Source of the DNA: Rudanella lutea DSM 19387
GTDB lineage: Bacteria; Bacteroidota; Bacteroidia; Cytophagales; Spirosomataceae
Reading direction: 5' to 3'
DNA length: 64,000 bases
Assembly (NCBI RefSeq): GCF_000383955.1
Contig: NZ_KB913013.1
Location: forward strand, 1,456,277-1,520,276
Positions 1 to 64,000 of the stretch are shown here, piece after piece. Numbering within the stretch: position 1 is the stretch's first letter; every line of letters begins with the position of its first letter. The notes beneath the pieces are model-generated. The model saw only the letters and a program-made list of their open reading frames with translations. It searched no databases and was not told the DNA's origin. A program made the position numbers and the translations under genes.

Positions 1-110
1 CCAGGACTTAACTCAATGCGGATAGGATTGCCTAAGGCATCCACCAGAGCATGAATTTTTGTGGTCAAGCCGCCCCGTGAGCGGCCTAATGCTTGTTGCT
101 GGAGACTACT
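1..110 (-). CDS. IS5-family transposase, downstream frame (orfB), partial
   Basis: Reading the minus strand in the -1 frame after the A8 run gives an uninterrupted peptide beginning SSLQQQALGRSRGG and continuing TTKIHALVDALGNPIR to the window edge. GRSRGGLTTKIH is a hallmark of IS5-family DDE transposases. The frame has no start codon of its own here, so it is probably made only as a frameshift fusion with the upstream frame. The second Asp and the Glu of the catalytic triad must lie outside the window. Confidence 0.8.
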
Positions 111-433
111 TTTTTTTGCCCAGCAGCCTGTTGATGAGCTCGCACCGTTGTCGAGTCAATCATTACCCAATCCAGGTCGGGCTCTTGCAGGGCATCAAAG
201 ACCTGTTTCCACACCCCAGCCTGAGCCCAGCGCCGAAATCGTCGGTAGTTGCTGTTCCAATTGCCGAAGCGTTCAGGCAAGTCGCGCCAAGGCGCACCCG
301 AGCGGGCAATCCAGAGCACGGCGTTGATAAACAAGCGGTTATCGAGTGCTTTTCGGCCTGCTGAGCCTGCCTGTCCTGGTAGAAGAGGGGTGATTTTAGT
401 CCATTCCTGCTCGGTGATCTCATAGCGTCTCAT
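86..433 (-). CDS. IS5-family transposase, upstream frame (orfA)
   Basis: A 115-residue product with the N-terminal helix-turn-helix region typical of IS5-family transposases (DUF4096-like: an RRYEITEQEW start, then NRLFINAVLWIARSGAPWRD). It enters the catalytic domain at WVMIDSTTVRAHQQ, where the D of IDST is the first Asp of the DDE triad. Translation in this frame stops at 86-88. A run of eight A (minus strand, 110-117) lies just before. A -1 slip there joins the frame to the downstream reading frame, as known for IS427-group elements. Without the slip the product lacks the rest of the catalytic domain. Confidence 0.85.
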   Translation of the reverse strand: MRRYEITEQEWTKITPLLPGQAGSAGRKALDNRLFINAVLWIARSGAPWRDLPERFGNWNSNYRRFRRWAQAGVWKQVFDALQEPDLDWVMIDSTTVRAHQQAAGQKKVVSSNKH

Positions 434-483
434 GCCACAAAGATCGTAGGATTGGGTAAGTTTATCCTAATTGTCCACACACT

Positions 484-1374
484 CTAGCTCTGTCCTTCTT
501 TTTTACTGGCTCGGTTCGCTTGCTTAATCACCTCCCCGATCATATCCCACTGCTCGTTGGTAACCACTTCGAGGTGGCTAAACTCGCCCGCATTGAGCAC
601 CTCGCCCCCGTCAATTGTAATGCATTCACCGGTGATATACCCCGAGAAATCGGACAGTAAATAAGCAGCCAGATTGGCCAGTTCCTGATGCTCACCCACC
701 CGCTTGAGCGGAATCCGGCTGGTAGGGTCCATCATGCTGGCCAATGGCTCCGGAAACAACCGGTCCCAGGCTCCTTTTGTCGGGAACGGGCCGGGGGCGA
801 TGGCGTTGAGCCGGATACCGTATTTGCCCCACTCAGCCGCCAGCGACTTGGTCATGATCAAAGCACCGCCCTTGGCTACGGCACTCGGCACCACATACCC
901 CGACCCCGTAGTGGCGTAGGTAGTCGAAATATTCAGCACAGTCCCTTTTATATTGTTCTCGATCCAGTACTTGCCCACGGCCAGCGTAAAGTAATACGTG
1001 CCCCGCAGCACAATATCGACCACGGTGTCAAAGGCTTTGTACGAAAGACGCTCGGTGGGGCTAATAAAGTTACCAGCCGAGTTGTTGAGCAGGCCGTCTA
1101 CCCGCCCGAAACGCTCGACGGTTTGGGCAATCACGTTTTCAATCTCGGCCGGGTTGCGCACATCGCACTGTACGGCCAGTACCTGCCCGTTGGTTTCGGC
1201 CATCAGCTCTTGAGCGGTTTGGTCGATAACGGCCTGCCGACGGCTACAGATGGTGACATTAGCTCCCAGTTGGAGAAAATACCGGCTCATAGACCGGCCC
1301 AGCCCGGTACCACCACCGGTTACAATAATCGTTTTGCCCTTAAGCGCGTCGTCGCGCAGCATTCCTGTTGTCAT
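484..1374 (-). CDS. 2,4-dienoyl-CoA reductase (SDR family)
   Basis: A 296-residue short-chain dehydrogenase. It has the NADP-binding TGGGTGLG motif (residues 19-26), NNSAG near 97, and the dienoyl-CoA-reductase form of the active site: Tyr153, Ser164 and Lys168 in the stretch TTYATTGSGY...PSAVAK. It also has the long tail GEFSHL..VTNEQWDMI that animal and peroxisomal DECR enzymes share. The family reduces 2,4-dienoyl-CoA during oxidation of unsaturated fatty acids. The tail is about ten residues longer than I would expect, and the stop codon coincides with the edge of the insertion element, so the last residues may have been altered by the insertion. The gene for the partner isomerase lies one gene away. 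Confidence 0.85.
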   Translation of the reverse strand: MTTGMLRDDALKGKTIIVTGGGTGLGRSMSRYFLQLGANVTICSRRQAVIDQTAQELMAETNGQVLAVQCDVRNPAEIENVIAQTVERFGRVDGLLNNSAGNFISPTERLSYKAFDTVVDIVLRGTYYFTLAVGKYWIENNIKGTVLNISTTYATTGSGYVVPSAVAKGGALIMTKSLAAEWGKYGIRLNAIAPGPFPTKGAWDRLFPEPLASMMDPTSRIPLKRVGEHQELANLAAYLLSDFSGYITGECITIDGGEVLNAGEFSHLEVVTNEQWDMIGEVIKQANRASKKEGQS

Positions 1375-1429
1375 GACTCTAGTTTAAAATGTACGGTTTC
1401 CCGCTACGGTTTATAGTTTGTTATTGATG

Positions 1430-2422
1430 TCACTCATTGAGCCACTTCACAGCCCGAGCGATTGTCTGTTCCGTCGACACCAGCTCATCCGGTATAAGCT
1501 CTTTGCCGTATACCTTCCCTGTTCGGTCGCCAATTCGGACGGTAAATAAGTTGAGTGTATAGCCGTAAAAAGGCAAAGTATACATCTGATTTCCGGTAGA
1601 GATTCCACACGTTGCAGACCCCAAAAAACGGGTGTTAGGTCGACCCGAAAAAGCGATCGCTGCCGCTTCTCCTGAACTTGCCGTAGCACCACTAATCAGC
1701 ACGGCTACCTTTGGATTGCTCTTGGAAAGCTGATAGGGCCGCTCAACCTGAGCAAGTACCGTCTGATTCAACAGAGCTCCTCCTTGCCGGTATGAAAAAC
1801 TACCGGTTAGCTTGTCGTCAATATCAAAAAAACCACCGCAAACTCCCTCACCCAGGAGTGGCCCTAAACCGGCAATCATAGGATACATGTTACCGCCTGT
1901 ATTACGTCGTAAGTCAACAATCCATCCTTTCAGGTTTTTATCATCCTGCCGGGCAATTTCATTTTGAATAGCTTGCGCAAAACTGATGCCTTCCTGACTT
2001 GATCCACTGAAGCCGTCAACCTTAACGTAACCAATGTTGGGCTCTGCAAAGGTAAAAGGGGTAGCTGCTGGCAAGCTACCACAGCCTACCCCCCCATAAA
2101 GTCCTCGCTTATTGTCGACGATAATTGAGCTATGATTGTCCTTCAGCAAAGCCATAGCTAATACCATAGCGGGCTCTGTCTCAGGCACCGTTTTAGCATT
2201 TCCCACCTTAGCCCAGACCTTCGCTTTGTAATCGGCCCAGTCTATAGTCCGGCGGTTTATTGAGTTTTGTTCTACAATCTGAATCAGCTCTGCAAAGAAC
2301 GCTTTAACTGGTTCAGCTGGCTCTGGCACAATCTCTTTCGTTGCGCAGGTCGAACAGAAGGCTACCAATAATAGAGACAGAAAAGCGGTCGAAAACAACC
2401 GCCGGTATGCGGTTAAGCTCAT
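1430..2422 (-). CDS. S41-family peptidase (tail-specific protease-like)
   Basis: A 330-residue exported protein with a hydrophobic N-terminal segment (about residues 8-25) containing cysteines; a lipobox is not clear. The C-terminal half matches the S41 (C-terminal processing) peptidase fold. WIVDLRRNTGGNMYPM is the conserved acidic/GG loop, and GATASSGEAAAIAF contains the expected nucleophilic Ser in SSGE. There is no obvious PDZ domain, so this is the short, tricorn/IRBP-like type. Its substrate cannot be told from the sequence. It lies between two fatty-acid oxidation genes on the same strand, but nothing suggests a shared function. Confidence 0.8.
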   Translation of the reverse strand: MSLTAYRRLFSTAFLSLLLVAFCSTCATKEIVPEPAEPVKAFFAELIQIVEQNSINRRTIDWADYKAKVWAKVGNAKTVPETEPAMVLAMALLKDNHSSIIVDNKRGLYGGVGCGSLPAATPFTFAEPNIGYVKVDGFSGSSQEGISFAQAIQNEIARQDDKNLKGWIVDLRRNTGGNMYPMIAGLGPLLGEGVCGGFFDIDDKLTGSFSYRQGGALLNQTVLAQVERPYQLSKSNPKVAVLISGATASSGEAAAIAFSGRPNTRFLGSATCGISTGNQMYTLPFYGYTLNLFTVRIGDRTGKVYGKELIPDELVSTEQTIARAVKWLNE

Positions 2423-2468
2423 AAGCCAATGGTTCTTAAACAGGCCAGTTATTCGCTCGTTCGCTCAT

Positions 2469-3308
2469 TTAATATCCCCGTTCCGATTTTTTGTTGAACG
2501 CTGCTTTTCGCTTTTCGACCGTTGCCTGCATGGCTTCGCTAAAGTCTGCCGACTGCATTTGGCTTGAATTCCAGACCGCTACGTACTGCATACCCGCTTC
2601 CAGGTCTTTGCCAATGCCGTAGTTTAGCACTTCTTTAGCACCCTGAACCGCCGAAGCAGGCAGGTCGGCAATCTGACGCGCCATCTGATCAGCCGCGTTG
2701 AAAAGGGCGCCGGGGTCATCGTACACGTGGTTGACAAGGCCAATTTTCTCGGCAAACGGGGCGTCGAAATCTCGGGCGGTCAGGGCCAGTTCGCGGGTGT
2801 AGCCTTGCCCGATAATGTGCGGTAGGAATTGTAAGCCACCAATGTCGGGCGTAATAGCCAACCGGGCCTCACGAAGGCTGAATTTAGCATCGGCCGAACA
2901 CAGGCGAATGTCGGCTGCAGCAATCATATTGACCCCACCGCCAATACACCAGCCATGAATAGCCGCAATCACCGGAATAGGCGACTGGTGCATTTTGACA
3001 AAACCCGACTGCATAAACCGAATTTGAGCCATCAGCCGACGGCGTTCGGCTGCCAGCGGATTTCCACTCGCCATTGCACCAATGCGTGGTAGCATACGCG
3101 CGACATCGAGGCCATAGCTAAAGTGCTCACCGGAACCCCGAAAAACCAGGCAGCGGACCCCCGACATGGCCGTAATTTCATCCATGGCTTTGGGCAGTTC
3201 ATCCCAAAATTCGGGGCCCATAGCGTTGCCTTTTCCCGGACCGAGCAGCGTAATGGTCATCACGCCATCCGACAAGCTGAGCGAAAGAGATTGATAGGTT
3301 GTGTTCAT
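2469..3308 (-). CDS. Delta(3,5)-Delta(2,4)-dienoyl-CoA isomerase-like crotonase
   Basis: A crotonase-fold enzyme of 279 residues from the ATG at 3308; a longer reading from 3335 adds nine residues without family similarity. It resembles ECH1: FRGSGEHFSYGLDV is the CoA oxyanion-hole region, and the three acidic residues that mark ECH1 are present as Asp133 (AADIRLC), Glu147 (SLREARL) and Asp155 (ITPDIGGLQ). ECH1 shifts double bonds of 3,5-dienoyl-CoA to 2,4-dienoyl-CoA, which is the substrate of the reductase at 484-1374. A plain enoyl-CoA hydratase is less likely given Asp155 and Asp133. No Shine-Dalgarno sequence is visible, as usual in Bacteroidota. Confidence 0.8.
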   Translation of the reverse strand: MNTTYQSLSLSLSDGVMTITLLGPGKGNAMGPEFWDELPKAMDEITAMSGVRCLVFRGSGEHFSYGLDVARMLPRIGAMASGNPLAAERRRLMAQIRFMQSGFVKMHQSPIPVIAAIHGWCIGGGVNMIAAADIRLCSADAKFSLREARLAITPDIGGLQFLPHIIGQGYTRELALTARDFDAPFAEKIGLVNHVYDDPGALFNAADQMARQIADLPASAVQGAKEVLNYGIGKDLEAGMQYVAVWNSSQMQSADFSEAMQATVEKRKAAFNKKSERGY

Positions 3309-3518
3309 AGCAGTAGATAGTATGCGTGCATACAAACTTCCGTAAAGCTAATCAGAAGGGCTTGCGGTTGTATATTTCAGATAAAAATTTGATTTAAGCT
3401 GGGGGAGCCAGGGCCAAATTCCTCTTGCCTGTGACCTTGTCGAAATTCAGGTAGGGCATACCGTGTCGCTTACGGAGCCCGCCAATGCCGGTACACTCCG
3501 CATACGTGGAAAACTGCA

Positions 3519-3569
3519 ACCCGGAAACTACCGGGTCCGGCTGCGGGTTTACTAACCAGACAACCCGCA
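3519..3569 (+). promoter_or_regulatory. Two-hairpin leader with mutually exclusive pairing
   Basis: Just before the PLP-enzyme start there are two perfect stems: ACCCGG/CCGGGT (3519-3524 with 3531-3536, loop of 6) and TGCGGGTT/AACCCGCA (3542-3549 with 3562-3569, loop of 12). The AACCCG at 3518-3523 can also pair with CGGGTT at 3544-3549, so forming one fold breaks both others. The second hairpin ends 8 nt before the ATG at 3578, a position suited to control of translation. It does not match the SAM-I, SAM-II or SAH riboswitch cores that I know, so its ligand, if any, is unknown. Confidence 0.45.
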
Positions 3570-3577
3570 TTAATCCT

Positions 3578-4705
3578 ATGCATTTCGATACGCTCGCCAT
3601 TCAGGCCGCCCATCAGTCGGACCCCACTGGGGCTATTATTCCGCCCATTCATTTATCGACCAAGTTTGAGCGCAATGCCGAGACGTACGAACCCGTAGGG
3701 GGGCATATGTACTCGCGGGCCAGCAACCCCAACCGCGATGCGTTTGAGAAAGCCTTGGCGCAGCTCGAAGGCGGAGCCGTGGGCATGGCCTTTGGGTCGG
3801 GGCAGGCGGCTACTATGACACTCTTTCAGGCATTACGCCCCGGCGACCACGTCATTGTACCCCGCCAGGCCTATTTCAGTACCCCGCTGCTGCTCGAACA
3901 GGTGTTTCACCCCTGGGGCCTCACCTACACCCGCGTTGAAATGAGCGATCTGGACGCTGTGCAGGCCGCTATTCACGAAAATACGCGGGTGATCTGGACC
4001 GAAACCCCCTCGAACCCCCTGCTGACTATGACCGATCTGCTGTTGATTTCGCAGATGGCGCATGAAGCCGGGGCTATTGTGGTATGCGACAACACCTGGG
4101 CCACGCCGGTGCTTCAGCGCCCCCTCGATCTCAACTGCGATGTGGTGATGCACTCAACAACCAAGTACCTCGGCGGGCATTCGGATGTGCTGGGAGGTGC
4201 GCTCGTTTTTAAAGACCCCAACCACGAACTGGCCCTGCGGGTGCGTCAGATCCAACAGTTAGGCGGGGCTGTTCCGTCGCCGTTTGATTGCTGGCTACTG
4301 CTGCGGGGAATCAAAACCCTCGGCGTGCGTGTGCGGGCCCAACAAGCCTCAGCACAGGCGTTGGCCGAATTCCTGGACGGGCATCCCTCCGTAGAAAAGG
4401 TGTACTATCCGGGCCTCGACAGTCATCCGCAGCGGGCCCTGGTGAAGCAGCAAATGAACGGACCCGGCGCTATGCTCTCCTTCGGTGTAAAAGGCGGTAC
4501 GGCCGAGGCCCTGCGCGTTTGTAGCCATGTAAAGCTGTTTATCCGGGCCACCAGCCTGGGTGGTACGGAGAGCCTGATTGAGCACCGGGCTACAGTGGAG
4601 GGTATTCATACCAACGCACCCGATAACCTGCTGCGCGTGTCGGTAGGGCTCGAACATGTAGAGGATTTGATTGCCGATCTGGATCAGGCCCTCAAAAAGA
4701 TATAA
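3578..4705 (+). CDS. Cystathionine gamma-synthase/lyase-type PLP enzyme
   Basis: A fold-type I PLP enzyme of the Cys/Met metabolism family, 375 residues from the ATG at 3578 (MHFDTLAIQ). The longer frame from 3485 runs through the leader hairpins and is unlikely. The motifs are YSRASNPNRDAFE (phosphate and substrate binding), FGSGQAATM, ETPSNPLL, CDNTWATP with the PLP-binding Asp171, HSTTKYLGGHSD with the Schiff-base Lys196, and SLGGTESLIEHRA near the end. The family covers cystathionine gamma-synthase, gamma-lyase, beta-lyase and O-acyl-homoserine sulfhydrylase. The sequence alone does not decide the reaction. It appears to be a single-gene unit, closed by a perfect palindrome downstream. 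Confidence 0.85.
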   Translation: MHFDTLAIQAAHQSDPTGAIIPPIHLSTKFERNAETYEPVGGHMYSRASNPNRDAFEKALAQLEGGAVGMAFGSGQAATMTLFQALRPGDHVIVPRQAYFSTPLLLEQVFHPWGLTYTRVEMSDLDAVQAAIHENTRVIWTETPSNPLLTMTDLLLISQMAHEAGAIVVCDNTWATPVLQRPLDLNCDVVMHSTTKYLGGHSDVLGGALVFKDPNHELALRVRQIQQLGGAVPSPFDCWLLLRGIKTLGVRVRAQQASAQALAEFLDGHPSVEKVYYPGLDSHPQRALVKQQMNGPGAMLSFGVKGGTAEALRVCSHVKLFIRATSLGGTESLIEHRATVEGIHTNAPDNLLRVSVGLEHVEDLIADLDQALKKI

Positions 4706-4719
4706 GAAGCCGGTTGCGT

Positions 4720-4756
4720 ATGAGCCATGCATAATGGCTCATTATGCATGGCTCAT
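4720..4756. repeat. Perfect 17-bp inverted repeat, heptad type
   Basis: ATGAGCCATGCATAATG (4720-4736) and its exact reverse complement (4740-4756) are separated by GCT. The sequence is also periodic in seven: ATGAGCC, ATGCATA, ATGGCTC, ATTATGC, ATGGCTC. It lies 15 bp after the PLP-enzyme stop codon and 35 bp before the convergent stop of the next gene. It could fold in RNA from either strand and act as a terminator, although there is no proper T-tract. It belongs with the other heptad inverted repeats in this window. Confidence 0.75.
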
Positions 4757-4790
4757 TGTTTATTCACTTAAGTGCCTCCGTTTGTAAGGT

Positions 4791-5093
4791 TTATTCTTTT
4801 TTCTTCCGACGGGGCACTATCAGTTCCTCCGAAAGATACGGGTCTCCGTCATGAGTGGGCATCGGCACGGCCGACTTGTCGTACCCGCGTACAGGCATAT
4901 TGTCGAGCGTGGCCCGGGCAATATTGGCCGGATCGCCCGGACGCCGATAAAACTCATTTTGCGGCTTTCGGGTGGGTATGCGGGACTGGGCGGATACCGA
5001 GTCGCGCCGACTTACCCGATCATTAGGTACCTGAGCCCCGACCGAAAAGCCTACTAACAGGCAAAAGCCAATTTGAACGTAGCGTGTTTGCAT
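4791..5093 (-). CDS. Small secreted protein of unknown function
   Basis: A 100-residue product with a clear signal peptide (MQTRYVQIGFCLLVGFSVGAQ, cleavage probably after GAQ). The mature part of about 80 residues is polar, rich in Arg, Pro and Asp, and ends in a basic RRKKKE tail. I recognise no domain. It is read convergently with the PLP-enzyme gene and divergently from the FMN reductase gene. Confidence 0.55.
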   Translation of the reverse strand: MQTRYVQIGFCLLVGFSVGAQVPNDRVSRRDSVSAQSRIPTRKPQNEFYRRPGDPANIARATLDNMPVRGYDKSAVPMPTHDGDPYLSEELIVPRRKKKE

Positions 5094-5247
5094 TGTACAG
5101 GGAGTAAGTTAGCAATACGACGGCCCGGAAAGACTGTGTCCAAATAGATGCGCACGGGTATTCGATTGCACAAACTCCGCAAATAAAATCAGAAACCAAA
5201 TGATGCTACAGACCGTTTTAGGGCTGTATCGCTTCGTAATGTACTCT

Positions 5248-5847
5248 ATGACAATAGCCATTGTTGCCAGTTCTCCGCGTGAGGGCAGCAACTCTCTGCG
5301 GTTCGCGCAGTACCTGAAAAATATCCTGACCGAATCAGGTCACGACGATATTCGTCTTGTTGATTTTGCCCAGTACGACATTCCATTTGTCGGCACCGGT
5401 TCGTTACAACCCAATGGGCTAACTTCTTTTCAGCACGAGCTGATTACTGCCTGGGAAGCAGCCGATCTGGTTTTTTTCGCCATTCCTGAGTACAACTGGA
5501 CAACTACCCCCCAGTTCGACAATGCTATTCACCAGTTGGGAGGCCCGGCTTTCAAGCATTTGTTCAACAATAAAGTGTTTGCCGTAGCGGGGGTTTCGTC
5601 GGGGCGGGGTGGTCGTCAGCCGGCTCTCAACGCCGGTATGGTACTGAACAAGATTATTAGCTTCACCAACAGCTTTTCGGTGGTATCACCCAAGATTTAT
5701 GAGTCGCACGAGACAGCCCTCAACCTCGACGAGGGGGGCCATTTCAAAGGCCATGAGGTCTACGAAAAAACGACCCGTGCCTTTGTCGACTATTCGGTAA
5801 GCGTGGCACAACGCTGGGCTGCTGCCAACCTGGTAGAGGCTAAGTAG
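5248..5847 (+). CDS. NADPH-dependent FMN reductase-family flavoprotein
   Basis: About 199 residues from the ATG at 5248 (MTIAIVASSPREGSNS), the start that fits the family; upstream ATGs at 5200 and 5239 add a non-homologous leader. SSPREGSNSLRFA is the FMN phosphate-binding loop of the flavodoxin-like FMN reductase family (PF03358), and FFAIPEYNWTTTPQ is the conserved second flavin-binding loop (PEYN). GVSSGRGGRQPALN completes the site. Members reduce flavins, quinones, azo dyes or chromate with NAD(P)H in the cytosol; the physiological electron acceptor here is not evident. The gene is followed by a strong terminator shared with the convergent cysteine desulfurase gene. Confidence 0.8.
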   Translation: MTIAIVASSPREGSNSLRFAQYLKNILTESGHDDIRLVDFAQYDIPFVGTGSLQPNGLTSFQHELITAWEAADLVFFAIPEYNWTTTPQFDNAIHQLGGPAFKHLFNNKVFAVAGVSSGRGGRQPALNAGMVLNKIISFTNSFSVVSPKIYESHETALNLDEGGHFKGHEVYEKTTRAFVDYSVSVAQRWAAANLVEAK

Positions 5848-5870
5848 TCAAGTCCACGCCCAATACAAGA

Positions 5871-5900
5871 AAAGCCCCGGAATTGGCGTTCCGGGGCTTT
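5871..5900. terminator. Bidirectional intrinsic terminator
   Basis: AAAGCCCCGGAA (5871-5882) pairs perfectly with TTCCGGGGCTTT (5889-5900) around a six-base loop. It is followed by TTTTTA on the plus strand, and preceded by an A-rich stretch that serves as the T-tract on the minus strand. It lies between two convergent genes, so it probably ends both transcripts. Confidence 0.9.
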
Positions 5901-5929
5901 TTATAGGCCTTTTACAAGAGTCGAATACC

Positions 5930-7126
5930 TTATAGGGAAAGCTCTTTGTTGTAGAGCCCCACCAGGGTATCCACTGCATAATCGATCTCTTCGGTGGTGT
6001 TGTATTTGCCAAACGAAAACCGAACATAACCCCGATTGGGGTCAAGGCCGGGCAGAGCTGCCAATACGTGCGATCCGATGTTGGAACCACTCGAACAGGC
6101 CGAGCCCCCCGAAGCCGATATTTTGGCAATATCCAGGTTGAACAAAAGCATATCGCTCATGTCGGACTGCGGCAGGCTCACGTTGAGCACGGTGTACAGG
6201 CTATTCTCACAATCGGCCGAAGCCCCGTTGAACCGCACATCGTCGAAACGCTCGCGCAGCCGTTCAATCATTCGCTTTTTCAGCCCCTGAATATGCTGCC
6301 GATGGGCGTCCATGTCGCGGTAGGCAATTTCAAGTGCCTTCGCCAACCCGATAATGCCATACACGTTTTCGGTACCGCCCCGCTGATTCCGTTCCTGAGC
6401 CCCCCCGTGAATGAAGGGATGAATAGGCCCCCGGTTGGCCCGGGTTTCGCCGTTGGCGTACAAAAATCCTACCCCCTTAGGTCCGTGGAATTTATGAGCC
6501 GCCCCCACGATAAAATCAACGGGTAACGTTTGCAGATCGTGCCGATAATGGCCCATGGTCTGTACCGTATCCGAGTGAAATACAGCGCCATATTCCCGGC
6601 ACATAGCCCCCACCTGCTCAAGCGGCAGCAGATTGGCAATTTCGTTATTGCCGTGCATGAGCGATACCAGCGAGCCATTCGGAAACTCGGCACGCCCCTT
6701 ACTCAACAACACTTCGAGGTGGTTCAGGTCCAGCGTGCCGTCGGGGCCTACTTGTACCAGATCAAGAGTAATCAGGCCCTCCTTAGCTGCGTGCTCGAGG
6801 GTGTGTAGCACCGCGTGATGTTCTAAAGGCGAGGTGATGGCGTGGGTGATCCCGTACGTTTCGAGGCTACCCATGATAGCCGTATTGTCGGCCTCGGTAC
6901 CGCCTGAGGTGAAGAAAATCTCCGCCGGGGAGGTATTGAGCAACGAGGCTACCGTTTTGCGGGCCTTTTCGATAGCCGAACGCACCTTACGACCATGACT
7001 ATGGATAGACGATGGATTCCCGAATTGCTCGGTCATCAGAGGTAACATAGCCTCCAGCACTTCAGGATCGAGCCGGGTGGTGGCGGCATTATCTAAGTAA
7101 ACAGAATCGCTTGTTGACGGGATCAT
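5930..7126 (-). CDS. Cysteine desulfurase (NifS/IscS-like)
   Basis: A 398-residue class V aminotransferase-fold enzyme. It has YLDNAATTRLD at the N-terminus, SGGTEADN (cofactor phosphate site), HSDTVQT with the PLP-ring Asp, GAAHKFHGPKG with the Schiff-base Lys212, and SASGGSACSSGS, where Cys344 is the persulfide-forming nucleophile in a mobile loop. It moves sulfur from L-cysteine to acceptors for Fe-S cluster or thio-cofactor assembly in the cytosol. No isc, suf or nif partner gene is nearby, so the acceptor is unknown. Confidence 0.9.
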   Translation of the reverse strand: MIPSTSDSVYLDNAATTRLDPEVLEAMLPLMTEQFGNPSSIHSHGRKVRSAIEKARKTVASLLNTSPAEIFFTSGGTEADNTAIMGSLETYGITHAITSPLEHHAVLHTLEHAAKEGLITLDLVQVGPDGTLDLNHLEVLLSKGRAEFPNGSLVSLMHGNNEIANLLPLEQVGAMCREYGAVFHSDTVQTMGHYRHDLQTLPVDFIVGAAHKFHGPKGVGFLYANGETRANRGPIHPFIHGGAQERNQRGGTENVYGIIGLAKALEIAYRDMDAHRQHIQGLKKRMIERLRERFDDVRFNGASADCENSLYTVLNVSLPQSDMSDMLLFNLDIAKISASGGSACSSGSNIGSHVLAALPGLDPNRGYVRFSFGKYNTTEEIDYAVDTLVGLYNKELSL

Positions 7127-7503
7127 GCCGACAAAAATACGGCTTTTCTGCCGTAAACGGGAGTGGTAGCTATCCTGTTCGCAAAAGGGAAGTATTGACG
7201 AACTGATTTATTTACCGTTTGGTTAGAGTAATAACCAGTTACAAATTTAAATACGTACACTAAACCAGAGGCCACACCGCCCCGGCTCTCCCTGTTAATC
7301 AGCGGCTTGGACAGCCAAAACGGCAATAGTTACCCCTCAACCTGCGTGCCCGGTTGGTACGCAAGTCATCGAGCTACCGTGTTTGGGGTTGTAGGATGAC
7401 GAAAAGAGTAATATCTTGCCATCGCTTGACTTATCGTAAAACTTGCGACGTACTTTTTTATAATTAATCTCCACCTGCTGCACACAAACCGACAGCAGGA
7501 TGT
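7127..7503. other. Intergenic region without a gene
   Basis: A 377-bp space between the divergent desulfurase and WxcM-type genes. I find no credible ORF or RNA gene. A possible Bacteroidota-type promoter for the plus-strand gene is TTGAC at 7426-7430 with TACTTTTT at 7451-7458, one mismatch from TAnnTTTG. The small inverted repeat GGTTA/TAACC near 7225 is too short to interpret. Confidence 0.5.
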
Positions 7504-7890
7504 GTGTCCCACTTTATGGCCCAGTTAATACACTCTTTGACTGATGAAGAACCTATTTCCTTACTGAACGCTCCCCCTAAACGCTGCTTTTTTATTTATG
7601 GCTCTCAACCGGATAAACAACGTGGGCAACATCGGCATCGGCACAGTATGATGCTGATGAATTGTGTGCGCGGCTCGGTCCGGGTGTACGTCCAGACGCC
7701 GAGCCATGATCAGTATTTTACCCTCGACGATTCAACCAAATACCTGCTCCTCTCGCCCGATGACTGGCGACTGATGTACGACTTTACCCCCGATGCCATT
7801 CTGGTTGTAACGTGCGATTACCCGTATCTGGAAGAAGATTACATTGAAGCCCCCTACCGGGAGCCGGTTTTGGCGCAGCCTAACCCCTAG
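7504..7890 (+). CDS. WxcM/FdtA-like cupin (sugar ketoisomerase-like)
   Basis: About 124-128 residues; the start is GTG at 7504 or ATG at 7516. The sequence follows the WxcM-like/FdtA pattern: RCFFIYG followed by RGQHRHRHSMMLMNCVRGSVRVYV (the His-rich first cupin strand with the catalytic His pair), then TKYLLLSPDDWRLMYDFTPDAILVV and YLEEDYI at the end. Characterised members isomerise dTDP-4-keto-6-deoxyhexoses (FdtA, QdtA). Such genes normally sit among dTDP-sugar or glycan genes, but none is visible here, so this may be an orphan with another substrate. The fold assignment is fairly sure; the reaction is inferred. Confidence 0.65.
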   Translation: MSHFMAQLIHSLTDEEPISLLNAPPKRCFFIYGSQPDKQRGQHRHRHSMMLMNCVRGSVRVYVQTPSHDQYFTLDDSTKYLLLSPDDWRLMYDFTPDAILVVTCDYPYLEEDYIEAPYREPVLAQPNP

Positions 7891-7904
7891 TAAGCCAACC
7901 GTGT

Positions 7905-9281
7905 TTACACGGTCGATGAAAAAACCCGGACCGACGTAGGTGTTGTTGGCAGATACCGGTCCAATACCATACATACATTCCGAATAAACGGGCGTCCCTC
8001 CTCACAAATCCGAACCGACGTTTCGGTAAACTCAATGAGCCCATCCTCGGCCATTTCTTGCAGCCGGGGCCGCATCGCTTCCCACTCATCCGGAGCCCAC
8101 TCATCGGCCATCCAGCTTGTTTGAAACCGACACATCAGGTTCAGAATATGCCCCCGCACGCGCCCATCCTGCCGCGACAGTACATGCCCTTTCACCACCG
8201 GTAGCTCACCCGCAGCCATCAGGCCCAGGTACGCATCTACGTTTTTTTCGTTCTGCCCAAACGCCATGCCTACGTCGCTGATAGCCGAAGCTCCCAATCC
8301 TAGCAACACCCGGGTTTGCTGCGTGGTGTAGCCCATAAAGTTGCGGTGCAGGGTGCCATTATCCATGGCCCGAAACAGGCCATCGTGCGGCCGGGCAAAA
8401 TGGTCGATACCAATTTCAGAGTAGCCCGCGGCCCCCAGCAAATCGCGGCCTGTTTCGTAGAGCTTACGCTTCTGATCGGCCGAGGGCAGGTCTTCGTCGC
8501 GGAACCCACGCTGCCCGGTTCCTTTTACCCAGGGCACATGCGCATACGAGTAAAACGAAAGCCGGTCGGGCTGTAACGAGAGGGTTTGGCGGATGGTGTT
8601 CTCTATCGAGCTGATTTGCTGAAACGGCAGGCCAAACACCAGATCATGACTAATTGACGTGTAGCCAATGGTGCGGGCCCAACGCGTGACCTGTTCTACG
8701 TGCGCAAAGGGCTGATGCCGGTGAATAGCCTGTTGCACTACCGGGTCGTAGTCCTGTACTCCAAAGCTGACGCGCCGAAAACCCCAGTCATACAATGTTT
8801 GCAGGTGCTCCGCAGTGGTGTTGTTGGGGTGCCCCTCCCAGCCGTAGTCGGGCGATTGGGTAGAGTCGGCCCGACGAAACAGGCCTTCCATCAGGCGGTT
8901 CAGTTCAGAAGGAGCAAAAAAGCTTGGCGTGCCCCCTCCCAGGTGCAGTTCGGCAATGCGGGGCCGTTGGCCTGTTTGCTCGAGCAAATTGCAATACAGA
9001 TTCCACTCGGCCAACACGGCGTTGATGTACGGTTGCTCTACGCCGTGGTTTTTGGTGATGCGCTTATGACACCCGCAAAACGTGCACAGGCTTTCGCAGT
9101 ACGGCAGGTGAATATACAAACTAATGCCAGCCGACGCGTTGGTTTCGGTAAAGGCCGTGAGCAGCCGTTGAGCAAAGGCGTCGCGGGTGAAAGCGTCGGT
9201 ATTCCAGTGGGGCACGGCCGGATAACTCGTGTACCGAGGACCAGCTACGTTGTATTTCTGAATGAGAGAGACGGGTGTCAT
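7905..9281 (-). CDS. hemN: Oxygen-independent coproporphyrinogen III oxidase
   Basis: A 458-residue radical SAM enzyme of HemN length. It begins YNVAGPRYTSYPAVPHW (the conserved family start) and has the cluster motif YCESLCTFCGC, with Cys62, Cys66 and Cys69 binding the 4Fe-4S cluster and the HemN-specific extra Cys71. LHLGGGTPSFF is the GGGTP SAM-binding motif. It decarboxylates coproporphyrinogen III to protoporphyrinogen IX without oxygen. The gene lies just downstream of a truncated haemoglobin gene on the same strand. A CTGACTTTGGTCAG palindrome 61 bp upstream suggests control by an FNR/CRP-type regulator, as is common for hemN. Confidence 0.93.
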   Translation of the reverse strand: MTPVSLIQKYNVAGPRYTSYPAVPHWNTDAFTRDAFAQRLLTAFTETNASAGISLYIHLPYCESLCTFCGCHKRITKNHGVEQPYINAVLAEWNLYCNLLEQTGQRPRIAELHLGGGTPSFFAPSELNRLMEGLFRRADSTQSPDYGWEGHPNNTTAEHLQTLYDWGFRRVSFGVQDYDPVVQQAIHRHQPFAHVEQVTRWARTIGYTSISHDLVFGLPFQQISSIENTIRQTLSLQPDRLSFYSYAHVPWVKGTGQRGFRDEDLPSADQKRKLYETGRDLLGAAGYSEIGIDHFARPHDGLFRAMDNGTLHRNFMGYTTQQTRVLLGLGASAISDVGMAFGQNEKNVDAYLGLMAAGELPVVKGHVLSRQDGRVRGHILNLMCRFQTSWMADEWAPDEWEAMRPRLQEMAEDGLIEFTETSVRICEEGRPFIRNVCMVLDRYLPTTPTSVRVFSSTV

Positions 9282-9341
9282 AGTAAACGCAAAACTGCCC
9301 CTATTTGGCTACAGAGCCGCTGAGTTGGGTTAGTCGCGTTG

Positions 9342-9355
9342 CTGACTTTGGTCAG
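9342..9355. promoter_or_regulatory. FNR/NnrR/HcpR-type operator upstream of hemN
   Basis: CTGACTTTGGTCAG is a perfect 5-4-5 inverted repeat. The core TGAC-N4-GTCA is the form bound by CRP/FNR-superfamily regulators of the NnrR/DNR and HcpR branches (consensus TTGAC-N4-GTCAA), close to the FNR box TTGAT-N4-ATCAA. It lies 61 bp upstream of the hemN start. Similar boxes occur at 10398 and 10420. Confidence 0.55.
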
Positions 9356-9364
9356 GGAAGGAAT

Positions 9365-9406
9365 AACAATGAACAATGAACAATGAACAATGAACAATGA
9401 ACAATG
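9365..9406. repeat. Six tandem copies of the heptamer AACAATG
   Basis: Six exact copies of the 7-base unit run from 9365 to 9406, followed by AACT. The array lies between the truncated haemoglobin stop codon and the hemN start, just upstream of the putative operator at 9342. It is the purest example in the window of the 7-base periodicity that the longer intergenic inverted repeats show in degenerate form. Confidence 0.95.
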
Positions 9407-9432
9407 AACTAAAAACTATTCAGTTTTTCGGA

Positions 9433-9840
9433 TCAATCCTCTGTCTTTAACAGCCCCATGCTGTAGAGTCGGCTCTGCATGACCAGCGCAATCGACTGCG
9501 CCCGAATCATGGCCTGATCGGCACATTCGCCGGCAAAACACTCGTGCATAGTTTGACCAAAAAGAGCCAGCCACTGATCGAAGTGGGCCGGGGTAAACGG
9601 TGTTTTAAGCGCCAGCTCAAAATGGGGCCGCATGGGGTTGCCCCGATAATTGTCGGTACCAAGCAGAATGCTTGTCCAGAAAGCGGTAATCCGGGGCATG
9701 TGCTCAGGCCAGTTGACCTGAGCCACCCCGTCGAAAATATGCCCCAGATCGGGGTTCTTCCGAACGCGCTCATAAAATCGCTCCAAGAAATAGGTAACGT
9801 CGGCTTCGGTGGCGATATCGCGTAACGGTGAAGAAAGCAT
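9433..9840 (-). CDS. Group III truncated haemoglobin
   Basis: A 135-residue globin of the 2-over-2 type. The start DVTYFLERFYERV, the stretch MPRITAFWTSILLG, the pattern NPMRPHFELALKTPFTPAHFDQW and the following WLALFGQTMHECFAGECAD match group III (P-type) truncated haemoglobins, as in Campylobacter Ctb. Such proteins bind O2 or NO and are often induced by nitrosative or low-oxygen stress. The gene lies directly upstream of hemN on the same strand. A weaker TGAC-N5-GTCA sequence at 9861-9873 precedes it; the spacing is one base too long for a good box. Confidence 0.85.
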   Translation of the reverse strand: MLSSPLRDIATEADVTYFLERFYERVRKNPDLGHIFDGVAQVNWPEHMPRITAFWTSILLGTDNYRGNPMRPHFELALKTPFTPAHFDQWLALFGQTMHECFAGECADQAMIRAQSIALVMQSRLYSMGLLKTED

Positions 9841-9919
9841 TGTGTAAGAGATGAACCAACTGACGCCCGGTCACTTATCGGAACAGACGCCGTTGTACAG
9901 AAAATAAACGTTTATAACC

Positions 9920-10339
9920 CTATATCAGGTTCAGGCCAACCAGTTTTCCGAGAAATGCCTGGCACCGCTCTTTCATACGGTTCACCTCGGCCGAAAGGCT
10001 CGGAAACAAAGGCACCTCGGCAGGCTGCGGGGTAAACCGGACATCGGGGCATTTGGCATCTGTTGTTTGCGCACTGCACCCCGCCCCGGCACACACCACG
10101 TCGACCTGCAACTGGTGAATGTGATTCTTAAGCCGACTCAGAGCCGCGGCATACTGTACCGTTTGTTGCTGCAAATCGAGAAAACTAATCTGGGCGGGCA
10201 GATCAGTCAGCAACGACAACAGCTGGTCAATTTCCTCCTCGCTCTGGTGCAACGAGCTGGCCCACTGCTGATGCTGGCTGCGGCAGGTCAGCACAGGATG
10301 GGTACTATCAGAAAAGGTCATCAGTCGGTTGGTAGTCAT
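9920..10339 (-). CDS. Conserved-looking small cytosolic protein, unknown function
   Basis: About 140 residues from the ATG at 10339 (MTTNRLMTF); ATG 10321 is also possible. A longer reading to 10405 would overlap the operator boxes and is rejected. The sequence has a helical, Gln/Leu-rich middle (EEEIDQLLSLLTDLP, then LQQQTVQYAAALSRLKNHIHQLQ) that could form a coiled coil, a Cys pair in VVCAGAGCSAQ, and a C-terminal amphipathic stretch. I do not recognise a family. The putative FNR-type boxes upstream and the position beside the globin and hemN suggest a role in low-oxygen or nitrosative conditions, but this is inference. Confidence 0.55.
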   Translation of the reverse strand: MTTNRLMTFSDSTHPVLTCRSQHQQWASSLHQSEEEIDQLLSLLTDLPAQISFLDLQQQTVQYAAALSRLKNHIHQLQVDVVCAGAGCSAQTTDAKCPDVRFTPQPAEVPLFPSLSAEVNRMKERCQAFLGKLVGLNLI

Positions 10340-10397
10340 ACGTAGCAGAAAATAGAGTTTGTAACACGCAAATTGCATCCTCCTTGTTGGCACGTAC

Positions 10398-10411
10398 CTG
10401 ACCAACGTCAG
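10398..10411. promoter_or_regulatory. FNR/NnrR/HcpR-type operator, proximal copy
   Basis: CTGACCAACGTCAG is a perfect 5-4-5 inverted repeat of the same class as the box before hemN. It lies 58 bp upstream of the ATG at 10339. Its centre is exactly 22 bp from that of the second box at 10420-10433. Confidence 0.55.
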
Positions 10412-10419
10412 TCCGTAAG

Positions 10420-10433
10420 CTGATCTTCGTCAG
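10420..10433. promoter_or_regulatory. FNR/NnrR/HcpR-type operator, distal copy
   Basis: CTGATCTTCGTCAG has arms CTGAT/GTCAG with one mismatch. It lies 22 bp (two helical turns) from the proximal copy, so two regulator dimers could bind the same DNA face. Confidence 0.5.
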
Positions 10434-10470
10434 GTATTTGCTGTCCGCTCGGTGCCCTCATCCGCACACA

Positions 10471-10509
10471 CTGTTCGTTATCGAACAATCCGCTGTCCGT
10501 TTGCGTACG
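10471..10509. promoter_or_regulatory. Pair of TGTTCG-N4-CGAACA-like palindromes
   Basis: TGTTCGTTATCGAACA (10472-10487) is a perfect 6-4-6 inverted repeat. A degenerate copy, TGTCCGTTTGCGTACG (10494-10509), follows with its first base 22 bp further on. They lie in the divergent region between the small cytosolic gene and the secreted protein gene at 10626, and look like tandem operators for a dimeric repressor. The regulator is not in the window. Confidence 0.45.
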
Positions 10510-10625
10510 TCCCAAAGCCGCTCCCCAGCGAACTTATCCCTGATAGTCAGCGAATTATCCAGATTGGCATACCAATTGTAAAAAGAGAGATGAACAGTAA
10601 ACAACTTTTTTAACAACACACAACC

Positions 10626-11012
10626 ATGTTCACCTTCCTTCAACTCGCCACGATAACCCAGCTGCTCGGAGCCGCCATCAGCCACACACCTGCCCCGGCT
10701 ACTGAGCCCATCAAAACCAACCAATCATTGTCGTTTGACGCCAGCGCTTATGTTAACCGTCGGAGCCTTGTTCGGGTCTCGCTCCAAAAAAACGAACCGG
10801 GCATTGTATCGCTTCGGTTGCTCGACGAAGATCGGCGTGTTTTGTACAACACATCGACCCGTAAGAAGTCCCTGAAAGCCGCCTGGCAATTGGACCTTAG
10901 CGAGCTGCCCAACGGCACCTATACGCTGGAATTTAACGGTAACGACGGCCGGTTGATCCGGCAAATTGAGATTGGCACTCCACACACCACCCGAACGATC
11001 GCCATTCAATAA
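10626..11012 (+). CDS. Secreted small beta-rich protein, unknown function
   Basis: A 128-residue product whose first 22 residues form a signal peptide (cleavage possibly after AAISHT). The mature part reads as one small beta-sandwich: VSLQKNEPGIVSLRLLDEDRRVLY, then AWQLDLSELPNGTYTLEFNGNDGRLIRQIEI. The DLSELPNGTYTLEF pattern resembles the C-terminal secretion or adhesin-like beta domains of Bacteroidota (DUF3244/type IX sorting-like), but the terminal signal is not convincing. It is followed by an intrinsic terminator, so it is a single-gene unit under the paired palindromes upstream. Confidence 0.6.
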   Translation: MFTFLQLATITQLLGAAISHTPAPATEPIKTNQSLSFDASAYVNRRSLVRVSLQKNEPGIVSLRLLDEDRRVLYNTSTRKKSLKAAWQLDLSELPNGTYTLEFNGNDGRLIRQIEIGTPHTTRTIAIQ

Positions 11013-11034
11013 CAAGTAGGATTAAATTGATCTT

Positions 11035-11067
11035 AAAAGCCACCCTGCCCGACGGAGTGGCTTTTTT
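11035..11067 (+). terminator. Intrinsic terminator
   Basis: AAAAGCCAC (11035-11043) pairs with GTGGCTTTT across a GC-rich loop, followed by a T-run (TTTTTT at 11062-11067). It lies 22 bp after the secreted protein gene. Confidence 0.8.
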
Positions 11068-11241
11068 CGTATCAGTAGCAAGCTGATAGCCAGAGCAATG
11101 CCATGTAGCGATAGGTAAGTAGATGAAAGTCGGTTAGGTAGGTAGGGGAAAGTGAGCGGAGCCGTGATAGTAATATTTGGGTAAGGAGTTGTCTTTAACC
11201 GGGCCAACTTTATCCGATACCAAATTCTTACCCTGCAATTT

Positions 11242-14200
11242 ATGAAACAGCGTTATCGTATGCTTGCATTCTGCCTGACGGCCGGATGCATCAGCAGTTT
11301 TGCTCAGGAGGCCCCCGTCTCCCGATCCAAGCAGAGTTCTTCTGCAAGCGGTCCAGTTCTGGCCTTCCGCACCACAAAACCCGACAAAAGCCCCCGCCTA
11401 CAGGTAGCCGATGTGGTGGTTTCGGGCAAGGTGACCGATGAGCAAGGCAATGGTTTACCCGGCGTGAGTGTCGTGGTAAAAGGCTCTACCCAGGGTACCA
11501 ACACCGACGGCAACGGTAGCTTCCGGCTCTCTGTACCCAATGCAAATGCCACGTTGGTTTTCAGTTTCGTGGGTTATGCCCGTCAGGAGGTGACAGTTGG
11601 TAGTCAGACTAACCTCACCGTGAAATTGGTACCAACCGACGAAACCCTCAATGAAGTGGTGGTAGTGGGTTACGGTAGCCAGCTGAAGAAAGAGGTAACC
11701 GGAGCTGTACAAACGCTCAGCGCAGCCGAGATCAAAGACCTGCCCGTGTCGCAGATCGGGCAAAAACTGCAAGGTCGACTGGCCGGTGTACAGATCAACC
11801 AAACCACCGGGCGGCCGGGCGCGGGTATCAACATCCGAATCAGGGGGCAGCTTTCGGTATCGGCCGGTAGCGACCCGCTGTATGTAGTCGATGGATTCCC
11901 GATTACGGGGAACATTGCCCAGCTCAACCCTGATGAGATTGAGGACATCTCGGTGTTGAAAGATGCCGCGTCGACCTCACTCTACGGATCGCGGGCAGCC
12001 AACGGTGTGGTCCTGATTACGACCAAGCGGGGCAAAAGCGGCCAAACCAACGTAAGCTTCAACACGTTTGCCGGTATCCAGCAGGTGCCTGAGCGCGGCC
12101 GCGTCAAGATGCTCGATGCCCAGCAGTTTGCCCAGTTCAAGAAAGAATACTATCAGGACCAGGGCCAGGCTGTACCCGCAGAGTTTGCCAATCCAGCCGA
12201 TTGGGCCAACAAAAACAACGACTGGTACGGTGCGGTACTCCGCACGGCTCCGGTACAGAGCTACAATCTGAGCATCAACTCGAACCGCGACAAGTCGAAC
12301 ACCTCGGTTGTGGCCGGCTATTTCAACCAGCAGGGTGTGGTGCTCAACAACGAGTACAAGCGGTTTTCGCTGCGCCTGAACTCCAACTACAACATCTCCG
12401 ACAAGGTAGGAGTTGGTTTCAACGTAGCGCCTTCGTATGTATTCGACAACACCCCCCGCACCGATGGCGACCGGGGTACGGGTATCCTCTTCAACGCCCT
12501 GCATACCTGGCCGGTGATGCCTATCCGCGATCAGAATGGTAACCTGACCCTGTTCAACAACTTCCCCGGCAGCACCGGCAACATTTTTAACTACCCCAAC
12601 TGGGTGCGTGCCGCCGAAGAACTGACCAACGAGACGCGTAACACCAACCTGCTCTCCAACGCCTACATTCAGTATCAGCCCATAAAAGGCCTGACACTCA
12701 AGTCGACCATCAACGTTGAATACCTGAACTCGAAGTTCTTCTTCTTCAACCCGTCGACCGCTACGAGCGCCATCAACGTACCTATACCCACGCTGGCCGT
12801 GTCGATCCGGCAGGCCCGCGAGGATATATCGTGGCTGAACGAAAATCTGGCCACGTACGTACGCTCGTTTGGCAACCACAATTTTGAGATTCTGGCCGGT
12901 TTCACAAACCAGCATTTCCGGCAGGAATTCTCGCGGATTCAGGCCGACACCTATGCCGACGACCGGCTCCCGACTATCCAGGCAGCCCTCAACATTAACC
13001 GGGGTGGTACGCAAAACGGGGTAAACGAGTGGGCACTGACCTCGTACCTCTCTCGACTGACCTACAACTACAAAGGCAAATACCTGTTTACAGCCGCCAT
13101 TCGTACTGATGGATCGAGCCGGTTCGGAGCCAACAACCGCTGGGGTACCTTCCCGTCGGTGTCGGCAGGCTGGGTTGTATCTGACGAGGAGTTCATGCAG
13201 AAGCTGCCTACCATTTCGTTTGCCAAACTGCGGGCCAGCTACGGCGTCATTGGTAACAACAACATTGGTAACTACACGCAGTACGCACTGGTCAACAATA
13301 CCGTGAACGCGGTATTTGGCAGCACCGTAGCCACGGGTGCCGTGGTAACCTCGCTGGCCAACCCCAATCTGGGCTGGGAGACTACCAATCAGCTCGATGT
13401 AGGGCTGGACTTGGGTCTACTCAACGACCGGATTCAGTTCACGTACGACTACTTTAATAAGCGGACTACCAACCTGCTTTATGCCGTGCAGATTCCGCAG
13501 GAGGCCGGTTTCAGTAACTTCAACGACAACATCGGTGAGATTAAGTTCTGGGGCCATGAGTTTGCCGTAAACAGCCGCAACACCACTGGCAAGTTACGCT
13601 GGAGCACGAATGCCAACATCTCCTTTAACCGCAACAAAGTAGTGGCACTGGCACCGGGCATCGACCGCGTGTACGGCTCGTTCCACATCACACAGGTAGG
13701 GCAGCCATTTGGGCAGTTCTACGGCTTAGTGAAGCAGGGCTTTTATATGAATGCCGACGAGGTGAAAAACTTGCCCACAATTCCGGGCCGCTCGGCAGTA
13801 GGAACCATTAAGCTCAAGGATGTAAACGGCGATGGTGTGATTACGTTTGGTGGCGACCGCGACGACCGGGCCATTATTGGCAACCCATTCCCCAAATTTA
13901 TCTACGGTATCACCAATAACCTGAACTACGGTAACTGGGATCTGTCCATTGTTGGGTCGGGTTCGTACGGCAATCAGTTGTGGGTACGCCACCTGTATAG
14001 CACGGCCAACCTCGACGGTGTTTTCAACATGGTTGAAGGCGTGAAAGACCGGTTCCGGGTAGGCCCCGACGGCCGCGTGATTACGCCCGGTGCGGGTATG
14101 TTTGGCGTGACCAACGGCGGGGGTAACTTCACCGGGATTGAGCGCGACTGGCCGAGCAGCCATTTCGTGGCCGATGCCTCGTACTTCACCATCCGCAACA

Positions 14201-14430
14201 TCACGCTTGGTTACGACATCGGGGCCGTTCGGAAATTCTTCAAGTCGGCACGGGTGTATGCCTCTGTACAACAGGCGTATGTGTTTACGAAATACCGGGG
14301 CGGGCCAAACCCCGAGACCAGTGCTCAGGGCGATGGGCAGGGCGATGGTGGCAACCTGAGCCCCGGTGTTGACCTCTCCAACTACCCCGTTCCGCGCACC
14401 TACACCCTCGGCGTAAACCTGAACTTCTAA
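11242..14430 (+). CDS. SusC/RagA-type TonB-linked outer-membrane transporter
   Basis: A 1062-residue outer-membrane protein with a signal peptide ending near FAQ (residue 22). A carboxypeptidase-regulatory-like domain follows (VSGKVTDEQGNGLPGVSVVV, about residues 57-135), then the TonB box/plug start LNEVVVVGYGSQLKKEVTGAV, the plug with YVVDGFPI and SVLKDAASTSLYGSRAANGV, and a long TonB-dependent barrel ending TYTLGVNLNF. It imports a glycan or glycoside fragment with the SusD lipoprotein encoded 14 bp downstream. No regulator is adjacent and the substrate cannot be read directly. The terminator after susD separates the pair from the following genes. Confidence 0.93.
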   Translation: MKQRYRMLAFCLTAGCISSFAQEAPVSRSKQSSSASGPVLAFRTTKPDKSPRLQVADVVVSGKVTDEQGNGLPGVSVVVKGSTQGTNTDGNGSFRLSVPNANATLVFSFVGYARQEVTVGSQTNLTVKLVPTDETLNEVVVVGYGSQLKKEVTGAVQTLSAAEIKDLPVSQIGQKLQGRLAGVQINQTTGRPGAGINIRIRGQLSVSAGSDPLYVVDGFPITGNIAQLNPDEIEDISVLKDAASTSLYGSRAANGVVLITTKRGKSGQTNVSFNTFAGIQQVPERGRVKMLDAQQFAQFKKEYYQDQGQAVPAEFANPADWANKNNDWYGAVLRTAPVQSYNLSINSNRDKSNTSVVAGYFNQQGVVLNNEYKRFSLRLNSNYNISDKVGVGFNVAPSYVFDNTPRTDGDRGTGILFNALHTWPVMPIRDQNGNLTLFNNFPGSTGNIFNYPNWVRAAEELTNETRNTNLLSNAYIQYQPIKGLTLKSTINVEYLNSKFFFFNPSTATSAINVPIPTLAVSIRQAREDISWLNENLATYVRSFGNHNFEILAGFTNQHFRQEFSRIQADTYADDRLPTIQAALNINRGGTQNGVNEWALTSYLSRLTYNYKGKYLFTAAIRTDGSSRFGANNRWGTFPSVSAGWVVSDEEFMQKLPTISFAKLRASYGVIGNNNIGNYTQYALVNNTVNAVFGSTVATGAVVTSLANPNLGWETTNQLDVGLDLGLLNDRIQFTYDYFNKRTTNLLYAVQIPQEAGFSNFNDNIGEIKFWGHEFAVNSRNTTGKLRWSTNANISFNRNKVVALAPGIDRVYGSFHITQVGQPFGQFYGLVKQGFYMNADEVKNLPTIPGRSAVGTIKLKDVNGDGVITFGGDRDDRAIIGNPFPKFIYGITNNLNYGNWDLSIVGSGSYGNQLWVRHLYSTANLDGVFNMVEGVKDRFRVGPDGRVITPGAGMFGVTNGGGNFTGIERDWPSSHFVADASYFTIRNITLGYDIGAVRKFFKSARVYASVQQAYVFTKYRGGPNPETSAQGDGQGDGGNLSPGVDLSNYPVPRTYTLGVNLNF

Positions 14431-14444
14431 ACACTGACCTCTCC

Positions 14445-15962
14445 ATGAAAATCAAGTATATAACCACCGGCTTACTGTCGCTGACACTCGCGCTCACCGG
14501 TTGCGAAAAAGACTTCCTGACGGTTGTGCCCGAAACAGCCCTCAGCTCGGCTACGTTCTTTACCAAAGACGCCGACTTTCAGCAGGCCGTCAATGGAGCC
14601 TACGTACCGCTACGTCCCATGTATAATGAGTGGGCGTGGATTCTGGGTGAGATGCACTCCGACAATACCTACTACGCTCGAAACGTCTTGTTTGGTGCCG
14701 TGGATAACACCCAGAACGTGGCTGACTTTGCCATACCCAAGTCCAATGGCGTTACGCCCAATAACCCGGTCCTCCAGCTTTATCGGTTAAATTTTCAGAT
14801 TATTGCCCGAACCAACGAAATCCTGACACGGATCGATAATGTAACCTTTGCCAACGCCGATGTAAAAAATAACGTAAAAGGGCAGGCGCACTTTCTGCGG
14901 GCGTTTGCCTACTTCCAGCTGGTACGCCACTTTGGAAAGGTGCCTATGCACCTAACCCCAGTAACCGGCCGCGAAGACGCTGCATCTCCGCTGGTCTCGA
15001 TTGATGAGGGGTACGCACAGGTTATTAAGGATGCCACCGAAGCCGCCAAACTGTTGCCCAAGAAAGCCGCTCAGGAAGCCGGACGCGCCACCTCGGGTGC
15101 CGCCAAAACCCTGCTGGCCGATGTGTACATGATTCAGAAGAAATGGGCCGAGGCCGAAGCGCAACTGCGCGATGTGGTAACCAACGATACGTACCGGCTC
15201 ATGCCCGACTACAACGATGCGTTCTCGTTTACGAGTGCGAATAAAAACAACGCAGAATCGGTGTTTGAGGTGCAGTACCTGGAAGGGGCCGCCGGTTTCA
15301 ACGGCAACCATATCTACCGGTTTGTACCCACACCCATTACGGCCGCCGAACTCGCACCTATCACCGGAACCTCGAACCCACAGCCGCTATCGGGCGAGAA
15401 CAACAACATTCCGACGCCCGACATGATTGCTGCTTACGAACCCGGCGACAAGCGGCTTGATGTGTCAATTGGCTACGTGACCCTCAGCCAGAGTCTGCGC
15501 GACAACAAGCGGTATCCGTACATCAAAAAGTACGCCCGGCCTCATGCCCAGCACAACAACACAGGCCAAAACTGGCCGGTGTACCGCTATGCGGAGGTGC
15601 TGCTGCTCCTGGCCGAAGCCCTTAACGAGCAAGGTAAAACCGGCGAGGCTGTGCCGCTGTTGAACCAGATTCGGACGCGGGCAGGGCTGGCCGCTACCAC
15701 GGCAACCACCCAAACGGCCCTGCGCGAAGCCATCTTCCGCGAACGGCGCGTCGAATTGGCCTTTGAAAACAAACGTTGGTTCGATATAGTCCGGACGGGC
15801 CGGGTCAATGAGATCATTGTACCGTACGGCAACCGGATCAAAGCCAACCCACAGGCGTATTACTTCCCGGCCGGGGCTGTGCCACCACCCAACGCTTTCA
15901 CGAACCTCGATGTCTACTACCCGCTACCGGCTGTAGAGTCTGACCTGACCCCGCATTTTTAG
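14445..15962 (+). CDS. SusD/RagB-type surface glycan-binding lipoprotein
   Basis: A 505-residue lipoprotein with lipobox ALTGC (Cys near residue 20) followed by EKDFL, the usual SusD start. The N-terminal SusD-like region includes LSSATFFTKDADFQQAVNGAY, the TPR helices carry KGQAHFLRAFAYFQLVRHFGKVP, and the C-terminal RagB domain has YRYAEVLLLLAEALNEQGKTGEAV and FRERRVELAFENKRWFDI. It caps the SusC transporter at the cell surface and binds the incoming ligand. It is translated from the same transcript as susC. Confidence 0.93.
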   Translation: MKIKYITTGLLSLTLALTGCEKDFLTVVPETALSSATFFTKDADFQQAVNGAYVPLRPMYNEWAWILGEMHSDNTYYARNVLFGAVDNTQNVADFAIPKSNGVTPNNPVLQLYRLNFQIIARTNEILTRIDNVTFANADVKNNVKGQAHFLRAFAYFQLVRHFGKVPMHLTPVTGREDAASPLVSIDEGYAQVIKDATEAAKLLPKKAAQEAGRATSGAAKTLLADVYMIQKKWAEAEAQLRDVVTNDTYRLMPDYNDAFSFTSANKNNAESVFEVQYLEGAAGFNGNHIYRFVPTPITAAELAPITGTSNPQPLSGENNNIPTPDMIAAYEPGDKRLDVSIGYVTLSQSLRDNKRYPYIKKYARPHAQHNNTGQNWPVYRYAEVLLLLAEALNEQGKTGEAVPLLNQIRTRAGLAATTATTQTALREAIFRERRVELAFENKRWFDIVRTGRVNEIIVPYGNRIKANPQAYYFPAGAVPPPNAFTNLDVYYPLPAVESDLTPHF

Positions 15963-15974
15963 TCCTATCCTGCT

Positions 15975-16004
15975 CCGGCTGACTTCAAGGGCGAGGTCAG
16001 CCGG
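15975..16004 (+). terminator. Intrinsic terminator after susD
   Basis: CCGGCTGAC (15975-15983) pairs perfectly with GTCAGCCGG (15996-16004), followed by a T-rich tract. It lies 13 bp after the susD stop codon and closes the susCD unit. Confidence 0.75.
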
Positions 16005-16197
16005 AACCTTTTCGTCTCTTTTTACCCACTATGCGATCGATAAACGGGTTGGTGGTCAGTGCCTGGGGCGCTGGCTACTCTTCCCGGCCCTTTTAGCAGA
16101 CAGTAGAACCAGCCGCCCGTGTGCCTCTTAGCATTATACAGGCAATACAATTGGATTCTATTCAGACTATCTCGTAAACATCCCTACGGACAATATT

Positions 16198-18909
16198 ATG
16201 TTTTCAACCATCAACGTGGCCAAACTCGGCTTTGCTTTGGCAGCCATCGCGTTTACCGGGGTCTCCTGGATCACGATGCAACAGGCCAATACGGGTAAAC
16301 CTCAGGACCCGTCGAAGACCGATAAACTGAAACTCTTGCCCGGCTTCAAGGCCGAGCACCTGTATAGCCCATCCGACAACAAGCAGGGGTCGTGGGTTTC
16401 GATGACATTTGACGACAAGGGCCGCATGATCACCTCCGATCAGTACGGCTTTTTGTATCGGCTCGAAATGCCGCCCATCGGCGCGGGCGGTACACCTAAA
16501 GTCGAAAAACTCGACGTTCCGGTAACCATTCAGCCCGGCGATACCACCAAAAACAAGGTAGGTATGGGATACGCCCAGGGCCTGCTGTACGCGTTCAACA
16601 GCCTCTACGTGATGGTGAACCACCGGGGCAACAAAGAATTTGAAAAAACGAGTGGCCTGTACCGGCTACAGGACACTAACAACGACGATAAATTCGATAA
16701 GGTAACGCTGCTCAAGCAGCTCAAAGGTGAGGGCGAACACGGCCCCCACAGCATTGTGCTGGCCCCCGACAAGCAGTCGATCTACGTGATGTGCGGTAAC
16801 TTCACCGACGTACCTGAGCTCGACGCCTACCGGTTGCCGCGCGTTTGGCAGGAAGACAACCTCTTCCCGGCCATCAAAGACCCACGCGGCCACGCGGCCG
16901 ACCGTATGGCACCGGGCGGCTGGCTCGCCAAAGTGAGCCCCGACGGCGGACGTTGGGAGTTGATGGGCGCTGGCTTCCGTAACACCTTCGACTTTGCGTT
17001 TAACGATGCGGGCGACATTTTCGGGTACGACTCCGACATGGAGTGGGACTTTGGTTTGCCCTGGTACAAGCCTACCCGTATTTGCCATGTAACGAGCGGT
17101 GCCGAGTTTGGCTGGCGTACGGCTGCATCCAACTGGTCGCCCGCGTACATGGACTGCCTGCCCGCTACGCTCAACATGGGTCAGGGCTCGCCCACGGGCG
17201 TATTTGCCGGCCGGGGCGCTCGGTTCCCGCAGAAATACCAGAAAGCGATGTATGCCTTCGACTGGAGCTTCGGCATTATGTACGCCGTGCATATGCAACC
17301 CAAAGGCGCTTCGTACAGCGCAACCGCCGAAGAGTTCATATCGGGCTCACCCTTGCCCCTTACCGATGGAATGATTGGCCCCGACGGCGCTTTGTACTTC
17401 CTGACGGGTGGCCGGCGGCTAGAGTCGGATCTGTACCGCGTTACGTACACGGGTAGCGAATCGACGGCACCCAATTCGACGGTAGCAACCGTTACCCCAG
17501 AGCACAAACTGCGCACCCAACTGGAGCAGTACCATACCGGCCCGAACCCCGCAGCAGTAGATGCCGCATGGCCGCACCTGAACCATCCCGACCGGTTTGT
17601 GCGTCATGCCGCCCGGATCGCCGTTGAGCATCAGCCCGTAGCGCAGTGGCAGGCCCGTGCTCTGGCCGAAACCGACCCGCTGCGGTTGAGCCAGGCTATG
17701 TTTGCGTTGTCGCACCACGGCGACAAGTCGCTCAAAAGCCAGATGATCAAGGCTCTGACGGGCGTAAAGTTGGGAAGCCTGAACGAAGAAGGTCAGCTAA
17801 ACGTGCTACGCGCGCTCGAACTGGTCAGCACTCGGTTTGGCTTGCCCGAAGGCCCCGACCGCGACCGCGTAATTGCCCTGCTCAACCCGCTTTACCCGGC
17901 CAAAACTGTCGATCTCAACCGCTCGTATTCTCGCTTGCTCGTATCGCTCGAAGCACCGGGCGTGGTTGAAAAAACCATGAAGCTGATGGCCCTGAAAGAC
18001 GAGGGCGGTAAAAATGCTGTGGGTGGCGAAACCGTGACGGCTTCCAGCGACCTGATCATGCGCAACCCGCAATACGGTCTCGACATTGCCCGGATGCTGG
18101 AGAAATTCCCGCCCGCCCAGCAAACCTACTACGCAACCATGCTCAGCAGCGCCAAAACTGGCTGGACACCCGCCCTGCGCGATACGTACTTCCAGTGGTT
18201 CAAAAATGCGTTTAATTTCCAGGGCGGTCGCAGCTACGTCGGCTTTATCGACAAAGCCCGCAAGCTGGCCCTCGCCCACGTGCCCAAAGAGCAGTTTGAG
18301 AAATACAACAAAATGTCGGGTGCCGACCTGCTCACCAGCTCAGGCAATGACCTGGCCCTGAGCTACACCCCCAAAGGGCCCGGCCGCCGGTGGGAACTGG
18401 ATGCCGCCCTGGCCGCTATCGACACGGCCATGACCAACCGCGATTTTGACCGGGGCAAGAAAATCTACGCGGCCGTGTTGTGCGCCCGTTGCCACAGTAT
18501 GCAGGGCGAAGGCGGTGATATTGGCCCCGACCTGACTCAGCTCGGCACCCGGTTCTCGAACAAAGACATGCTCGAAGCCATCATGATGCCCAACAAGGCC
18601 ATTTCGGACCAGTACGCGGCCACCATTTTTACGCTCAAAAACGGGCAGTCGGTCGTGGGTCGGTTGGTGAGTGAAGACAAGGCCAACTACTCGGTTTCGC
18701 AGAACCCGTTTGCCGCCGACCAACTGCGAAAAATTCCGAAGAAAGACGTAGTCAACAAGAAGTATTCGACGGAGTCAATCATGTTGCCCGGCCTGATCAA
18801 CAGCCTCAACCCCGACGAACTACGCGACCTGATGGCTTACCTAAAAGCGGGCGGCAAGTCGGACCACGCGTTGTTTAAAGCGGCCAGCCCCGGCAACGGC
18901 GGCAAATAA
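16198..18909 (+). CDS. Haem-binding beta-propeller/HEAT/cytochrome c protein
   Basis: A 903-residue exported protein with a signal or anchor segment at residues 8-24. The N-terminal part (about 35-420) has propeller-like repeats of the membrane-bound dehydrogenase/PQQ-glucose-dehydrogenase type (MTFDDKGRMITSDQYGFLYRL, RDPRGHAADRMAPGG). A helical HEAT-like stretch follows (about 440-720), then a C-terminal class I cytochrome c with CARCH at 762-766 (haem c) and an axial Met expected in the MMPNKAISDQY region. This domain order is the PVC-type haem-binding protein also found in planctomycetes. A role in periplasmic sugar oxidation with electrons passing to haem is inferred from the fold and the neighbouring DUF1080 gene; the reaction is unknown. 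Confidence 0.8.
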   Translation: MFSTINVAKLGFALAAIAFTGVSWITMQQANTGKPQDPSKTDKLKLLPGFKAEHLYSPSDNKQGSWVSMTFDDKGRMITSDQYGFLYRLEMPPIGAGGTPKVEKLDVPVTIQPGDTTKNKVGMGYAQGLLYAFNSLYVMVNHRGNKEFEKTSGLYRLQDTNNDDKFDKVTLLKQLKGEGEHGPHSIVLAPDKQSIYVMCGNFTDVPELDAYRLPRVWQEDNLFPAIKDPRGHAADRMAPGGWLAKVSPDGGRWELMGAGFRNTFDFAFNDAGDIFGYDSDMEWDFGLPWYKPTRICHVTSGAEFGWRTAASNWSPAYMDCLPATLNMGQGSPTGVFAGRGARFPQKYQKAMYAFDWSFGIMYAVHMQPKGASYSATAEEFISGSPLPLTDGMIGPDGALYFLTGGRRLESDLYRVTYTGSESTAPNSTVATVTPEHKLRTQLEQYHTGPNPAAVDAAWPHLNHPDRFVRHAARIAVEHQPVAQWQARALAETDPLRLSQAMFALSHHGDKSLKSQMIKALTGVKLGSLNEEGQLNVLRALELVSTRFGLPEGPDRDRVIALLNPLYPAKTVDLNRSYSRLLVSLEAPGVVEKTMKLMALKDEGGKNAVGGETVTASSDLIMRNPQYGLDIARMLEKFPPAQQTYYATMLSSAKTGWTPALRDTYFQWFKNAFNFQGGRSYVGFIDKARKLALAHVPKEQFEKYNKMSGADLLTSSGNDLALSYTPKGPGRRWELDAALAAIDTAMTNRDFDRGKKIYAAVLCARCHSMQGEGGDIGPDLTQLGTRFSNKDMLEAIMMPNKAISDQYAATIFTLKNGQSVVGRLVSEDKANYSVSQNPFAADQLRKIPKKDVVNKKYSTESIMLPGLINSLNPDELRDLMAYLKAGGKSDHALFKAASPGNGGK

Positions 18910-18923
18910 TTTCTTCATTTACA

Positions 18924-18964
18924 GCGTACCGATTAAGCTAACCCCTTGATCGGTACGCCTTTTT
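18924..18964 (+). terminator. Intrinsic terminator
   Basis: GCGTACCGAT (18924-18933) pairs perfectly with ATCGGTACGC (18949-18958), followed by CTTTTT. It lies between the haem protein gene and the DUF1080 gene, so the two may be only partly co-transcribed. Confidence 0.75.
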
Positions 18965-18994
18965 AAATCCCTAACAACCTGCATCATCCTGATC

Positions 18995-19768
18995 ATGCTC
19001 CGACGCAACACCTTACCCTGCCTGCTGTTGGCCCTGTGCCTTTCGGGCCCGCTGGCTCTGCCCAGCCTGGCTCAGAAGGCAAAAAAAGAAAAAGGCTTTA
19101 CCTCCATCTTCAACGGCAAAAACCTCGACGGCTGGGATGCCGACCCCAACTACTGGCGGGTAGAAGACGGCATTCTGGTGGGCGAAATAACACCCGACAA
19201 ACTCCTCAAAACCAACAACTTCATTATCTGGAAAGGGGGTGAGCCGGGCGATTTTGAGTTTAAAGGCGAATTCAACATCACCGAGTCGGGCAACTCCGGT
19301 ATCAACTACCGTAGCGAGCGCCTGACAGACGTACCGTTTGCGCTACGTGGCTATCAGGCCGACATCGACGGCCGCCGGATGTGGACCGGCCAGAATTACG
19401 AAGAACGTCGACGCACCACCCTGGCCTACCGGGGCGAAAAAGCGACGATCAACTCGTTTGCCGGCGATGCATCGCCCGAGGCTATTCGCAGTAAGGTGGC
19501 CCGCAATGCCTGGACCGGCCGCACCGTAACCGGCTCGTTTGGTACGTCGGACTCGCTCAAAAACTTTGTCAAACCGGGCGAGTGGAACACCATCCGAATT
19601 GTGGCTAAGGGTAATACGCTGCGGCACTACGTCAACGACATTCTGATGAGTGAGGTTGTCGACGAAGATACCGTCAATGGCAAAGCCAAAGGGCTGCTGG
19701 GCATACAGGTGCACGTGGGCCCACCGATGAAAGTACAGTACCGTAACCTGATGCTGAAAAAACTGTGA
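18995..19768 (+). CDS. DUF1080 protein, 3-keto-disaccharide hydrolase-like
   Basis: A 257-residue secreted protein with a signal peptide ending at LAQ (about residue 27). One DUF1080 (PF06439) concanavalin-like domain fills the rest: FTSIFNGKNLDGWDADPNYWRVEDGILVGE, GDFEFKGEFNITESGNSGINYRSE, GEWNTIRIVAKGNTLRHYVND and GLLGIQVHVGPPMKVQYRNL. DUF1080 proteins from Bacteroides have been described as hydrolysing 3-keto-glycosides, and the family name reflects this. The stop overlaps the GTG start of the next gene by 4 bp (GTGA), so the two are translationally coupled. A second, more distant paralogue is at 42357. Confidence 0.82.
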   Translation: MLRRNTLPCLLLALCLSGPLALPSLAQKAKKEKGFTSIFNGKNLDGWDADPNYWRVEDGILVGEITPDKLLKTNNFIIWKGGEPGDFEFKGEFNITESGNSGINYRSERLTDVPFALRGYQADIDGRRMWTGQNYEERRRTTLAYRGEKATINSFAGDASPEAIRSKVARNAWTGRTVTGSFGTSDSLKNFVKPGEWNTIRIVAKGNTLRHYVNDILMSEVVDEDTVNGKAKGLLGIQVHVGPPMKVQYRNLMLKKL

Positions 19769-20826
19769 CCCGCCCTCTCTGGACCGACAAGATCTCGCAC
19801 CCCGCCCAGCTGGGGGGCATCGAAACCTCCATTCTCGATAATGGCCCCGGCCGGGGCTCGCGCATTGCCTGGATCAATACGGGCACGGGCCTCCGTTTTA
19901 AAATGGTGCTCGACCGGTCGATGGACATCGTGGAAGCGTTCTACAACGAGCATAGCCTGGCCTGGCTGAGTCATGGGGGTATTACCACCCCCGAACCGGC
20001 CATCAACCACGGCATCGACTGGCTCCGTACCTTCCCTGGCGGGCTACTGACCACCTGCGGGTTATCCAACGTGGGTGGCCCGAACGAAGACGCCCACGGC
20101 CAACGGGGCCTGCACGGCCGAATCAGCAACCTCCCCGCCGAACTCGAATCCGTTGTACAACCCGACCCTGTGCTGGGTCATATGGGCTGGAGCATAAGCG
20201 GACGCATGCGCGAGTCGCAGGTATTTGGGCCTACTCTCGAACTGAAGCGCACCGTGTCGGGCGAGTTGGGCAAGGCCGTAATTTATCTGGAGGATACGGT
20301 CATTAACCGGGGCAATACACCCGCCCCGCACATGCTGTTGTACCACCTTAATTTCGGCTGGCCGCTCGTCGACGAAGGCACCCGGATTCTGGCCAAAGGC
20401 AACTGGCAGGCGCGCCCCGACGATATGAGCCGCGCCCTTTTCAATCCCGACAACGACTATCAAACCTGCCCCCCTCCGCTCGACACCCATAGCGGTACGG
20501 GCGAAGGAGCCGCCTTTATCAACCCCACGCCCAACGCCGAAGGGCAGTGTACAACGGGGCTGTATAACCCCCGGCTGGGGCTGGCGGTAGCCGTTCAGTT
20601 TGAGAAGGAACAACTGCCCTGGCTCACCAACTGGCAACACTGGGGCAAAGGAGAATACGTAACGGGCCTCGAACCCGGCACCCACCCGCCCATTGGACAG
20701 GCGCAGGCCCGCGAGGAGGGTACACTCATCTTTTTGGAGCCCGGCGCGCAAAAAAACTACCGTTTAAAAATCGAAATCCTGACCGATCAAGTAGCAATTG
20801 AGCCCTGGCTCGCTTTGAACGGGTAA
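19765..20826 (+). CDS. DUF4432 aldose-epimerase-like protein
   Basis: A 353-residue cytosolic-looking protein (no signal) starting with GTG, overlapping the DUF1080 stop by 4 bp. It is a DUF4432 protein with the galactose-mutarotase-like beta-sandwich fold: GSRIAWINTGTGLRFKMVLDRSMDI, TFPGGLLTTCGLSNVGGP, GLHGRISNLPAE, HMLLYHLNFGWPLVDEG and LGLAVAVQFEKEQLPWLTNWQHW. The conserved His and Glu positions of aldose mutarotases appear to be kept in HGRI and GLEPG. It probably converts anomers or epimers of a sugar or keto sugar made by its neighbours. The substrate is unknown. Confidence 0.75.
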   Translation: MTRPLWTDKISHPAQLGGIETSILDNGPGRGSRIAWINTGTGLRFKMVLDRSMDIVEAFYNEHSLAWLSHGGITTPEPAINHGIDWLRTFPGGLLTTCGLSNVGGPNEDAHGQRGLHGRISNLPAELESVVQPDPVLGHMGWSISGRMRESQVFGPTLELKRTVSGELGKAVIYLEDTVINRGNTPAPHMLLYHLNFGWPLVDEGTRILAKGNWQARPDDMSRALFNPDNDYQTCPPPLDTHSGTGEGAAFINPTPNAEGQCTTGLYNPRLGLAVAVQFEKEQLPWLTNWQHWGKGEYVTGLEPGTHPPIGQAQAREEGTLIFLEPGAQKNYRLKIEILTDQVAIEPWLALNG

Positions 20827-20881
20827 ACGTCCGTCTTACCCCAAAAACCTGTTTTTTTGATTGACTAACCATACAACCTTT

Positions 20882-22105
20882 ATGCAAACTGCAACAGCGC
20901 ACAGCCTGGCCGAAAAAGCCCTCGAACAAGGCAAAGGCATTTTACGCCTGGCCCCCACCTGGGTACCCCGGTCATTTTGCGTGCCCGGCCGACGCATCAA
21001 ACTTCACCCCGACGATTATTACGTACTCGGTGGCAACCGGGGCGGTATCGACGAACGGTGGTTATCATCCACCACACCAGCCAAAAATGGCCCCCTCACC
21101 GGCGAACACGAAGGCCTGAGCAAGGTCGTTTTCAACGATGGCACTCAGGAGGTGCAGTTTCTGCTGAAAGACGCCGTTGATGAACTTAAGGGCGCCCTCA
21201 TTGGCGACCGGCTCTGGAACGGATACCAGTCGTGGCCGATGTACTCGAAGTTTTTCGACAATATGGGTCCCCTGCCCCACCATGTGCACCACAACGATGA
21301 GCAGGCGGCACTTACGGGCCAGTTGGGGAAGCCCGAGGCCTACTATTTCCCGCCCCAGCTAAACAACCACGGGGGCGACTTTCCGTACACGTTCATCGGC
21401 ATTGCGCCCGGCACCAGCAAAGAGCAGATCAAAGAGTGCCTGATGAATTTTACCAAGGGCGACAACAAGATCACCAATTACTCGATGGCCTACCGGCTTG
21501 AGCCGGGCACCGGCTGGGATGTGCCGCCGGGTTTGCTCCACGCCCCCGGTAGCATGTGTACCTACGAGCCCCAGAAAGCATCGGACATTTTCGCCATGTA
21601 CCAGTCGCTGGTCAACGAGGCTATTGTGCCGGAAGAATTGCTCTGGAATGGTACCCCTCAGGACCGCATCGGCGATTACGATCTGCTGATGGATGCAATC
21701 GACTGGGAGCTGAACACCGACCCCAATATGATGGCAAACCGCTACATGGTGCCGGTGCCCGTGCGCGACGAAGCCGAGATGGCTGCCGAAGGATACCGCG
21801 AGGTGTGGGTTTGCTACAAATCAGACGCGTTTAGCGCCAAAGAACTGACTGTGCTCCCCGGCCAAACCGTAACCATCCGCGATAGTGCCGCCTATGGTCT
21901 GATTATGATGCAGGGACACGGCAAAATGGGTGTCTGGAATGTGGAGACACCCGCCCTGATCCGGTACGGTCAGTTGACCAATGACGAGTTTTTTGTGAGC
22001 GAACAAGCTGCTCAGGAAGGCGTCACGATCACCAACTACTCATCGACCGATCCGCTCGTGATGCTCAAGCACTTCGGACCCGAAAACCCAGACTTAACCT
22101 TGTAG
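20882..22105 (+). CDS. Cupin-type sugar isomerase-like protein, uncertain function
   Basis: About 407 residues from the ATG at 20882 (MQTATAHSLAEKAL); the TTG at 20861 is an unlikely start. The middle carries a mannose-6-phosphate-isomerase-like cupin site: GPLPHHVHHNDEQAALTG supplies the His-rich metal ligands, LEPGTGWDVPPGLLHAPGS the second motif, and VLPGQTVTIRDSAAYGLIMMQGHGKMGVW the C-terminal barrel. It has no signal peptide. I recognise the bicupin fold but not a named enzyme. Its place between DUF4432 and a TIM-barrel isomerase suggests it isomerises an intermediate of the same pathway. Confidence 0.65.
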   Translation: MQTATAHSLAEKALEQGKGILRLAPTWVPRSFCVPGRRIKLHPDDYYVLGGNRGGIDERWLSSTTPAKNGPLTGEHEGLSKVVFNDGTQEVQFLLKDAVDELKGALIGDRLWNGYQSWPMYSKFFDNMGPLPHHVHHNDEQAALTGQLGKPEAYYFPPQLNNHGGDFPYTFIGIAPGTSKEQIKECLMNFTKGDNKITNYSMAYRLEPGTGWDVPPGLLHAPGSMCTYEPQKASDIFAMYQSLVNEAIVPEELLWNGTPQDRIGDYDLLMDAIDWELNTDPNMMANRYMVPVPVRDEAEMAAEGYREVWVCYKSDAFSAKELTVLPGQTVTIRDSAAYGLIMMQGHGKMGVWNVETPALIRYGQLTNDEFFVSEQAAQEGVTITNYSSTDPLVMLKHFGPENPDLTL

Positions 22106-22209
22106 TTTCCAGCTTTCTGTTTACAGTTTTCAGTGCTCAGGCTAGTCAGCATAACGCGCGAGAGCCAGTCGGCATCAACTGTAAACTGAAAACCGTAAAC
22201 TGTAAACTC
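22104..22209. repeat. Heptad inverted repeat, TACAGTT type
   Basis: The left arm reads in sevens TTTCCAG, CTTTCTG, TTTACAG, TTTTCAG (from 22106). The right arm, on the opposite strand, reads TACAGTT, TACGGTT, TTCAGTT, TACAGTT (22177-22204). The arms are imperfect complements around about 40 bp. The element starts just before the cupin stop codon (22103-22105) and ends 13 bp before the next start codon. Confidence 0.7.
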
Positions 22210-22221
22210 TAAATCAAAACC

Positions 22222-23247
22222 ATGAATAACTACCCCAAACTTCACAACGCCACCTGGCCCGGACTCGTCGGTAAAGGCCCCGATTCTGAGCCCATCATTC
22301 CATTCGATACCATGCTCCAGATGACCGCAGCCGCTGAGGTCGACGGGGTTAAATTCGACGGGGTTGATCTGGGCCTGATCGGGCCGCATGTCGACATCGA
22401 AAGCTCCGACGACGATATCAAGCGGCTGGGCGATAAAATTGCCTCCCACAATCTGGTTGTTGGCTCGCTGGTAGCCCCTATCTGGGGTGGCCCCGTGCTG
22501 GGTAGCGATGCCGACCGCGCTCACTTCCTCGACATGGTACGCAAAGCCTGCCACTTCGGTAAAGTGCTGCGCGGTATGGGCATGCGCCCCAGCGGAGTAA
22601 TCCGGGTCGACTCGGCCAGTTCGCCCCAGCAGTGGGATGCCGACCCGGTGGGCAACACCAAACTGATTGCCGAGACCTTCCGGGCCGCCTGCGACATTGC
22701 CGCCGAATACGGTGAGCAGATTGCCGCCGAGGGCGAAATTTGCTGGGCAGGTATGCACAGCTGGCGTGCCATGCTCGACACGCTTCAGCAGGTCGATCGG
22801 CCCAATATGGGTTTCCAGGCCGACATGTCGCACACCTTGCTGTACACGATGGGCTACAACCGGGAGCAGGACCGGATTCTGCCCGAAGGCTACGACTGGC
22901 AGGATCGGCAGGTGCTGACCGATGCGCTCAAGACCCTGACCGACGCCCTCCGCCCCTGGACCATCGACTTCCACGTGGCCCAGAACGACGGTACCGTATT
23001 CGGGTCGGGCTCACACGACAAAACCGGGCGTCACTGCCAGGCCCTCGACCCCAACGGCAAACTCGATGTAGCCAATGATGCCGGGTTCTGGCTGCGCGAC
23101 GAAAACGGAAACCTGACCAAGAAAATGCGGCATATCTGCTGGGACGGCTGTATGTTCCCCAACGACGTAATGAACAACCAGCAGACCTGGAACGATATTC
23201 TGGCCACCATGATCAAAGTCCGTGAAAAACACGGCTGGCAAGAGTAG
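22222..23247 (+). CDS. TIM-barrel sugar isomerase/epimerase (xylose isomerase-like)
   Basis: A 341-residue cytosolic protein of the xylose-isomerase-like/AP endonuclease 2 TIM-barrel superfamily. Key segments are VDGVKFDGVDLGLIGPHVD, GVIRVDSASSPQQWD, AAEGEICWAGMHSW (metal-binding Glu), MGFQADMSHTLLYTMGY (metal-binding Asp/His) and TIDFHVAQNDGTVFGSGSHDKTGRHC (His/Asp). Such enzymes include 2-keto-inositol dehydratase, ketose epimerases and the 3-keto-C-glycoside lyases. Four likely metal ligands are present, so it is probably active. The neighbouring Gfo/Idh/MocA dehydrogenase is a natural supplier of a keto-sugar substrate. Confidence 0.78.
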   Translation: MNNYPKLHNATWPGLVGKGPDSEPIIPFDTMLQMTAAAEVDGVKFDGVDLGLIGPHVDIESSDDDIKRLGDKIASHNLVVGSLVAPIWGGPVLGSDADRAHFLDMVRKACHFGKVLRGMGMRPSGVIRVDSASSPQQWDADPVGNTKLIAETFRAACDIAAEYGEQIAAEGEICWAGMHSWRAMLDTLQQVDRPNMGFQADMSHTLLYTMGYNREQDRILPEGYDWQDRQVLTDALKTLTDALRPWTIDFHVAQNDGTVFGSGSHDKTGRHCQALDPNGKLDVANDAGFWLRDENGNLTKKMRHICWDGCMFPNDVMNNQQTWNDILATMIKVREKHGWQE

Positions 23248-23376
23248 AGCCGCAACACCTTGCGGCTCCTGAGCACAAGCCCGCGTCTCCCGAACGCAAG
23301 CAACAGCGTGCGGGTCCTGAGACCACGTCAAAACATGTAAAATGCCAGCCCTGAGACGCCACCCACGTTGCGTCTC
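23248..23376. repeat. Array of three GC-rich hairpins
   Basis: Starting directly after the isomerase stop codon: AGCCGCA/TGCGGCT (23248-23254 with 23261-23267), CCCGC/GCGGG with an inner ACGC/GCGT (23280-23314), and GAGACGC/GCGTCTC (23353-23359 with 23370-23376). On the minus strand the units resemble each other (a CTCAGG run plus a GAGACGC-like arm), suggesting one repeated palindromic element. There is no T-tract. Confidence 0.6.
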
Positions 23377-23396
23377 TACAAACACATAAACCATCA

Positions 23397-24560
23397 ATGT
23401 CTGCCAAAAAAGACCTTCGAATTGGATTGATTGGTACCGGATTTATGGGTCGTACCCACTCAAACGGTTACCGCCGAGTACCCAATTTCTTCCCGCAGCT
23501 CGCCTACAATCCGGTACTGAAAGCCGTTTGTTCGCGCAACCGCGAGAAAGTACAAGCCTTTGCCGATCAGTGGGGGTACGAGTCAGTGGAGACCGACTGG
23601 CGCGCCCTCATCGCCCGCGATGATATCGATGCCGTCGACATTTGTACGCCCAACGATTCGCACGCTGAGATCGCCATTGCCGCAGCCGAAGCGGGCAAAA
23701 TGATTCTGTGCGAAAAACCCCTCGCCCGCAACGTAGCCGAGGCTCAGCAAATGGTAGATGCCGCCGAGAAAGCCGGGGTTCAAACTACCGTTTGGTACAA
23801 CTACCGCCGGATTCCGGCCGTAATGCTCGCCAAACAAATTGTGGATTCGGGTAAGTTGGGCAAAATCTTCCATTACCGGGCCAACTTCCTGCAAGACTGG
23901 ACCATCAGTGCCGATGTACCACAGGGCGGTACCGGCACCTGGCGTATGGACGTCGATGCGGCCGGTTCGGGTGTAACGGGCGACTTGCTGGCGCACTGCA
24001 TCGACACGGCTATGTGGCTCAACGGGGCCATCAGCGACGTGTCGGCCGTGACCGAAACCTTCGTGAAAGAGCGGATGCATCAGCTCACCGGCAAGGTGCA
24101 GCCCGTTGGTATCGACGATGCTTGTATTTTCCACTGCCACTTTGCCAATGGCTCGCTCGGTTTGTTCGAGTCGACGCGCTACGCCCGGGGCCACAAAGCC
24201 TTATACACCTTTGAAATCAACGGCGAACACGCGTCGATCCGCTGGGATTTGCACGACCTGAACCGCCTGGAGTACTTCGACCACTCCGATGAGTCGATTG
24301 TGCGGGGCTGGCGTTCGATTCACGTGACCGACGGTGACCAACCCTACATGGACAAGTGGTGGGTGCCCGGCCTCGGCATTGGCTACGAACACAGCTTTAT
24401 CCATCAGGTGGCCGATTTCCTCAAGAGCCTCGAAACGGGCGAGCCTTGCTCACCCAATTTCCGCGACGCACTGGAGACCCAGAAGGTCTGTGAAGCCGTG
24501 ATCGACTCGGCCAACACACGGAGCTGGAAAGACACCGGCGTTCAGACGTTTACGATGTAA
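23397..24560 (+). CDS. Gfo/Idh/MocA-family sugar dehydrogenase
   Basis: A 387-residue cytosolic NAD(P)-dependent oxidoreductase. It has the Rossmann start [28 protein letters not shown], and the EKP motif [10 protein letters not shown] (catalytic-site Lys107). The C-terminal domain carries the substrate motif [14 protein letters not shown] (GD..xHxxD). Relatives oxidise inositol, glucose or the 3-OH of glucosides; ThuB of rhizobial trehalose use is in this superfamily, and a ThuA gene follows at 28464. The enzyme probably makes the keto sugar handled by the adjacent TIM-barrel and DUF4432/cupin proteins; that link is inferred. Confidence 0.82.
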
Positions 24561-24576
24561 GTAATGAAGCAGAATT

Positions 24577-24678
24577 CAGCACTGGACATTCGGACTTCAG
24601 ACACTGGACATTAGACTTACTACCTTTAGATATGGAGGTCTAACGTCTAATGTCCAACATCTAATGTCCAGTACTGAG
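24577..24678. repeat. Heptad inverted repeat, GGACATT type, copy 1
   Basis: A 102-bp imperfect palindrome. The left arm reads ACTGGAC, ATTCGGAC, TTCAGAC, ACTGGAC, ATTAGAC (24581-24616). The right arm reads GTCTAAC, GTCTAAT, GTCCAAC, ATCTAAT, GTCCAGT (24638-24672). It is homologous throughout to the element at 50989-51083, which has one heptamer (GTCTAAC) fewer in the right arm. It lies just after the Gfo/Idh/MocA gene. Confidence 0.85.
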
Positions 24679-24690
24679 GAAGCAGAATTA

Positions 24691-24784
24691 AATGTAAAAT
24701 GAACAAGGTAAAATGTACAATGAAAGAGCTGACTGTCAGCAGGTAGCCCAATTATCCATTGTCCATTGCACATTATTCATTCAT
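24691..24784. repeat. Heptad inverted repeat, AATGNNN type
   Basis: The left arm in sevens is AATGTAA, AATGAAC, AAGGTAA, AATGTAC, AATGAAA (24691-24725). The right arm is CATTGTC, CATTGCA, CATTATT, CATTCAT (24757-24784). The arms are reverse complements in pattern, with a CTGACTGTCAG palindrome (24729-24739) near the centre. It follows the GGACATT-type repeat directly. Confidence 0.8.
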
Positions 24785-24815
24785 TTAATCTGAGCGAAAA
24801 CACAGTTTAAACAGC

Positions 24816-24861
24816 GTAGGACAGGTTTGCAGGAGACACCATCTCTACAAGCCTGTCCTAC
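24816..24861. repeat. Stem-loop GTAGGACAGG
   Basis: GTAGGACAGG and its complement CCTGTCCTAC bound a 46-bp near-palindrome whose inner parts also pair (TTTGCAGGAGA against TCTCTACAAG, with mismatches). It is the third palindrome in the 417-bp space before the ABC transporter. There is no T-tract. Nothing else is visible in the remaining 100 bp apart from repeated ATTCGT words near 24930-24970. Confidence 0.7.
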
Positions 24862-24977
24862 AGCTATTTGAGGGGCCGGAACAGCCCGGTTGGCTAAATT
24901 TTTGAAAGAAATCCAGACCAATCCGTTGCATTCGTCCGATTCGTGCTTCTATTTGTAGAATTCGTATTCTTTTTTGT

Positions 24978-26474
24978 ATGATTCTTTCCGTCACTAATCT
25001 TTCCAAATCATTTGCGGGCGTCAAGGCTCTGAATAACGTACAACTTGCCGTGCAGGCAGGCGAGGTACATGCCCTCATGGGCGAAAACGGTGCCGGTAAG
25101 TCGACGTTCATGAAAATCCTGATTGGCCTGTTACAGCCCGATGCCGGCGAGATTATTTTCGATGGAAAACCGCTGCACCACAGCAACGTCAACGAAATGC
25201 TCGAACGGGGTATTTCGATGATTCATCAGGAACTGCTCACCGTACCCGAACTGACGGTGGCCCAAAACATTTTTCTGGGCCGTGAACCCCGCCGGTGGGG
25301 GCTTATCGACGAGCGGAAGCTGAACGAACAGGCCTCGCAGTTACTTGCGCAATTGGGCGTTGACCTCCGCCCCGATGTGTGCATGAAGTACCTGAGCGTT
25401 GCCGAACGCCAACTCGTCGACATTGCCAAGGCGCTCTCCAACAAGGCGCGGGTCATTATCATGGACGAGCCCACCTCGGCCCTGTCCGACAAAGAGGTAG
25501 CCACCCTGTTTACCATTATCCGGGATTTGCAGCAGCAGGGCGTCGCAATCATCTACATCTCGCACAAGATGGAGGAGATCTTTACCCTGGCTGATACCAT
25601 TACGGTGCTGCGCGACGGGCAGTTTATTGCTACCCGCCCCGCGTCGGAGTTTACGGGTCAAAGCCTGATTGCGATGATGGTGGGCCGCGAACTGGGCGAT
25701 TTGTTCCCCCCTTCGCACGCCCAACTGGGCCAGGAGGTGCTCCGGGTAGAAGGACTCACCCAACCGGGTAAATTTTCGGACATTACGTTTAGTGTGCGGG
25801 CGGGCGAAGTGCTCGGTTTGGCGGGCCTCATGGGGGCCGGTCGTACCGAAGTGGCGCGGGCCATTTTTGGCCTTGACCCGTACGCGCGGGGTACGGTTTC
25901 GTTCAACGGCCAACCCGTAACGATACGCTCTCCGCAGGAGGCTATCGCGCTCGGTATGGGCTTCGTGGGCGAAGACCGTAAAGCGTCGGGCTTTGTACCG
26001 GGCATGTCGGTGAAGCACAACCTGACCCTCGCCAGCCTCCAGCAGTTTGCCCGCCGGGGCCTCGTGGCCGAAGGGGCCGAAACCGCAGCGGCCACCCAGT
26101 TGGTCAAAGACCTGAACATCAAAACGGCGGGCCTGAACCAACGGGTTGTTTACCTCAGCGGGGGTAATCAGCAGAAGGTTGTAATCGGTAAAGTGTTGCA
26201 ATCGGCCCCGAGTCTGATCATTCTGGACGAGCCTACGCGCGGAATTGATGTGGGCGCCAAAGCCGAAATTTACAAGCTCATCAATGAACTGACCGCCAGA
26301 GGTATAGCCATCCTGCTTATCTCTTCCGAACTCCCCGAACTTTTAGGTTTAAGTAATCGAATTGTGGTATTAGCTAAAGGAAAACAGACTGCCGTGCTTT
26401 TAGGGGAAGAAGCTACTCAGGAAACCATCATGCATTACGCCATGCAGACCGAGTCGCCCCTTAGCCAATTGTAA
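24978..26474 (+). CDS. Sugar ABC importer ATPase with two domains (RbsA/MglA-like)
   Basis: A 498-residue double nucleotide-binding-domain ATPase. Domain 1 has Walker A GENGAGKST (about residues 36-44), a relaxed signature LSVAERQLV and Walker B VIIMDEPTS. Domain 2 has the degenerate P-loop GLMGAGRTEVARAIFG usual for the family, signature LSGGNQQKVV and Walker B LIILDEPTRGIDVGAK. It powers import of a monosaccharide, inositol or similar compound. Followed by its permease after 9 bp and the binding protein after another 8 bp. ABC sugar importers are uncommon next to SusC/D loci, so this cluster uses a distinct inner-membrane route. Confidence 0.92.
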   Translation: MILSVTNLSKSFAGVKALNNVQLAVQAGEVHALMGENGAGKSTFMKILIGLLQPDAGEIIFDGKPLHHSNVNEMLERGISMIHQELLTVPELTVAQNIFLGREPRRWGLIDERKLNEQASQLLAQLGVDLRPDVCMKYLSVAERQLVDIAKALSNKARVIIMDEPTSALSDKEVATLFTIIRDLQQQGVAIIYISHKMEEIFTLADTITVLRDGQFIATRPASEFTGQSLIAMMVGRELGDLFPPSHAQLGQEVLRVEGLTQPGKFSDITFSVRAGEVLGLAGLMGAGRTEVARAIFGLDPYARGTVSFNGQPVTIRSPQEAIALGMGFVGEDRKASGFVPGMSVKHNLTLASLQQFARRGLVAEGAETAAATQLVKDLNIKTAGLNQRVVYLSGGNQQKVVIGKVLQSAPSLIILDEPTRGIDVGAKAEIYKLINELTARGIAILLISSELPELLGLSNRIVVLAKGKQTAVLLGEEATQETIMHYAMQTESPLSQL

Positions 26475-26483
26475 CGGTTTTTC

Positions 26484-27470
26484 ATGAACAACGTCATCGA
26501 CACCCCTACCAAACCGGTCGGTCAAACCACCTACCAAACGCAGATTCGCAAACTCGGGCAATACGGCATTTTAGTGGCTTTTGTCCTGATATGCCTTGGC
26601 TTGTCAGTTATCAGTCCCAAGTTTCTGACGGTGCAGAACCTGATGATCATTGTCATGCAGGTGTCAATCAACGCCCTGCTGGCCTTTGGGGTCACGTTTG
26701 TCATTATCACCGGCGGCATCGACCTCTCTATTGGCTCTATTGTGGCCGTAGCGGGTGTGGTTGCAGCCTCGTTTGCCCATCCTGATACGTACCCGGTTAT
26801 TGTACCGTTGGCCCTCGCGCTGGCAACGGGCGTCGCGTTTGGGGCACTCAACGGGTTTGTAATCACCCGCAGCAAGGTACCGCCGTTTATTGTCACGCTC
26901 GGCACCATGACCATCCTGCGTGGCCTGGCCCTGATTCTGAGCAAAGGCCGGCCCATCTCCAACCTGTCCGATACGTTTAGTTTTCTGGGCGGGGGCAAGA
27001 TTCTGGGCGTACCCAACCTGATTATCGTTCTGATCATTGCCTTTATCATCTGCACCATTGTGTTGCGCAAGACCGTTTCGGGCCGGTACATGTATGCCGT
27101 AGGCGGCAACGAACAGGCCGCACGGGCATCGGGTATCCGGGTGGGTCAGGTAAAAATGCAGGTTTACATCCTTAGCGGGGGCCTGGCGGCTCTGGCGGGC
27201 GTACTCCTCACCTCACGCATCTCAACGGGCCAACCCAATGCCGGGGCCGGCTTCGAGCTCGACGCCATTGCTGCGGCCATCATTGGCGGCACAAGTACAT
27301 CGGGCGGTACCGGCACCATGACGGGCACACTTATTGGGGCTCTGCTCATTGGCGTTATCAGCAATGGGCTCGACCTGCTCAACGTCTCGTCGTACTACCA
27401 GCAGGTAGTGATGGGCGTCATTATCATTGGTGCTGTTATTCTCGACAGCATGAACCAGAAAACGAACTAA
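26484..27470 (+). CDS. Sugar ABC importer permease (RbsC-like)
   Basis: A 328-residue integral membrane protein with about ten hydrophobic segments. It has the family features ALLAFGVTFVIITGGIDLSIGS, TLGTMTILRGLALILSKGRP, AVGGNEQAARASGIRV (the coupling-helix loop that contacts the ATPase) and AIIGGTSTSGGTGTMTGTLIGALLIGV near the end. It forms the transmembrane path of the importer, probably as a homodimer. Typical length and start. Confidence 0.92.
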   Translation: MNNVIDTPTKPVGQTTYQTQIRKLGQYGILVAFVLICLGLSVISPKFLTVQNLMIIVMQVSINALLAFGVTFVIITGGIDLSIGSIVAVAGVVAASFAHPDTYPVIVPLALALATGVAFGALNGFVITRSKVPPFIVTLGTMTILRGLALILSKGRPISNLSDTFSFLGGGKILGVPNLIIVLIIAFIICTIVLRKTVSGRYMYAVGGNEQAARASGIRVGQVKMQVYILSGGLAALAGVLLTSRISTGQPNAGAGFELDAIAAAIIGGTSTSGGTGTMTGTLIGALLIGVISNGLDLLNVSSYYQQVVMGVIIIGAVILDSMNQKTN

Positions 27471-27478
27471 CCCCCATT

Positions 27479-28426
27479 ATGAAACACGCGTTTAAACCCC
27501 TACTCGTAGCCCTTACTTTACTGGCCGTTGGTTGCAGCCAATCAGCGTCGGATAGCAAAACCGACAGTGCCGACGGCAAGAAACTCGTTATCGGGGCCAG
27601 TATGCTCAGTATGCAGCATGAGTTTGTGGTCAATGTACACGACGAGATGACCAAGAAGGCCGAGGAAACCGGTATCGAGCTCATTTCGGTCGATGCCGAG
27701 CGGTCGGCCATCAAGCAGGTGGAGCAGATTGAGAGCTTTATCGCGCAGAATGTCGATGCCATTATTCTGAACCCGGCCGAAGTCGAGGCCTGTTCGCCCG
27801 CCGTTACCAAAGCGTTGGCCGCCAATATTCCCATTATCAACGTTAACTCCGAAACCGGTGTAAAGCCTACCGCTTTTGTGGGTTCCGACGATGTAGAAGC
27901 TGGCCGCATTGCCATGCAGTTTCTGGCCGATAAACTCGGCGGTAAGGGCAATGTTGTGATGCTTGAAGGCTACATGGGGCAGGCCGGACAACTGAAGCGG
28001 GCGCAGGGGGCTATGGAAGTCCTCAAAAAATACCCGAACATGAAGATGCTCGCCAACCAGACGGCCGAATGGGACCGCGCCAAGGGTATGGCCCTGATGG
28101 AAAACTGGATTCAGGCCTACGGAAATCAGATCAACGCGGTATTTGCCCATAACGACGAAATGGGCCTGGGAGCCGTGAAAGCCCTGGTAGATGCCGGTTT
28201 GAAAGACAAAATCCTGGTAGTTAGCATCGACGCCATTCCCGACGCTCTGCAAGCCATGCAGAAAGGAAACCTCGACGCGACAGTGTTCCAAAACGCCGAG
28301 CAACAGGGGGCAAAAGCCGTTGAAACGGCCATCAAAGCCGCCAAAAAGCAACCGTTTGACAAAGAGACCCTGATTCCGTTTCAGCTGGTCACGAAAGCAA
28401 ACATGGCCCAGTTCGTTAAAAAATAA
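27479..28426 (+). CDS. Sugar ABC importer substrate-binding lipoprotein (RbsB-like)
   Basis: A 315-residue periplasmic-binding protein of the type I (ribose/galactose) fold with lipobox LAVGC (Cys20), so membrane-anchored. Landmarks are VIGASMLSMQHEFVVNVHDEM, QIESFIAQNVDAIILNPAE, VGSDDVEAGRIAMQFLADKL, AVFAHNDEMGLGAVKAL and VSIDAIPDALQAMQKGNLDATVFQ. The NDEMGLG and DAT.FQN positions are the usual ligand contacts. The ligand is probably a pyranose or cyclitol-like sugar; it cannot be named from sequence. Confidence 0.9.
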   Translation: MKHAFKPLLVALTLLAVGCSQSASDSKTDSADGKKLVIGASMLSMQHEFVVNVHDEMTKKAEETGIELISVDAERSAIKQVEQIESFIAQNVDAIILNPAEVEACSPAVTKALAANIPIINVNSETGVKPTAFVGSDDVEAGRIAMQFLADKLGGKGNVVMLEGYMGQAGQLKRAQGAMEVLKKYPNMKMLANQTAEWDRAKGMALMENWIQAYGNQINAVFAHNDEMGLGAVKALVDAGLKDKILVVSIDAIPDALQAMQKGNLDATVFQNAEQQGAKAVETAIKAAKKQPFDKETLIPFQLVTKANMAQFVKK

Positions 28427-28463
28427 CCAGACACCTCTAACTGCTTCTCCCCCCTTTTCCACA

Positions 28464-29339
28464 ATGAATCGTAACACCTTCTTACAGACTTTGGCGGGAG
28501 CGCTGGGTCTGAGTTCACTCGAAGCCGGGGCCAGGCCTGAGGCTTCGGCGGCCAAGCCATACATCGTTTTCGTTACCGGCGACCATGAATACAGCAGTGA
28601 ACTGACGCTGCCAATCATTGCGGCCGAACTGGAGAAGAAGTACGGTATGCGAACCAAGGTACTCACCGCCTACCCCGACTACAACGCCGAGAAGGATATT
28701 CCGGGGCTCGAAGCCCTGGCCGATGCCGATGTGGCCGTGTTTTACCTGCGCTGGCGGCTACTTCCCAAAGAGCAGCTGGCCCATATCGACAAGTATCTGA
28801 AGTCGGGTAAGCCGGTGATCGGTTTTCGTACTACCACGCACGCGTTCAACTACCCCGAAGGCGACGACCGCCGACCCTGGAACGCCTTCGGTGAGTTTGC
28901 GTTTGGAAGCCCTCCGGGCTGGGGCGGTGCGGCCAAACACACGCACTACGGCCACAAAAGCACAACCGATGTATCGGTGATACCAGAAGCGGCCAAAAAC
29001 CCGATTCTGACGGGTGTAGCACCAGCTTTCCACGCGGCCTCGTGGCTGTACCGGGTTCGGCCCGATTTCCCGCCCAAAGACGCGACCCTGCTGCTGATGG
29101 GCAAAGCCGTGAACCCCGACAAAGAAGCCATTGACAACCCCGTGGCTTGGACCTGGAAAAACCAATGGGGCGGCCGGGCATTTCTGACCACCTTAGGGCA
29201 TCCCGAAGATTTTCAAGTTGAGTCGTTTCAGCGGCTGGTCATCAACGCCATTCACTGGGCGGCTGGCAAACCGGTTCCCAAAAACTGGAAAGGCAGCATG
29301 ACCATCAACGTACCCTACGGCCACCCGGCTAAATCCTGA
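28464..29339 (+). CDS. ThuA-domain protein
   Basis: A 291-residue protein with a weak N-terminal signal-like segment (NTFLQTLAGALGLSSLEAG) and a ThuA/trehalose-utilisation domain of the class I glutamine-amidotransferase-like fold. Landmarks are YIVFVTGDHEYSSELTLPIIAAEL, DADVAVFYLRWRLLPKEQLAHIDKYL, GKPVIGFRTTTHAFNYP, GGAAKHTHYGHKS and RAFLTTLGHPEDFQVESFQRLVINAIHW. ThuA acts with the Gfo/Idh-type ThuB in rhizobia on 3-keto-disaccharides. Here a Gfo/Idh/MocA gene and an ABC importer are close by. The exact reaction is unknown. Confidence 0.82.
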   Translation: MNRNTFLQTLAGALGLSSLEAGARPEASAAKPYIVFVTGDHEYSSELTLPIIAAELEKKYGMRTKVLTAYPDYNAEKDIPGLEALADADVAVFYLRWRLLPKEQLAHIDKYLKSGKPVIGFRTTTHAFNYPEGDDRRPWNAFGEFAFGSPPGWGGAAKHTHYGHKSTTDVSVIPEAAKNPILTGVAPAFHAASWLYRVRPDFPPKDATLLLMGKAVNPDKEAIDNPVAWTWKNQWGGRAFLTTLGHPEDFQVESFQRLVINAIHWAAGKPVPKNWKGSMTINVPYGHPAKS

Positions 29340-29352
29340 TTTCTGACACCTC

Positions 29353-30243
29353 ATGACAACCGACTCCCTCCAACCTCAACCCCGATCATTGAAAATAGGC
29401 TTCAATTTGCTCGTCTGGACAGCCACGCTGTCGGAGCAGATGAACCCCATGGCCGAACGGCTCAAAACAATTGGTTACGATGGCATTGAGTGCTACCTCG
29501 GCGAAACCGATACCCAGGTGTACCAACGCTACGGCGACCACCTGAAACAGTTGGGCTTGTCGTCGTCGGCGGTGATTACGCTCGGCCCCGACGAGAACCC
29601 AGTGAGCGAATCGGCCGCTGTACGGGCTAAGGGCCTCGACCGGCTCAAGGTGGCTATCGACTGTGCGCACGCTATGAACGCCGACGTCATTTGTGGGCCT
29701 TTCCATTCGGCGTTTGCCACATTCTCGCGGCAGGCACCTACCGACGACGAATACAACCGGAGCGCCGAAGTACTCCACCAGGCAGGCGACTATGCCGCTC
29801 AGGCCGGTATTCTGCTCACGCCCGAGGCCCTCAACCGGTTTGAGTGTTACCTCTGCAACACCATGACCCAGCTGGCCGATCTGGTCCGGCGCGCCGACCA
29901 CCCCAACGTGCGGGCTATGTTCGACACGCACCACGCCAACATGGAGGAGAAAAAATACGCCGACGCCATTGCCACCATTTCGCCGGTGCTGGCCCACGTG
30001 CACATCAGCGAAAACGACCGGGGCACGCCCGGTTCGGGCCATATCCCGTGGGACGATGCCTTTTCGGCACTGGCCAAAGCCAATTACCGGGGCTGGCTCA
30101 CTATAGAAGCCTTCACCCGCAACGATCCCGATTTTGCCAATGCCATCAACGTCTGGCGCGAATACAACGAACCCTGGAACATTGCCGAACAGGGCCTACA
30201 GTTTATCCGCCAAATGATGAACAAACACAGCTTAGGTGCTTAA
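29353..30243 (+). CDS. Second TIM-barrel sugar isomerase/epimerase
   Basis: A 296-residue xylose-isomerase-like TIM barrel without a signal peptide. It reads GFNLLVWTATLSEQMNPMAERLKTIGYDGIECYLGE, ALNRFECYLCNTMTQLADLV (metal-binding Glu), MFDTHHANMEEKKY (Asp/His), HVHISENDRGTPGSGHIPWDD (His) and WLTIEAFTRND (second Glu). This is the standard four-ligand metal site of ketose 3-epimerases and hydroxypyruvate isomerase-like enzymes. It is the last gene of the ABC/ThuA run (13 bp after thuA) and ends before a strong terminator. It probably epimerises or cleaves a keto-sugar intermediate. Confidence 0.82.
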   Translation: MTTDSLQPQPRSLKIGFNLLVWTATLSEQMNPMAERLKTIGYDGIECYLGETDTQVYQRYGDHLKQLGLSSSAVITLGPDENPVSESAAVRAKGLDRLKVAIDCAHAMNADVICGPFHSAFATFSRQAPTDDEYNRSAEVLHQAGDYAAQAGILLTPEALNRFECYLCNTMTQLADLVRRADHPNVRAMFDTHHANMEEKKYADAIATISPVLAHVHISENDRGTPGSGHIPWDDAFSALAKANYRGWLTIEAFTRNDPDFANAINVWREYNEPWNIAEQGLQFIRQMMNKHSLGA

Positions 30244-30249
30244 CTAAAA

Positions 30250-30280
30250 AGCCCCTCCTTGATGCAAGGAGGGGCTCTTT
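30250..30280. terminator. Bidirectional intrinsic terminator
   Basis: AGCCCCTCCTT (30250-30260) and AAGGAGGGGCT (30266-30276) form a perfect 11-bp stem with loop GATGC. An A-run before it and CTTTT after it give T-tracts in both directions. It separates the plus-strand sugar cluster from the minus-strand pectin locus. Confidence 0.92.
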
Positions 30281-30314
30281 TATACTGACGTGTACGACAT
30301 ACCTAAACGCAACC

Positions 30315-31598
30315 CTACAAATCGAGCTGGGCTACGGCCATGGAGTTGCGGTTGTTTGGGTTGCGAACTTCGTAGGCTACGAGCAGTTTGCCGTTGCTTA
30401 CCAGACCACTCGCGTTGGTACCGCTGACCGACCCATCGACCATTTTGGTAGTCGGTTGCTGACCTTTCAGGATATTGCGGTACGCAATCATCGAGGTAGC
30501 ACCCGTTTCTGATACCTGGCTCTGCTCCCACAGCAGCACCGACGAAGCCGGTGCTGGCACCAGATAAGCATTCTTCGCCGTGGCTTCATCAATCACAAAC
30601 AACCGCTTACCCGTTGTCTGGTCAATTACCCGGATACCGGGGGCGTCGTTGGCACCCGAGAACCAGGCCACCAAATTCTGGCCACCACCCGTGCTCGAAG
30701 TTGGGCCTGAGTGCGGGCACCCGTTCACTTTCCAGTTGTCGGGCGACATAATGGCGGGCTTTCCAAACGTCAGGCCGTTGTCGGTAGAGGTCATCCGGGC
30801 AATGTCGCGGATGTTTTCCTGATTTTCGCGGTAGTGTACGTGCAGCGCCCCCGCCTTATCGACGAGCAGGCTGATGTTACAGCAGTCGCACACAAACGGA
30901 TCGAGCACTTTCTCGGCCCCAAACACGCCATTGGTTGAGGTGACGAGTCGCAAATCACGCTGATGAGCCTGCCCTACAATATCGTTCAGGTACGCTACAC
31001 CAATTTCGCCGTTGGCCAGTACGGTTGCGTCGAAGAAGCCCCGCACAATGTTCGGGGTTTTGTCCTGATGCACAGGAGCTGGTTTGGTCCAGGTGTTCCC
31101 TCCATCGGTCGACTGGGCAAACACAATCTGGAGGTCGCTCGGCCGACCACCACCGCCCCGGTTGCTGCTGGCAGCCGGTTTCGGAGCCGGGGCACCGTGG
31201 CCCTGATGTTCATTATGGTTATGCTCTTCGGTCTTTGCCTGCGCAGCCGCGGCTGGTTGCTCACCGCGCAGGGCAAACACCGCTACCGCCGTACCATTGG
31301 GCCGGAACAGTAGCTTCGGGCGCATCAGGCGCGAGTTGCCAATGCCCGACGAGGCAAAAATCAGCTTCTTAGCCCCGAACGTCTTACCCCGGTCGGCCGA
31401 CTCTGCCCAGTAGAAAAAAATCTGACCGTTCTGGTCTTTCTCAGTCCAGGAGAGGGCCACTGTACCTTTGGGCGTACTGGTGAGTGTAGGCACCGCAAAA
31501 GCCCGGGTAGTGTCGCCAAAAATAGTGCCGGCAAAGCTCGTTACGCTCGCTCCGAGGCAGAGACACAACAGCAACAGCAGACGAAAACGCGTTGTCAT
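30315..31598 (-). CDS. Secreted BNR-repeat (sialidase-like) protein
   Basis: A 427-residue exported protein from the ATG at 31598 (MTTRFRLLLLLCLCLG), with signal cleavage near SFAG. It has Asp-box/BNR motifs (SADRGKTFG, STDGGNTW, STDNGLTFG), indicating a six-bladed sialidase-type propeller. Two unusual parts are a His/Glu-rich insert (EEHNHNEHQGHG) followed by a Pro/Ala/Gly linker between blades, and FVCDCCNISLL, an adjacent-cysteine motif. No sialidase Arg triad is evident, so calling it a sialidase would be unsafe. A metal-binding or carbohydrate-binding role is possible. It is the last gene of the minus-strand locus. Confidence 0.65.
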   Translation of the reverse strand: MTTRFRLLLLLCLCLGASVTSFAGTIFGDTTRAFAVPTLTSTPKGTVALSWTEKDQNGQIFFYWAESADRGKTFGAKKLIFASSGIGNSRLMRPKLLFRPNGTAVAVFALRGEQPAAAAQAKTEEHNHNEHQGHGAPAPKPAASSNRGGGGRPSDLQIVFAQSTDGGNTWTKPAPVHQDKTPNIVRGFFDATVLANGEIGVAYLNDIVGQAHQRDLRLVTSTNGVFGAEKVLDPFVCDCCNISLLVDKAGALHVHYRENQENIRDIARMTSTDNGLTFGKPAIMSPDNWKVNGCPHSGPTSSTGGGQNLVAWFSGANDAPGIRVIDQTTGKRLFVIDEATAKNAYLVPAPASSVLLWEQSQVSETGATSMIAYRNILKGQQPTTKMVDGSVSGTNASGLVSNGKLLVAYEVRNPNNRNSMAVAQLDL

Positions 31599-31720
31599 GG
31601 TAAATACTTTAGGGTTCAAATAGGTGAAGACCACCGACTTGTCTGAATCTGCCGTAAAGATAAAGCACGCCATGCAGAATCGCACAATTATTTAGATTTA
31701 TTCTTAATAAATAACTCGAT

Positions 31721-32494
31721 CTACCGGCCCATCCAGCCACCATCCACGGTCAGCACGGTGCCGTTCACATACCCGGCGGCATCGGATGCCAGAAAAACGA
31801 CCGGACCTTTGAAGTCTTCGGGCTCCCCCCAGCGGTTGGCCGGAATTCGGCTCAGAATCGACTGCGAGCGGGCGGGGTCGGCACGGAGTGCTTCGGTATT
31901 GTCGGTTGAGATGTAGCCCGGTGCAATGGCGTTTACGTTGACACCCTGACCGGCCCACTCGTTGGCAAATGCCTTCACCAGGCTACCTACCGCACCTTTG
32001 CTCGCGGCATAACCGGGTACGTTGATCCCACCCTGAAACGTCAGCAGCGAAGCCGTAAAAATCACTTTGCCGCTCCCACGGGCAATCATATCGCGGCCAA
32101 TTTCGCGGGTCAGAATAAATTGTGCTGTTTGGTTAATAGCGATCACTTCATCCCAGTACTCATCGGGATGCTCGGCGGCCGGTTTCCGCAAAATAGTCCC
32201 CGCGTTATTCACCAGAATATCGATAACCGGATGGTCGTGCTTCACCTGCGCGATGAACGCATTGAGCGAATCTCGCTTGCCGAAATCGGCCTGATACGCG
32301 AAAAATCGGCGGCCACGCGCTTCAACAGCCTGCGCTACGGCACTGCCTTCGGGTTCAAGATTGGCCGACACACCAATAATATCAGCACCAGCCTCGGCAA
32401 GGGCCTCGGCCATCGCTTTACCAATACCGCGCTTGCAACCGGTTACAAGGGCTACCTTGCCCGTCAGAGAAAATGTGTTTAAAACAGTAGTCAT
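31721..32494 (-). CDS. kduD: 2-dehydro-3-deoxy-D-gluconate 5-dehydrogenase (KduD)
   Basis: A 257-residue short-chain dehydrogenase. FSLTGKVALVTGCKRGIGKAM is the cofactor-binding start. NNAGTILRKPAAEHPDEYWDEV is characteristic of KduD, and Ser149, Tyr162 and Lys166 (FTASLLTFQGG...GYAASKG) form the catalytic triad. The end VLTVDGGWMGR is also typical. It reduces 2,5-diketo-3-deoxygluconate (DKII) to 2-keto-3-deoxygluconate with NADH, the step after KduI in unsaturated galacturonate use. The genes for KDG kinase and aldolase are not in this window. Confidence 0.92.
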   Translation of the reverse strand: MTTVLNTFSLTGKVALVTGCKRGIGKAMAEALAEAGADIIGVSANLEPEGSAVAQAVEARGRRFFAYQADFGKRDSLNAFIAQVKHDHPVIDILVNNAGTILRKPAAEHPDEYWDEVIAINQTAQFILTREIGRDMIARGSGKVIFTASLLTFQGGINVPGYAASKGAVGSLVKAFANEWAGQGVNVNAIAPGYISTDNTEALRADPARSQSILSRIPANRWGEPEDFKGPVVFLASDAAGYVNGTVLTVDGGWMGR

Positions 32495-32499
32495 ACAAA

Positions 32500-32618
32500 T
32501 GGTTTATGGTTAGTAGTTTTTGGTTTTTGGTTCGATCTGCCTGGGGTCCTGGAACACGCATCACCTACGTTTACATATCTTGAGACCACTAAAAACGATA
32601 AACCAAAAACCATGAACC
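32500..32618. repeat. Heptad inverted repeat, TGGTTTN type
   Basis: The left arm reads exactly in sevens: TGGTTTA, TGGTTAG, TAGTTTT, TGGTTTT, TGGTTCG (32500-32534). The right arm reads ACTAAAA, ACGATAA, ACCAAAA, ACCATGA, ACC (32588-32618). The arms are imperfect complements around about 50 bp. It fills the spacer between the DUF4861 stop and the kduD start within one transcription unit. Confidence 0.85.
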
Positions 32619-32622
32619 AGGC

Positions 32623-33768
32623 TCACCGGCCAGCTTTGCGCGGGGCCGATGTGGTCACGACCAACGGCTGCCGGAGCCGATTGGCGTGGGCTTGCAGGTA
32701 GGCAAACCAGGCATCGGAGGAGGTAATCAGACCGGCTTTGTCCCAGGCCCCTCCGCTGTAGTACGTGATACCATCACCCGACTTCACGGCAAGCCGGGCC
32801 AGTCCGTGACCGTATTTGCGCATCATCCCAGCCGACTTGCCCGGAAATACGCACCCTACCCCGATGGTACCATCGGGGCCGTGTTTGGGCTCCCAATAGC
32901 CAAGTACCCCGTTTTTATCGTCAAGCAGCAACGGGCTCTCTTCGGGCCGCAGCACAATCCCGGCTACCATGGGCAGCTGACCCGGTGCGGTATGCGTCAC
33001 ATCGACCCGGATTTTGCTCAACTGAGCGCCCGCATCGAGCGAAATCGTCTTGGTTTGGGTGACGGTCACGCCCTTGAAGGTGTACGGGTCGTACTTCACC
33101 CGAAACGTGGTACGGAGCGGGCCGTTGTCGAGCACCTCCCAGGTCGTGTAATTATGGATGTATTGAATGGAGTCATTCAGGAAAACGCCCACGTCGCCCG
33201 CACCGAGGGTCAGGCCCACCTTGTAATAATCGAGCCCGTCGCCATTGTCTTTGTGGTAGTCGTTTTGCTTATACCATTTGTTAATGATCAGTTCGGGCGT
33301 GCGCTTGGCCCAGATGTCGGAGCCGTAGGCATTATCGGAGCGACCGTTGAGGGCCTTGCCGTAGATACGAAACGCCACCCGGTCGTTTTCCCAGGCAAAG
33401 TCATCGTAGCGTTCGGGTACGTACCGGCCGTAAGTCATAGGCTTCACGGGGGTTGGTTTCCCTTTGCTCAGCACCAGCCCCACCGACCCTTTGGGTGCCA
33501 CCGTAACCTGTACGAGCAGGTTCTGCACGGCCGACCCTCCTTTTTTCTCCAGCTGATAGGCAACCTCCTGCCCATTGTCGGCGCGTACCACACGAAGTTG
33601 GGCCGTATCGACCTGAGGGTATGCTTTCGCTACGGTCGACCACGGGATTTCGACCACCGCCGACTCGTAAGCCGCCGTACCCGGGTTGGTAATGTTCAGG
33701 TTGCCCTGCTGAGCCAGTACCGGCCCGGCAATGGCCAGTAAACAAGGGAGTAAAATCGAGAAGCGCAT
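32623..33768 (-). CDS. DUF4861-family secreted protein
   Basis: A 381-residue exported protein from the ATG at 33768 (MRFSILLPCLLAIAGPVLAQ); the longer frame to 34044 runs antisense into kduI and is rejected. The signal is cut after LAQ. The body follows the DUF4861 pattern: ITNPGTAAYESAVVEIPWS, GRYVPERYDDFAWENDRVAFRIYG, DIWAKRTPELIINKWYK, YHKDNGDGLDYYKVG and YSGGAWDKAG. DUF4861 genes are frequent in pectin and uronide loci; I know of no settled reaction. It starts one base after the kduI stop codon, so it is co-translated with kduI. Confidence 0.78.
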   Translation of the reverse strand: MRFSILLPCLLAIAGPVLAQQGNLNITNPGTAAYESAVVEIPWSTVAKAYPQVDTAQLRVVRADNGQEVAYQLEKKGGSAVQNLLVQVTVAPKGSVGLVLSKGKPTPVKPMTYGRYVPERYDDFAWENDRVAFRIYGKALNGRSDNAYGSDIWAKRTPELIINKWYKQNDYHKDNGDGLDYYKVGLTLGAGDVGVFLNDSIQYIHNYTTWEVLDNGPLRTTFRVKYDPYTFKGVTVTQTKTISLDAGAQLSKIRVDVTHTAPGQLPMVAGIVLRPEESPLLLDDKNGVLGYWEPKHGPDGTIGVGCVFPGKSAGMMRKYGHGLARLAVKSGDGITYYSGGAWDKAGLITSSDAWFAYLQAHANRLRQPLVVTTSAPRKAGR

Positions 33769-33769
33769 A

Positions 33770-34654
33770 TTATCGCAGATCAGGTATTGCACAAAAATCC
33801 ATATCACCATAGTCGAGGTTTTCGCCCGCCATGCCCCAGATAAACGTGTAGTTTGATGTACCAGCCCCGGAGTGAATCGACCAGTTGGGCGAAATGACGG
33901 CCTGCTCGTTTTGCATCCAGATATGCCGGGTTTCCTGCGGCTCCCCCATAAAATGGCATACGGCCTGCCCTTCGGGTATTTCAAAGTAAAAATAAACCTC
34001 CATACGCCGGTCGTGGGTATGCGCGGGCATGGTGTTCCAGACACTCCCCGTTTTCAGCTCGGTCATGCCCATTTGTAACTGACAGGTAGGCAGCACCTTG
34101 TTGATCAGCATCTGATTGATGGTCCGGTTGTTGGCCGTTTCGAGGCTCCCCATTTCGAGCTTGTTGGCCTCCTGCCGCGACACCTTCCGGGTCGGGTAGT
34201 TGGTGTGGGCGGGTGTCGAGTTGAGGTAAAAACGGGCCGGTTTGTCTTCGTCGTGCGACATAAACTCCACCGATTTTGTCCCCTGTCCAATGTACAACGC
34301 TTCTTTATACTCAAGGTCGTAGGCGACGCCATCGGCCACTACCCGGCCCGGACCGCCTACGTTGATCATCCCCAACTCCCGACGTTCCAGAAAATAAGCG
34401 GCTTTGAGCGACTCGGGCGCTTCGAGCGACACAGACCCCGATACCGGCATGATGCCTCCCGTCAGGTAGCGATCAAAAAACGACAGCGTCCAGCGAAACT
34501 CATCAGCCACAAACAGCTTTTCGATCAGAAACGCCTGCCGAAGCCCTTCGGTGGTCATGGTTTTCACTTCGTTGGGTGAGCTGGCATAGCGGCTCTCAAA
34601 CGCTATTTTGGCCCCGGTCGTTGTGGGGGTCAGGGAGTTTTGTTCAGACTGCAT
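33770..34654 (-). CDS. kduI: 5-dehydro-4-deoxy-D-glucuronate isomerase (KduI)
   Basis: A 294-residue cupin with a short N-terminal extension before the canonical start ESRYASSPNEVKTMTTEGLRQAFLIEKLF. NVGGPGRVVADG..YDLEYKEALYIGQG and ARFYLNSTPAH are family hallmarks. The metal site is MPAHTHDRRMEVYFYFE (His, His, Glu), with the last His probably in SPNWSIHSGAGT. It isomerises 5-keto-4-deoxyuronate (DKI) to DKII, the step before KduD. It places this locus firmly in unsaturated galacturonide catabolism. Confidence 0.94.
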   Translation of the reverse strand: MQSEQNSLTPTTTGAKIAFESRYASSPNEVKTMTTEGLRQAFLIEKLFVADEFRWTLSFFDRYLTGGIMPVSGSVSLEAPESLKAAYFLERRELGMINVGGPGRVVADGVAYDLEYKEALYIGQGTKSVEFMSHDEDKPARFYLNSTPAHTNYPTRKVSRQEANKLEMGSLETANNRTINQMLINKVLPTCQLQMGMTELKTGSVWNTMPAHTHDRRMEVYFYFEIPEGQAVCHFMGEPQETRHIWMQNEQAVISPNWSIHSGAGTSNYTFIWGMAGENLDYGDMDFCAIPDLR

Positions 34655-34904
34655 TCTTCTTTAGTTTCTGTTTTGCGTGTTACGCTCTGCCCGCTACCGG
34701 GCTGCGGTTTTATCTGCATGGTTTCAAAAGCAGGGGTCAGCGGTTCAATACCCATTCGGTCGCGTACAATCCTGTTAGCCGCAGCCTATCGACAGGCGCA
34801 ATTCCGGTACTGACTGCGTTTATAACGGGGTCCCACACTTCGGCATACCTCTACCCTAACAGCAAGAGGGATTCCAATACCATACGGTGCGTAGGCAACA
34901 TCGG

Positions 34905-36164
34905 TTAGCGCAAGTCGGCGCTTTTATCATGCGGAAAATCATCGCCACTCCAAACGCGCAGAGCACTCCATTTAGCGGGCGGATCGGCCCAGAACGGATC
35001 GGTGTCGGGCAGGCCGAGCGGCAGAAAAATAGCCGTTGCCAGGTACAGGCTGCCCTGATTATTGTACACATCGGCAATGTCGGGCTGGGCCCCGTACAAC
35101 CCAATGGTGAGCCAGCCGTTGTTGTACGTAGAAGGGCTTTCGAGCGTTTTCTTGATAACGGCCGTGAGCGCCCCCCGCACCTGAGCAGGCTTGAGGTCGG
35201 CGGGGAGTGCTTTTCGCCAGGCCATATCAGCCAGATGATGAAAAGCCGCCCCCCGGTACACCAGCGAGCGTCCTGTAGGCGGGAAACTCCCGTCGGCATT
35301 GATCAGCCGTTCCTGAATGATCGCGTAGCGTTCGTTGCGCTTTCGGATTTTGGCAATCATGCCGTTGTAGGCATTAGTCTTCTTACCGATAATGTCGACA
35401 ATACCGGCCAGATACGGGTGAATCACGTAGCTGTTGTAGTAGTCGAAAGCGTAATGCACGCCATCGGAATACATGCCATCCCCCACGTACCACTGCTCCA
35501 ACTGCTGCAACGCGTAATCGACACGCATAGGGTCCCAATCGTAGCCGTACCGGCACAGGAAAGCCTCGTTCATGGCCGAAAACAGGAGCCAGTTCGAAAA
35601 CGCGGGCTTAAACCGGCGCGTACTCCGAATGGCGCCTGCCAGCCGATCCTGATCGGTTTTGGACAAATGCTCCCAGAGCCAGGGTGCCCGCACAAAGGCA
35701 TAGGCGATAAACGAAGCATCGACAATCTGCTGACCGCCAACATCGAACCGCATGTAGTCTTTTCTGGTCGAGTCGAGCGCATTGGATACACCTTTGAGCA
35801 CCCATTGGCGGTATTGATTGCGGAGGGCTACCTCATTGGGCGGACCGCCTTCGCCCTGAAGCCAGGGGGCCATGCCGCTCAACACCCGGCCCAGCACCTC
35901 CACGTACTGCACCTGAATCCGGTGCTCGCGATTGTCGACGCGGTTCGACGTTACTTTGGGCATTCGGATACGGAGGCTGTCGGCGGCCAGGCTCGTAACA
36001 ACCGGACGCACCATCCGATCCATTTCGGCCAGCCAGAACTGCCGGTCGCTTACCGGAACCGGTGCGGCTAGAACCTTCTTTTTCGATTTCTGGGCCAAAC
36101 CGGGGCACCCCACCAGTATGAGTTTGAGGCCGGTCAGCATCAGGACTAAACACCAGTGCTTCAT
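34905..36164 (-). CDS. DUF2264 family protein (alpha/alpha-toroid)
   Basis: A 419-residue lipoprotein or secreted protein from the ATG at 36164 (MKHWCLVLMLTG); LVGC near residue 20 can act as a lipobox. The rest is a DUF2264 helical toroid: FWLAEMDRMVRPVVTSLA, APWLQGEGG, RQWVLKGVSNALD, SNWLLFSAMNEAFLCRYGYDWDP, YVGDGMYSDGVHYAFDYYNSYVIHPYL and GRSLVYRGAAFHHLADM. Proteins of this family accompany rhamnogalacturonan and pectin genes and resemble unsaturated glucuronyl hydrolases in fold. The activity is not certain. It follows the GH105 gene and overlaps its end on the same strand only in the discarded long reading. Confidence 0.8.
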   Translation of the reverse strand: MKHWCLVLMLTGLKLILVGCPGLAQKSKKKVLAAPVPVSDRQFWLAEMDRMVRPVVTSLAADSLRIRMPKVTSNRVDNREHRIQVQYVEVLGRVLSGMAPWLQGEGGPPNEVALRNQYRQWVLKGVSNALDSTRKDYMRFDVGGQQIVDASFIAYAFVRAPWLWEHLSKTDQDRLAGAIRSTRRFKPAFSNWLLFSAMNEAFLCRYGYDWDPMRVDYALQQLEQWYVGDGMYSDGVHYAFDYYNSYVIHPYLAGIVDIIGKKTNAYNGMIAKIRKRNERYAIIQERLINADGSFPPTGRSLVYRGAAFHHLADMAWRKALPADLKPAQVRGALTAVIKKTLESPSTYNNGWLTIGLYGAQPDIADVYNNQGSLYLATAIFLPLGLPDTDPFWADPPAKWSALRVWSGDDFPHDKSADLR

Positions 36165-36189
36165 CGTTTTGGGGGTTCGTGGAATAGGT

Positions 36190-37308
36190 CTATTTGGACA
36201 CGTACCGATGCAGCTCACACGCGGCCAGCAAAAACGCACCGACGCCAAAATTGGTAGTCGAGCTGGCGTTGACAACCTGCCCCGGAATGGCTTTCTCACC
36301 AATGGGCTGTACGTACCCGATTCGGCCATCGGGTTGCAGAGCCACCGTGGAGAGGTATTTCCAGGCGTTCAGGACCGTGGGCCGGTACGTGCGCTCATCG
36401 AGCAGGCCGTTGTTGATACCCCACAGAAACCCGTACGTAAAAAAAGCGGTGCCGCTGGTTTCGGGGCCGGGTGCCTGCGCCGGATCGAGCAGGCTGCGGG
36501 TCCAGTAGCCATCGGGTTGCTGCGCTTTCCTGATGGCCTCGGCCATACCCTTAAACTTGTCGATGTACTCGGCCCGGTGCGGGTCGTCGGCGGGCAGGTC
36601 GGCCAGCACTTTAGCAAGGCCGGCAAACACCCAGCCATCCCCCCGCGACCAGAAATCTTTCAGCCCATTGGCCGTTTTGTGAGCCGGGTACACATACTTG
36701 GCATCGCGGTAGTACAGGCGGGTGTCGGCATCGTACATAATGCCATTGGCAAAGGTGAAGTATTCGTGCAGTTTCTGGAGATACAGCCGATTTCCGGTCA
36801 GCTTGTACAGCTTGGTCATTACCGGCATCACCATGTACAGGCCATCGGCCCACCACCAGTACCCGCTGTAGGGTGTACTCATCTGGAACTCCATCACCTC
36901 GCGGGCGCGGGCTATCTTCCGGGCGTCGGGTTGCAGGTTGTACAGGTCAACGTAGGTCTGAAAGCAGATCTGCCAGTCGCCAAAGAGCACGTACTCATCT
37001 GTTTCGCCGTAGGTGTACTTCCAGTTAGCCCGGTTGTCCGATTTGGCCCCCTTCCACTCGTTCTGCTCGGCCCAGGCTTCGGAATAACGCCGGTAGACCT
37101 CGTTTTTGGTCAGAAAATAAGCCTCCATATTACCGGTATGGTAGGCGGCATTGTCCCAAAAGGCGTTCCCGTGGGTAGGTCTGGCTTTTTGCCAGTAATC
37201 ATTAACGTGCTGAACTGTTTGCAGCACCTCGGCCGGTTTGGGCACGGGCTGGGCTCCGGCCCACGCGCACAAGGCCAGCCAGAGAGTTAGCGTTAGGAGT
37301 TGGGTCAT
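36190..37308 (-). CDS. GH105/GH88-type unsaturated galacturonyl hydrolase
   Basis: A 372-residue protein with a signal peptide (LTLTLWLALCAWAGAQ, cut near residue 19) and an alpha/alpha-barrel of the YteR/GH105 type. WWWADGLYMVMPVMTKLYKLTG contains the conserved catalytic-region Asp, DARYVYPAHK-like YRDAKYVYPAHKTANGLKDFWSRGDGWVFAGLA is the second signature (short motif RGDGW), and SGTAFFTYGFLWGINNGLLD the third. These enzymes hydrate and remove the 4,5-unsaturated uronic acid left by polysaccharide lyases. The product feeds KduI and KduD encoded downstream. Confidence 0.88.
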   Translation of the reverse strand: MTQLLTLTLWLALCAWAGAQPVPKPAEVLQTVQHVNDYWQKARPTHGNAFWDNAAYHTGNMEAYFLTKNEVYRRYSEAWAEQNEWKGAKSDNRANWKYTYGETDEYVLFGDWQICFQTYVDLYNLQPDARKIARAREVMEFQMSTPYSGYWWWADGLYMVMPVMTKLYKLTGNRLYLQKLHEYFTFANGIMYDADTRLYYRDAKYVYPAHKTANGLKDFWSRGDGWVFAGLAKVLADLPADDPHRAEYIDKFKGMAEAIRKAQQPDGYWTRSLLDPAQAPGPETSGTAFFTYGFLWGINNGLLDERTYRPTVLNAWKYLSTVALQPDGRIGYVQPIGEKAIPGQVVNASSTTNFGVGAFLLAACELHRYVSK

Positions 37309-37321
37309 TGTCTACCAAAGA

Positions 37322-37358
37322 AACGAGTCTCCATCCGAAAAATCGGTGAAGACTCGTT
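37322..37358 (-). terminator. Intercistronic hairpin between susD and GH105 genes
   Basis: AACGAGTCT (37322-37330) pairs with AGACTCGTT (37350-37358), with an inner CCGA/TCGG stem. There is no strong T-tract on the minus strand, so it may be an mRNA-processing or stability element rather than a true terminator. Confidence 0.45.
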
Positions 37359-37377
37359 ATCGAATTGTGAGTATAAA

Positions 37378-39006
37378 TTAATATCCGGGATTCTGCGCCA
37401 GCACGGCGTCTTTGTTCAACTGAATTTCGGTCAGCGGAATCGGCATGAGGAGGTTTTTCTCCGTCAGGCCACGAATCGGGTTTACGGGGTTATTGGCGTT
37501 GAGTCGGTTGGCCCGCTCAACGAGCGTTTTGGTCCGCATGAGGGTCATCCGGCGGTTTTCTTCGCCGATTAGTTCGCGGGCCCGCTCATCGAGCACAAAG
37601 TCGAGCGTCATATCAGCCGCCGACACTTTGCCCACCGCCGGGTAACCCGGAAACGCCCGCTCACGCAGGGTGTTAATACTGGCCGCTGCGGCTTCGAGTT
37701 TACCCTGCTTCACCTGGGCCTCGGCCATCAGCAGATAGGTTTCGCCCAAACGCATCAGAATAAAATCTTTCACCATGGCGTAGCCAAACGTATCGTTCGG
37801 ATCAAACTGATACCATTTGGTGGTGTGCGGGGCAATGTTGAACAGGGTATCGGTACCCGTGTAAGGCACTGGCTTGCCATAGGTAGCCGGCTTGGTGGGG
37901 TCGTTGTACACGTACCGACGACGGATGTTGTATTGTGAATTACGAATGTCGCCGGGCTTATACAGGCCATACAACACCCAGTTGCTCAGTCGCAGGCGGC
38001 CCAGCGCCCGGCCACCCGTCGAGTCCGACAGGGCCATGCCCTGCACATTGTGGTAGGCTGCCCCCCATACCCGGCGTTGCTGCGGGTTGTCGGTGATACC
38101 GCCCACTACGGTGCTTGGGTTTTCCTGCTCCAGCACCCAGATAGCCTCGGTATTGCCCTGTACCCGGCGCTGGTTGCCGTACACAAACATATCGGAATAA
38201 TAATCGCCGGGGCTACCCGCTTTGAGACCGTAACGGCTCTTCACCAGCTTGAACTTGCCACTGCTGATAATGGCCCCCAGTTGCGCTTCGGCCAGGTCGG
38301 GCTTACCCATACGCAGGTACACTTCGCCCAGCAGCTGCATCGCCATAAACTTGTTGGCACGGCCGTAGAGCTTCCCTTTCGCGTTTGACTTCACATTGTC
38401 GATGTCGGGCAGGTTGGCAATGGCAAACGTCAGGTCATCGACAATCTGCTTGTTTACGTCTTCGATAGGTGCCCGTACAAAATCGGTTTTGGGGCCAGTG
38501 AGGGCCTGCGTCAGCAGGGGCACCCCACCGAAGCAGGTCGCCAGGGTATTGTACGCATAGGCCCGGAAAAATTTGGCCTCCGCGCTGATCTTGTTTTTGC
38601 CCCCCGCGCTAATGCCCGTCAGCGATGGCGACTCGGCCCCGTTGATGATAATGTTGGACAGGTTCACCATAATGTAACTCCGGTTCCAGGTCCGGGCGGC
38701 TGCGCCATCCGTCGAGGTCAGCTGCGCGTAGTTATAGTACGGAATCTCAATGCCCTGCTGGTTGGCAGTCGCGTTGGCTACGTCGGTACCGACCTGCCAC
38801 ACACTCGGCCATCCCTGCTGGTCGGCCCAGGAGAAAATGGTGCTGGTGTGGTTGTACAGGCCAACGAGTTGCGCTTCAAAACCGAGCGAATCGTTGAGCG
38901 TTACGGGTGTGTACGACGAATAGGGTTTTTCGTCGAGAAACGTGTCTTTGCAGGCCGAAGCCAGAACCACCACCGACACGAAGAGAAGTTTAGCAAATGA
39001 TTTCAT
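37378..39006 (-). CDS. SusD/RagB-type lipoprotein of the pectin locus
   Basis: A 542-residue lipoprotein with lipobox ASAC (Cys19, followed by KDTFLDEKPYSSY). It carries SusD features: LNDSLGFEAQLVGLYNH at the N-terminus, ISAEAKFFRAYAYNTLATCFGGVPLLTQAL in the TPR part, LMRLGETYLLMAEAQVKQGKLEAAAASI, and FVLDERARELIGEENRRMTLMRT at the C-terminus. It pairs with the SusC gene 23 bp upstream. The context points to unsaturated pectic oligosaccharides as ligand. Confidence 0.92.
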   Translation of the reverse strand: MKSFAKLLFVSVVVLASACKDTFLDEKPYSSYTPVTLNDSLGFEAQLVGLYNHTSTIFSWADQQGWPSVWQVGTDVANATANQQGIEIPYYNYAQLTSTDGAAARTWNRSYIMVNLSNIIINGAESPSLTGISAGGKNKISAEAKFFRAYAYNTLATCFGGVPLLTQALTGPKTDFVRAPIEDVNKQIVDDLTFAIANLPDIDNVKSNAKGKLYGRANKFMAMQLLGEVYLRMGKPDLAEAQLGAIISSGKFKLVKSRYGLKAGSPGDYYSDMFVYGNQRRVQGNTEAIWVLEQENPSTVVGGITDNPQQRRVWGAAYHNVQGMALSDSTGGRALGRLRLSNWVLYGLYKPGDIRNSQYNIRRRYVYNDPTKPATYGKPVPYTGTDTLFNIAPHTTKWYQFDPNDTFGYAMVKDFILMRLGETYLLMAEAQVKQGKLEAAAASINTLRERAFPGYPAVGKVSAADMTLDFVLDERARELIGEENRRMTLMRTKTLVERANRLNANNPVNPIRGLTEKNLLMPIPLTEIQLNKDAVLAQNPGY

Positions 39007-39029
39007 GAGATCGGATGTAAGCAGTCGGG

Positions 39030-42000
39030 TTAACGGAGGCTAAGGTTCAGGCCCATCACAAACGAGCGGGTCAGGGGGTAGTTGTTGGCCCAGTCGCCCA
39101 CCCCGCGCGACTGCTGTACGGCTTCGGGGTCCCAGCCAATCCAGTTTGTAAACGTGTAGAGGTTACGGCCACTGACGTAAACGGTTGCGCTGCCCAGGCG
39201 GAGCTTATCCAGCACCTTGGCCCCGAACACGTAGCTGAGGGTTACGTCTTTGATGCGGGTAAAGCTGGCATCTGACGCGTACCCGTAACCCCGTGGGTTT
39301 TTGAAGGCCAGCGAGGGCCGGGTGTTGCTCTTGTTTTCGGCGGTCCAGTAGCCCACGTCAATCGGTGTATTGCGCTTACCGGTTTCGTCGGCATAGGTCA
39401 GGTCGGCGTTGTTGCGGGTGATGCCCTGCACCGTCTGGATAAACACGTTCAGGTGGAAGTTTTTGTAGTGGAACGTGTTCGTCAGGCCGCCCGTCCACTT
39501 GGGTGCCGTTTGGCCCAGAATCATGCGGTCGCCGTCGGGCGTGATTTTCTTGTCGCCGTTGAGGTCGGCAAATTTCAGATCACCGGCCACCGCGCCAGGG
39601 TCCTGCGACGAGGCATCTTCGCCCACCTGCCACACACCGGCCAGTTTGTAGTCGTACACCACGCTGATAGGCTGCCCGATAAACCAACGGTTACCGAGGT
39701 CGTCTTTCTGGTCACCGTAGAGGTCGATAATCCGGTTGCGGTTCGAGGCAAACACCACCCCGCTTTCCCATTTCAGATCCCCTTTGGTCACGTTGCGGGT
39801 ATTGAGCGTGAGTTCGATGCCCGTGTTCGAGGTTTCGCCGAGGTTATCAAATACACTCGAATACCCCGTGATAATGGGCAGGCTCCGCAGCAGCAACAGG
39901 CCCTTGGTGTTGTTTTTGTACAGTTCGAGGCTACCGTTGATCCGGTTGTTGAGAAATCCGAAGTCAAGACCAATGTTGCGGCTCAGCGTAGTTTCCCATT
40001 GCAGGTTGGCGTTTCCGAGGTTACCCGCCAGAGCACCAATCGTGCTGACCCCGTTGAACGGCGACCGGCCCGTGTTATTCGTCGTGATGGTACGGTACAC
40101 GCTGATGGCCTCGTTGCCCGACTTACCGTACGACAACCGCAGTTTCAGGTTGCTCACCACCGTGGCATTTTTCATGAAGGCTTCGTTGCTGATATTCCAG
40201 CCCAGAGCCGCCGACGGAAACAGACCGTACTTGGTCGTGTTGGCACCAAACACCGACGAACCATCGCGACGGGCCGTCAGGGTAAACAGGTAGCGGCTAT
40301 CGTACGAGTAGTTGACCCGGCCCATCTGCGAGTTCAGGCCGTAGCGATCGGCAAATGAGTTGCTCGACTGAGTGGCCCCGGCCCCGAGGTTGTAGAACGA
40401 TAGTTCGTCGTTAACAAAACCCGTAGCCGAACCGCTTGCCGTGGCATATTTGCGCTGTTGGGCACTGTAGAGGCCCGTAAAGTCGAAATGGTGCTTGCCC
40501 CAGTCGCGGGTGTAGGTCAGGATGTTTTCGAGCGTGAAGCTATTGGTTTCCGAGAAAAACGTGTTGGCCGTTCCGAGCAGGTCGTTGGCACTGCGCCCCA
40601 CGTAGCTACCTGTGCGGGCCGGAATGTACGAGTAACCCGCATTCAGACGAAACTTGAGTCCTTCGAGCGCGCCCGAAAATTTCACCTCCGCGTAGCCATT
40701 TCCGTTCAGGTTGGTGTTCCGGTCGACCCGGTCGGTGGTGAGGCCGAGCATGGGGTTGGTGTACAGCTGCTCAGGAAACATCGGGTAGATTTTGTACGTC
40801 CCGTTGGCGTTGTACTCCTGCCCGTAGGGGCTCATGGCCGTTGCGTTGAGCAGGTTGGCCCGGCCACCGTCGCGGTTATTGTTGGCGATAAAGAGCGAAG
40901 TACCCACCGTCAGGAAGTCCGTCACGTTGACATCCAGATTGGAGCGGAAACTGGCCCGCTTGTACTGGTAGCCTTTGATAACGCCCTGTTGATCGAGGTA
41001 AGCCCCCGAAACAAAGTAACGTACGTTGCTGGTACCGCCCGAAATGCTCAGGTTGTGGTCCTGCAACACACCGGTTTGCGTAGCCTCCTTAATCCAGTCG
41101 GTAGTGATACCGGCGTTGTAGTTGCTCAGCTCTTCAAAGTTCGGGACCGGATTCACCAGTTTCTGACCCGTTTGCGTCATGTAGTCTTTGTATTTCTGCA
41201 CGTACTCCTCGCCGTTGCGGGGCCGCAGGATGTGGGCGAAATTCTCGACCCCAGCGTAGTTGCTGTACCGAATGGTCGGCTTGCCGGTAGTGCCCCGCTT
41301 GGTGGTGATCAGGATAACGCCGTTGGCCCCGTTGGTTCCGTAAATGGCTACAGCCGACGCATCTTTCAGAATCTCGATTGACTCAATATCGTTCGGGTTG
41401 ACGTCGTTAAGCGAGCCCCCCGTTTTGCTGAGCGGAATCCCGTCGACAACCACGTAGGGCCCCGAGTTGGCGTTGATCGAGTTCTGCCCCCGGATAATGG
41501 TCGAGGGGGCGCTTCCCGGCACCGACGACGACTGACTGATGTTGACCCCGGCTACGGAGCCCTGTACGGCCTGCAACACGTTGGTCACGGGCAACTGCGA
41601 CAGGCGGGCCTTGGGCACCGAGGCCACGGCCCCCGTAATGTCGGAGCGTTTCTGAGTACCGTACCCCACTACCACCACTTCATTCAGCGATTTGGCGTCG
41701 GCTTTCAATTGCACATTCACCACCGTCTGGTTGCCAACGGCTACTTCCTGAGCCGCGTAGCCGATGTACGAAATCACCAGCACCGGGTTGGCGGTACCGT
41801 CGGGAATGCGGAGCGTGTAATTCCCCTGCGCATCGGTATTGGCCCCAATTGTTGAGCCTTTCAGCGACACACTGGCGCCCGGCAGCCCCTCCCCTTTTTC
41901 GTCGGTCACCTGCCCGGTGATCGTGAGCACCTGCACATCGAACCGATCGGCGGAGAAGACAGAGGGTCGGACGGCGGCATGAAGCGGACTGCCCGCGTAG

Positions 42001-42071
42001 GCAGTCGGTTGGGCCAACATTCCACTGACTGGAAGCAACGCCCCGCAAAAAAGTAGCCTTTTGAGATTCAT
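39030..42071 (-). CDS. SusC/RagA-type TonB-linked transporter of the pectin locus
   Basis: A 1013-residue protein from the ATG at 42071 (MNLKRLLFCGALLPVSGMLAQ); the longer frame to 42317 has no homology and crosses a terminator. After the signal comes the carboxypeptidase-regulatory-like domain (ITGQVTDEKGEGLPGASVSL), the plug start LNEVVVVGYGTQKRSDITGAV, VVDGIPLSKTGG, EILKDASAVAIYGTNGANGV, and a barrel ending RSFVMGLNLSLR. It works with the SusD encoded next. A TAnnTTTG-like promoter element lies about 85 bp upstream. Confidence 0.92.
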   Translation of the reverse strand: MNLKRLLFCGALLPVSGMLAQPTAYAGSPLHAAVRPSVFSADRFDVQVLTITGQVTDEKGEGLPGASVSLKGSTIGANTDAQGNYTLRIPDGTANPVLVISYIGYAAQEVAVGNQTVVNVQLKADAKSLNEVVVVGYGTQKRSDITGAVASVPKARLSQLPVTNVLQAVQGSVAGVNISQSSSVPGSAPSTIIRGQNSINANSGPYVVVDGIPLSKTGGSLNDVNPNDIESIEILKDASAVAIYGTNGANGVILITTKRGTTGKPTIRYSNYAGVENFAHILRPRNGEEYVQKYKDYMTQTGQKLVNPVPNFEELSNYNAGITTDWIKEATQTGVLQDHNLSISGGTSNVRYFVSGAYLDQQGVIKGYQYKRASFRSNLDVNVTDFLTVGTSLFIANNNRDGGRANLLNATAMSPYGQEYNANGTYKIYPMFPEQLYTNPMLGLTTDRVDRNTNLNGNGYAEVKFSGALEGLKFRLNAGYSYIPARTGSYVGRSANDLLGTANTFFSETNSFTLENILTYTRDWGKHHFDFTGLYSAQQRKYATASGSATGFVNDELSFYNLGAGATQSSNSFADRYGLNSQMGRVNYSYDSRYLFTLTARRDGSSVFGANTTKYGLFPSAALGWNISNEAFMKNATVVSNLKLRLSYGKSGNEAISVYRTITTNNTGRSPFNGVSTIGALAGNLGNANLQWETTLSRNIGLDFGFLNNRINGSLELYKNNTKGLLLLRSLPIITGYSSVFDNLGETSNTGIELTLNTRNVTKGDLKWESGVVFASNRNRIIDLYGDQKDDLGNRWFIGQPISVVYDYKLAGVWQVGEDASSQDPGAVAGDLKFADLNGDKKITPDGDRMILGQTAPKWTGGLTNTFHYKNFHLNVFIQTVQGITRNNADLTYADETGKRNTPIDVGYWTAENKSNTRPSLAFKNPRGYGYASDASFTRIKDVTLSYVFGAKVLDKLRLGSATVYVSGRNLYTFTNWIGWDPEAVQQSRGVGDWANNYPLTRSFVMGLNLSLR

Positions 42072-42154
42072 AGAACGGCTGAAAAGTTTCTTGGCTATTC
42101 GGTGATTTTCTTTACTAAGTACCAGAAACGAATAAATCAAACATTTGAATAGTG

Positions 42155-42162
42155 CAAAACTA
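42155..42162 (-). promoter_or_regulatory. Possible Bacteroidota -7 element for susC
   Basis: On the minus strand the sequence is TAGTTTTG, an exact TAnnTTTG match. It is about 84 bp before the susC start and downstream of the terminator that closes the preceding unit. No TTG is seen at -33, so support is partial. Confidence 0.35.
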
Positions 42163-42282
42163 GCCACCAGACAGCGTCCACCGGGGGGCATAATTCGCCA
42201 GAAAACAGGGGGTAATTCGTCTGGGCCAGCTTTTTGGGGAAACTTCGGCTCCGGGATGCGTTTCGGCTCCGGCCGAACAAAC

Positions 42283-42333
42283 AAAAACCGGCCCGAGCCC
42301 AAACTGCCAGCAGGCAATTCGGACTCGGGCCGG
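42283..42333 (-). terminator. Intrinsic terminator after the second DUF1080 gene
   Basis: CCGGCCCGAG (42288-42297) pairs perfectly with CTCGGGCCGG (42324-42333), and the run of five A at 42283-42287 gives TTTTT on the minus strand. It separates the cytochrome/DUF1080 pair from the downstream susCD unit. Confidence 0.88.
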
Positions 42334-42356
42334 GTATCATTCTGTCGGTTGGTCGG

Positions 42357-43202
42357 CTACAGCTTGCGGGTCTGCAACTGCCGCAACACCTTCCGCAGGG
42401 CCTCGGGCTTCTGCATGTACGGTTCCAGGTCGTACACGGCTACCCGCCGGAACTCAATCGGGTGGCTTTCGCTCTGCAACGAGATGTAGCCCCCGCGCAG
42501 GGGTTGGCCGTCTTTCTTCTGGGCCGGGTCATGGTTCGACACAGTGCCCCCGCCGATTTGGGGTTTCTCGTAGGTCAGCACGGTATCACCCTCTACAATG
42601 TGGTGAATCACCGAATCGCCCAGCACCAGAGCCTCGGCCCGTACCCAACGGTCGCCGTGATACGTTTTCGACTTTGAGTCGATGCAGTGGGGCGTAAACA
42701 GCTTGCCGTTCATTTCAACGTGCGTGCCGGGCGTGCAGAGGTTGGCGGTATGCCGCTCGTGCTGCCCGTCGCCCCCAAGCAGCTGCATTTCGAGCGAGAT
42801 CGGGAAGTCCTGTTTCACGGTCATGGTTTCGGGGGCCTGCCCGTGGAGCATCGCCCCGCTGTTACGGATCGCCCAGCCGGGACCCGCCGGTGCCTGCTGC
42901 CCCACAAACCGGTATTCGAGCACGAGCAGATACGCCGAAAACGGACGCTTCTTGTAGAAAATATGCCCAAACTGATTGTCGAACGAGGTATAACCGTCGT
43001 AGTTGACCGTCAGCTTGCCGTCGGTGACCCGGAAAGTGTTGCCGTAATTTTCGTTGAGCGGATGGCCCGAGATTTTCACGGTCCAGTCTTTCAGATCTTT
43101 ACCGTTAAACAGTTCGATCCACCCGGTGCCTTTCGAGCGGCCTTGCCCAAGGCTGAGGAGCGCCAGCAGGCAGAGAGGGAGTAAAAACATAAGTCGAAGC
43201 AT
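42357..43202 (-). CDS. Second DUF1080 protein, 3-keto-disaccharide hydrolase-like
   Basis: A 281-residue secreted protein with a signal peptide ending near LGQG (residue 20). Its single DUF1080 domain reads WIELFNGKDLKDWTVKISGHPLNE, TFRVTDGKLTVNYDGYTSFDNQFGHIFYK, AYLLVLEYRFVG, GWAIRNSGAMLHGQAPETM, WVRAEALVLGDSVIHHIVEGDTVL and GGYISLQSESHPIEFRRVAVYDL. It is only distantly similar to the protein encoded at 18995, so the two probably act on different substrates. It lies downstream of a PQQ-dehydrogenase-like cytochrome, as the first copy does, with a MITE-like palindrome in between. Confidence 0.82.
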   Translation of the reverse strand: MLRLMFLLPLCLLALLSLGQGRSKGTGWIELFNGKDLKDWTVKISGHPLNENYGNTFRVTDGKLTVNYDGYTSFDNQFGHIFYKKRPFSAYLLVLEYRFVGQQAPAGPGWAIRNSGAMLHGQAPETMTVKQDFPISLEMQLLGGDGQHERHTANLCTPGTHVEMNGKLFTPHCIDSKSKTYHGDRWVRAEALVLGDSVIHHIVEGDTVLTYEKPQIGGGTVSNHDPAQKKDGQPLRGGYISLQSESHPIEFRRVAVYDLEPYMQKPEALRKVLRQLQTRKL

Positions 43203-43233
43203 AAGGTTATGGGAAAATTAGGTGATTGCATTA

Positions 43234-43394
43234 GAAGCTGTTTGAGTTAGCGATTTGAGGCCGCAGGGAGCGAATTTTGGTTGCTGACAAGCCAGTTTTT
43301 GCCGGTCGTAGCGCTTGCTACGGCCCAAAAAAGTGGCGCAGGCAGCGACCAAAAGCTGCCCTTACGGGCCAAAGGGATTAACTCAAACAGCTTC
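43234..43394. mobile_element. 161-bp MITE-like palindromic element
   Basis: The ends are perfect 16-bp inverted repeats, GAAGCTGTTTGAGTTA (43234-43249) and TAACTCAAACAGCTTC (43379-43394). They are flanked on both sides by TTA (43231-43233 and 43395-43397), a 3-bp target duplication as made by TNA-targeting IS5-superfamily transposases. Imperfect complementarity continues inward (for example GCCAGTTTTT against AAAAAAGTGGC) to an apex GTAGC-GCTT-GCTAC near 43309-43322, so nearly the whole element can fold. It has no ORF. The right TTA doubles as the stop codon of the neighbouring minus-strand gene. Confidence 0.75.
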
Positions 43395-46118
43395 TTATTT
43401 CTCAGCTACCGCCGTGGGCTTGCCAAACAGGAGCCATTCGAGGCTGAACAGGTCGCGGTTGGGGCCTTCGGGCTTCACAAACACCACGTACAAGTCGTGC
43501 ATGCCACCGGGGTCCCGAACGGGGGTGCTCACTTCTTCATACTTGCGCCAGTCGCCCGTAGGCTTGTACGCCAGCGTGCTCACCACCGGGCCCGTGGGCG
43601 AGTCGATATGCACCTCAATGGTAGCGCCTTTATCTTTCGATGAATAACGGTACGTGAGCTGATCGATGCCTTTCAGGTCGATGTTCTTGAGCACAAAATA
43701 CGACTGATGGTGAATAGTACCCAGCCGTTTGCCCTGCCGGGTCATATTGGAGAGCACATCGGCCTCACTGGCAATCACTTTGGTCGGGCGGAGTACCAAC
43801 ACATCCGTTTTGGTGAGGGCCAACGGGGCCTTGGGCGGCAACAACGCACCTTTGTCGGTGTACGAGGCCGTCAGTACATAGCGTCCTTCCTGCTCTTTGC
43901 CCACGTGTTGATTGAGCGTCAGCGTACCCTGCTGTGGCAGTCGATTTTCGGTTGGCTCGGTACCCAGCGAAAGCACGTATTTGATCATCTCGGTGGCCTC
44001 TTCGCGCGAGAGTTGCGGGTGCGCACTCATGGCATGTTCGCCCCAGACACCACCCCCGCCAATGATGACCTTGTTGGCCAGTTTGGCAGTAGCGGTTTTG
44101 TCGTCGCGGTAGCGCTTGGCCACCTCCGTAAACGACGGCCCGACCGATTTGGCGGCTACCTGATGGCAGGCCTTGCAGTCGGAGCCAGCCACCAGCGATT
44201 TCCCCAAACTGTATGTCGACGTCAGTTGCTGATGGCCCATCATCGGCTCGCTGCTGACCTTCGGAATATAGTTGAGCACCACCTTCAGGTTCTTTTTGTC
44301 GATCACCTTGTCTTCTTTGTCGGTCACGCGCACGGTATAGGCAAAGGGCGTGGCCTGCGGAGAGAAGAACGTCCGGTTTTGCCCGGTCGATACAGCCACC
44401 TGCGGGGTGGTGTTGCCCACTTTTACGGTCACGGTGTCGGTGCTCACCTTGCCCGCCGGGTCGGTCACGGTCAGGGTAGCCCGGTAGATGCCGTTTTTGC
44501 GGAAGGTGTATGTCGGATTGGCCTCCGTCGAGGCTACTTTGTTCCCCTCGAAGCGCCAGGCGTACCGGAGCGCATCTTTGTCGAAATCAACGCTTTTGTC
44601 GCCCGAAAACGCCACCGTCAGCGGAGCCAGCCCGATGGTATCCGTGGCCGAAGCCCGCGCTACCGGAGCCCGGTTGCCGCCGTTAAAGTCAATACGTACC
44701 AGCCGGGCGTCTTCGTTGTCGATCCCATACACCGAGCCGTATTCGAGCATGTAGATACTACCGTCGGCCCCGATTTCCATATCGACCGGCCGCCGGAAAT
44801 CGCCTGTTTGGGGCATAAACGCTTCCATGTACTGATAGTTCTGGTCGGCATCGAGCCGCACGGCATACACCCAGTTCCGCATCCAGTCGTACACAAACAG
44901 AGCCTTGTCGTAATAGGCGGGCAATTTGGTAGTTGATTTGAGTGCGGGGTCGTAATGATACACAGGCCCGCCCATGGCGCACCGCCCGCCCACACCCAGC
45001 TTCGGAAACTCGGCCGACGCGTTGTACGGGTACCAGATCATTGCTTTTTGGGCCGGGGGCAGGGTTTTGGCTCCGGTATTATTGGGCGAGTTATTGACGG
45101 GAGCCATCGGGTCGTACAGAGCCCCCACGGCTTTGGTGGCAAAGTCATACTGATGGTAGGCCTTGTTGTCGCCCACAAAATAGGGCCAGCCGTAGTTACC
45201 CGCTTTTTTGGCCTGATTGAACTCATCGTAGCCGCGTGGCCCCTGCTGCCCGTCGGTACCGGCATCGGGACCAATTTCGCCCCAGTACAGAATCGACGTA
45301 GCCGGGTCGACCGAAATGCGGTACGGATTGCGGCAACCCATCACGTAAATTTCGGGCCGGGTGCCGGGGGTGCCTTTGGGAAACAGGTTACCCTCCGGAA
45401 TGGTGTACGAACCATCGGTTTTGACGTTGATCCGCAGGATTTTACCCCGCAAATCGTTCGGATTGCCCGACGACCGCTGTGCGTCGAACGTAAGCCGACC
45501 CGACCGGGCGTCGATGGGCGCGTGTCCGTTCGATTCAAAGGGCACGGTATTGTCGCCGGTCGAGATAAACAGGTTGCGGTGGGCATCCCACGCCATCGAC
45601 CCGCCGGTATGCGCACTTACCTCCAGGTCGATCGGAAATTCGATGATTGATTTTTCGCTGGCTACATCGAGCGAGCTATCGTCGTTGACCCGAAACCGGC
45701 TGATACGTTGCAACGTTTGCTCACCTTCCTGAATCGTGTAGAAAAAGTACAGAAACTGGTTCTGGCTAAAATCGGGGTCGATGGTCATGCCCAGCAACCC
45801 GTTCAGATACTTGTCGACGGCCTTGACGGGGAAGTCGTGCAGCAGCCGGGTTTTCTTCTGAACGGGGTCGTAGAGGTAAAACTTACCGGCGCGTTCGACA
45901 AAAAACACCCGTCCGTCGGGCGCAACGGCCAGTTCCATGGGCTCGTTGAGGTCGTTGGAAAGTACCGTTTTGGTGAACCGGTTTTCTTCAGGCCGGTTCA
46001 GGGTGTCGGCCAGGGCCGGGGCCGGTACCCGGTCGGTACCCCGATGGAAAGCGGGCAGGGTAGTAAGCCCGGCCAGAATCCCAAAGGGTAAGCTGTACTT
46101 GAGTAGAGAAGTGAACAT
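43395..46118 (-). CDS. PQQ-dehydrogenase-like propeller with PKD and cytochrome c domains
   Basis: A 907-residue exported protein from the ATG at 46118 (MFTSLLKYSLPFGILAG). The N-terminal half is a soluble glucose dehydrogenase-type propeller (NEPMELAVAPDGRVFFVERAG, LLGMTIDPDFSQNQFLYFFY, LRGKILRINVKTDGSY, GEIGPDAGTDGQQGPRGYDE). A PKD domain follows (VAFSGDKSVDFDKDALRYAWRFEG), then a class I cytochrome c with CKACH at 648-652 and GEHAMSAHPQLS supplying the axial Met, and a C-terminal jelly-roll like a carbohydrate-binding module (VEVHIDSPTGPVVST). It may oxidise a sugar in the periplasm and pass electrons to haem c; this is inferred. Its stop codon is one copy of the MITE target duplication. 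Confidence 0.82.
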   Translation of the reverse strand: MFTSLLKYSLPFGILAGLTTLPAFHRGTDRVPAPALADTLNRPEENRFTKTVLSNDLNEPMELAVAPDGRVFFVERAGKFYLYDPVQKKTRLLHDFPVKAVDKYLNGLLGMTIDPDFSQNQFLYFFYTIQEGEQTLQRISRFRVNDDSSLDVASEKSIIEFPIDLEVSAHTGGSMAWDAHRNLFISTGDNTVPFESNGHAPIDARSGRLTFDAQRSSGNPNDLRGKILRINVKTDGSYTIPEGNLFPKGTPGTRPEIYVMGCRNPYRISVDPATSILYWGEIGPDAGTDGQQGPRGYDEFNQAKKAGNYGWPYFVGDNKAYHQYDFATKAVGALYDPMAPVNNSPNNTGAKTLPPAQKAMIWYPYNASAEFPKLGVGGRCAMGGPVYHYDPALKSTTKLPAYYDKALFVYDWMRNWVYAVRLDADQNYQYMEAFMPQTGDFRRPVDMEIGADGSIYMLEYGSVYGIDNEDARLVRIDFNGGNRAPVARASATDTIGLAPLTVAFSGDKSVDFDKDALRYAWRFEGNKVASTEANPTYTFRKNGIYRATLTVTDPAGKVSTDTVTVKVGNTTPQVAVSTGQNRTFFSPQATPFAYTVRVTDKEDKVIDKKNLKVVLNYIPKVSSEPMMGHQQLTSTYSLGKSLVAGSDCKACHQVAAKSVGPSFTEVAKRYRDDKTATAKLANKVIIGGGGVWGEHAMSAHPQLSREEATEMIKYVLSLGTEPTENRLPQQGTLTLNQHVGKEQEGRYVLTASYTDKGALLPPKAPLALTKTDVLVLRPTKVIASEADVLSNMTRQGKRLGTIHHQSYFVLKNIDLKGIDQLTYRYSSKDKGATIEVHIDSPTGPVVSTLAYKPTGDWRKYEEVSTPVRDPGGMHDLYVVFVKPEGPNRDLFSLEWLLFGKPTAVAEK

Positions 46119-46221
46119 AAAAACGTTTGGCAACAGATTGATACAGAATGACAAACAAAACCGGCGCTATTTCTTACCGATTTGTGTCAGCCTTTCTCCT
46201 CAAAAAACATCGTAAATTAGA

Positions 46222-46229
46222 CAAATTTA
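46222..46229 (-). promoter_or_regulatory. Possible -7 element for the cytochrome/DUF1080 unit
   Basis: The minus strand reads TAAATTTG (exact TAnnTTTG), about 104 bp before the ATG at 46118, in the divergent space shared with the sensor gene. No clear TTG at -33. Confidence 0.3.
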
Positions 46230-46295
46230 GAAGGGCGAAATCCGTTGGTAAGGGTCCGTTTTCGTCAAATTAGAGGGGTAAATTGGTCCCTGATC

Positions 46296-49200
46296 ATGAA
46301 GTGGTTTCGGCTATTTATTTTTTGGGGGGTCATTGGGGTCATCACCAGCCTTCCGGGTGCGGCTCAGCCCCCTAAGGCTGACCGGGTCAGTCCAGACCGG
46401 GTCACGCCTGACCGGGTCACGCCTGACCGGGTCTGGTTTGAGCACATCACCGTCGACCAGGGGCTTTCGCACAGCGACGCCATGTGCGTTACGCAAGACC
46501 GGGCCGGGTTCATCTGGATCGGCACCAATCAGGGCATCAATCGGTACGACGGCTACGAACTCCGTAGCTACCTGCTCCCCGTAAACCCCCGCAACGGACT
46601 GGCGGGTAACCGGCTGCGGGCCGTGTACACCGACACCCGCGGGCGGTTGTGGGCGGGCTCCGAGAGCGTTGGCGTCAGTTTGTACGACACTCACCGCGAC
46701 CGATTCGTCAGCCTGCGTCAACTGGCCACCGCGACCGTCGACCGCGCCCTGCTCGACCGGCTCGATCTGGCCAATGTAGAAGCGATCACGTCGGATACGC
46801 AGGGGCGGGTGTGGGTCGGTACGCGCCGGGAGGGATTATTTTTGCTCACCCTCAACGACGGCCAACAGCTTACCAGCCTTACCCGCGTTCCCGTTGGCAC
46901 GCAAGCCGACTTCTGGGTCACAACGCTCATTACCGACCGGTCGGGCACGGTTTGGTTTGGCACAGCGCACGAAGGCCTCTGGTGGGTAGCCCCCTCGGGC
47001 ACACCCCGCGCCCGGACCGTGGCTCTCCCCCACAACCGGACTTCCGGGTCTGGTGATTTGCCCACCGTGCGTGCGCTACACGCCGACCGACGGGGCGGCC
47101 TCTGGATTGGCACCGACGAACAGATTTTCTGGACCTACAACAGCGGAGGGTTAACAACGGGCCGGTCCGGGCTAACCCCGCTCAACGGCACGTTCGACGA
47201 AATTGAGTCGATTCATTTCGACTCCTTCGGGCATTTGTGGGTAGGAACCAACTACGGGCTGCTGTTCTGGCCCGGCTTACCGGGTCCGGCTCCGGCAGGC
47301 CAACCTCCTATTGACCAGGGTCGGCCGACAACCTTTTACCCCCGCGACGACGACCCGCACAGCATCAACTCGGGGCGGGTGCACCAGATTTTTGAGGATC
47401 GAAACCAGATTTTGTGGCTGGCCGCGTCGGCCGGGGGGCTCAACAAGGTCGATTTGGGCCACAAGCCTTTTGAGAACCTGCAACGGCGATTTTCGCAACA
47501 GCCCACCTTGCCCAACAACTACGCCAACGCCATTTACAAAGACCGCACCCGTAACTGGCTCTGGATAGGCACCCGCAACGGTTTTTCGCGGTACGACCTC
47601 ACCACCCGAACGTACCAGAACTACGAGAGCCGCCCCCTGCCCGGCGATGCAACGGGTGTCGATGTGGCTTCGTTTCACCAAACAACCGACGGTACGCTGT
47701 GGGTGGGCACCCGCTACAGTGGCCTCAAGATACTGCGCAACGGCCGCCTGTCGACCCTGACCACCTTACCGGGGGGGCTTTCGCTCGGCTCTACCAGCCT
47801 CGAAACCATAGTGGAAGACCGGTTCGGTACTATTTGGGTTGGGAGTTTCGAGAGAGGGTTGCTCCGATTCGACCGGCAGGGGCAACTTCTGGGGCATTTC
47901 AGCGCCGATAATGGCCGTTTGCCCACCAACCAGATCACGTTTTTGCTGTACGACCGGGCTACCGATGTGCTTTGGGCCAGTACACGCGGCACAGGATTGC
48001 TGAAATTACAGATTGGCCCCGACTCGCTCCGGGTACTCCGGCAGTTTCGGCACGACCCCAACAACCCGGCCAGTTTACGGGTCAATTACACCTGGCCCCT
48101 GCTGAAAGACCGGCTCGGACGGCTCTGGATCGGCACCATTGGCGGGGGGCTCCACCAACTCACCACCGACCGGCAGGGCCGCGAACACATCCGCCGGTTC
48201 GATCGGGTGATTGCCGAGCCCAACATCGAAAGCATTTTGCAGGACGAACAGGGTGACCTCTGGATGGGGGGTGCCGGTTTGTTACGCTTCAATCCCACAA
48301 CGGGGCAGGCCATCCGGTACGACGTGGCCGACGGCCTGCAAAGCAATTCGTTTAAGGTGGGCGCGGCCTACCGCGATGCCGACGGAACCCTGTATTTTGG
48401 CGGGATCAAGGGGGTGACGTACTTCCAGCCCCGGCTGATCCGGCCCAACCCCTACCCGCCGGTTGTTCAGCTCACGAATCTTCGCATTTTCAACAAAATT
48501 GTACCGGTGGGCGACGAGGTAAACGGGCGGGTCGTGCTCTCCCAAACGCTCAATCAGACCCAAACGCTGACCATCAAAGCCGCCGAAAACGACTTTTCGA
48601 TCGAGTTTGTCGGCCTCAATTACGCCAACCCCCAAAAGCATACCTACGCCTACCGGCTCATTGGCTACAACGACGCGTGGGTGCATCCCGCACCGGGGCA
48701 ACGCACGGCCAACTTTGCCAACCTACCCGCGGGCGACTACACGCTTGAAGTGCGGGCGGGCAACGGCGAGGGGCAATGGTCGGCCAAACCCGCTACCCTA
48801 CAGATTACGGTATTGCCGCCCTGGTGGAAAACGGGCTGGGCTTACCTGCTGTACACGGTACTGACTGTGAGCGCGTTGCTACTGTACCGGCGCATCACCG
48901 TAACGCAGCAAACCCTGCAAAACGAACTGGCGCTGGAGCAATACAAAGCCGAAAAAGAGAAAGAAGTGACCGACAACCGGCTCCGGTTTTTCACGAACGT
49001 TTCGCACGAGTTACGCACGCCCCTGACGCTCATCATGGGCCCACTCGACGAGCTGGTGTCGGCGGGAATGGCGGGCGGGCTGCGCGACAAGGTGTTGCTG
49101 ATGCACCAGCAAACCCGCAAACTGCTCGATCTGGTCAATCAATTGCTGGAGTTTCGGAAGGTAGAGTCGGGACATGTATCGCTGCGGGCGGAGCGGGGCA

Positions 49201-50570
49201 ATATTCTGTCGTTTGTTACCGAGATATTCCTCATTTTCAAGCTCAAAGCCGAAGAGATGCACCTCGACTACGACATGGAAGCCCCAACGGAGCCCGTGCC
49301 GCTGTACTTCGACCGGGCAAAGCTCGAAATCGTGTTGACCAACCTGCTGTCCAACGCGTTTAAATACACGCCCGAAAACGGAAAAATTCGGGTGACTATT
49401 TCGATGGCTGGCTCCCCCGACGAAGCCGCCCTTTTTTACAACAATCAGCTCAGTAACAACTACCTGCAACTCATGGTGCAGGACTGGGGCATCGGTATGA
49501 GACCCGACGAGGTAGCCCAGATTTTCGACCCGTATTACCAGGCTTCGCACACCAACACGCTGCGGATGATGGGCACGGGCATCGGGCTGTCGCTGGTGAA
49601 GCAGTTTGTGGAGGCTCACGCGGGCGAGGTTACGGTGCAGAGTGCCCCCGGCGCAGGTACCACTTTTACCATCCGGTTGCCGTTTGGACAGGCACACCTC
49701 GCCCCTGAGTCGATTGCAGACGAAACCCCGGCCGACCCCCACCCGTCGGCCGAAATCCCCCTCCTGCCCGAACGCATTGCCACCCCAACCCCGACACCTT
49801 CGGGTCGGATTTTGCTCGTGGAGGATAACGATGAGCTTCGGCAGTACCTCTCGGACCTGTTTAGCCCGGCCTACGAGGTGCACACCGCTACCGATGGCCT
49901 CGACGGTTGGGACAAGGCGCTCTCCCTCCTCCCCGACCTGGTGGTGAGCGATGTGATGATGCCCCGCAGCAACGGGCTGGAGCTTTGCCAAAGACTCAAG
50001 CAGCACCCCAAAACAATGCATATTCCGGTGGTACTCCTGACAGCGCGGGTAGCAGCTGCCCACGAACTGGAGGGCCTCGAAACCGGTGCCGACGAGTACA
50101 TGGTCAAACCGTTTAACCCGAAAATCCTGTTCACGAAGGTATCGGTCATGCTGCAAAGCCGGGCGCGGCTCCGCGAGTATTACGACCGGCAGATTCTGCT
50201 CAAACCCACCACCGTCGTGATCCCGGACGCCGAGAAACAACTCCTCGAAAAAGCGATGGAGATAGTCGAAACGCACCTGGCCGATCCTGAATTTTCGGTA
50301 CCGACGCTCGTCCGTGAAATGGGCATGAGTCAGTCGGCATTTTACCGGCAGATCAAAGCCATTACGGGGCAAACAGTGGTCGAGTTTATCCGCGATGTGC
50401 GCATGAAACGAGCCGCCCAACTGCTGACTACGGGTGGATTACGCGTATCGGAAGTGGCGCATCAGGTCGGTTTTGAGGACCTGAAACACTTCCGGCGGAC
50501 GTTCCAGAACCTGTATAATCTCTCGCCGTCGGAGTACGCCCGGCAACACAGGGGCAACCCAGACGAGTAG
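46296..50570 (+). CDS. Hybrid two-component system sensor/regulator (HTCS)
   Basis: A 1424-residue membrane protein from the ATG at 46296 (MKWFRLFIFWGVIGV). In order: signal or anchor segment, a DRVTP repeat linker, periplasmic two-component propeller repeats (many WIGT/WVGT.GL motifs, about 55-720), a Y_Y_Y domain (about 735-800), a transmembrane helix near 845-870, HisKA with phospho-acceptor His904 (FFTNVSHELRTPL), HATPase with NLLSNAFKYTPENG and GTGIGLSLV, a receiver with Asp1219 (VVSDVMMPRSNG), and a C-terminal AraC-type HTH (about 1325-1424). HTCS proteins bind an oligosaccharide and switch on the adjacent utilisation locus. It is divergent from the pectin locus. Confidence 0.93.
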   Translation: MKWFRLFIFWGVIGVITSLPGAAQPPKADRVSPDRVTPDRVTPDRVWFEHITVDQGLSHSDAMCVTQDRAGFIWIGTNQGINRYDGYELRSYLLPVNPRNGLAGNRLRAVYTDTRGRLWAGSESVGVSLYDTHRDRFVSLRQLATATVDRALLDRLDLANVEAITSDTQGRVWVGTRREGLFLLTLNDGQQLTSLTRVPVGTQADFWVTTLITDRSGTVWFGTAHEGLWWVAPSGTPRARTVALPHNRTSGSGDLPTVRALHADRRGGLWIGTDEQIFWTYNSGGLTTGRSGLTPLNGTFDEIESIHFDSFGHLWVGTNYGLLFWPGLPGPAPAGQPPIDQGRPTTFYPRDDDPHSINSGRVHQIFEDRNQILWLAASAGGLNKVDLGHKPFENLQRRFSQQPTLPNNYANAIYKDRTRNWLWIGTRNGFSRYDLTTRTYQNYESRPLPGDATGVDVASFHQTTDGTLWVGTRYSGLKILRNGRLSTLTTLPGGLSLGSTSLETIVEDRFGTIWVGSFERGLLRFDRQGQLLGHFSADNGRLPTNQITFLLYDRATDVLWASTRGTGLLKLQIGPDSLRVLRQFRHDPNNPASLRVNYTWPLLKDRLGRLWIGTIGGGLHQLTTDRQGREHIRRFDRVIAEPNIESILQDEQGDLWMGGAGLLRFNPTTGQAIRYDVADGLQSNSFKVGAAYRDADGTLYFGGIKGVTYFQPRLIRPNPYPPVVQLTNLRIFNKIVPVGDEVNGRVVLSQTLNQTQTLTIKAAENDFSIEFVGLNYANPQKHTYAYRLIGYNDAWVHPAPGQRTANFANLPAGDYTLEVRAGNGEGQWSAKPATLQITVLPPWWKTGWAYLLYTVLTVSALLLYRRITVTQQTLQNELALEQYKAEKEKEVTDNRLRFFTNVSHELRTPLTLIMGPLDELVSAGMAGGLRDKVLLMHQQTRKLLDLVNQLLEFRKVESGHVSLRAERGNILSFVTEIFLIFKLKAEEMHLDYDMEAPTEPVPLYFDRAKLEIVLTNLLSNAFKYTPENGKIRVTISMAGSPDEAALFYNNQLSNNYLQLMVQDWGIGMRPDEVAQIFDPYYQASHTNTLRMMGTGIGLSLVKQFVEAHAGEVTVQSAPGAGTTFTIRLPFGQAHLAPESIADETPADPHPSAEIPLLPERIATPTPTPSGRILLVEDNDELRQYLSDLFSPAYEVHTATDGLDGWDKALSLLPDLVVSDVMMPRSNGLELCQRLKQHPKTMHIPVVLLTARVAAAHELEGLETGADEYMVKPFNPKILFTKVSVMLQSRARLREYYDRQILLKPTTVVIPDAEKQLLEKAMEIVETHLADPEFSVPTLVREMGMSQSAFYRQIKAITGQTVVEFIRDVRMKRAAQLLTTGGLRVSEVAHQVGFEDLKHFRRTFQNLYNLSPSEYARQHRGNPDE
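46380..46439 (+). repeat. Tandem 15-bp repeat in the HTCS gene
   Basis: Four units start with GACCGGGTC: 46380-46394, 46395-46409, 46410-46424 and 46425-46439. The middle two are identical (GACCGGGTCACGCCT). They encode DRVSP, DRVTP, DRVTP and DRVWF. The units keep the reading frame, so copy-number change would lengthen or shorten the linker between the membrane anchor and the sensor by five residues at a time. Confidence 0.9.
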
Positions 50571-50873
50571 TTACAGATTCCGCCAGCTACCGGCGTCGTA
50601 GACTTCGGTAAGCCCCCGGTTACCCAGCAGGGCTTTGGCGCGAGCACTCCGCATGCCCGACGCGCAGCACACAATCACGGGTTTCTTGTAGTTGCGAATG
50701 GTGTTTAACTTACTGTCGAGCACATCGAGCGGGATGTTGACCGCTCCTTTGGCGTGCCCACCGGCAAACTCGCCCGGCGACCGGACATCAATAATAACAG
50801 CTCCCTGCGCCCGTACCGCATCGATCTGTTCGTTGTTTCCTCCTCCGAAAATTGACTTAAAAAGCGAAAGCAT
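50571..50873 (-). CDS. Rhodanese-like protein
   Basis: A 100-residue single-domain rhodanese from the ATG at 50873 (MLSLFKSIFGGGN). GAVIIDVRSPGEFAGGHAKGAVNIPLDVL is the family start, and VIVCCASGMRSARA is the active-site loop, with Cys70 as the likely persulfide-carrying residue. The N-terminus is amphipathic rather than a signal, so the protein is probably cytosolic. Its stop codon directly abuts the HTCS stop with no bases between, so the two convergent transcripts must overlap. Confidence 0.85.
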   Translation of the reverse strand: MLSLFKSIFGGGNNEQIDAVRAQGAVIIDVRSPGEFAGGHAKGAVNIPLDVLDSKLNTIRNYKKPVIVCCASGMRSARAKALLGNRGLTEVYDAGSWRNL

Positions 50874-50988
50874 CTGTGTGTTTGTTTTAGAATGATGACA
50901 CAAAGGTGGCGGCACAAATCATCCTATTCCGTGACATTTATCACGCATGAGTCTTATTTCTTTCACCACTTTTGACTACACAAACATT

Positions 50989-51083
50989 CAGTACTGGACA
51001 TTTGGACTTCAGACATTAGACGTTAGACGTACTACCATTCTGTAGGGAGGTCTAATGTCCAACATCTAATGTCCAGCACTGAG
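50989..51083. repeat. Heptad inverted repeat, GGACATT type, copy 2
   Basis: This 95-bp element is homologous over its whole length to that at 24577-24678, including the ends CAGTACTGGACATT and CAGCACTGAG. The right arm reads GTCTAAT, GTCCAAC, ATCTAAT, GTCCAGC (51050-51077), one heptamer shorter than copy 1. It lies in the divergent space between the rhodanese and DinB genes, so it is not a simple transcription terminator. Confidence 0.88.
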
Positions 51084-51107
51084 ACACAAACACCTTCATT
51101 CTGAACC

Positions 51108-51557
51108 ATGACAACCGAACACCTACACGCCCTCTGGCAGGAAGCCCGCACCCGTTTCTCGAATCAGCTGGCCACCCTTACCGAAGCCGACCTCAACAAA
51201 AAATTAGGCGATTCGGTCAATTCGGCGGGGTTTCTGATTCGGCACATCGCCGATGTCGAACTGCTTTTTGCCCGCAATGTATTCGGCCAAACCGACCTCA
51301 AAGTGAGCGCCAAGACGGTTATAGCCCAGCGCGACACCGGCGAATGGACCAACCTCTCGGAACTGCTTGAATACCAGAATTACGCGTTTGAAAGTTTGGA
51401 AAAAGCGATTCTGGCCCAGTCGGTCTCCGACTGGGATGTGATTATCGAAACCAAGGAATTTGGCCGTCGAACCAAAGCACAGGCACTGGGCCGTATCACG
51501 TCGCACACGGCTTATCACGCGGGTCAATTAGCCATTGTGGTGAAATACGGGCATTAA
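51108..51557 (+). CDS. DinB-family protein
   Basis: A 149-residue four-helix-bundle protein of the DinB/YfiT superfamily. The three expected metal-binding histidines are present: His46 (FLIRHIADVE) and His133/His137 (TSHTAYHAGQLAI). Members include thiol-transferases and many damage-inducible proteins of unknown substrate. It is a single gene preceded by the heptad repeat. Confidence 0.82.
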   Translation: MTTEHLHALWQEARTRFSNQLATLTEADLNKKLGDSVNSAGFLIRHIADVELLFARNVFGQTDLKVSAKTVIAQRDTGEWTNLSELLEYQNYAFESLEKAILAQSVSDWDVIIETKEFGRRTKAQALGRITSHTAYHAGQLAIVVKYGH

Positions 51558-51579
51558 GCCGAACTCCCAGGGCCTAATC

Positions 51580-53091
51580 TTACTGCATCTTCTTCGCCTT
51601 AATCTCGGCCAGCAACGTCCGTAGCTCCTCTACTTTTTCGGGATGTTGGGTGTACAGGTCGTTGGTTTCGGCGGGGTCGGCAGCCAGATTAAACAACTGC
51701 CCCTGTGGACCGCCCGCCGTGGGTTTAATCTCTTTGGGATCGGTGAAACCGCCGGACCCCAGGCCCTCGATCAGCTTCCAGTCGCCTTTGCGGATGGCAA
51801 AATAGCCGATAGACGAGCTGTGCACCACGGCCGGTTGGTTGGGCACCTGTTTGGCTTTCCCCGTCAGCACGGGCAGGATGCTGTAGCTGTCTTCGGGCTT
51901 AAACGCGGCCGACCGGTTGCCCAGCAAATCGGTGCAGGTAGCCATCAGGTTGGCTAAAGTGGTGGTCGCGCCACTCACCGAATTAGGTTTGACATGACCC
52001 GGCCAACGCACGATAAACGGAATCCGGTGGCCCCCTTCAAAAGCATCGCCTTTCATGCCCCGAAACTCCCCCGCCGATTTATGGTTGAAACGCTGCACAA
52101 AATCGGGACGCCAGTACGGGCCGTTGTCGCTCGCAAAAATCACGATGGTGTTCTGCGCCAGCCCCTGCCGGTCGAGGGTTTGGAGAATCTGCCCCACAGC
52201 CGCGTCGACCTGTTGCACAAAATCGCCGTACTCACCCGCTTTCGACTTGCCGGTGTAGGTATCGGTAGGCATCCAGGGTGTGTGCGGAGCCGCCAACGGC
52301 AGGTACAGAAAAAACGGCTTCTGGGCGGTTTGGCGATTCAGAAACGCCATCGCCTTGTCGATAAACCGGGGCAAAACCCCGTGAAAATCGAAGGCCGGGG
52401 CCATTTTACCTTCGCGCCAGAACGGCCCCGAATACCCCGATTCGATCTTATTGCCCTTAGTGTACGCCGTGGGCTCGGCTTCGAGCCGGTGATTTTCGAG
52501 GTAGCAGTAGGGCGGCATATCGAGCGAGGCCGGCAGAATGTACGAATAGTCGAACCCAACCGTATTGGGCCCCTGCGCCACGGGTTTGGCGTAGTCGATA
52601 TCGTCGGGGTTCATTTCGGTTTTGATTCCGTACTCGGCATCAGCCAGCAAGGCTTCTTTACCGGGTTTCACCACCCAATCGACGCCCAAGTGCCACTTGC
52701 CCACCACGGCGGTCTGATACCCCTCTTTTTTGAGCAACGAAGCCACCGTAGCCCGATCCTGTTCAATCAGCGTGCGGCTGTATCCCCGTAAAACGCCCAC
52801 CGGCAAGCGGCTTCGCCAGGGGTAACGGCCCGTCATAATCGAGTAGCGGGTGGGTGTACACACCGACGAGGGCGAGTGCGCATCGGTGAAGCGCATTCCC
52901 TGAGCCGCCAGCCTATCGATGTTGGGCGTAGCAATGCCACCCGCCGGGTTATAAGCCGACACATCGCCGTAGCCGAGGTCGTCGGCCAGAATGTACACAA
53001 TGTTGGGCCGCTGCTTCGTCTGGGTTGGAACCATGAAGGCCAGCGAAAGCAAAGCGCTCCCCAGGGCTATTATTTGTAGAAAGGGTTTCAT
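51580..53091 (-). CDS. Secreted type I sulfatase
   Basis: A 503-residue exported alkaline-phosphatase-fold sulfatase from the ATG at 53091 (MKPFLQIIALGSALLSLAF). RPNIVYILADDLGYGD holds the metal-binding Asp37/Asp38. SSVCTPTRYSIMTGRY is the sulfatase signature, with Cys78 destined to become formylglycine (C-T-P-T-R type), and GKWHLG and FASDNGPYWRPDF are further active-site parts. It should remove sulfate esters from a glycan; the substrate is not evident, and no maturation enzyme is encoded in the window. It runs on the same strand as the MFS and Gfo/Idh/MocA genes but is separated from them by short spacers. Confidence 0.9.
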   Translation of the reverse strand: MKPFLQIIALGSALLSLAFMVPTQTKQRPNIVYILADDLGYGDVSAYNPAGGIATPNIDRLAAQGMRFTDAHSPSSVCTPTRYSIMTGRYPWRSRLPVGVLRGYSRTLIEQDRATVASLLKKEGYQTAVVGKWHLGVDWVVKPGKEALLADAEYGIKTEMNPDDIDYAKPVAQGPNTVGFDYSYILPASLDMPPYCYLENHRLEAEPTAYTKGNKIESGYSGPFWREGKMAPAFDFHGVLPRFIDKAMAFLNRQTAQKPFFLYLPLAAPHTPWMPTDTYTGKSKAGEYGDFVQQVDAAVGQILQTLDRQGLAQNTIVIFASDNGPYWRPDFVQRFNHKSAGEFRGMKGDAFEGGHRIPFIVRWPGHVKPNSVSGATTTLANLMATCTDLLGNRSAAFKPEDSYSILPVLTGKAKQVPNQPAVVHSSSIGYFAIRKGDWKLIEGLGSGGFTDPKEIKPTAGGPQGQLFNLAADPAETNDLYTQHPEKVEELRTLLAEIKAKKMQ

Positions 53092-53148
53092 TGTTATCAA
53101 ACTCAAACGTAGTAGTGAAGGGCAAACTTGGTATGCTAAGGCATGTAT

Positions 53149-54336
53149 TTAATGGCCTTTTATCCGGTAACTCAGTGCGACCAGCGCCAGCAGACCGGCT
53201 AAGCCGCCTAACGCAATGGTGAGCGAAAAATGATGGGCAATAAACCCCAGTAGGGCCGGTCCGGCCAGCATCCCTGTGTAGCCAATGGTCGTAATGGCCG
53301 GGATGCTTACCGTTGGCGAAATGCCGGGTAATCGGCCTGCTTCACTGAAAAAGATGGGAACCACATTGGCGACGCCTAATCCCAGCAGCACAAAACCAGT
53401 CAGTGCCCCAACCACCCAGGGGCTCAAAACGGCAATGCCCAAGCCGACGGCCCCAACCAGACTACCCCCCACCACAACTGTTTTACCGCTCAGGCGAGCC
53501 ACCAGCGTATCGCCCATGAGTCGCATAACGGCCATTGCCACCGAAAAAGCAGCATAGCCTGCACCGGCAAATTCCAGCGATATACCTTTGACTTCCTGCA
53601 GAAAGAGGGCACTCCAATCGAGGATGGCTCCTTCGGCCAGAAAAACGGCGAAGCACATCAGCCCCAGAAACAAAACCCGCGCGTGCAGCCATTGGAACGG
53701 TTGCTTGTGCTCGGCTGGTTTGGCCTCCACGCCCGAGAAATGGGCAATCGCTTGTTGCTCCATCGCTACAGGAAACAAGTTTTTGTACTGCGTGAGGGTG
53801 ATGACAACCATGAGCGCGGCAATGCCCACAATGGCATAAACGGGGTTAAGCCCCAGCTTGACCAGAAAGCCCAAACCCAGCGAACCGAACAGCCCTCCCA
53901 CACTGAACAAACCGTGTAAGGACGACATGATTGGTTTGCCGTACAGGTTCTGGACCTGTACACCGTGCGCGTTCATGGCGACATCGATGGTGCCGATGCT
54001 GGCCCCGAACACAAACAGGGTTACAGCCATAGCCGGTGTGGACGCGAGAATAAGCAACAGGGGCAGCACCCCGGCCATGACCAGACCCGCCCCAGCCATA
54101 ACGATACGGCTACCCCGGCGGCTCACCAGCCAACCCGAAATGGGCATCATCAGCATGGCACCACCCCCCAACAGCAGAAGTAGCAAGCCCAGGTTGGCAT
54201 CGTTCAAGGCTAACCGTTCTTTGGCGAACGGAATCATGGGCGCCCAACTGGACATGCCTAAACCGCAGACCAGAAAAATTAACTGGGTGGCCTGACGCGC
54301 TTTCAGGACCTGCCTTGCCTGGATGGCTACTTCCAT
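53149..54336 (-). CDS. MFS transporter
   Basis: A 395-residue membrane protein with about twelve hydrophobic helices (first at QLIFLVCGLGMSSWAPMIPF). Between helices 2 and 3 is the MFS motif A variant GWLVSRRGSRIVM. GTIDVAMNAHGVQVQNLYGKPIMSSLHGLFSVGGLFGSLG is the long conserved region seen in the YbjJ-type and related sugar-efflux or uptake branches. The substrate is unknown; the surrounding sulfatase, Gfo/Idh/MocA and glycosidase genes make a sugar or sugar acid likely. Confidence 0.82.
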   Translation of the reverse strand: MEVAIQARQVLKARQATQLIFLVCGLGMSSWAPMIPFAKERLALNDANLGLLLLLLGGGAMLMMPISGWLVSRRGSRIVMAGAGLVMAGVLPLLLILASTPAMAVTLFVFGASIGTIDVAMNAHGVQVQNLYGKPIMSSLHGLFSVGGLFGSLGLGFLVKLGLNPVYAIVGIAALMVVITLTQYKNLFPVAMEQQAIAHFSGVEAKPAEHKQPFQWLHARVLFLGLMCFAVFLAEGAILDWSALFLQEVKGISLEFAGAGYAAFSVAMAVMRLMGDTLVARLSGKTVVVGGSLVGAVGLGIAVLSPWVVGALTGFVLLGLGVANVVPIFFSEAGRLPGISPTVSIPAITTIGYTGMLAGPALLGFIAHHFSLTIALGGLAGLLALVALSYRIKGH

Positions 54337-54386
54337 AACTCACGTTAGAATAAAAGACTGGAGACGAGCACCTTTAGTGAGGTTAG

Positions 54387-54422
54387 GTGTACAGTGGACC
54401 GGGCTGGCACTCCACTGTACAC
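54387..54422. repeat. Perfect 12-bp hairpin
   Basis: GTGTACAGTGGA (54387-54398) and TCCACTGTACAC (54411-54422) enclose a 12-base loop. It lies between the Gfo/Idh/MocA stop codon and the MFS start codon. No T-tract follows on the minus strand, so attenuation, an operator or an mRNA-processing role are all possible. Confidence 0.75.
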
Positions 54423-54446
54423 ACTACGGCTGTTTCGACCTCCTGA

Positions 54447-55772
54447 CTAAATCTTAATGCCCCACTCCTTATTCATGTCGCGGCCGAGGAGTGCGTTGGC
54501 TTCTTTGTCGCCTTTGAATTTCTCCTTTTTCGGATTCCACTGCAGCGGGCGTTTGAGCTGATAGGCAATGTTGCCGATGTTGCAAACGGAAGCCGTGCGG
54601 TGACCAATTTCCACGTCGCAAATGGGCTTGCTTCGCTTGCGCATGGCGTCGAGGAAGTCCTTGTAATGGTTTTCGCTCTTATACACGTGCTTCTCGTTCT
54701 CACCGATGACTTTCGTTGCCAGCGAAACGGGCGTCGTTTCGATTTTCCGGCGCTGCACCTTGATTTCGCCTTCGGTTCCGATGAAGTGAATGGCGTTGTT
54801 CCAATCCCATTTTTCGTGGGTCATCACAATGCCGTTGTCGTATTTGTAGGTCAGGAACGGGTGCTCCTTGCCATCGGGGGCAATCACTTCTACGGGGCCG
54901 CTATTGTCCATATCCAGCGCCCACTGCACAATATCGAACATGTGCGCCCCCCAGTCGGTCACCATGCCTCCGCCAAACTCTTTGTAGTTGCGCCAGTTCG
55001 GAAACACGTCTTTCGAGAGCGGGGGAGCCAGTTCGGAGTTGAACGCAACAGGCATATTGGGCCCCAGCCAGGCCGACCAGTCGAGGCCGTCGGGAATGGG
55101 TTCGGCGGGGAGGTCGTACGGTTTGGGTGGTGGCCCTACGTTCACCTTGATCTGCTTGATTTGGCCGATGTAGCCGTTCCGAACCAGCTCGGCGGTTTGG
55201 CGAAACTCCGGCCACGAGCGCTGCATGCTGCCGGTCTGGAACACGCGGTTGTATTTGCGGGCGGCCTTCACCATCGCCCGGCCTTCCTTCACGGTCAGGG
55301 CCAGCGGCTTTTCGCAGTAAATGTCCTTGCCCGCCTGAGCCGCCCGAACGGCCATAGCCGCGTGCCAGTGGTCGGGGGTGGCAATCACCACGGCGTCCAC
55401 GTCTTTACGACCCAGTAACTCCCGGAAATCGTTGTACACCGAAATATCGCTGTACCTACCCAATTGGGTATTTTTTTCGTAATGTGCCTTGATGCGGTCG
55501 AGGGTCAGCTGGGCTTTGGCTTTGTACACTTCGGCCAGCCCGACAATGCGCACCTCGTTGGTGCCCAGAAACGAGGTGGTGAGGCCGCGCCCCTGCTTGC
55601 CCGTGCCGATGAAGCCGAGCGAAATAATGTCGCTGGGAGCGAGGTATTTGGTTCCGTCGGGACGTTTGCCGCCCAGCACAAACCGGGGGACAATCATAAA
55701 ACCAGCCGCAGCGGTGGCGGCCTTGCCTAAAAAGTCCCGGCGGTTGAGGGAGGTTGATTTTTCGTTTTCCAT
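54447..55772 (-). CDS. Tat-exported Gfo/Idh/MocA-family oxidoreductase
   Basis: A 441-residue protein from the ATG at 55772 (MENEKSTSLN). It has a twin-arginine signal (NRRDFLGKAATAAAGFMIV, Arg11/Arg12), so it is exported folded with its cofactor bound. ISLGFIGTGKQGRGL is the Rossmann start, VIATPDHWHAAMAVRAAQAGKD and IYCEKPLALT the EKP motif, and GGGMVTDWGAHMFDIVQWAL the substrate motif. Bacteroidota and planctomycetes carry many such periplasmic members; some (GH109) cleave glycosides by an NAD-assisted redox mechanism. Which applies here is unknown. Neighbouring genes encode glycosidases. Confidence 0.84.
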   Translation of the reverse strand: MENEKSTSLNRRDFLGKAATAAAGFMIVPRFVLGGKRPDGTKYLAPSDIISLGFIGTGKQGRGLTTSFLGTNEVRIVGLAEVYKAKAQLTLDRIKAHYEKNTQLGRYSDISVYNDFRELLGRKDVDAVVIATPDHWHAAMAVRAAQAGKDIYCEKPLALTVKEGRAMVKAARKYNRVFQTGSMQRSWPEFRQTAELVRNGYIGQIKQIKVNVGPPPKPYDLPAEPIPDGLDWSAWLGPNMPVAFNSELAPPLSKDVFPNWRNYKEFGGGMVTDWGAHMFDIVQWALDMDNSGPVEVIAPDGKEHPFLTYKYDNGIVMTHEKWDWNNAIHFIGTEGEIKVQRRKIETTPVSLATKVIGENEKHVYKSENHYKDFLDAMRKRSKPICDVEIGHRTASVCNIGNIAYQLKRPLQWNPKKEKFKGDKEANALLGRDMNKEWGIKI

Positions 55773-55857
55773 TTTTGAAAAAGTTAAGACTAACGCAAAC
55801 TTTGATATCGTTTCCTTGGTGACAGCTGACGCGTAGCCCTTCGACAGCTCTCTTAAA

Positions 55858-58017
55858 CTACTGACCAACTGACATAAACGTCCATTTCACTGACGCGGAA
55901 TAGCCAAACGGTTTGCCTTTTGGCACCGTAATCTCCTGCCCTTTTAAAGGACCGTTTGGGTCTTTTATAACACTCAACCGGGTGAATGAATAGGCACCGC
56001 GTTCGTAGTCGAACGAAACACCGTCATCGTCGTACAGCAGGAAGCTACCGGGCAGGGTGCCGTAATGACGCACCTCCAGCGGCAATACCTCGCCCGGTTT
56101 GGGGGCCTGCCGACGGGGTGGCACCATCGGAATCAGGCCACCGTCTTTCACAAAAAGCGGGATTTTGTCGAGGGATGGGTTGATCGTGATTTCCTCGTTT
56201 TCGCCCACCAGTTTGCCCGTGTAGAAATCGTACCACTTCCCGGCGGGCAGGTACACCTTGCGGCTTTTTTCGCCCGTAAACATGGGAGCTACCAGCAGGT
56301 AATCGCCCATCATGTACTGGTCTTTGATGTCTTTCCGAATGCTCATGGCATACGGATTGGCCGTAGCGTCGAACGTACCCGCAACGGTGGTCGGTTTAAA
56401 ACCGAACCCCTCCACCAGATTCATAGCCCGAAACGGCGGCTTGCCCTCAAAATGGTACTGCGCAAAGGTCGAGTACAGGTATGGCAGCAATTGCATCCGC
56501 AAATTGGCCACCTCCGAAACAGCCTTCTCCACCTCCGGGAACGTCCAGGGTTTGGTGCCGTCGGCCCAGGCGTTGAGCATGGCCATGGGCGAAAAACAGA
56601 CCGACTGCATCCGCCGGACCCACTCTTCGGCACTCGGTGAGGCCCGGACTTCGGGCGTCCATAGCACCCCGATAAAACTACTGTTGACCAGCGCCGTGAT
56701 AAAATCCTTGTGGCTGTAGTAGTCGTTGTAGATCACATACGGGAAGTTGCTCGCGCCTGCGTTGGATGCCCGCACCAGGCCGTAGGTTCGTTTGTTCAGC
56801 TCCCGGAACCAGCTCCCGGTCATGGTTTGCACCATCAGGCCGTAGGTTTGGCGCATCGGCTCGGCTTCCAGACCCGACGGGAACGTGGCCACATCGGGCC
56901 AAACCCAATTGTCGTAGCCATCTACCTCGTCGATTTTATACCCGCCAACGCCCAGCTTCAGGTGCTGTTGCATGAAGTGATCTTTGAACGCCTGCCGGGC
57001 CTGCGGCAGGGTAAAATCGGGAACAATGCCGTTCCAGACGGTGTGTGAACCTGCCAGTGGCTTGATTTTGGGGTAAAGCGAAGCCGTAGGCGAAACGTAC
57101 GGATTGAGCCACAAATTGGCGCTGACTCCCCGGCGCGCCAGGCTGTCCAGAAAGCTTTTGGGGTTGGGGAACCGGGTTTTGTCCCACTCAAACGTACAAG
57201 GGTAAGCCATGCTGTGCCAGCCCGGTTCAACACCGATAAAATCGAGCGGGAAGTTGTGGGCTTCGAAGCTCTTAACCTCGTTTAGAATATCGATTTGGGA
57301 GTACAGTGTTGGGACGCGTTGCGTGAAGCCAAGCCCCCATTTGGGCGGCAAATAACCACCGCCGTTCATCAGGTTATAGCGTTGCACCACCTGCATGGGT
57401 GTGGGGCCACTAAAAACGTAAATCGTGGCCCCATCGGCCGGTACGAGCACCTCAACGGCATCGGAATACGGCTGCGACGACCATTTCTTATCGGTGTTTC
57501 GGTCGCTCAGAACGGGCGGATTCCGGGTGTCGGTGCGCACGGCCGTACCCGCGTACACGGTGAGGTAGCGAGCCGCATCAATCAGCACCCCGTACCCCCG
57601 CGACGACACATAAAATGGCACTGGTGCGTGGGTGCGGCCGTTGTCTTTGCCGCCGTAATGGTCCATGTGTAGATTTAGGATACGCCCCCGCTGATTGACG
57701 GTCTGGAAATTCAGCCCCAGGCCAAACAACTGTTCTTCGCGCTCCAACGGAAATCGGAGGTAGGTTTTCTGGTTAACAATTTTCACCGAAATCCCGGCTT
57801 TATCGAGCGGGAAAGCTGTTTTGGGTAACTCGGCCAGCCCCCGGCGGTTGGGCGTTGCTTCGGCAGCACTCAGCAGGCTGATGCGTTGCGGCTTCCCGAC
57901 CGTGAGTTTCCAGATACCCGGATGCACCTCGGTCCAATTTAGCCCCGGTTGGGCCTTGCTCCCTCCCGCGAATAGCAGCACGCACAGCAAGCCTAAAATT
58001 CGGTTTGTCTGCTTCAT
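55858..58017 (-). CDS. GH31-family glycoside hydrolase
   Basis: A 719-residue secreted enzyme (signal ends near SKAQ, residue 23) with the GH31 order: N-terminal beta-sandwich (RFPLEREEQLFGLGLNFQ), TIM barrel (DFIGVEPGWHSMAYP) and C-terminal beta-domains. The presumed nucleophile is Asp363 in GGYKIDEVDGYDN. At the usual acid/base region the sequence is WTPEVRASPSAEEW, with Glu456 where many GH31 enzymes have Asp in a GD pair. Family members act on alpha-glucosides, alpha-xylosides or alpha-galactosides, so the specificity here is open. It overlaps the rhamnosidase gene by 4 bp. Confidence 0.82.
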   Translation of the reverse strand: MKQTNRILGLLCVLLFAGGSKAQPGLNWTEVHPGIWKLTVGKPQRISLLSAAEATPNRRGLAELPKTAFPLDKAGISVKIVNQKTYLRFPLEREEQLFGLGLNFQTVNQRGRILNLHMDHYGGKDNGRTHAPVPFYVSSRGYGVLIDAARYLTVYAGTAVRTDTRNPPVLSDRNTDKKWSSQPYSDAVEVLVPADGATIYVFSGPTPMQVVQRYNLMNGGGYLPPKWGLGFTQRVPTLYSQIDILNEVKSFEAHNFPLDFIGVEPGWHSMAYPCTFEWDKTRFPNPKSFLDSLARRGVSANLWLNPYVSPTASLYPKIKPLAGSHTVWNGIVPDFTLPQARQAFKDHFMQQHLKLGVGGYKIDEVDGYDNWVWPDVATFPSGLEAEPMRQTYGLMVQTMTGSWFRELNKRTYGLVRASNAGASNFPYVIYNDYYSHKDFITALVNSSFIGVLWTPEVRASPSAEEWVRRMQSVCFSPMAMLNAWADGTKPWTFPEVEKAVSEVANLRMQLLPYLYSTFAQYHFEGKPPFRAMNLVEGFGFKPTTVAGTFDATANPYAMSIRKDIKDQYMMGDYLLVAPMFTGEKSRKVYLPAGKWYDFYTGKLVGENEEITINPSLDKIPLFVKDGGLIPMVPPRRQAPKPGEVLPLEVRHYGTLPGSFLLYDDDGVSFDYERGAYSFTRLSVIKDPNGPLKGQEITVPKGKPFGYSASVKWTFMSVGQ

Positions 58018-60290
58018 TTCAGTACGAATGTGTGTTTGCCTGACGGTACCTTGTCGACCCGAAAATAACCACCCTGCGCCCCCATTACGGTCCTTTTCCC
58101 GTCAACGGTCAGTTGCGATTGGGCGGACGTGGTTGGCACGTACACCGTGGCCGTTGAGCCGCCTGGTACGCTTACTTCCATTGTTTGGGCATCAGCCGAT
58201 TTTTTGATCGAAACCGTTACGGGCCCTTTGATCGTGGGGATGGTTGCAGCCGCACTGGTTAGCCGACCCAGTTGAGGTTTTATCTGGAACGTATCGAAGC
58301 CGGGGGTGAGTGGTTCAACGCCCATCAGCTTCCGGGTAATCAGGTTGGCGGGGGCGGCTCCCCAGGCGTGGCTCAAGTCGAGGTTGGGTTTGAAGGCGAT
58401 GTCCCAGGCCTCCATCGAAATGGTTGAACCGACGCGAATCATGTTGTACCAGCTGCGCTGGGTAGTGGCTGTCATCAGGTCAAAAGCGTAATCGCCCATG
58501 CCTGAGTCGTACAGGGCGTCCATCAGGAACTGAGAGCCGTACACGCTGCACGCCATCCGGCGGCTTTTGATAAACTGCCCAACAGCGGGTACGTCGGCAG
58601 CGGCAACCAGTCCAAACGCCAGCGCAAACATGTTGGCGTGGAGCGAGCTGTGGTCCGTGCCGTCGCCGTCTTTAATCAGGCCGGTTTTGGGGTTGCGGAA
58701 CACCGTTTGGTAGGCCGAATACACCTCCTGCGCTTTGGCTTTGTAGAAAGCGGCATCGTCGGGTTTTTTCAAGGCCTGGGCAATCTGCGCCATCAGCACC
58801 AGATTGCGGTAGTAAAAGGCGTTGATCACCGAGTTGTAGGTGGTAAACACAAAGCCGTCGGTTTCGCCTTTATGCTCCTTTTCGGGGCTGATGTACTCGC
58901 CGTTTTGGGGCCAATCCACAATGTCGTGGAGGCCCCGCCGACCGTCGAAGGTCTTGGTGATGTGGATGGAGGTCAGAAACTCGTCGGTTTGTTTGTTCGT
59001 GCGGGTGCTGATAAGCCCGTTTTCGCCCGCCAGCGGCATCAGGATTTTTTTCTGAAGTTCGGGGTAATAGGTTTTCAGCAGCCGGTCATCGCCTGTATAG
59101 AGGTAATCGTTCCAGGCGATCAGGACGTTCTGCAAACTCCATTCGGTGGGCCAGGTCGGGTTATAGAGCAGATAGGTCATGCTGCGCCGGGCCATGCTGT
59201 ATTCGGCATCGACGGCATAATGCGACAACTGGTTGATGAGCGCATCGGCCTCATACGGAATCCGCTCGCGGTCGCCGTCCACGTAGTAGCCTGTGAAGCT
59301 TGTGGCTTTGATGGAGTACTTGCAGAGGTCCCAAATCTGATTCAGAATGGTGTCGCTGGAAGTGAACTGCGCGGCCTGTTCATCGAAGGGATAGTGAGCC
59401 ATGGTCCGGCTCACCGACGCTCGGTCGAAGGGGCCCTTTACGTTGGAAACCGTCACGTAACGGAACGGGTAAACCTCGCCAATATAGTCGGGCATCTGCA
59501 CCGGATTGCGGCTGTTCCGTTTCGTGTCAACGGGCCAGTCGAGTTGGTAGTCGTGCTTGCCTTTGCGAACAGCCAGCGGCATTTTGAGGTAGCGGATGCG
59601 CATACCCGCTTTGGGGTTGATGGTGTACGGAGCACTTACGGCCTCGCCCACTTCCACCCAAACTGTATCATTCTCAGGACTGTCGAGGTGGAGTTTCAAC
59701 TGGCACAGGGCATCTTTCCCGAAGTCCACAAAATACGAACCAGAACCGGTTTTCTGGACCAGGCGGGGCTTCTGGACCTCGGCCACCAGCGGGTAATACG
59801 CAAAACGTTCGGCGGGATTCTGCTCGGTGTAGAGAAACGAAGCGGGTTTGGCGAGGGCCGTGGACTGTCCGTTTGCGTTCCAGACCTGAACCGTCCAGTA
59901 ATAAACGTTCCCGGCCACGAGCGGTTTTCCGGCATAAACGACCCGCGCTTGCCCGGAGGATTGCCGTTGTGAATCCCAAATATCTGCTTTACCCGCTGCC
60001 AGTTGCTCAGGTTTGGTGGCCACCAAAACCCGGTAGCCCGTTTGCCGGGCGATTTGGGCGTCAAGCTCCCAACTGAATGTAGGGTTGGTACTCGCGATGG
60101 CGGCAAACTGATATTGAGTTGGCTGTTTTCCGGCCTCGCTCAGGCTTGCCACCACCGGTTTGCCGCGTTGACTAACGGCTTGTGTATTCTTGAGTAAGTC
60201 AACGCGAAGCTGCCGGGGGGCGGGTAGCGCTTGGCCCATGGCGGTATAGACAAATACGACGAGGAAGGAGAAAAGGAGAAAGCGGAGCAT
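58014..60290 (-). CDS. GH78-like alpha-L-rhamnosidase
   Basis: A 758-residue secreted protein from the ATG at 60290 (MLRFLLFSFLVVFVYTAMGQ). A fibronectin-like N-terminal part follows (RQTGYRVLVATKPEQL, VYYWTVQVWNANGQ), then a beta-domain and a six-hairpin alpha/alpha barrel with VDGDRERIPYEADALINQLS (Asp338, Asp340 and Glu342 near the catalytic site, equivalent to the DCPQRDERLGW region of other GH78 enzymes) and GAAPANLITRKLMGVEPLTPGFD before the C-terminal beta-domain. It should release alpha-L-rhamnose from pectic or plant glycosides. It is translationally coupled (ATGA) to the GH31 gene. Confidence 0.83.
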   Translation of the reverse strand: MLRFLLFSFLVVFVYTAMGQALPAPRQLRVDLLKNTQAVSQRGKPVVASLSEAGKQPTQYQFAAIASTNPTFSWELDAQIARQTGYRVLVATKPEQLAAGKADIWDSQRQSSGQARVVYAGKPLVAGNVYYWTVQVWNANGQSTALAKPASFLYTEQNPAERFAYYPLVAEVQKPRLVQKTGSGSYFVDFGKDALCQLKLHLDSPENDTVWVEVGEAVSAPYTINPKAGMRIRYLKMPLAVRKGKHDYQLDWPVDTKRNSRNPVQMPDYIGEVYPFRYVTVSNVKGPFDRASVSRTMAHYPFDEQAAQFTSSDTILNQIWDLCKYSIKATSFTGYYVDGDRERIPYEADALINQLSHYAVDAEYSMARRSMTYLLYNPTWPTEWSLQNVLIAWNDYLYTGDDRLLKTYYPELQKKILMPLAGENGLISTRTNKQTDEFLTSIHITKTFDGRRGLHDIVDWPQNGEYISPEKEHKGETDGFVFTTYNSVINAFYYRNLVLMAQIAQALKKPDDAAFYKAKAQEVYSAYQTVFRNPKTGLIKDGDGTDHSSLHANMFALAFGLVAAADVPAVGQFIKSRRMACSVYGSQFLMDALYDSGMGDYAFDLMTATTQRSWYNMIRVGSTISMEAWDIAFKPNLDLSHAWGAAPANLITRKLMGVEPLTPGFDTFQIKPQLGRLTSAAATIPTIKGPVTVSIKKSADAQTMEVSVPGGSTATVYVPTTSAQSQLTVDGKRTVMGAQGGYFRVDKVPSGKHTFVLK

Positions 60291-60318
60291 GTAAGTTATC
60301 AGGAGGTTGTAAGGGAGC

Positions 60319-61860
60319 TTATAAGCAATTGATTTCGAGCAAAGGCATCGCATTATTCAAGTCAGTCGGCACTTCGTAAACGACACGAATCACATTTGGA
60401 CAAGGTTCCGAAACCGCCCATTCATCTTCGAACCGGGCCGAGTCTACCCGTTCAACGCTCAACCTCCTGAGCGCAGTCCGAACGCCCAGCGGCATAGAAG
60501 GCAGGTTCCAGCGGGTGTCGGTAAAGGCGTCGGTTTGGACGTTGGGCACACCGATATACACCGTCAGCGTAGTGGTGGTTGGGTCAGCGCAGTACAGGCT
60601 CATGGTGGTTTTATCGACCCGAACATTGGTTTTGCCATCGCCGGGCACGAGGAGCCAGCCAATGTCGCCGTCGGCGGTTTTCCAGTGCAAGGTACCCGTT
60701 TTGATCTGCCCCCACACGCGCCGATTCCCCCACACGCCCCCCATCATCCAGTTGTCGGTTAGGGTAGCCGTGACCTGTTTGAGGCTATCGCCCTTGTAGC
60801 TGTTGGGAACCGTTCGGCTAAGGTAACGGGGGCCACTGAAGCGGGTGAGCGCGGCCAAATCCGCTTTCGGAATCGACAGCCCCAGCGCGAAAATAGGCGC
60901 CAGATTACTCATTTCGCCGTATTTGGGGCCTTTGGCGGGGGGCATAGGAGCCTGCTTTTCGTTGTCTACGGCCACGGCAATCCAGATGCCCATGATGGCG
61001 AAATACTTCCGCATGTCCATACCGTAGCCGCGGAAGTACGGTCCCGGCATGTTCTGGAGGGTCGGGTGGTAGAAGGTAGCGGCTTCGTGCCAGAACTCAC
61101 GTTCAAGCGTTTGGCCCATCTGCCGCATCTCGGCCGATGGGGCAAGTTCGCGCCATAAGGCAATGGCTATCAGGGTAACGCCGTAGTACGTGGGTGAGTT
61201 GAATTCGCTGAACGTGTGGTGTTTCTGGTAGAGGTTGAAAATGTCGCGGGCTTTCTGCTGACCCGCATTTCGTAGCTCGTCGAGCTTGAATTCAGTACCC
61301 ACATACGCCATCAGAAACGCGCTCATGATAGAGATGTTGGTGTAATCGGGCGCGACGTTGCGTTTCAAAGCCCCCTTGGCCGCGTGAATCAGGCCCACTT
61401 CGATTTCTTTCCGCAGGTCTTCGGGGAGTAAATGACTGAAATTTTTGCGGATTAAGATGAGGTCGCAGCCGATAAACTCCCGCCAGTTTTGGTCCAGCTT
61501 ATCGTCGTCGATGGACGTTTTCCAGATGCCGTAAATCCGGGTGTTTTCATCGCGATGCTGATTTTTCAGAATCCACCGCAGAATCTCGGCCGCGTTTTCC
61601 TTGTCGCCCCGCTGATTGCGAAATAGGAGAGCCTCGGCCAGTCGGGTTTTGGTGCGCAAACTGGTTCGATTGGTCAGAACATCGGCCACCTGCTTGCCCG
61701 CCGGTATTTCATCCGCCAGAAACGTTTCGAACAACTGTTTCTGGTAGCGGGAGAGGGTGGCGTAGGTGTATTTTTTGGAATGTACGGCGTCTGGCTGAGC
61801 AGAGAAAACCCCTGCCCCTATCAGAAACAGGGCGATACAAAGTACGACGATCTTCTTCAT
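60319..61860 (-). CDS. Secreted helical-barrel protein, unknown function
   Basis: A 513-residue protein with a signal peptide (KKIVVLCIALFLIGAGVFSAQ). The first about 340 residues are helix-rich with repeating pairs (RYQKQLFETFLADEIPAG, EDLRKEIEVGLIHAAKGAL, NISIMSAFLMAYVGTEF, YYGVTLIAIALWRELAP) as in alpha/alpha-toroid lyases or hydrolases. The last about 170 look beta-rich (VTATLTDNWMMGGVWGNRRVWGQI, LTVYIGVPNVQTDAF). This order recalls heparinase-like and DUF2264-like polysaccharide enzymes, but I recognise no signature. It lies between a GH27 gene 13 bp upstream and a GH78 gene 28 bp downstream, so a role in the same glycan breakdown is likely. Confidence 0.6.
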   Translation of the reverse strand: MKKIVVLCIALFLIGAGVFSAQPDAVHSKKYTYATLSRYQKQLFETFLADEIPAGKQVADVLTNRTSLRTKTRLAEALLFRNQRGDKENAAEILRWILKNQHRDENTRIYGIWKTSIDDDKLDQNWREFIGCDLILIRKNFSHLLPEDLRKEIEVGLIHAAKGALKRNVAPDYTNISIMSAFLMAYVGTEFKLDELRNAGQQKARDIFNLYQKHHTFSEFNSPTYYGVTLIAIALWRELAPSAEMRQMGQTLEREFWHEAATFYHPTLQNMPGPYFRGYGMDMRKYFAIMGIWIAVAVDNEKQAPMPPAKGPKYGEMSNLAPIFALGLSIPKADLAALTRFSGPRYLSRTVPNSYKGDSLKQVTATLTDNWMMGGVWGNRRVWGQIKTGTLHWKTADGDIGWLLVPGDGKTNVRVDKTTMSLYCADPTTTTLTVYIGVPNVQTDAFTDTRWNLPSMPLGVRTALRRLSVERVDSARFEDEWAVSEPCPNVIRVVYEVPTDLNNAMPLLEINCL

Positions 61861-61872
61861 GTTTTCTGTCGT

Positions 61873-63876
61873 TTATTGAGCTACCATCCGCAACATCACC
61901 ACCCCATGATGCCGGATTTCGGTTTTGAATGAGCCGTCGAACGAGCCGAGGTCTTTTTGTCGCCAGACGTCGCGGAGCTTGTACTTGCCTTTCAGGCCAA
62001 TGCTCGTGAAGTCAAACGTAAAGACTTTGGGTTTTTCGTTCGCCCAGTGGAAAAACGATTCCGGGGTTTTGCCGTAGTCGGCGGTGTTGAACAGGCCCAC
62101 GGCGTAGGAGCCGTCTTCGAGCGGTTTTACCCAGATTTCGACGCCGTCCTGCTGGTGTTTCAGCCGGGCCGCTTTGCCCAGCGGGTCCTGATTGATGGCG
62201 ATGACCTCGTCGTTGGTGAGCAGGTTGAGCGTGAAGTCGTCCAGCTGCTCAATCGGGCAGCCGATGAGCATGGGGGCCGGGAGCAGGCTGAACATACTGA
62301 CGTGGCTGTACTGCTCGTCGGGCGTCAGGCGGGTGTCGTGCATCACCGGGCCGATGGATACCTTGCCCAGAATCATCATGTCGGGGTCGCCCCAGTGGCC
62401 GGGGCCGGTGTAGGGTGCCCATTTGTCGAGCGTGAAGGATGTCCAGTACAGGCTCGTCCAGCTGTCTTTAATGTCGGGGCCAGTGCGGTATAGCTGGGAT
62501 AGGCGCGCCCAGTCTGTCACCTTCTCAAACGGCGCGTTGTTCGACAGGCTGAAGACAATATCCCGGCCCGAGGTTTTCAGGGCAGCCGCCATGCGTTCGG
62601 TGGAGTTCACGTCGATGCGCCAGTCGTATTTCAGGAAGTCGAAACCCCACTCGGCCATCTGTTTGGCGTCTTCGGTCTCGAACCGGTATTTGGCAATGCG
62701 GTTGAACGCCCGCCGGTTTACCATAATCGTCTCATGGGTTTCGCCCCCTTTGGCCGAATCGGACGAGGCACCGGCATACCCGCCGTAGCTGGAAATGTAG
62801 GGTGTTGAATACAACCCGGCTTTCAAACCCAGCGAATGAATATAGTCCACCATTTCCTTGAACCGGGGGAATTTGGCGTTGGGTTGGAGGGCGTTGAGCG
62901 GCCCACCGCGCTTACCTTGCCAGGCATCGTCGATGTTGACGTACACCCAGCCGTGGTCGCGCAGCCCTTTCTTGACCATCGCGTCGGCCGAGGCAATTAC
63001 CTTTTCGCGGTCGATGTGCGCTTCCCACGAATTCCAGCCGTTCCAGCCGATGGGGGGCGTCAGGGCAATGGTATCGCCAATCTTGATGGTCAGTTTTTGG
63101 GTAGCTTTTCCCAGCGCATTTTTCGCGGTCAGCGTTACCGGATACGTGCCGCGCTGCGCCACTTTGCCCGAAATAATGCCGGTTTTGGCATCAAGTGAAA
63201 GCCCTGCCGGCAGTGGTTCGGCGGAGTAATGCATAGGCCGTTTGCCGGTGGCCGCGATGTAGTACAGCAGCGGATTGCCGGGGGTAACGCCGATCACTTT
63301 GGCCGAGTTGATACGGGGAGTTGGCTTAGACGCGGGCGTCAGGATATACGGCTTATCGGGGTTGGTGATGTGCTCGGGCATGGCGTTGCCGAGCATTTCC
63401 AGCCGCGCATCGACCCAGTTGCAGTTGGTTCGTTTGTTGCCCACGCCCCCCACCTTATCCGTCACCAGCAATCCCAGCCGACCAACGCCCGTCAGGTCCA
63501 CGTCGACGGGAATGGGCGCATCGCCAATCTTCATTTCGCCACTAGCAAACAGCACCTTACCATCACCCAGTACGAAAAACGACAGGGCAATGTCTTTGTT
63601 CCCCTGATCGTCGGCCCCGACCAGCGCCCGAAACCGCCGGGCCTGCTTGTTCAGGTCAAAAGCCACCACAAAAGGCGATTGGCCGCCCAGTCCACGGGCG
63701 TACCGTTTGCCGCTAATCCGCAGGGTATCCTCGGTGTAGTTGTGTTTGGCTTTCACTGGCCGCAGCCCCTCCGAAAACGTTTGAATGGGCAGATCATCCA
63801 GCCAAACGGTTTGGGTGGTCTGGGCGAGGGAGGTGATGGATACGAAAAGGAGAAGAAGGGTAAAGAGTTTAGGCAT
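61873..63876 (-). CDS. GH27-type alpha-galactosidase with NPCBM domain
   Basis: A 667-residue secreted enzyme from the ATG at 63876 (MPKLFTLLLLFVSITSLAQ); residues read upstream come from the intergenic heptad repeat. In order: an NPCBM domain (RYARGLGGQSPFVVAFDLN, FRALVGADDQGN), a putative Ig-like segment (PLPAGLSLDAKTGIISGKV), and the GH27 barrel (LTPPIGWNGWNSWEAHIDREKVIASADAMV, HGWVYVNIDDAWQG). The nucleophile is Asp418 in FLKYDWR, and GHWGDPDMM (Asp497/Asp499) is the acid/base motif. It should release terminal alpha-galactose. It is the first gene of the operon that continues with 61860-55858. Confidence 0.9.
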   Translation of the reverse strand: MPKLFTLLLLFVSITSLAQTTQTVWLDDLPIQTFSEGLRPVKAKHNYTEDTLRISGKRYARGLGGQSPFVVAFDLNKQARRFRALVGADDQGNKDIALSFFVLGDGKVLFASGEMKIGDAPIPVDVDLTGVGRLGLLVTDKVGGVGNKRTNCNWVDARLEMLGNAMPEHITNPDKPYILTPASKPTPRINSAKVIGVTPGNPLLYYIAATGKRPMHYSAEPLPAGLSLDAKTGIISGKVAQRGTYPVTLTAKNALGKATQKLTIKIGDTIALTPPIGWNGWNSWEAHIDREKVIASADAMVKKGLRDHGWVYVNIDDAWQGKRGGPLNALQPNAKFPRFKEMVDYIHSLGLKAGLYSTPYISSYGGYAGASSDSAKGGETHETIMVNRRAFNRIAKYRFETEDAKQMAEWGFDFLKYDWRIDVNSTERMAAALKTSGRDIVFSLSNNAPFEKVTDWARLSQLYRTGPDIKDSWTSLYWTSFTLDKWAPYTGPGHWGDPDMMILGKVSIGPVMHDTRLTPDEQYSHVSMFSLLPAPMLIGCPIEQLDDFTLNLLTNDEVIAINQDPLGKAARLKHQQDGVEIWVKPLEDGSYAVGLFNTADYGKTPESFFHWANEKPKVFTFDFTSIGLKGKYKLRDVWRQKDLGSFDGSFKTEIRHHGVVMLRMVAQ

Positions 63877-63886
63877 AGGGGGGAGT

Positions 63887-63988
63887 AATGGATAATGAAC
63901 AATGGAGAATGAATAATGGGAAGTCATGGCCGCATTGCCCCTTCATTATACATTGTTCATTCTCCATTATTCATTAATTTTTCATTTA
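63887..63988. repeat. Heptad inverted repeat, AATGNNN type
   Basis: The left arm reads AATGGAT, AATGAAC, AATGGAG, AATGAAT, AATGGGA (63887-63921). The right arm reads CATTATA, CATTGTT, CATTCTC, CATTATT, CATTAAT (63944-63978), then TTTTCATT. Reverse-complemented, the right arm repeats AATGAAT, AATGGAG, AATGAAC in the same order as part of the left arm. It lies upstream of the GH27 gene, partly within its likely 5' leader. Confidence 0.88.
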
Positions 63989-64000
63989 TCAAAGTCCGTT

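Follow-up and report, generated by a model that had tools for sequence, protein, structure and literature searches.

Several gene spacers of the window, by which we mean the whole stretch of 64,000 nt analysed here, contain palindromes whose arms also read in steps of seven bases, and this raises the question of whether they form one family of elements and how such sequences come to be made. Within the window, eight lag-7 runs with at least 20 of 28 matches were found and none at lags 4-6 and 8-13; the same threshold was reached by four runs at lag 14, a harmonic, and by one at lag 15. In 30 Markov-2 simulations of the window, lag-7 runs at 20/28 numbered zero. The host genome was sampled by adding 40 stretches of 20 kb to the window, for a total of 864 kb of 6.55 Mb (13%). 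Intergenic DNA of this sample yielded 138 lag-7 and 43 lag-8 runs and genic DNA 12 lag-7 runs, as compared to 0-4 lag-7 runs (0-5 with lag-8 included) in each of 20 sets of shuffled intergenic controls; spacer boundaries are approximate, because genes were predicted by a simple codon-usage script. Inverted organization was observed for 94 of the 119 intergenic elements and for 0 of 119 controls, the remaining 25 elements being direct-only arrays. The inverted repeats of seven-base step that a sequence-only reading of the window had placed in spacers are therefore real, and the comparison with shuffled spacers proposed by that reading puts the genome sample far above the controls.

Six of the seven sites listed in that reading (22104, 24577, 24691, 32500, 50989 and 63887) contain a lag-7 run of at least 17/28. 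The seventh is weak (12/20): it is a perfect hairpin (4720..4756) with 17-bp arms and a 3-nt loop (-26.3 kcal/mol, z -6.3), located 3' of a gene ending at 4705, in a spacer that aligns poorly to the sister genome G002. The heptad hairpin at 22103..22218, made of the word CAGTTTN, starts at the stop codon TAG (22103-22105), nearly reaches the next start (22222), and is kept in G002 with point changes. The word TGGTTTN builds the hairpin at 32495..32628, in a spacer separating two minus-strand ORFs, and its RNA fold is weakly above shuffles (z -1.4). Two hairpins are written in the word AATGNNN: one (24685..24792), with GCTGAC..GTCAGC at its centre, is kept in G002 and folds with z -2.0, 9 of 200 shuffles folding equally well; the other (63876..63997) is identical in G002 (-37.7 kcal/mol, z -6.0). 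A site absent from the earlier list (9365..9406) consists of AACAATG perfectly repeated six times, in direct orientation only, and corresponds to dissimilar sequence in G002. The weak TACGGTT half-site (1385..1425), given by the earlier reading as 1392-1425, did not hold up, having no lag-7 run of that kind and a fold no better than shuffles (z -0.27); the G002 spacer carries a GAGTG-type array there. No known RNA family was matched in the window by Rfam at gathering score.

The listed sites do not make up the single family that had been supposed, since those at 24577 and 50989 are copies of a separate MITE, characterized by the word GTCTAAT. The first copy (24575..24678, 104 bp, ends TTCAGCACTGG..CCAGTACTGAG) is enclosed by a left 9-bp target duplication, GAAGCAGAA (24566..24574), and by the right one (24679..24687), and its insertion point is the edge of the AATG hairpin. 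The second (50987..51083, 97 bp) is one heptad shorter and lies between the left 9-bp duplication ACACAAACA (50978..50986) and its right counterpart (51084..51092). Terminal inverted repeats of the family are TTCAGTACTGG..CCAGTACTGAG and variants, and at least 40 copies are present (40 of 80 candidates were scored). A target duplication of about 9 bp scored at least 8 in 17 of 31 distinct copies, against 0 of 300 controls, 14 copies falling below this score. Three sites are empty in G002, namely both window sites and L015:6793. An autonomous partner, sought as two exact ends in correct orientation with about 0.8-3 kb between them, was not found among 46 hits.

The direct repeats of this family, and its absence from three G002 sites, are what could be expected if all sites were ordinary MITEs or MITE remnants. 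By the same scoring method, however, a target duplication with a score of at least 8 was found in 0 of 84 non-MITE elements of the host, versus 4 of 8 MITEs and 0 of 300 controls; a run with looser boundaries gave 2/84, 2/8 and 1/300, respectively. In addition, non-MITE elements fit between a stop and the following start, and their words can differ at orthologous sites. The all-MITE reading is thus already largely refuted, and must be considered very unlikely.

The arms of the elements mirror each other's variation at the level of single units. Mirror identity over 88 host elements is 0.847 in register, versus 0.518 when the arms are slid by seven and 0.287 when they are slid by 3-5 bases; 43 elements of relatives gave 0.842 versus 0.564. 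Arms read inward are poor in C, with G>C prevailing over C>G by 77 to 16, 38 to 2 and 35 to 1. In relatives, U-A exceeds A-U (T 0.361, A 0.244; 43 elements), an excess that is absent from host elements (A 0.354, T 0.252). Words vary, many occurring in each genome and most of them, by inspection, lacking a repeated GGG, and both periods 7 and 8 are used. All-frame stop codons were considered as a reason for these periods and rejected, several words containing no stop codon on inspection. The data lend no support to direct-only arrays as young precursors of the mirrored ones: run scores show no difference (p 0.62), and a direct-first order is unsupported because direct arrays are no purer. The seven-base step, the variable word and the C-poor inward arms would also suit arrays of sites for a putative protein or ring stepping by seven on single-stranded DNA or RNA, a reading that is made extremely unlikely by the wide difference of words between families and by the occurrence of period 8.

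Orthologous spacers were compared between the host and G002, whose main HSPs are 87-97% identical; the comparison took in the window plus six stretches out of 40, and four of the 27 elements, being without anchors, were left unclassed. Among the 23 assessable elements, 7 are the same in G002, 8 are replaced by another periodic hairpin, 3 by a hairpin only and 5 are absent, three of the calls as 'different' being due to MITE insertion and one 'absent' element being a MITE. At orthologous sites such as L015:14317 and L117:16609, the word is swapped in both arms. The loop is inverted between the sister genomes at L117:4863 (one clear case, by inspection), and at L014:14293 they differ by 8 and 16 bases, that is by exact units. 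Changes accumulated since the sister genome at the conserved sites 22104 and 32500 are single and uncompensated. A hairpin is found in both genomes, despite low sequence alignment, in 9 of 11 convergent spacers versus 1 of 16 divergent ones, and at one convergent site five congeners show, by inspection, five different hairpins. At the L254 and L144 sites, the assessment of hairpins was visual; for L144, the G016 spacer is incomplete and G107 unmatched.

Relative to genes, periodicity sets in at the stop codon (76 arms) and stops short of the start by a few bases (51 arms); of 65 tandem elements, 44 begin no more than 12 bp from the stop codon upstream. Only 10 of the 111 host elements with an assigned context lie between divergent genes, as compared to 91 of 419 background spacers, so that the divergent promoters included among the earlier reading's contexts are not typical. 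U-rich tails follow the elements in 10 of 103 crossings; the figure is 28 of 248 at random positions and 46 of 129 for hairpins of other kinds. This gives no support to intrinsic terminators with a U tail and agrees with the earlier remark that simple termination is insufficient.

A role at the 3' end of messages, either in protecting the transcript end or in non-canonical termination, with the hairpin kept and its sequence free, would account for the hairpins persisting at the same convergent sites in poorly aligned sister spacers and for the different hairpins of the five congeners; moreover, intrinsic hairpin terminators described in PMC8355165 do not need poly-U. Such a role is nevertheless quite unlikely, given the lack of U-tail excess. 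Depletion from divergent spacers is predicted by promoter protection alone as well, and the core elements L147 and L159 already have, on inspection, terminator-like hairpins downstream.

The best fit is obtained by assuming that non-MITE sites are spacers rewritten in place by hairpin-templated copying combined with slippage of seven or eight bases, a reading to which we assign a probability of about 0.5. The pattern looks like a copying process acting between genes, and not like one ordinary mobile element. A short hairpin in the spacer would let the strand under replication fold back, that is switch template; the fold-back would copy one arm onto the other, so that mirror arms would be both made and repaired, and it could also flip the loop. 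Slippage by seven, less often by eight, would lead to gain and loss of word units. The rewritten tract would begin with the stop codon and extend in the direction of the following start or stop, and may be confined to this interval because selection removes changes in coding and promoter DNA, the spacers themselves being probably near-neutral. Slippage and hairpin-templated copying had already been put forward by the sequence-only reading; mirrored units, exact-unit differences, loop inversion and joint change of the word in both arms speak in favour of this proposal, but the uncompensated changes at 22104 and 32500 do not.

Template switching is here read from existing sequences. As described in PMC8794818, it makes hairpins and is the proposed cause of a G-C over C-G asymmetry in stems, an excess of U-A over A-U being ascribed to it likewise; arm homogenisation and spacer inversion are reported in PMC8604942. 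Mirror and homogenised arms and G-C asymmetry are shared by our elements with the hairpins of these two reports, and inversion may be, in view of the one clear case of an inverted loop; unlike the latter, which concern RNA genes and yeast protein genes, our elements add heptad words and a core.

This core, GCTGACGC-loop-GCGTCAGC, was found in 35 of 150 genomes of the family, with up to 106 copies per genome, the reversed control pattern occurring once in one genome; at least four of the 35 positive genomes match another palindrome (L133-L136). Related genera flank it with differing words. Core loci of relatives are a non-random sample, those at the head of the list having been taken (20 places in three genomes). 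Mirror match in 37 core elements is 27.5/35 in register versus about 18.7/35 (8 of the 37 rows come from the host itself; L139, a duplicate, and L166 were omitted), and a target duplication scoring at least 8 was detected in 1 of 33 core elements versus 1 of 300 controls; L027 and the L133-L136 loci, which are a different palindrome containing the core letters, were omitted from both sets. Host words also recur, with at least 51 match rows to one spacer, a number that takes in second arms and the site itself and comes from 40 scored candidates out of 96. Since local rewriting alone fails to predict recurrent words and a core present in up to 106 copies, some dispersal is needed.

REP/RAYT elements and MITEs are known as dispersed intergenic palindromes. 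A REP-like dispersal, in which an enzyme would place copies of the core hairpin in spacers, either bare or with arms, the arms later decaying or being edited, could explain the abundance of the core, the ACGGTTT+core type, with 80 match rows in G099 and as many in G115 (both strands counted, 40 scored candidates), and the nearly bare cores L138 and L166. Target duplications near chance do not favour it, nor does L158, a core with 44-bp mirrored, non-periodic arms spanning stop to stop. Paralogous convergent genes were ruled out for L158, the two proteins being different and the mirror running from stop to stop.

Enzymes were sought in order to identify a disperser, as the earlier reading had suggested a dedicated enzyme, either RAYT-like or a reverse transcriptase. 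No RVT_1 (PF00078) match was found in the host genome at E 0.001 (3 of 14 control genomes were positive), and a reverse transcriptase was discarded as maker. None of the four Y1 transposase genes of the host is flanked by heptad hairpins, three of them being near palindromes of other sequence. In relatives, 30 Y1 loci were fetched out of 44 matches: a paired core occurs in one, more than 1 kb from the gene, and single 8-base core halves, unpaired, in ten more. In G079, a relative carrying 44 cores, no Y1 (PF01797) match was found, which may reflect past loss or a diverged enzyme. RAYT was accordingly rejected as disperser, any nearby palindromes being of other sequence in the host and in the 30 loci, bar the one paired core; REP-like dispersal is, on the whole, rather unlikely. 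The GTCTAAT family is a MITE, heptad hairpins are without target duplication and RAYT-type genes adjoin other palindromes. At a distance of about 1 kb from the Y1 gene of L111 there is one lag-7 run, which is unpaired.

The claim that inverted heptamer pairs are unknown was wrong in part. The closest precedent is given by the Xanthomonas GGGAATC repeats, for which PMC4692102 reports 70 inverted pairs in one species and 75 in another. As with the Xanthomonas and Nostoc heptamers (GGGAATC and GGGGA(C/T)T) of that report, host elements are mostly intergenic arrays that lie near the ORF upstream, seldom separate divergent ORFs and vary in length and sequence at the same genes of related species; inverted convergent pairs are frequent in Xanthomonas too. 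Those heptamers are described as a single, quadruplex-folding G-tract word type per genome. Our elements differ in using numerous words in each genome, most of them lacking G-tracts, in arms mirrored at the level of units, in the use of period 8 and, for some genera, in the conserved core. The stem of the Nostoc trnL intron P6b (PMC4476775) is likewise built of variable heptamers, with classes I and II swapped between lineages and indels of seven; it is a single group I intron locus, whereas host elements fill many spacers. TAACTGA repeats of Beggiatoaceae, Cyanobacteria and some Bacteroidetes (PMC4679880) are intergenic heptamers with mostly 7-nt indels, but they are reported mostly as direct one-word arrays, with one indirect repeat, lying directly ahead of start codons in the main genome studied.

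In the host and many relatives, short gaps between genes appear to have been repeatedly overwritten, with words that differ by place and species. A bolder and less likely reading is a process of Bacteroidota, other than classical transposition, that would overwrite spacers by placing mirrored words of 7 or 8 bases on both sides of a conserved core, serving as fold-back primer or enzyme site, and that would replace words wholesale and in place in hundreds of spacers per genome, outpacing the neighbouring genes. If spacers are indeed rewritten by copying, much bacterial intergenic DNA would be the product of a process that follows a grammar of its own (step of seven, mirror symmetry, C-poor inward arms), and spacer hairpins and repeats, because so written, need not be regulatory. 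By extrapolation from the host sample, each genome may offer hundreds of natural sites for cross-species comparison of template switching and slippage. The question then arises of how a single core and a restricted number of words could be dispersed over a genome with no target duplications left behind.

As for the origin of the words, the lag-7 match in the last six bases ahead of the stop is slightly raised (0.32-0.39 v about 0.26), so that seeding by the final codons of the host gene can concern a minority of elements at most. The elements L056, L048 and L040 are suggestive of a word seeded from the last codons of the gene.

In the window, 8 lag-7 runs (self-match at a 7-base step, at least 20/28 matches) were identified; no runs were found at lags 4-6 and 8-13, 4 at lag 14, a harmonic, and 1 at lag 15, and no lag-7 run of this quality occurred in 30 Markov simulations of the window. 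The sample of the host genome (Rudanella lutea DSM 19387; 6.55 Mb, four contigs) combines the window with 40 further stretches of 20 kb, taken at even spacing, for a total of 864 kb, with a run threshold of 18/28 or more. The spacers of this sample contain 138 lag-7 and 43 lag-8 runs, against 0-4 and 0-5, respectively, per shuffled set; genes contain 12 and 8. At lag 14, the double of seven, spacers gave 87 runs; none of the remaining lags between 4 and 13 exceeded 15. There are 119 intergenic elements in the sample (138 per Mb), which by extrapolation would correspond to about 900 in the whole genome. An inverted partner was found for 94/119 at a score of at least 12, versus 0/119 dinucleotide controls, and for 85/119 at a score of at least 15. 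The intergenic 7-base step and inverted repeats described by the sequence-only reading are therefore present, and the proposed lag-7 scan, applied to the genome sample, places spacers far above shuffled DNA. Elements of step eight (AAAGAGTG, GTAAGATG), found in fetched stretches at L010:5242-5323, L015:5447-5519, L117:16609-16738 and L048:562-736, otherwise behave as the heptad ones. A perfect direct AACAATG array without inverted partner lies at 9365-9406; the sister genome (G002) carries dissimilar sequence at the same place.

The same reading had placed all its sites in one family. This does not hold for those at 24577 and 50989: the sequences at 24575-24678 and 50987-51083 are copies of one MITE (GTCTAAT, about 97-104 bp, ends TTCAGTACTGG..CCAGTACTGAG), distinct in kind from the other elements, among them the remaining sites of that reading. 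The MITE is missing from G002 at both window sites and at a third one (L015:6793), and 17 of 31 distinct copies are flanked by a direct repeat of score at least 8, compared to 0/300 controls. At least 40 copies are found in the host, and 36 forward-strand matches in G002; no autonomous partner was seen among 46 matches to the exact ends. By inspection, two of the three insertions break into or adjoin AATG-word hairpins. A 161-bp insertion at 43234-43394, which G002 also lacks, is probably a second MITE, unrelated to the GTCTAAT family; its ends are GAAGCTGTTTGAGTTA/CTCAAACAGCTTC, and it has what looks like a TTA duplication.

Non-MITE elements do not behave as insertions. When hairpin ends defined the boundaries, a direct repeat of score at least 8 flanked 0/84 host non-MITE elements, 4/8 MITEs of the same sample and 0/300 controls; in an earlier test with looser boundaries, the figures were 2/84, 2/8 and 1/300, with 1/33 for core elements (those with the conserved hairpin centre of related genera). 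Starting from background at the stop codon, the lag-7 match climbs to 0.6-0.7, a level reached about 7 bases downstream (76 arms), and drops a few bases upstream of the start codon (51 arms); at 557 other gene ends it is flat, about 0.26. Of 65 elements between tandem genes, 44 begin no more than 12 bp from the upstream stop, and 31 end no more than 12 bp from the next start. Divergent spacers are under-used, holding 10/111 elements versus 91/419 background spacers.

Arm identity is 0.847 in register and 0.518 when slid by seven in 88 host elements, 0.842 and 0.564 in 43 elements of relatives; in 37 core elements, the arm match is 27.5/35 and about 18.7/35. Had two arrays of one word arisen independently, sliding them by one unit would hardly change their pairing; the arms therefore share each unit's history. 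The arm that reads inward is poor in C. Of 94 host elements, 77 have more G than C and 16 more C than G; the corresponding counts are 38 and 2 for 43 elements of relatives, and 35 and 1 for the 37 core elements, a few of which overlap the host set, whereas they are 37 and 25 for 68 other hairpins. A stem-pair asymmetry, G-C over C-G and U-A over A-U, is known from the literature, with template switching as the proposed cause (PMC8794818); the U-A half holds in relatives and is reversed in the host.

Stretches comparable with G002 include 27 host hairpin elements, 4 of them without anchors. The other 23 were classed as 7 same, 8 replaced by another periodic hairpin, 3 by a hairpin without periodicity and 5 by nothing. 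Three of the 'different' calls are due to a MITE that has inserted into a hairpin kept in other respects, and one of the five absent elements is itself a MITE. Changes include CAACGAA to AACTGAA in both arms (L015:14317), AAAGAGTG to ATTGAGTG, of period 8 (L117:16609), an inverted loop (L117:4863), and differences of 8 and of 16 bases (L014:14293). The site at 63887 is identical in the two genomes, and those at 22104 and 32500 are conserved, the few changes there being uncompensated. Among 66 comparable spacers, both genomes have a hairpin in 9/11 convergent, 14/39 tandem and 1/16 divergent ones (shuffled, 0/66); such convergent spacers nonetheless align poorly. By inspection, five congeners each have their own hairpin between the same two convergent genes, and at a second convergent site 6/7 readable species have one. 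The hairpins may possibly serve a 3'-end function; canonical termination with a U-tail was rejected for them.

By the 88-92% identity of one protein, the nearest named relatives include Spirosoma, Fibrisoma, Larkinella and a Rudanella MAG. In 80 loci around one gene in other Bacteroidota, 59 lag-7 runs of at least 20 were found, and 1, 1, 11, 10 and 0 at lags 5, 6, 8, 9 and 10; 45/80 loci contain at least one lag-7/8 element, and 43/69 elements are inverted. The spacer between two orthologous genes, readable in 78 cases, shows a lag-7/8 run in 22, a hairpin in 26 (controls, 0/78) and both in 13, with words differing from genus to genus. The core GCTGACGC-N(8-24)-GCGTCAGC matches in 35/150 family genomes, with up to 106 copies per genome, at least four low counts representing another palindrome (L133-L136); the reversed pattern gave 1 match in 1 genome. 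Words around the core vary among copies in one genome, and the arms largely mirror one another. The arms of one core (L158) are 44 bp long, lack periodicity and extend between the stop codons of the two genes, and another core (L160:187-242) is nested in the loop of a further core hairpin. These cases suggest that mirroring can be separated from periodicity as a step of its own. Dispersed hairpins with TTCGACAGGCTCAGGCTGAC-like arms, at times ending in the core letters GCTGACGC, occur at L013:1261 (G002 side), L117:1894-2146 and L173:1501-1537; another family, nested GAGATGACATCTC-like palindromes, occupies spacers at L019:13042-13126, L027:3186-3289 and L117:14688.

In a search of titles and text in open-licence literature, where the core letters were not queried, neither mirrored arrays of many words nor the core were described among the top-listed papers, which is weak evidence of absence. 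Of the printed matches found, the Xanthomonas GGGAATC repeat comes closest: like the elements here, it lies in spacers, near the upstream ORF and rarely between divergent genes, forms inverted convergent pairs and varies among related species (PMC4692102). Earlier work had already noted a preference for seven and linked it, as a speculation, to the footprint of the polymerase (recounted in PMC4679880 and PMC4692102).

Slippage by unit steps combined with fold-back copying would produce mirror arms, joint word change and loop inversion, and would also give stop-to-start boundaries without target duplications. In yeast, template switching has been reported to homogenise arms and invert spacers (PMC8604942). 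Dispersal of the same words and core to many loci remains outside this account. A RAYT or reverse transcriptase, suggested for checking from sequence alone, found no support in Y1 searches of host and relatives and in a reverse-transcriptase search of the host. Host Y1 transposase genes, at loci L109, L110 and L112, adjoin palindromes of their own, such as GTGCCGTAGGTACGC and GGCCGATAGGCC-like ones.
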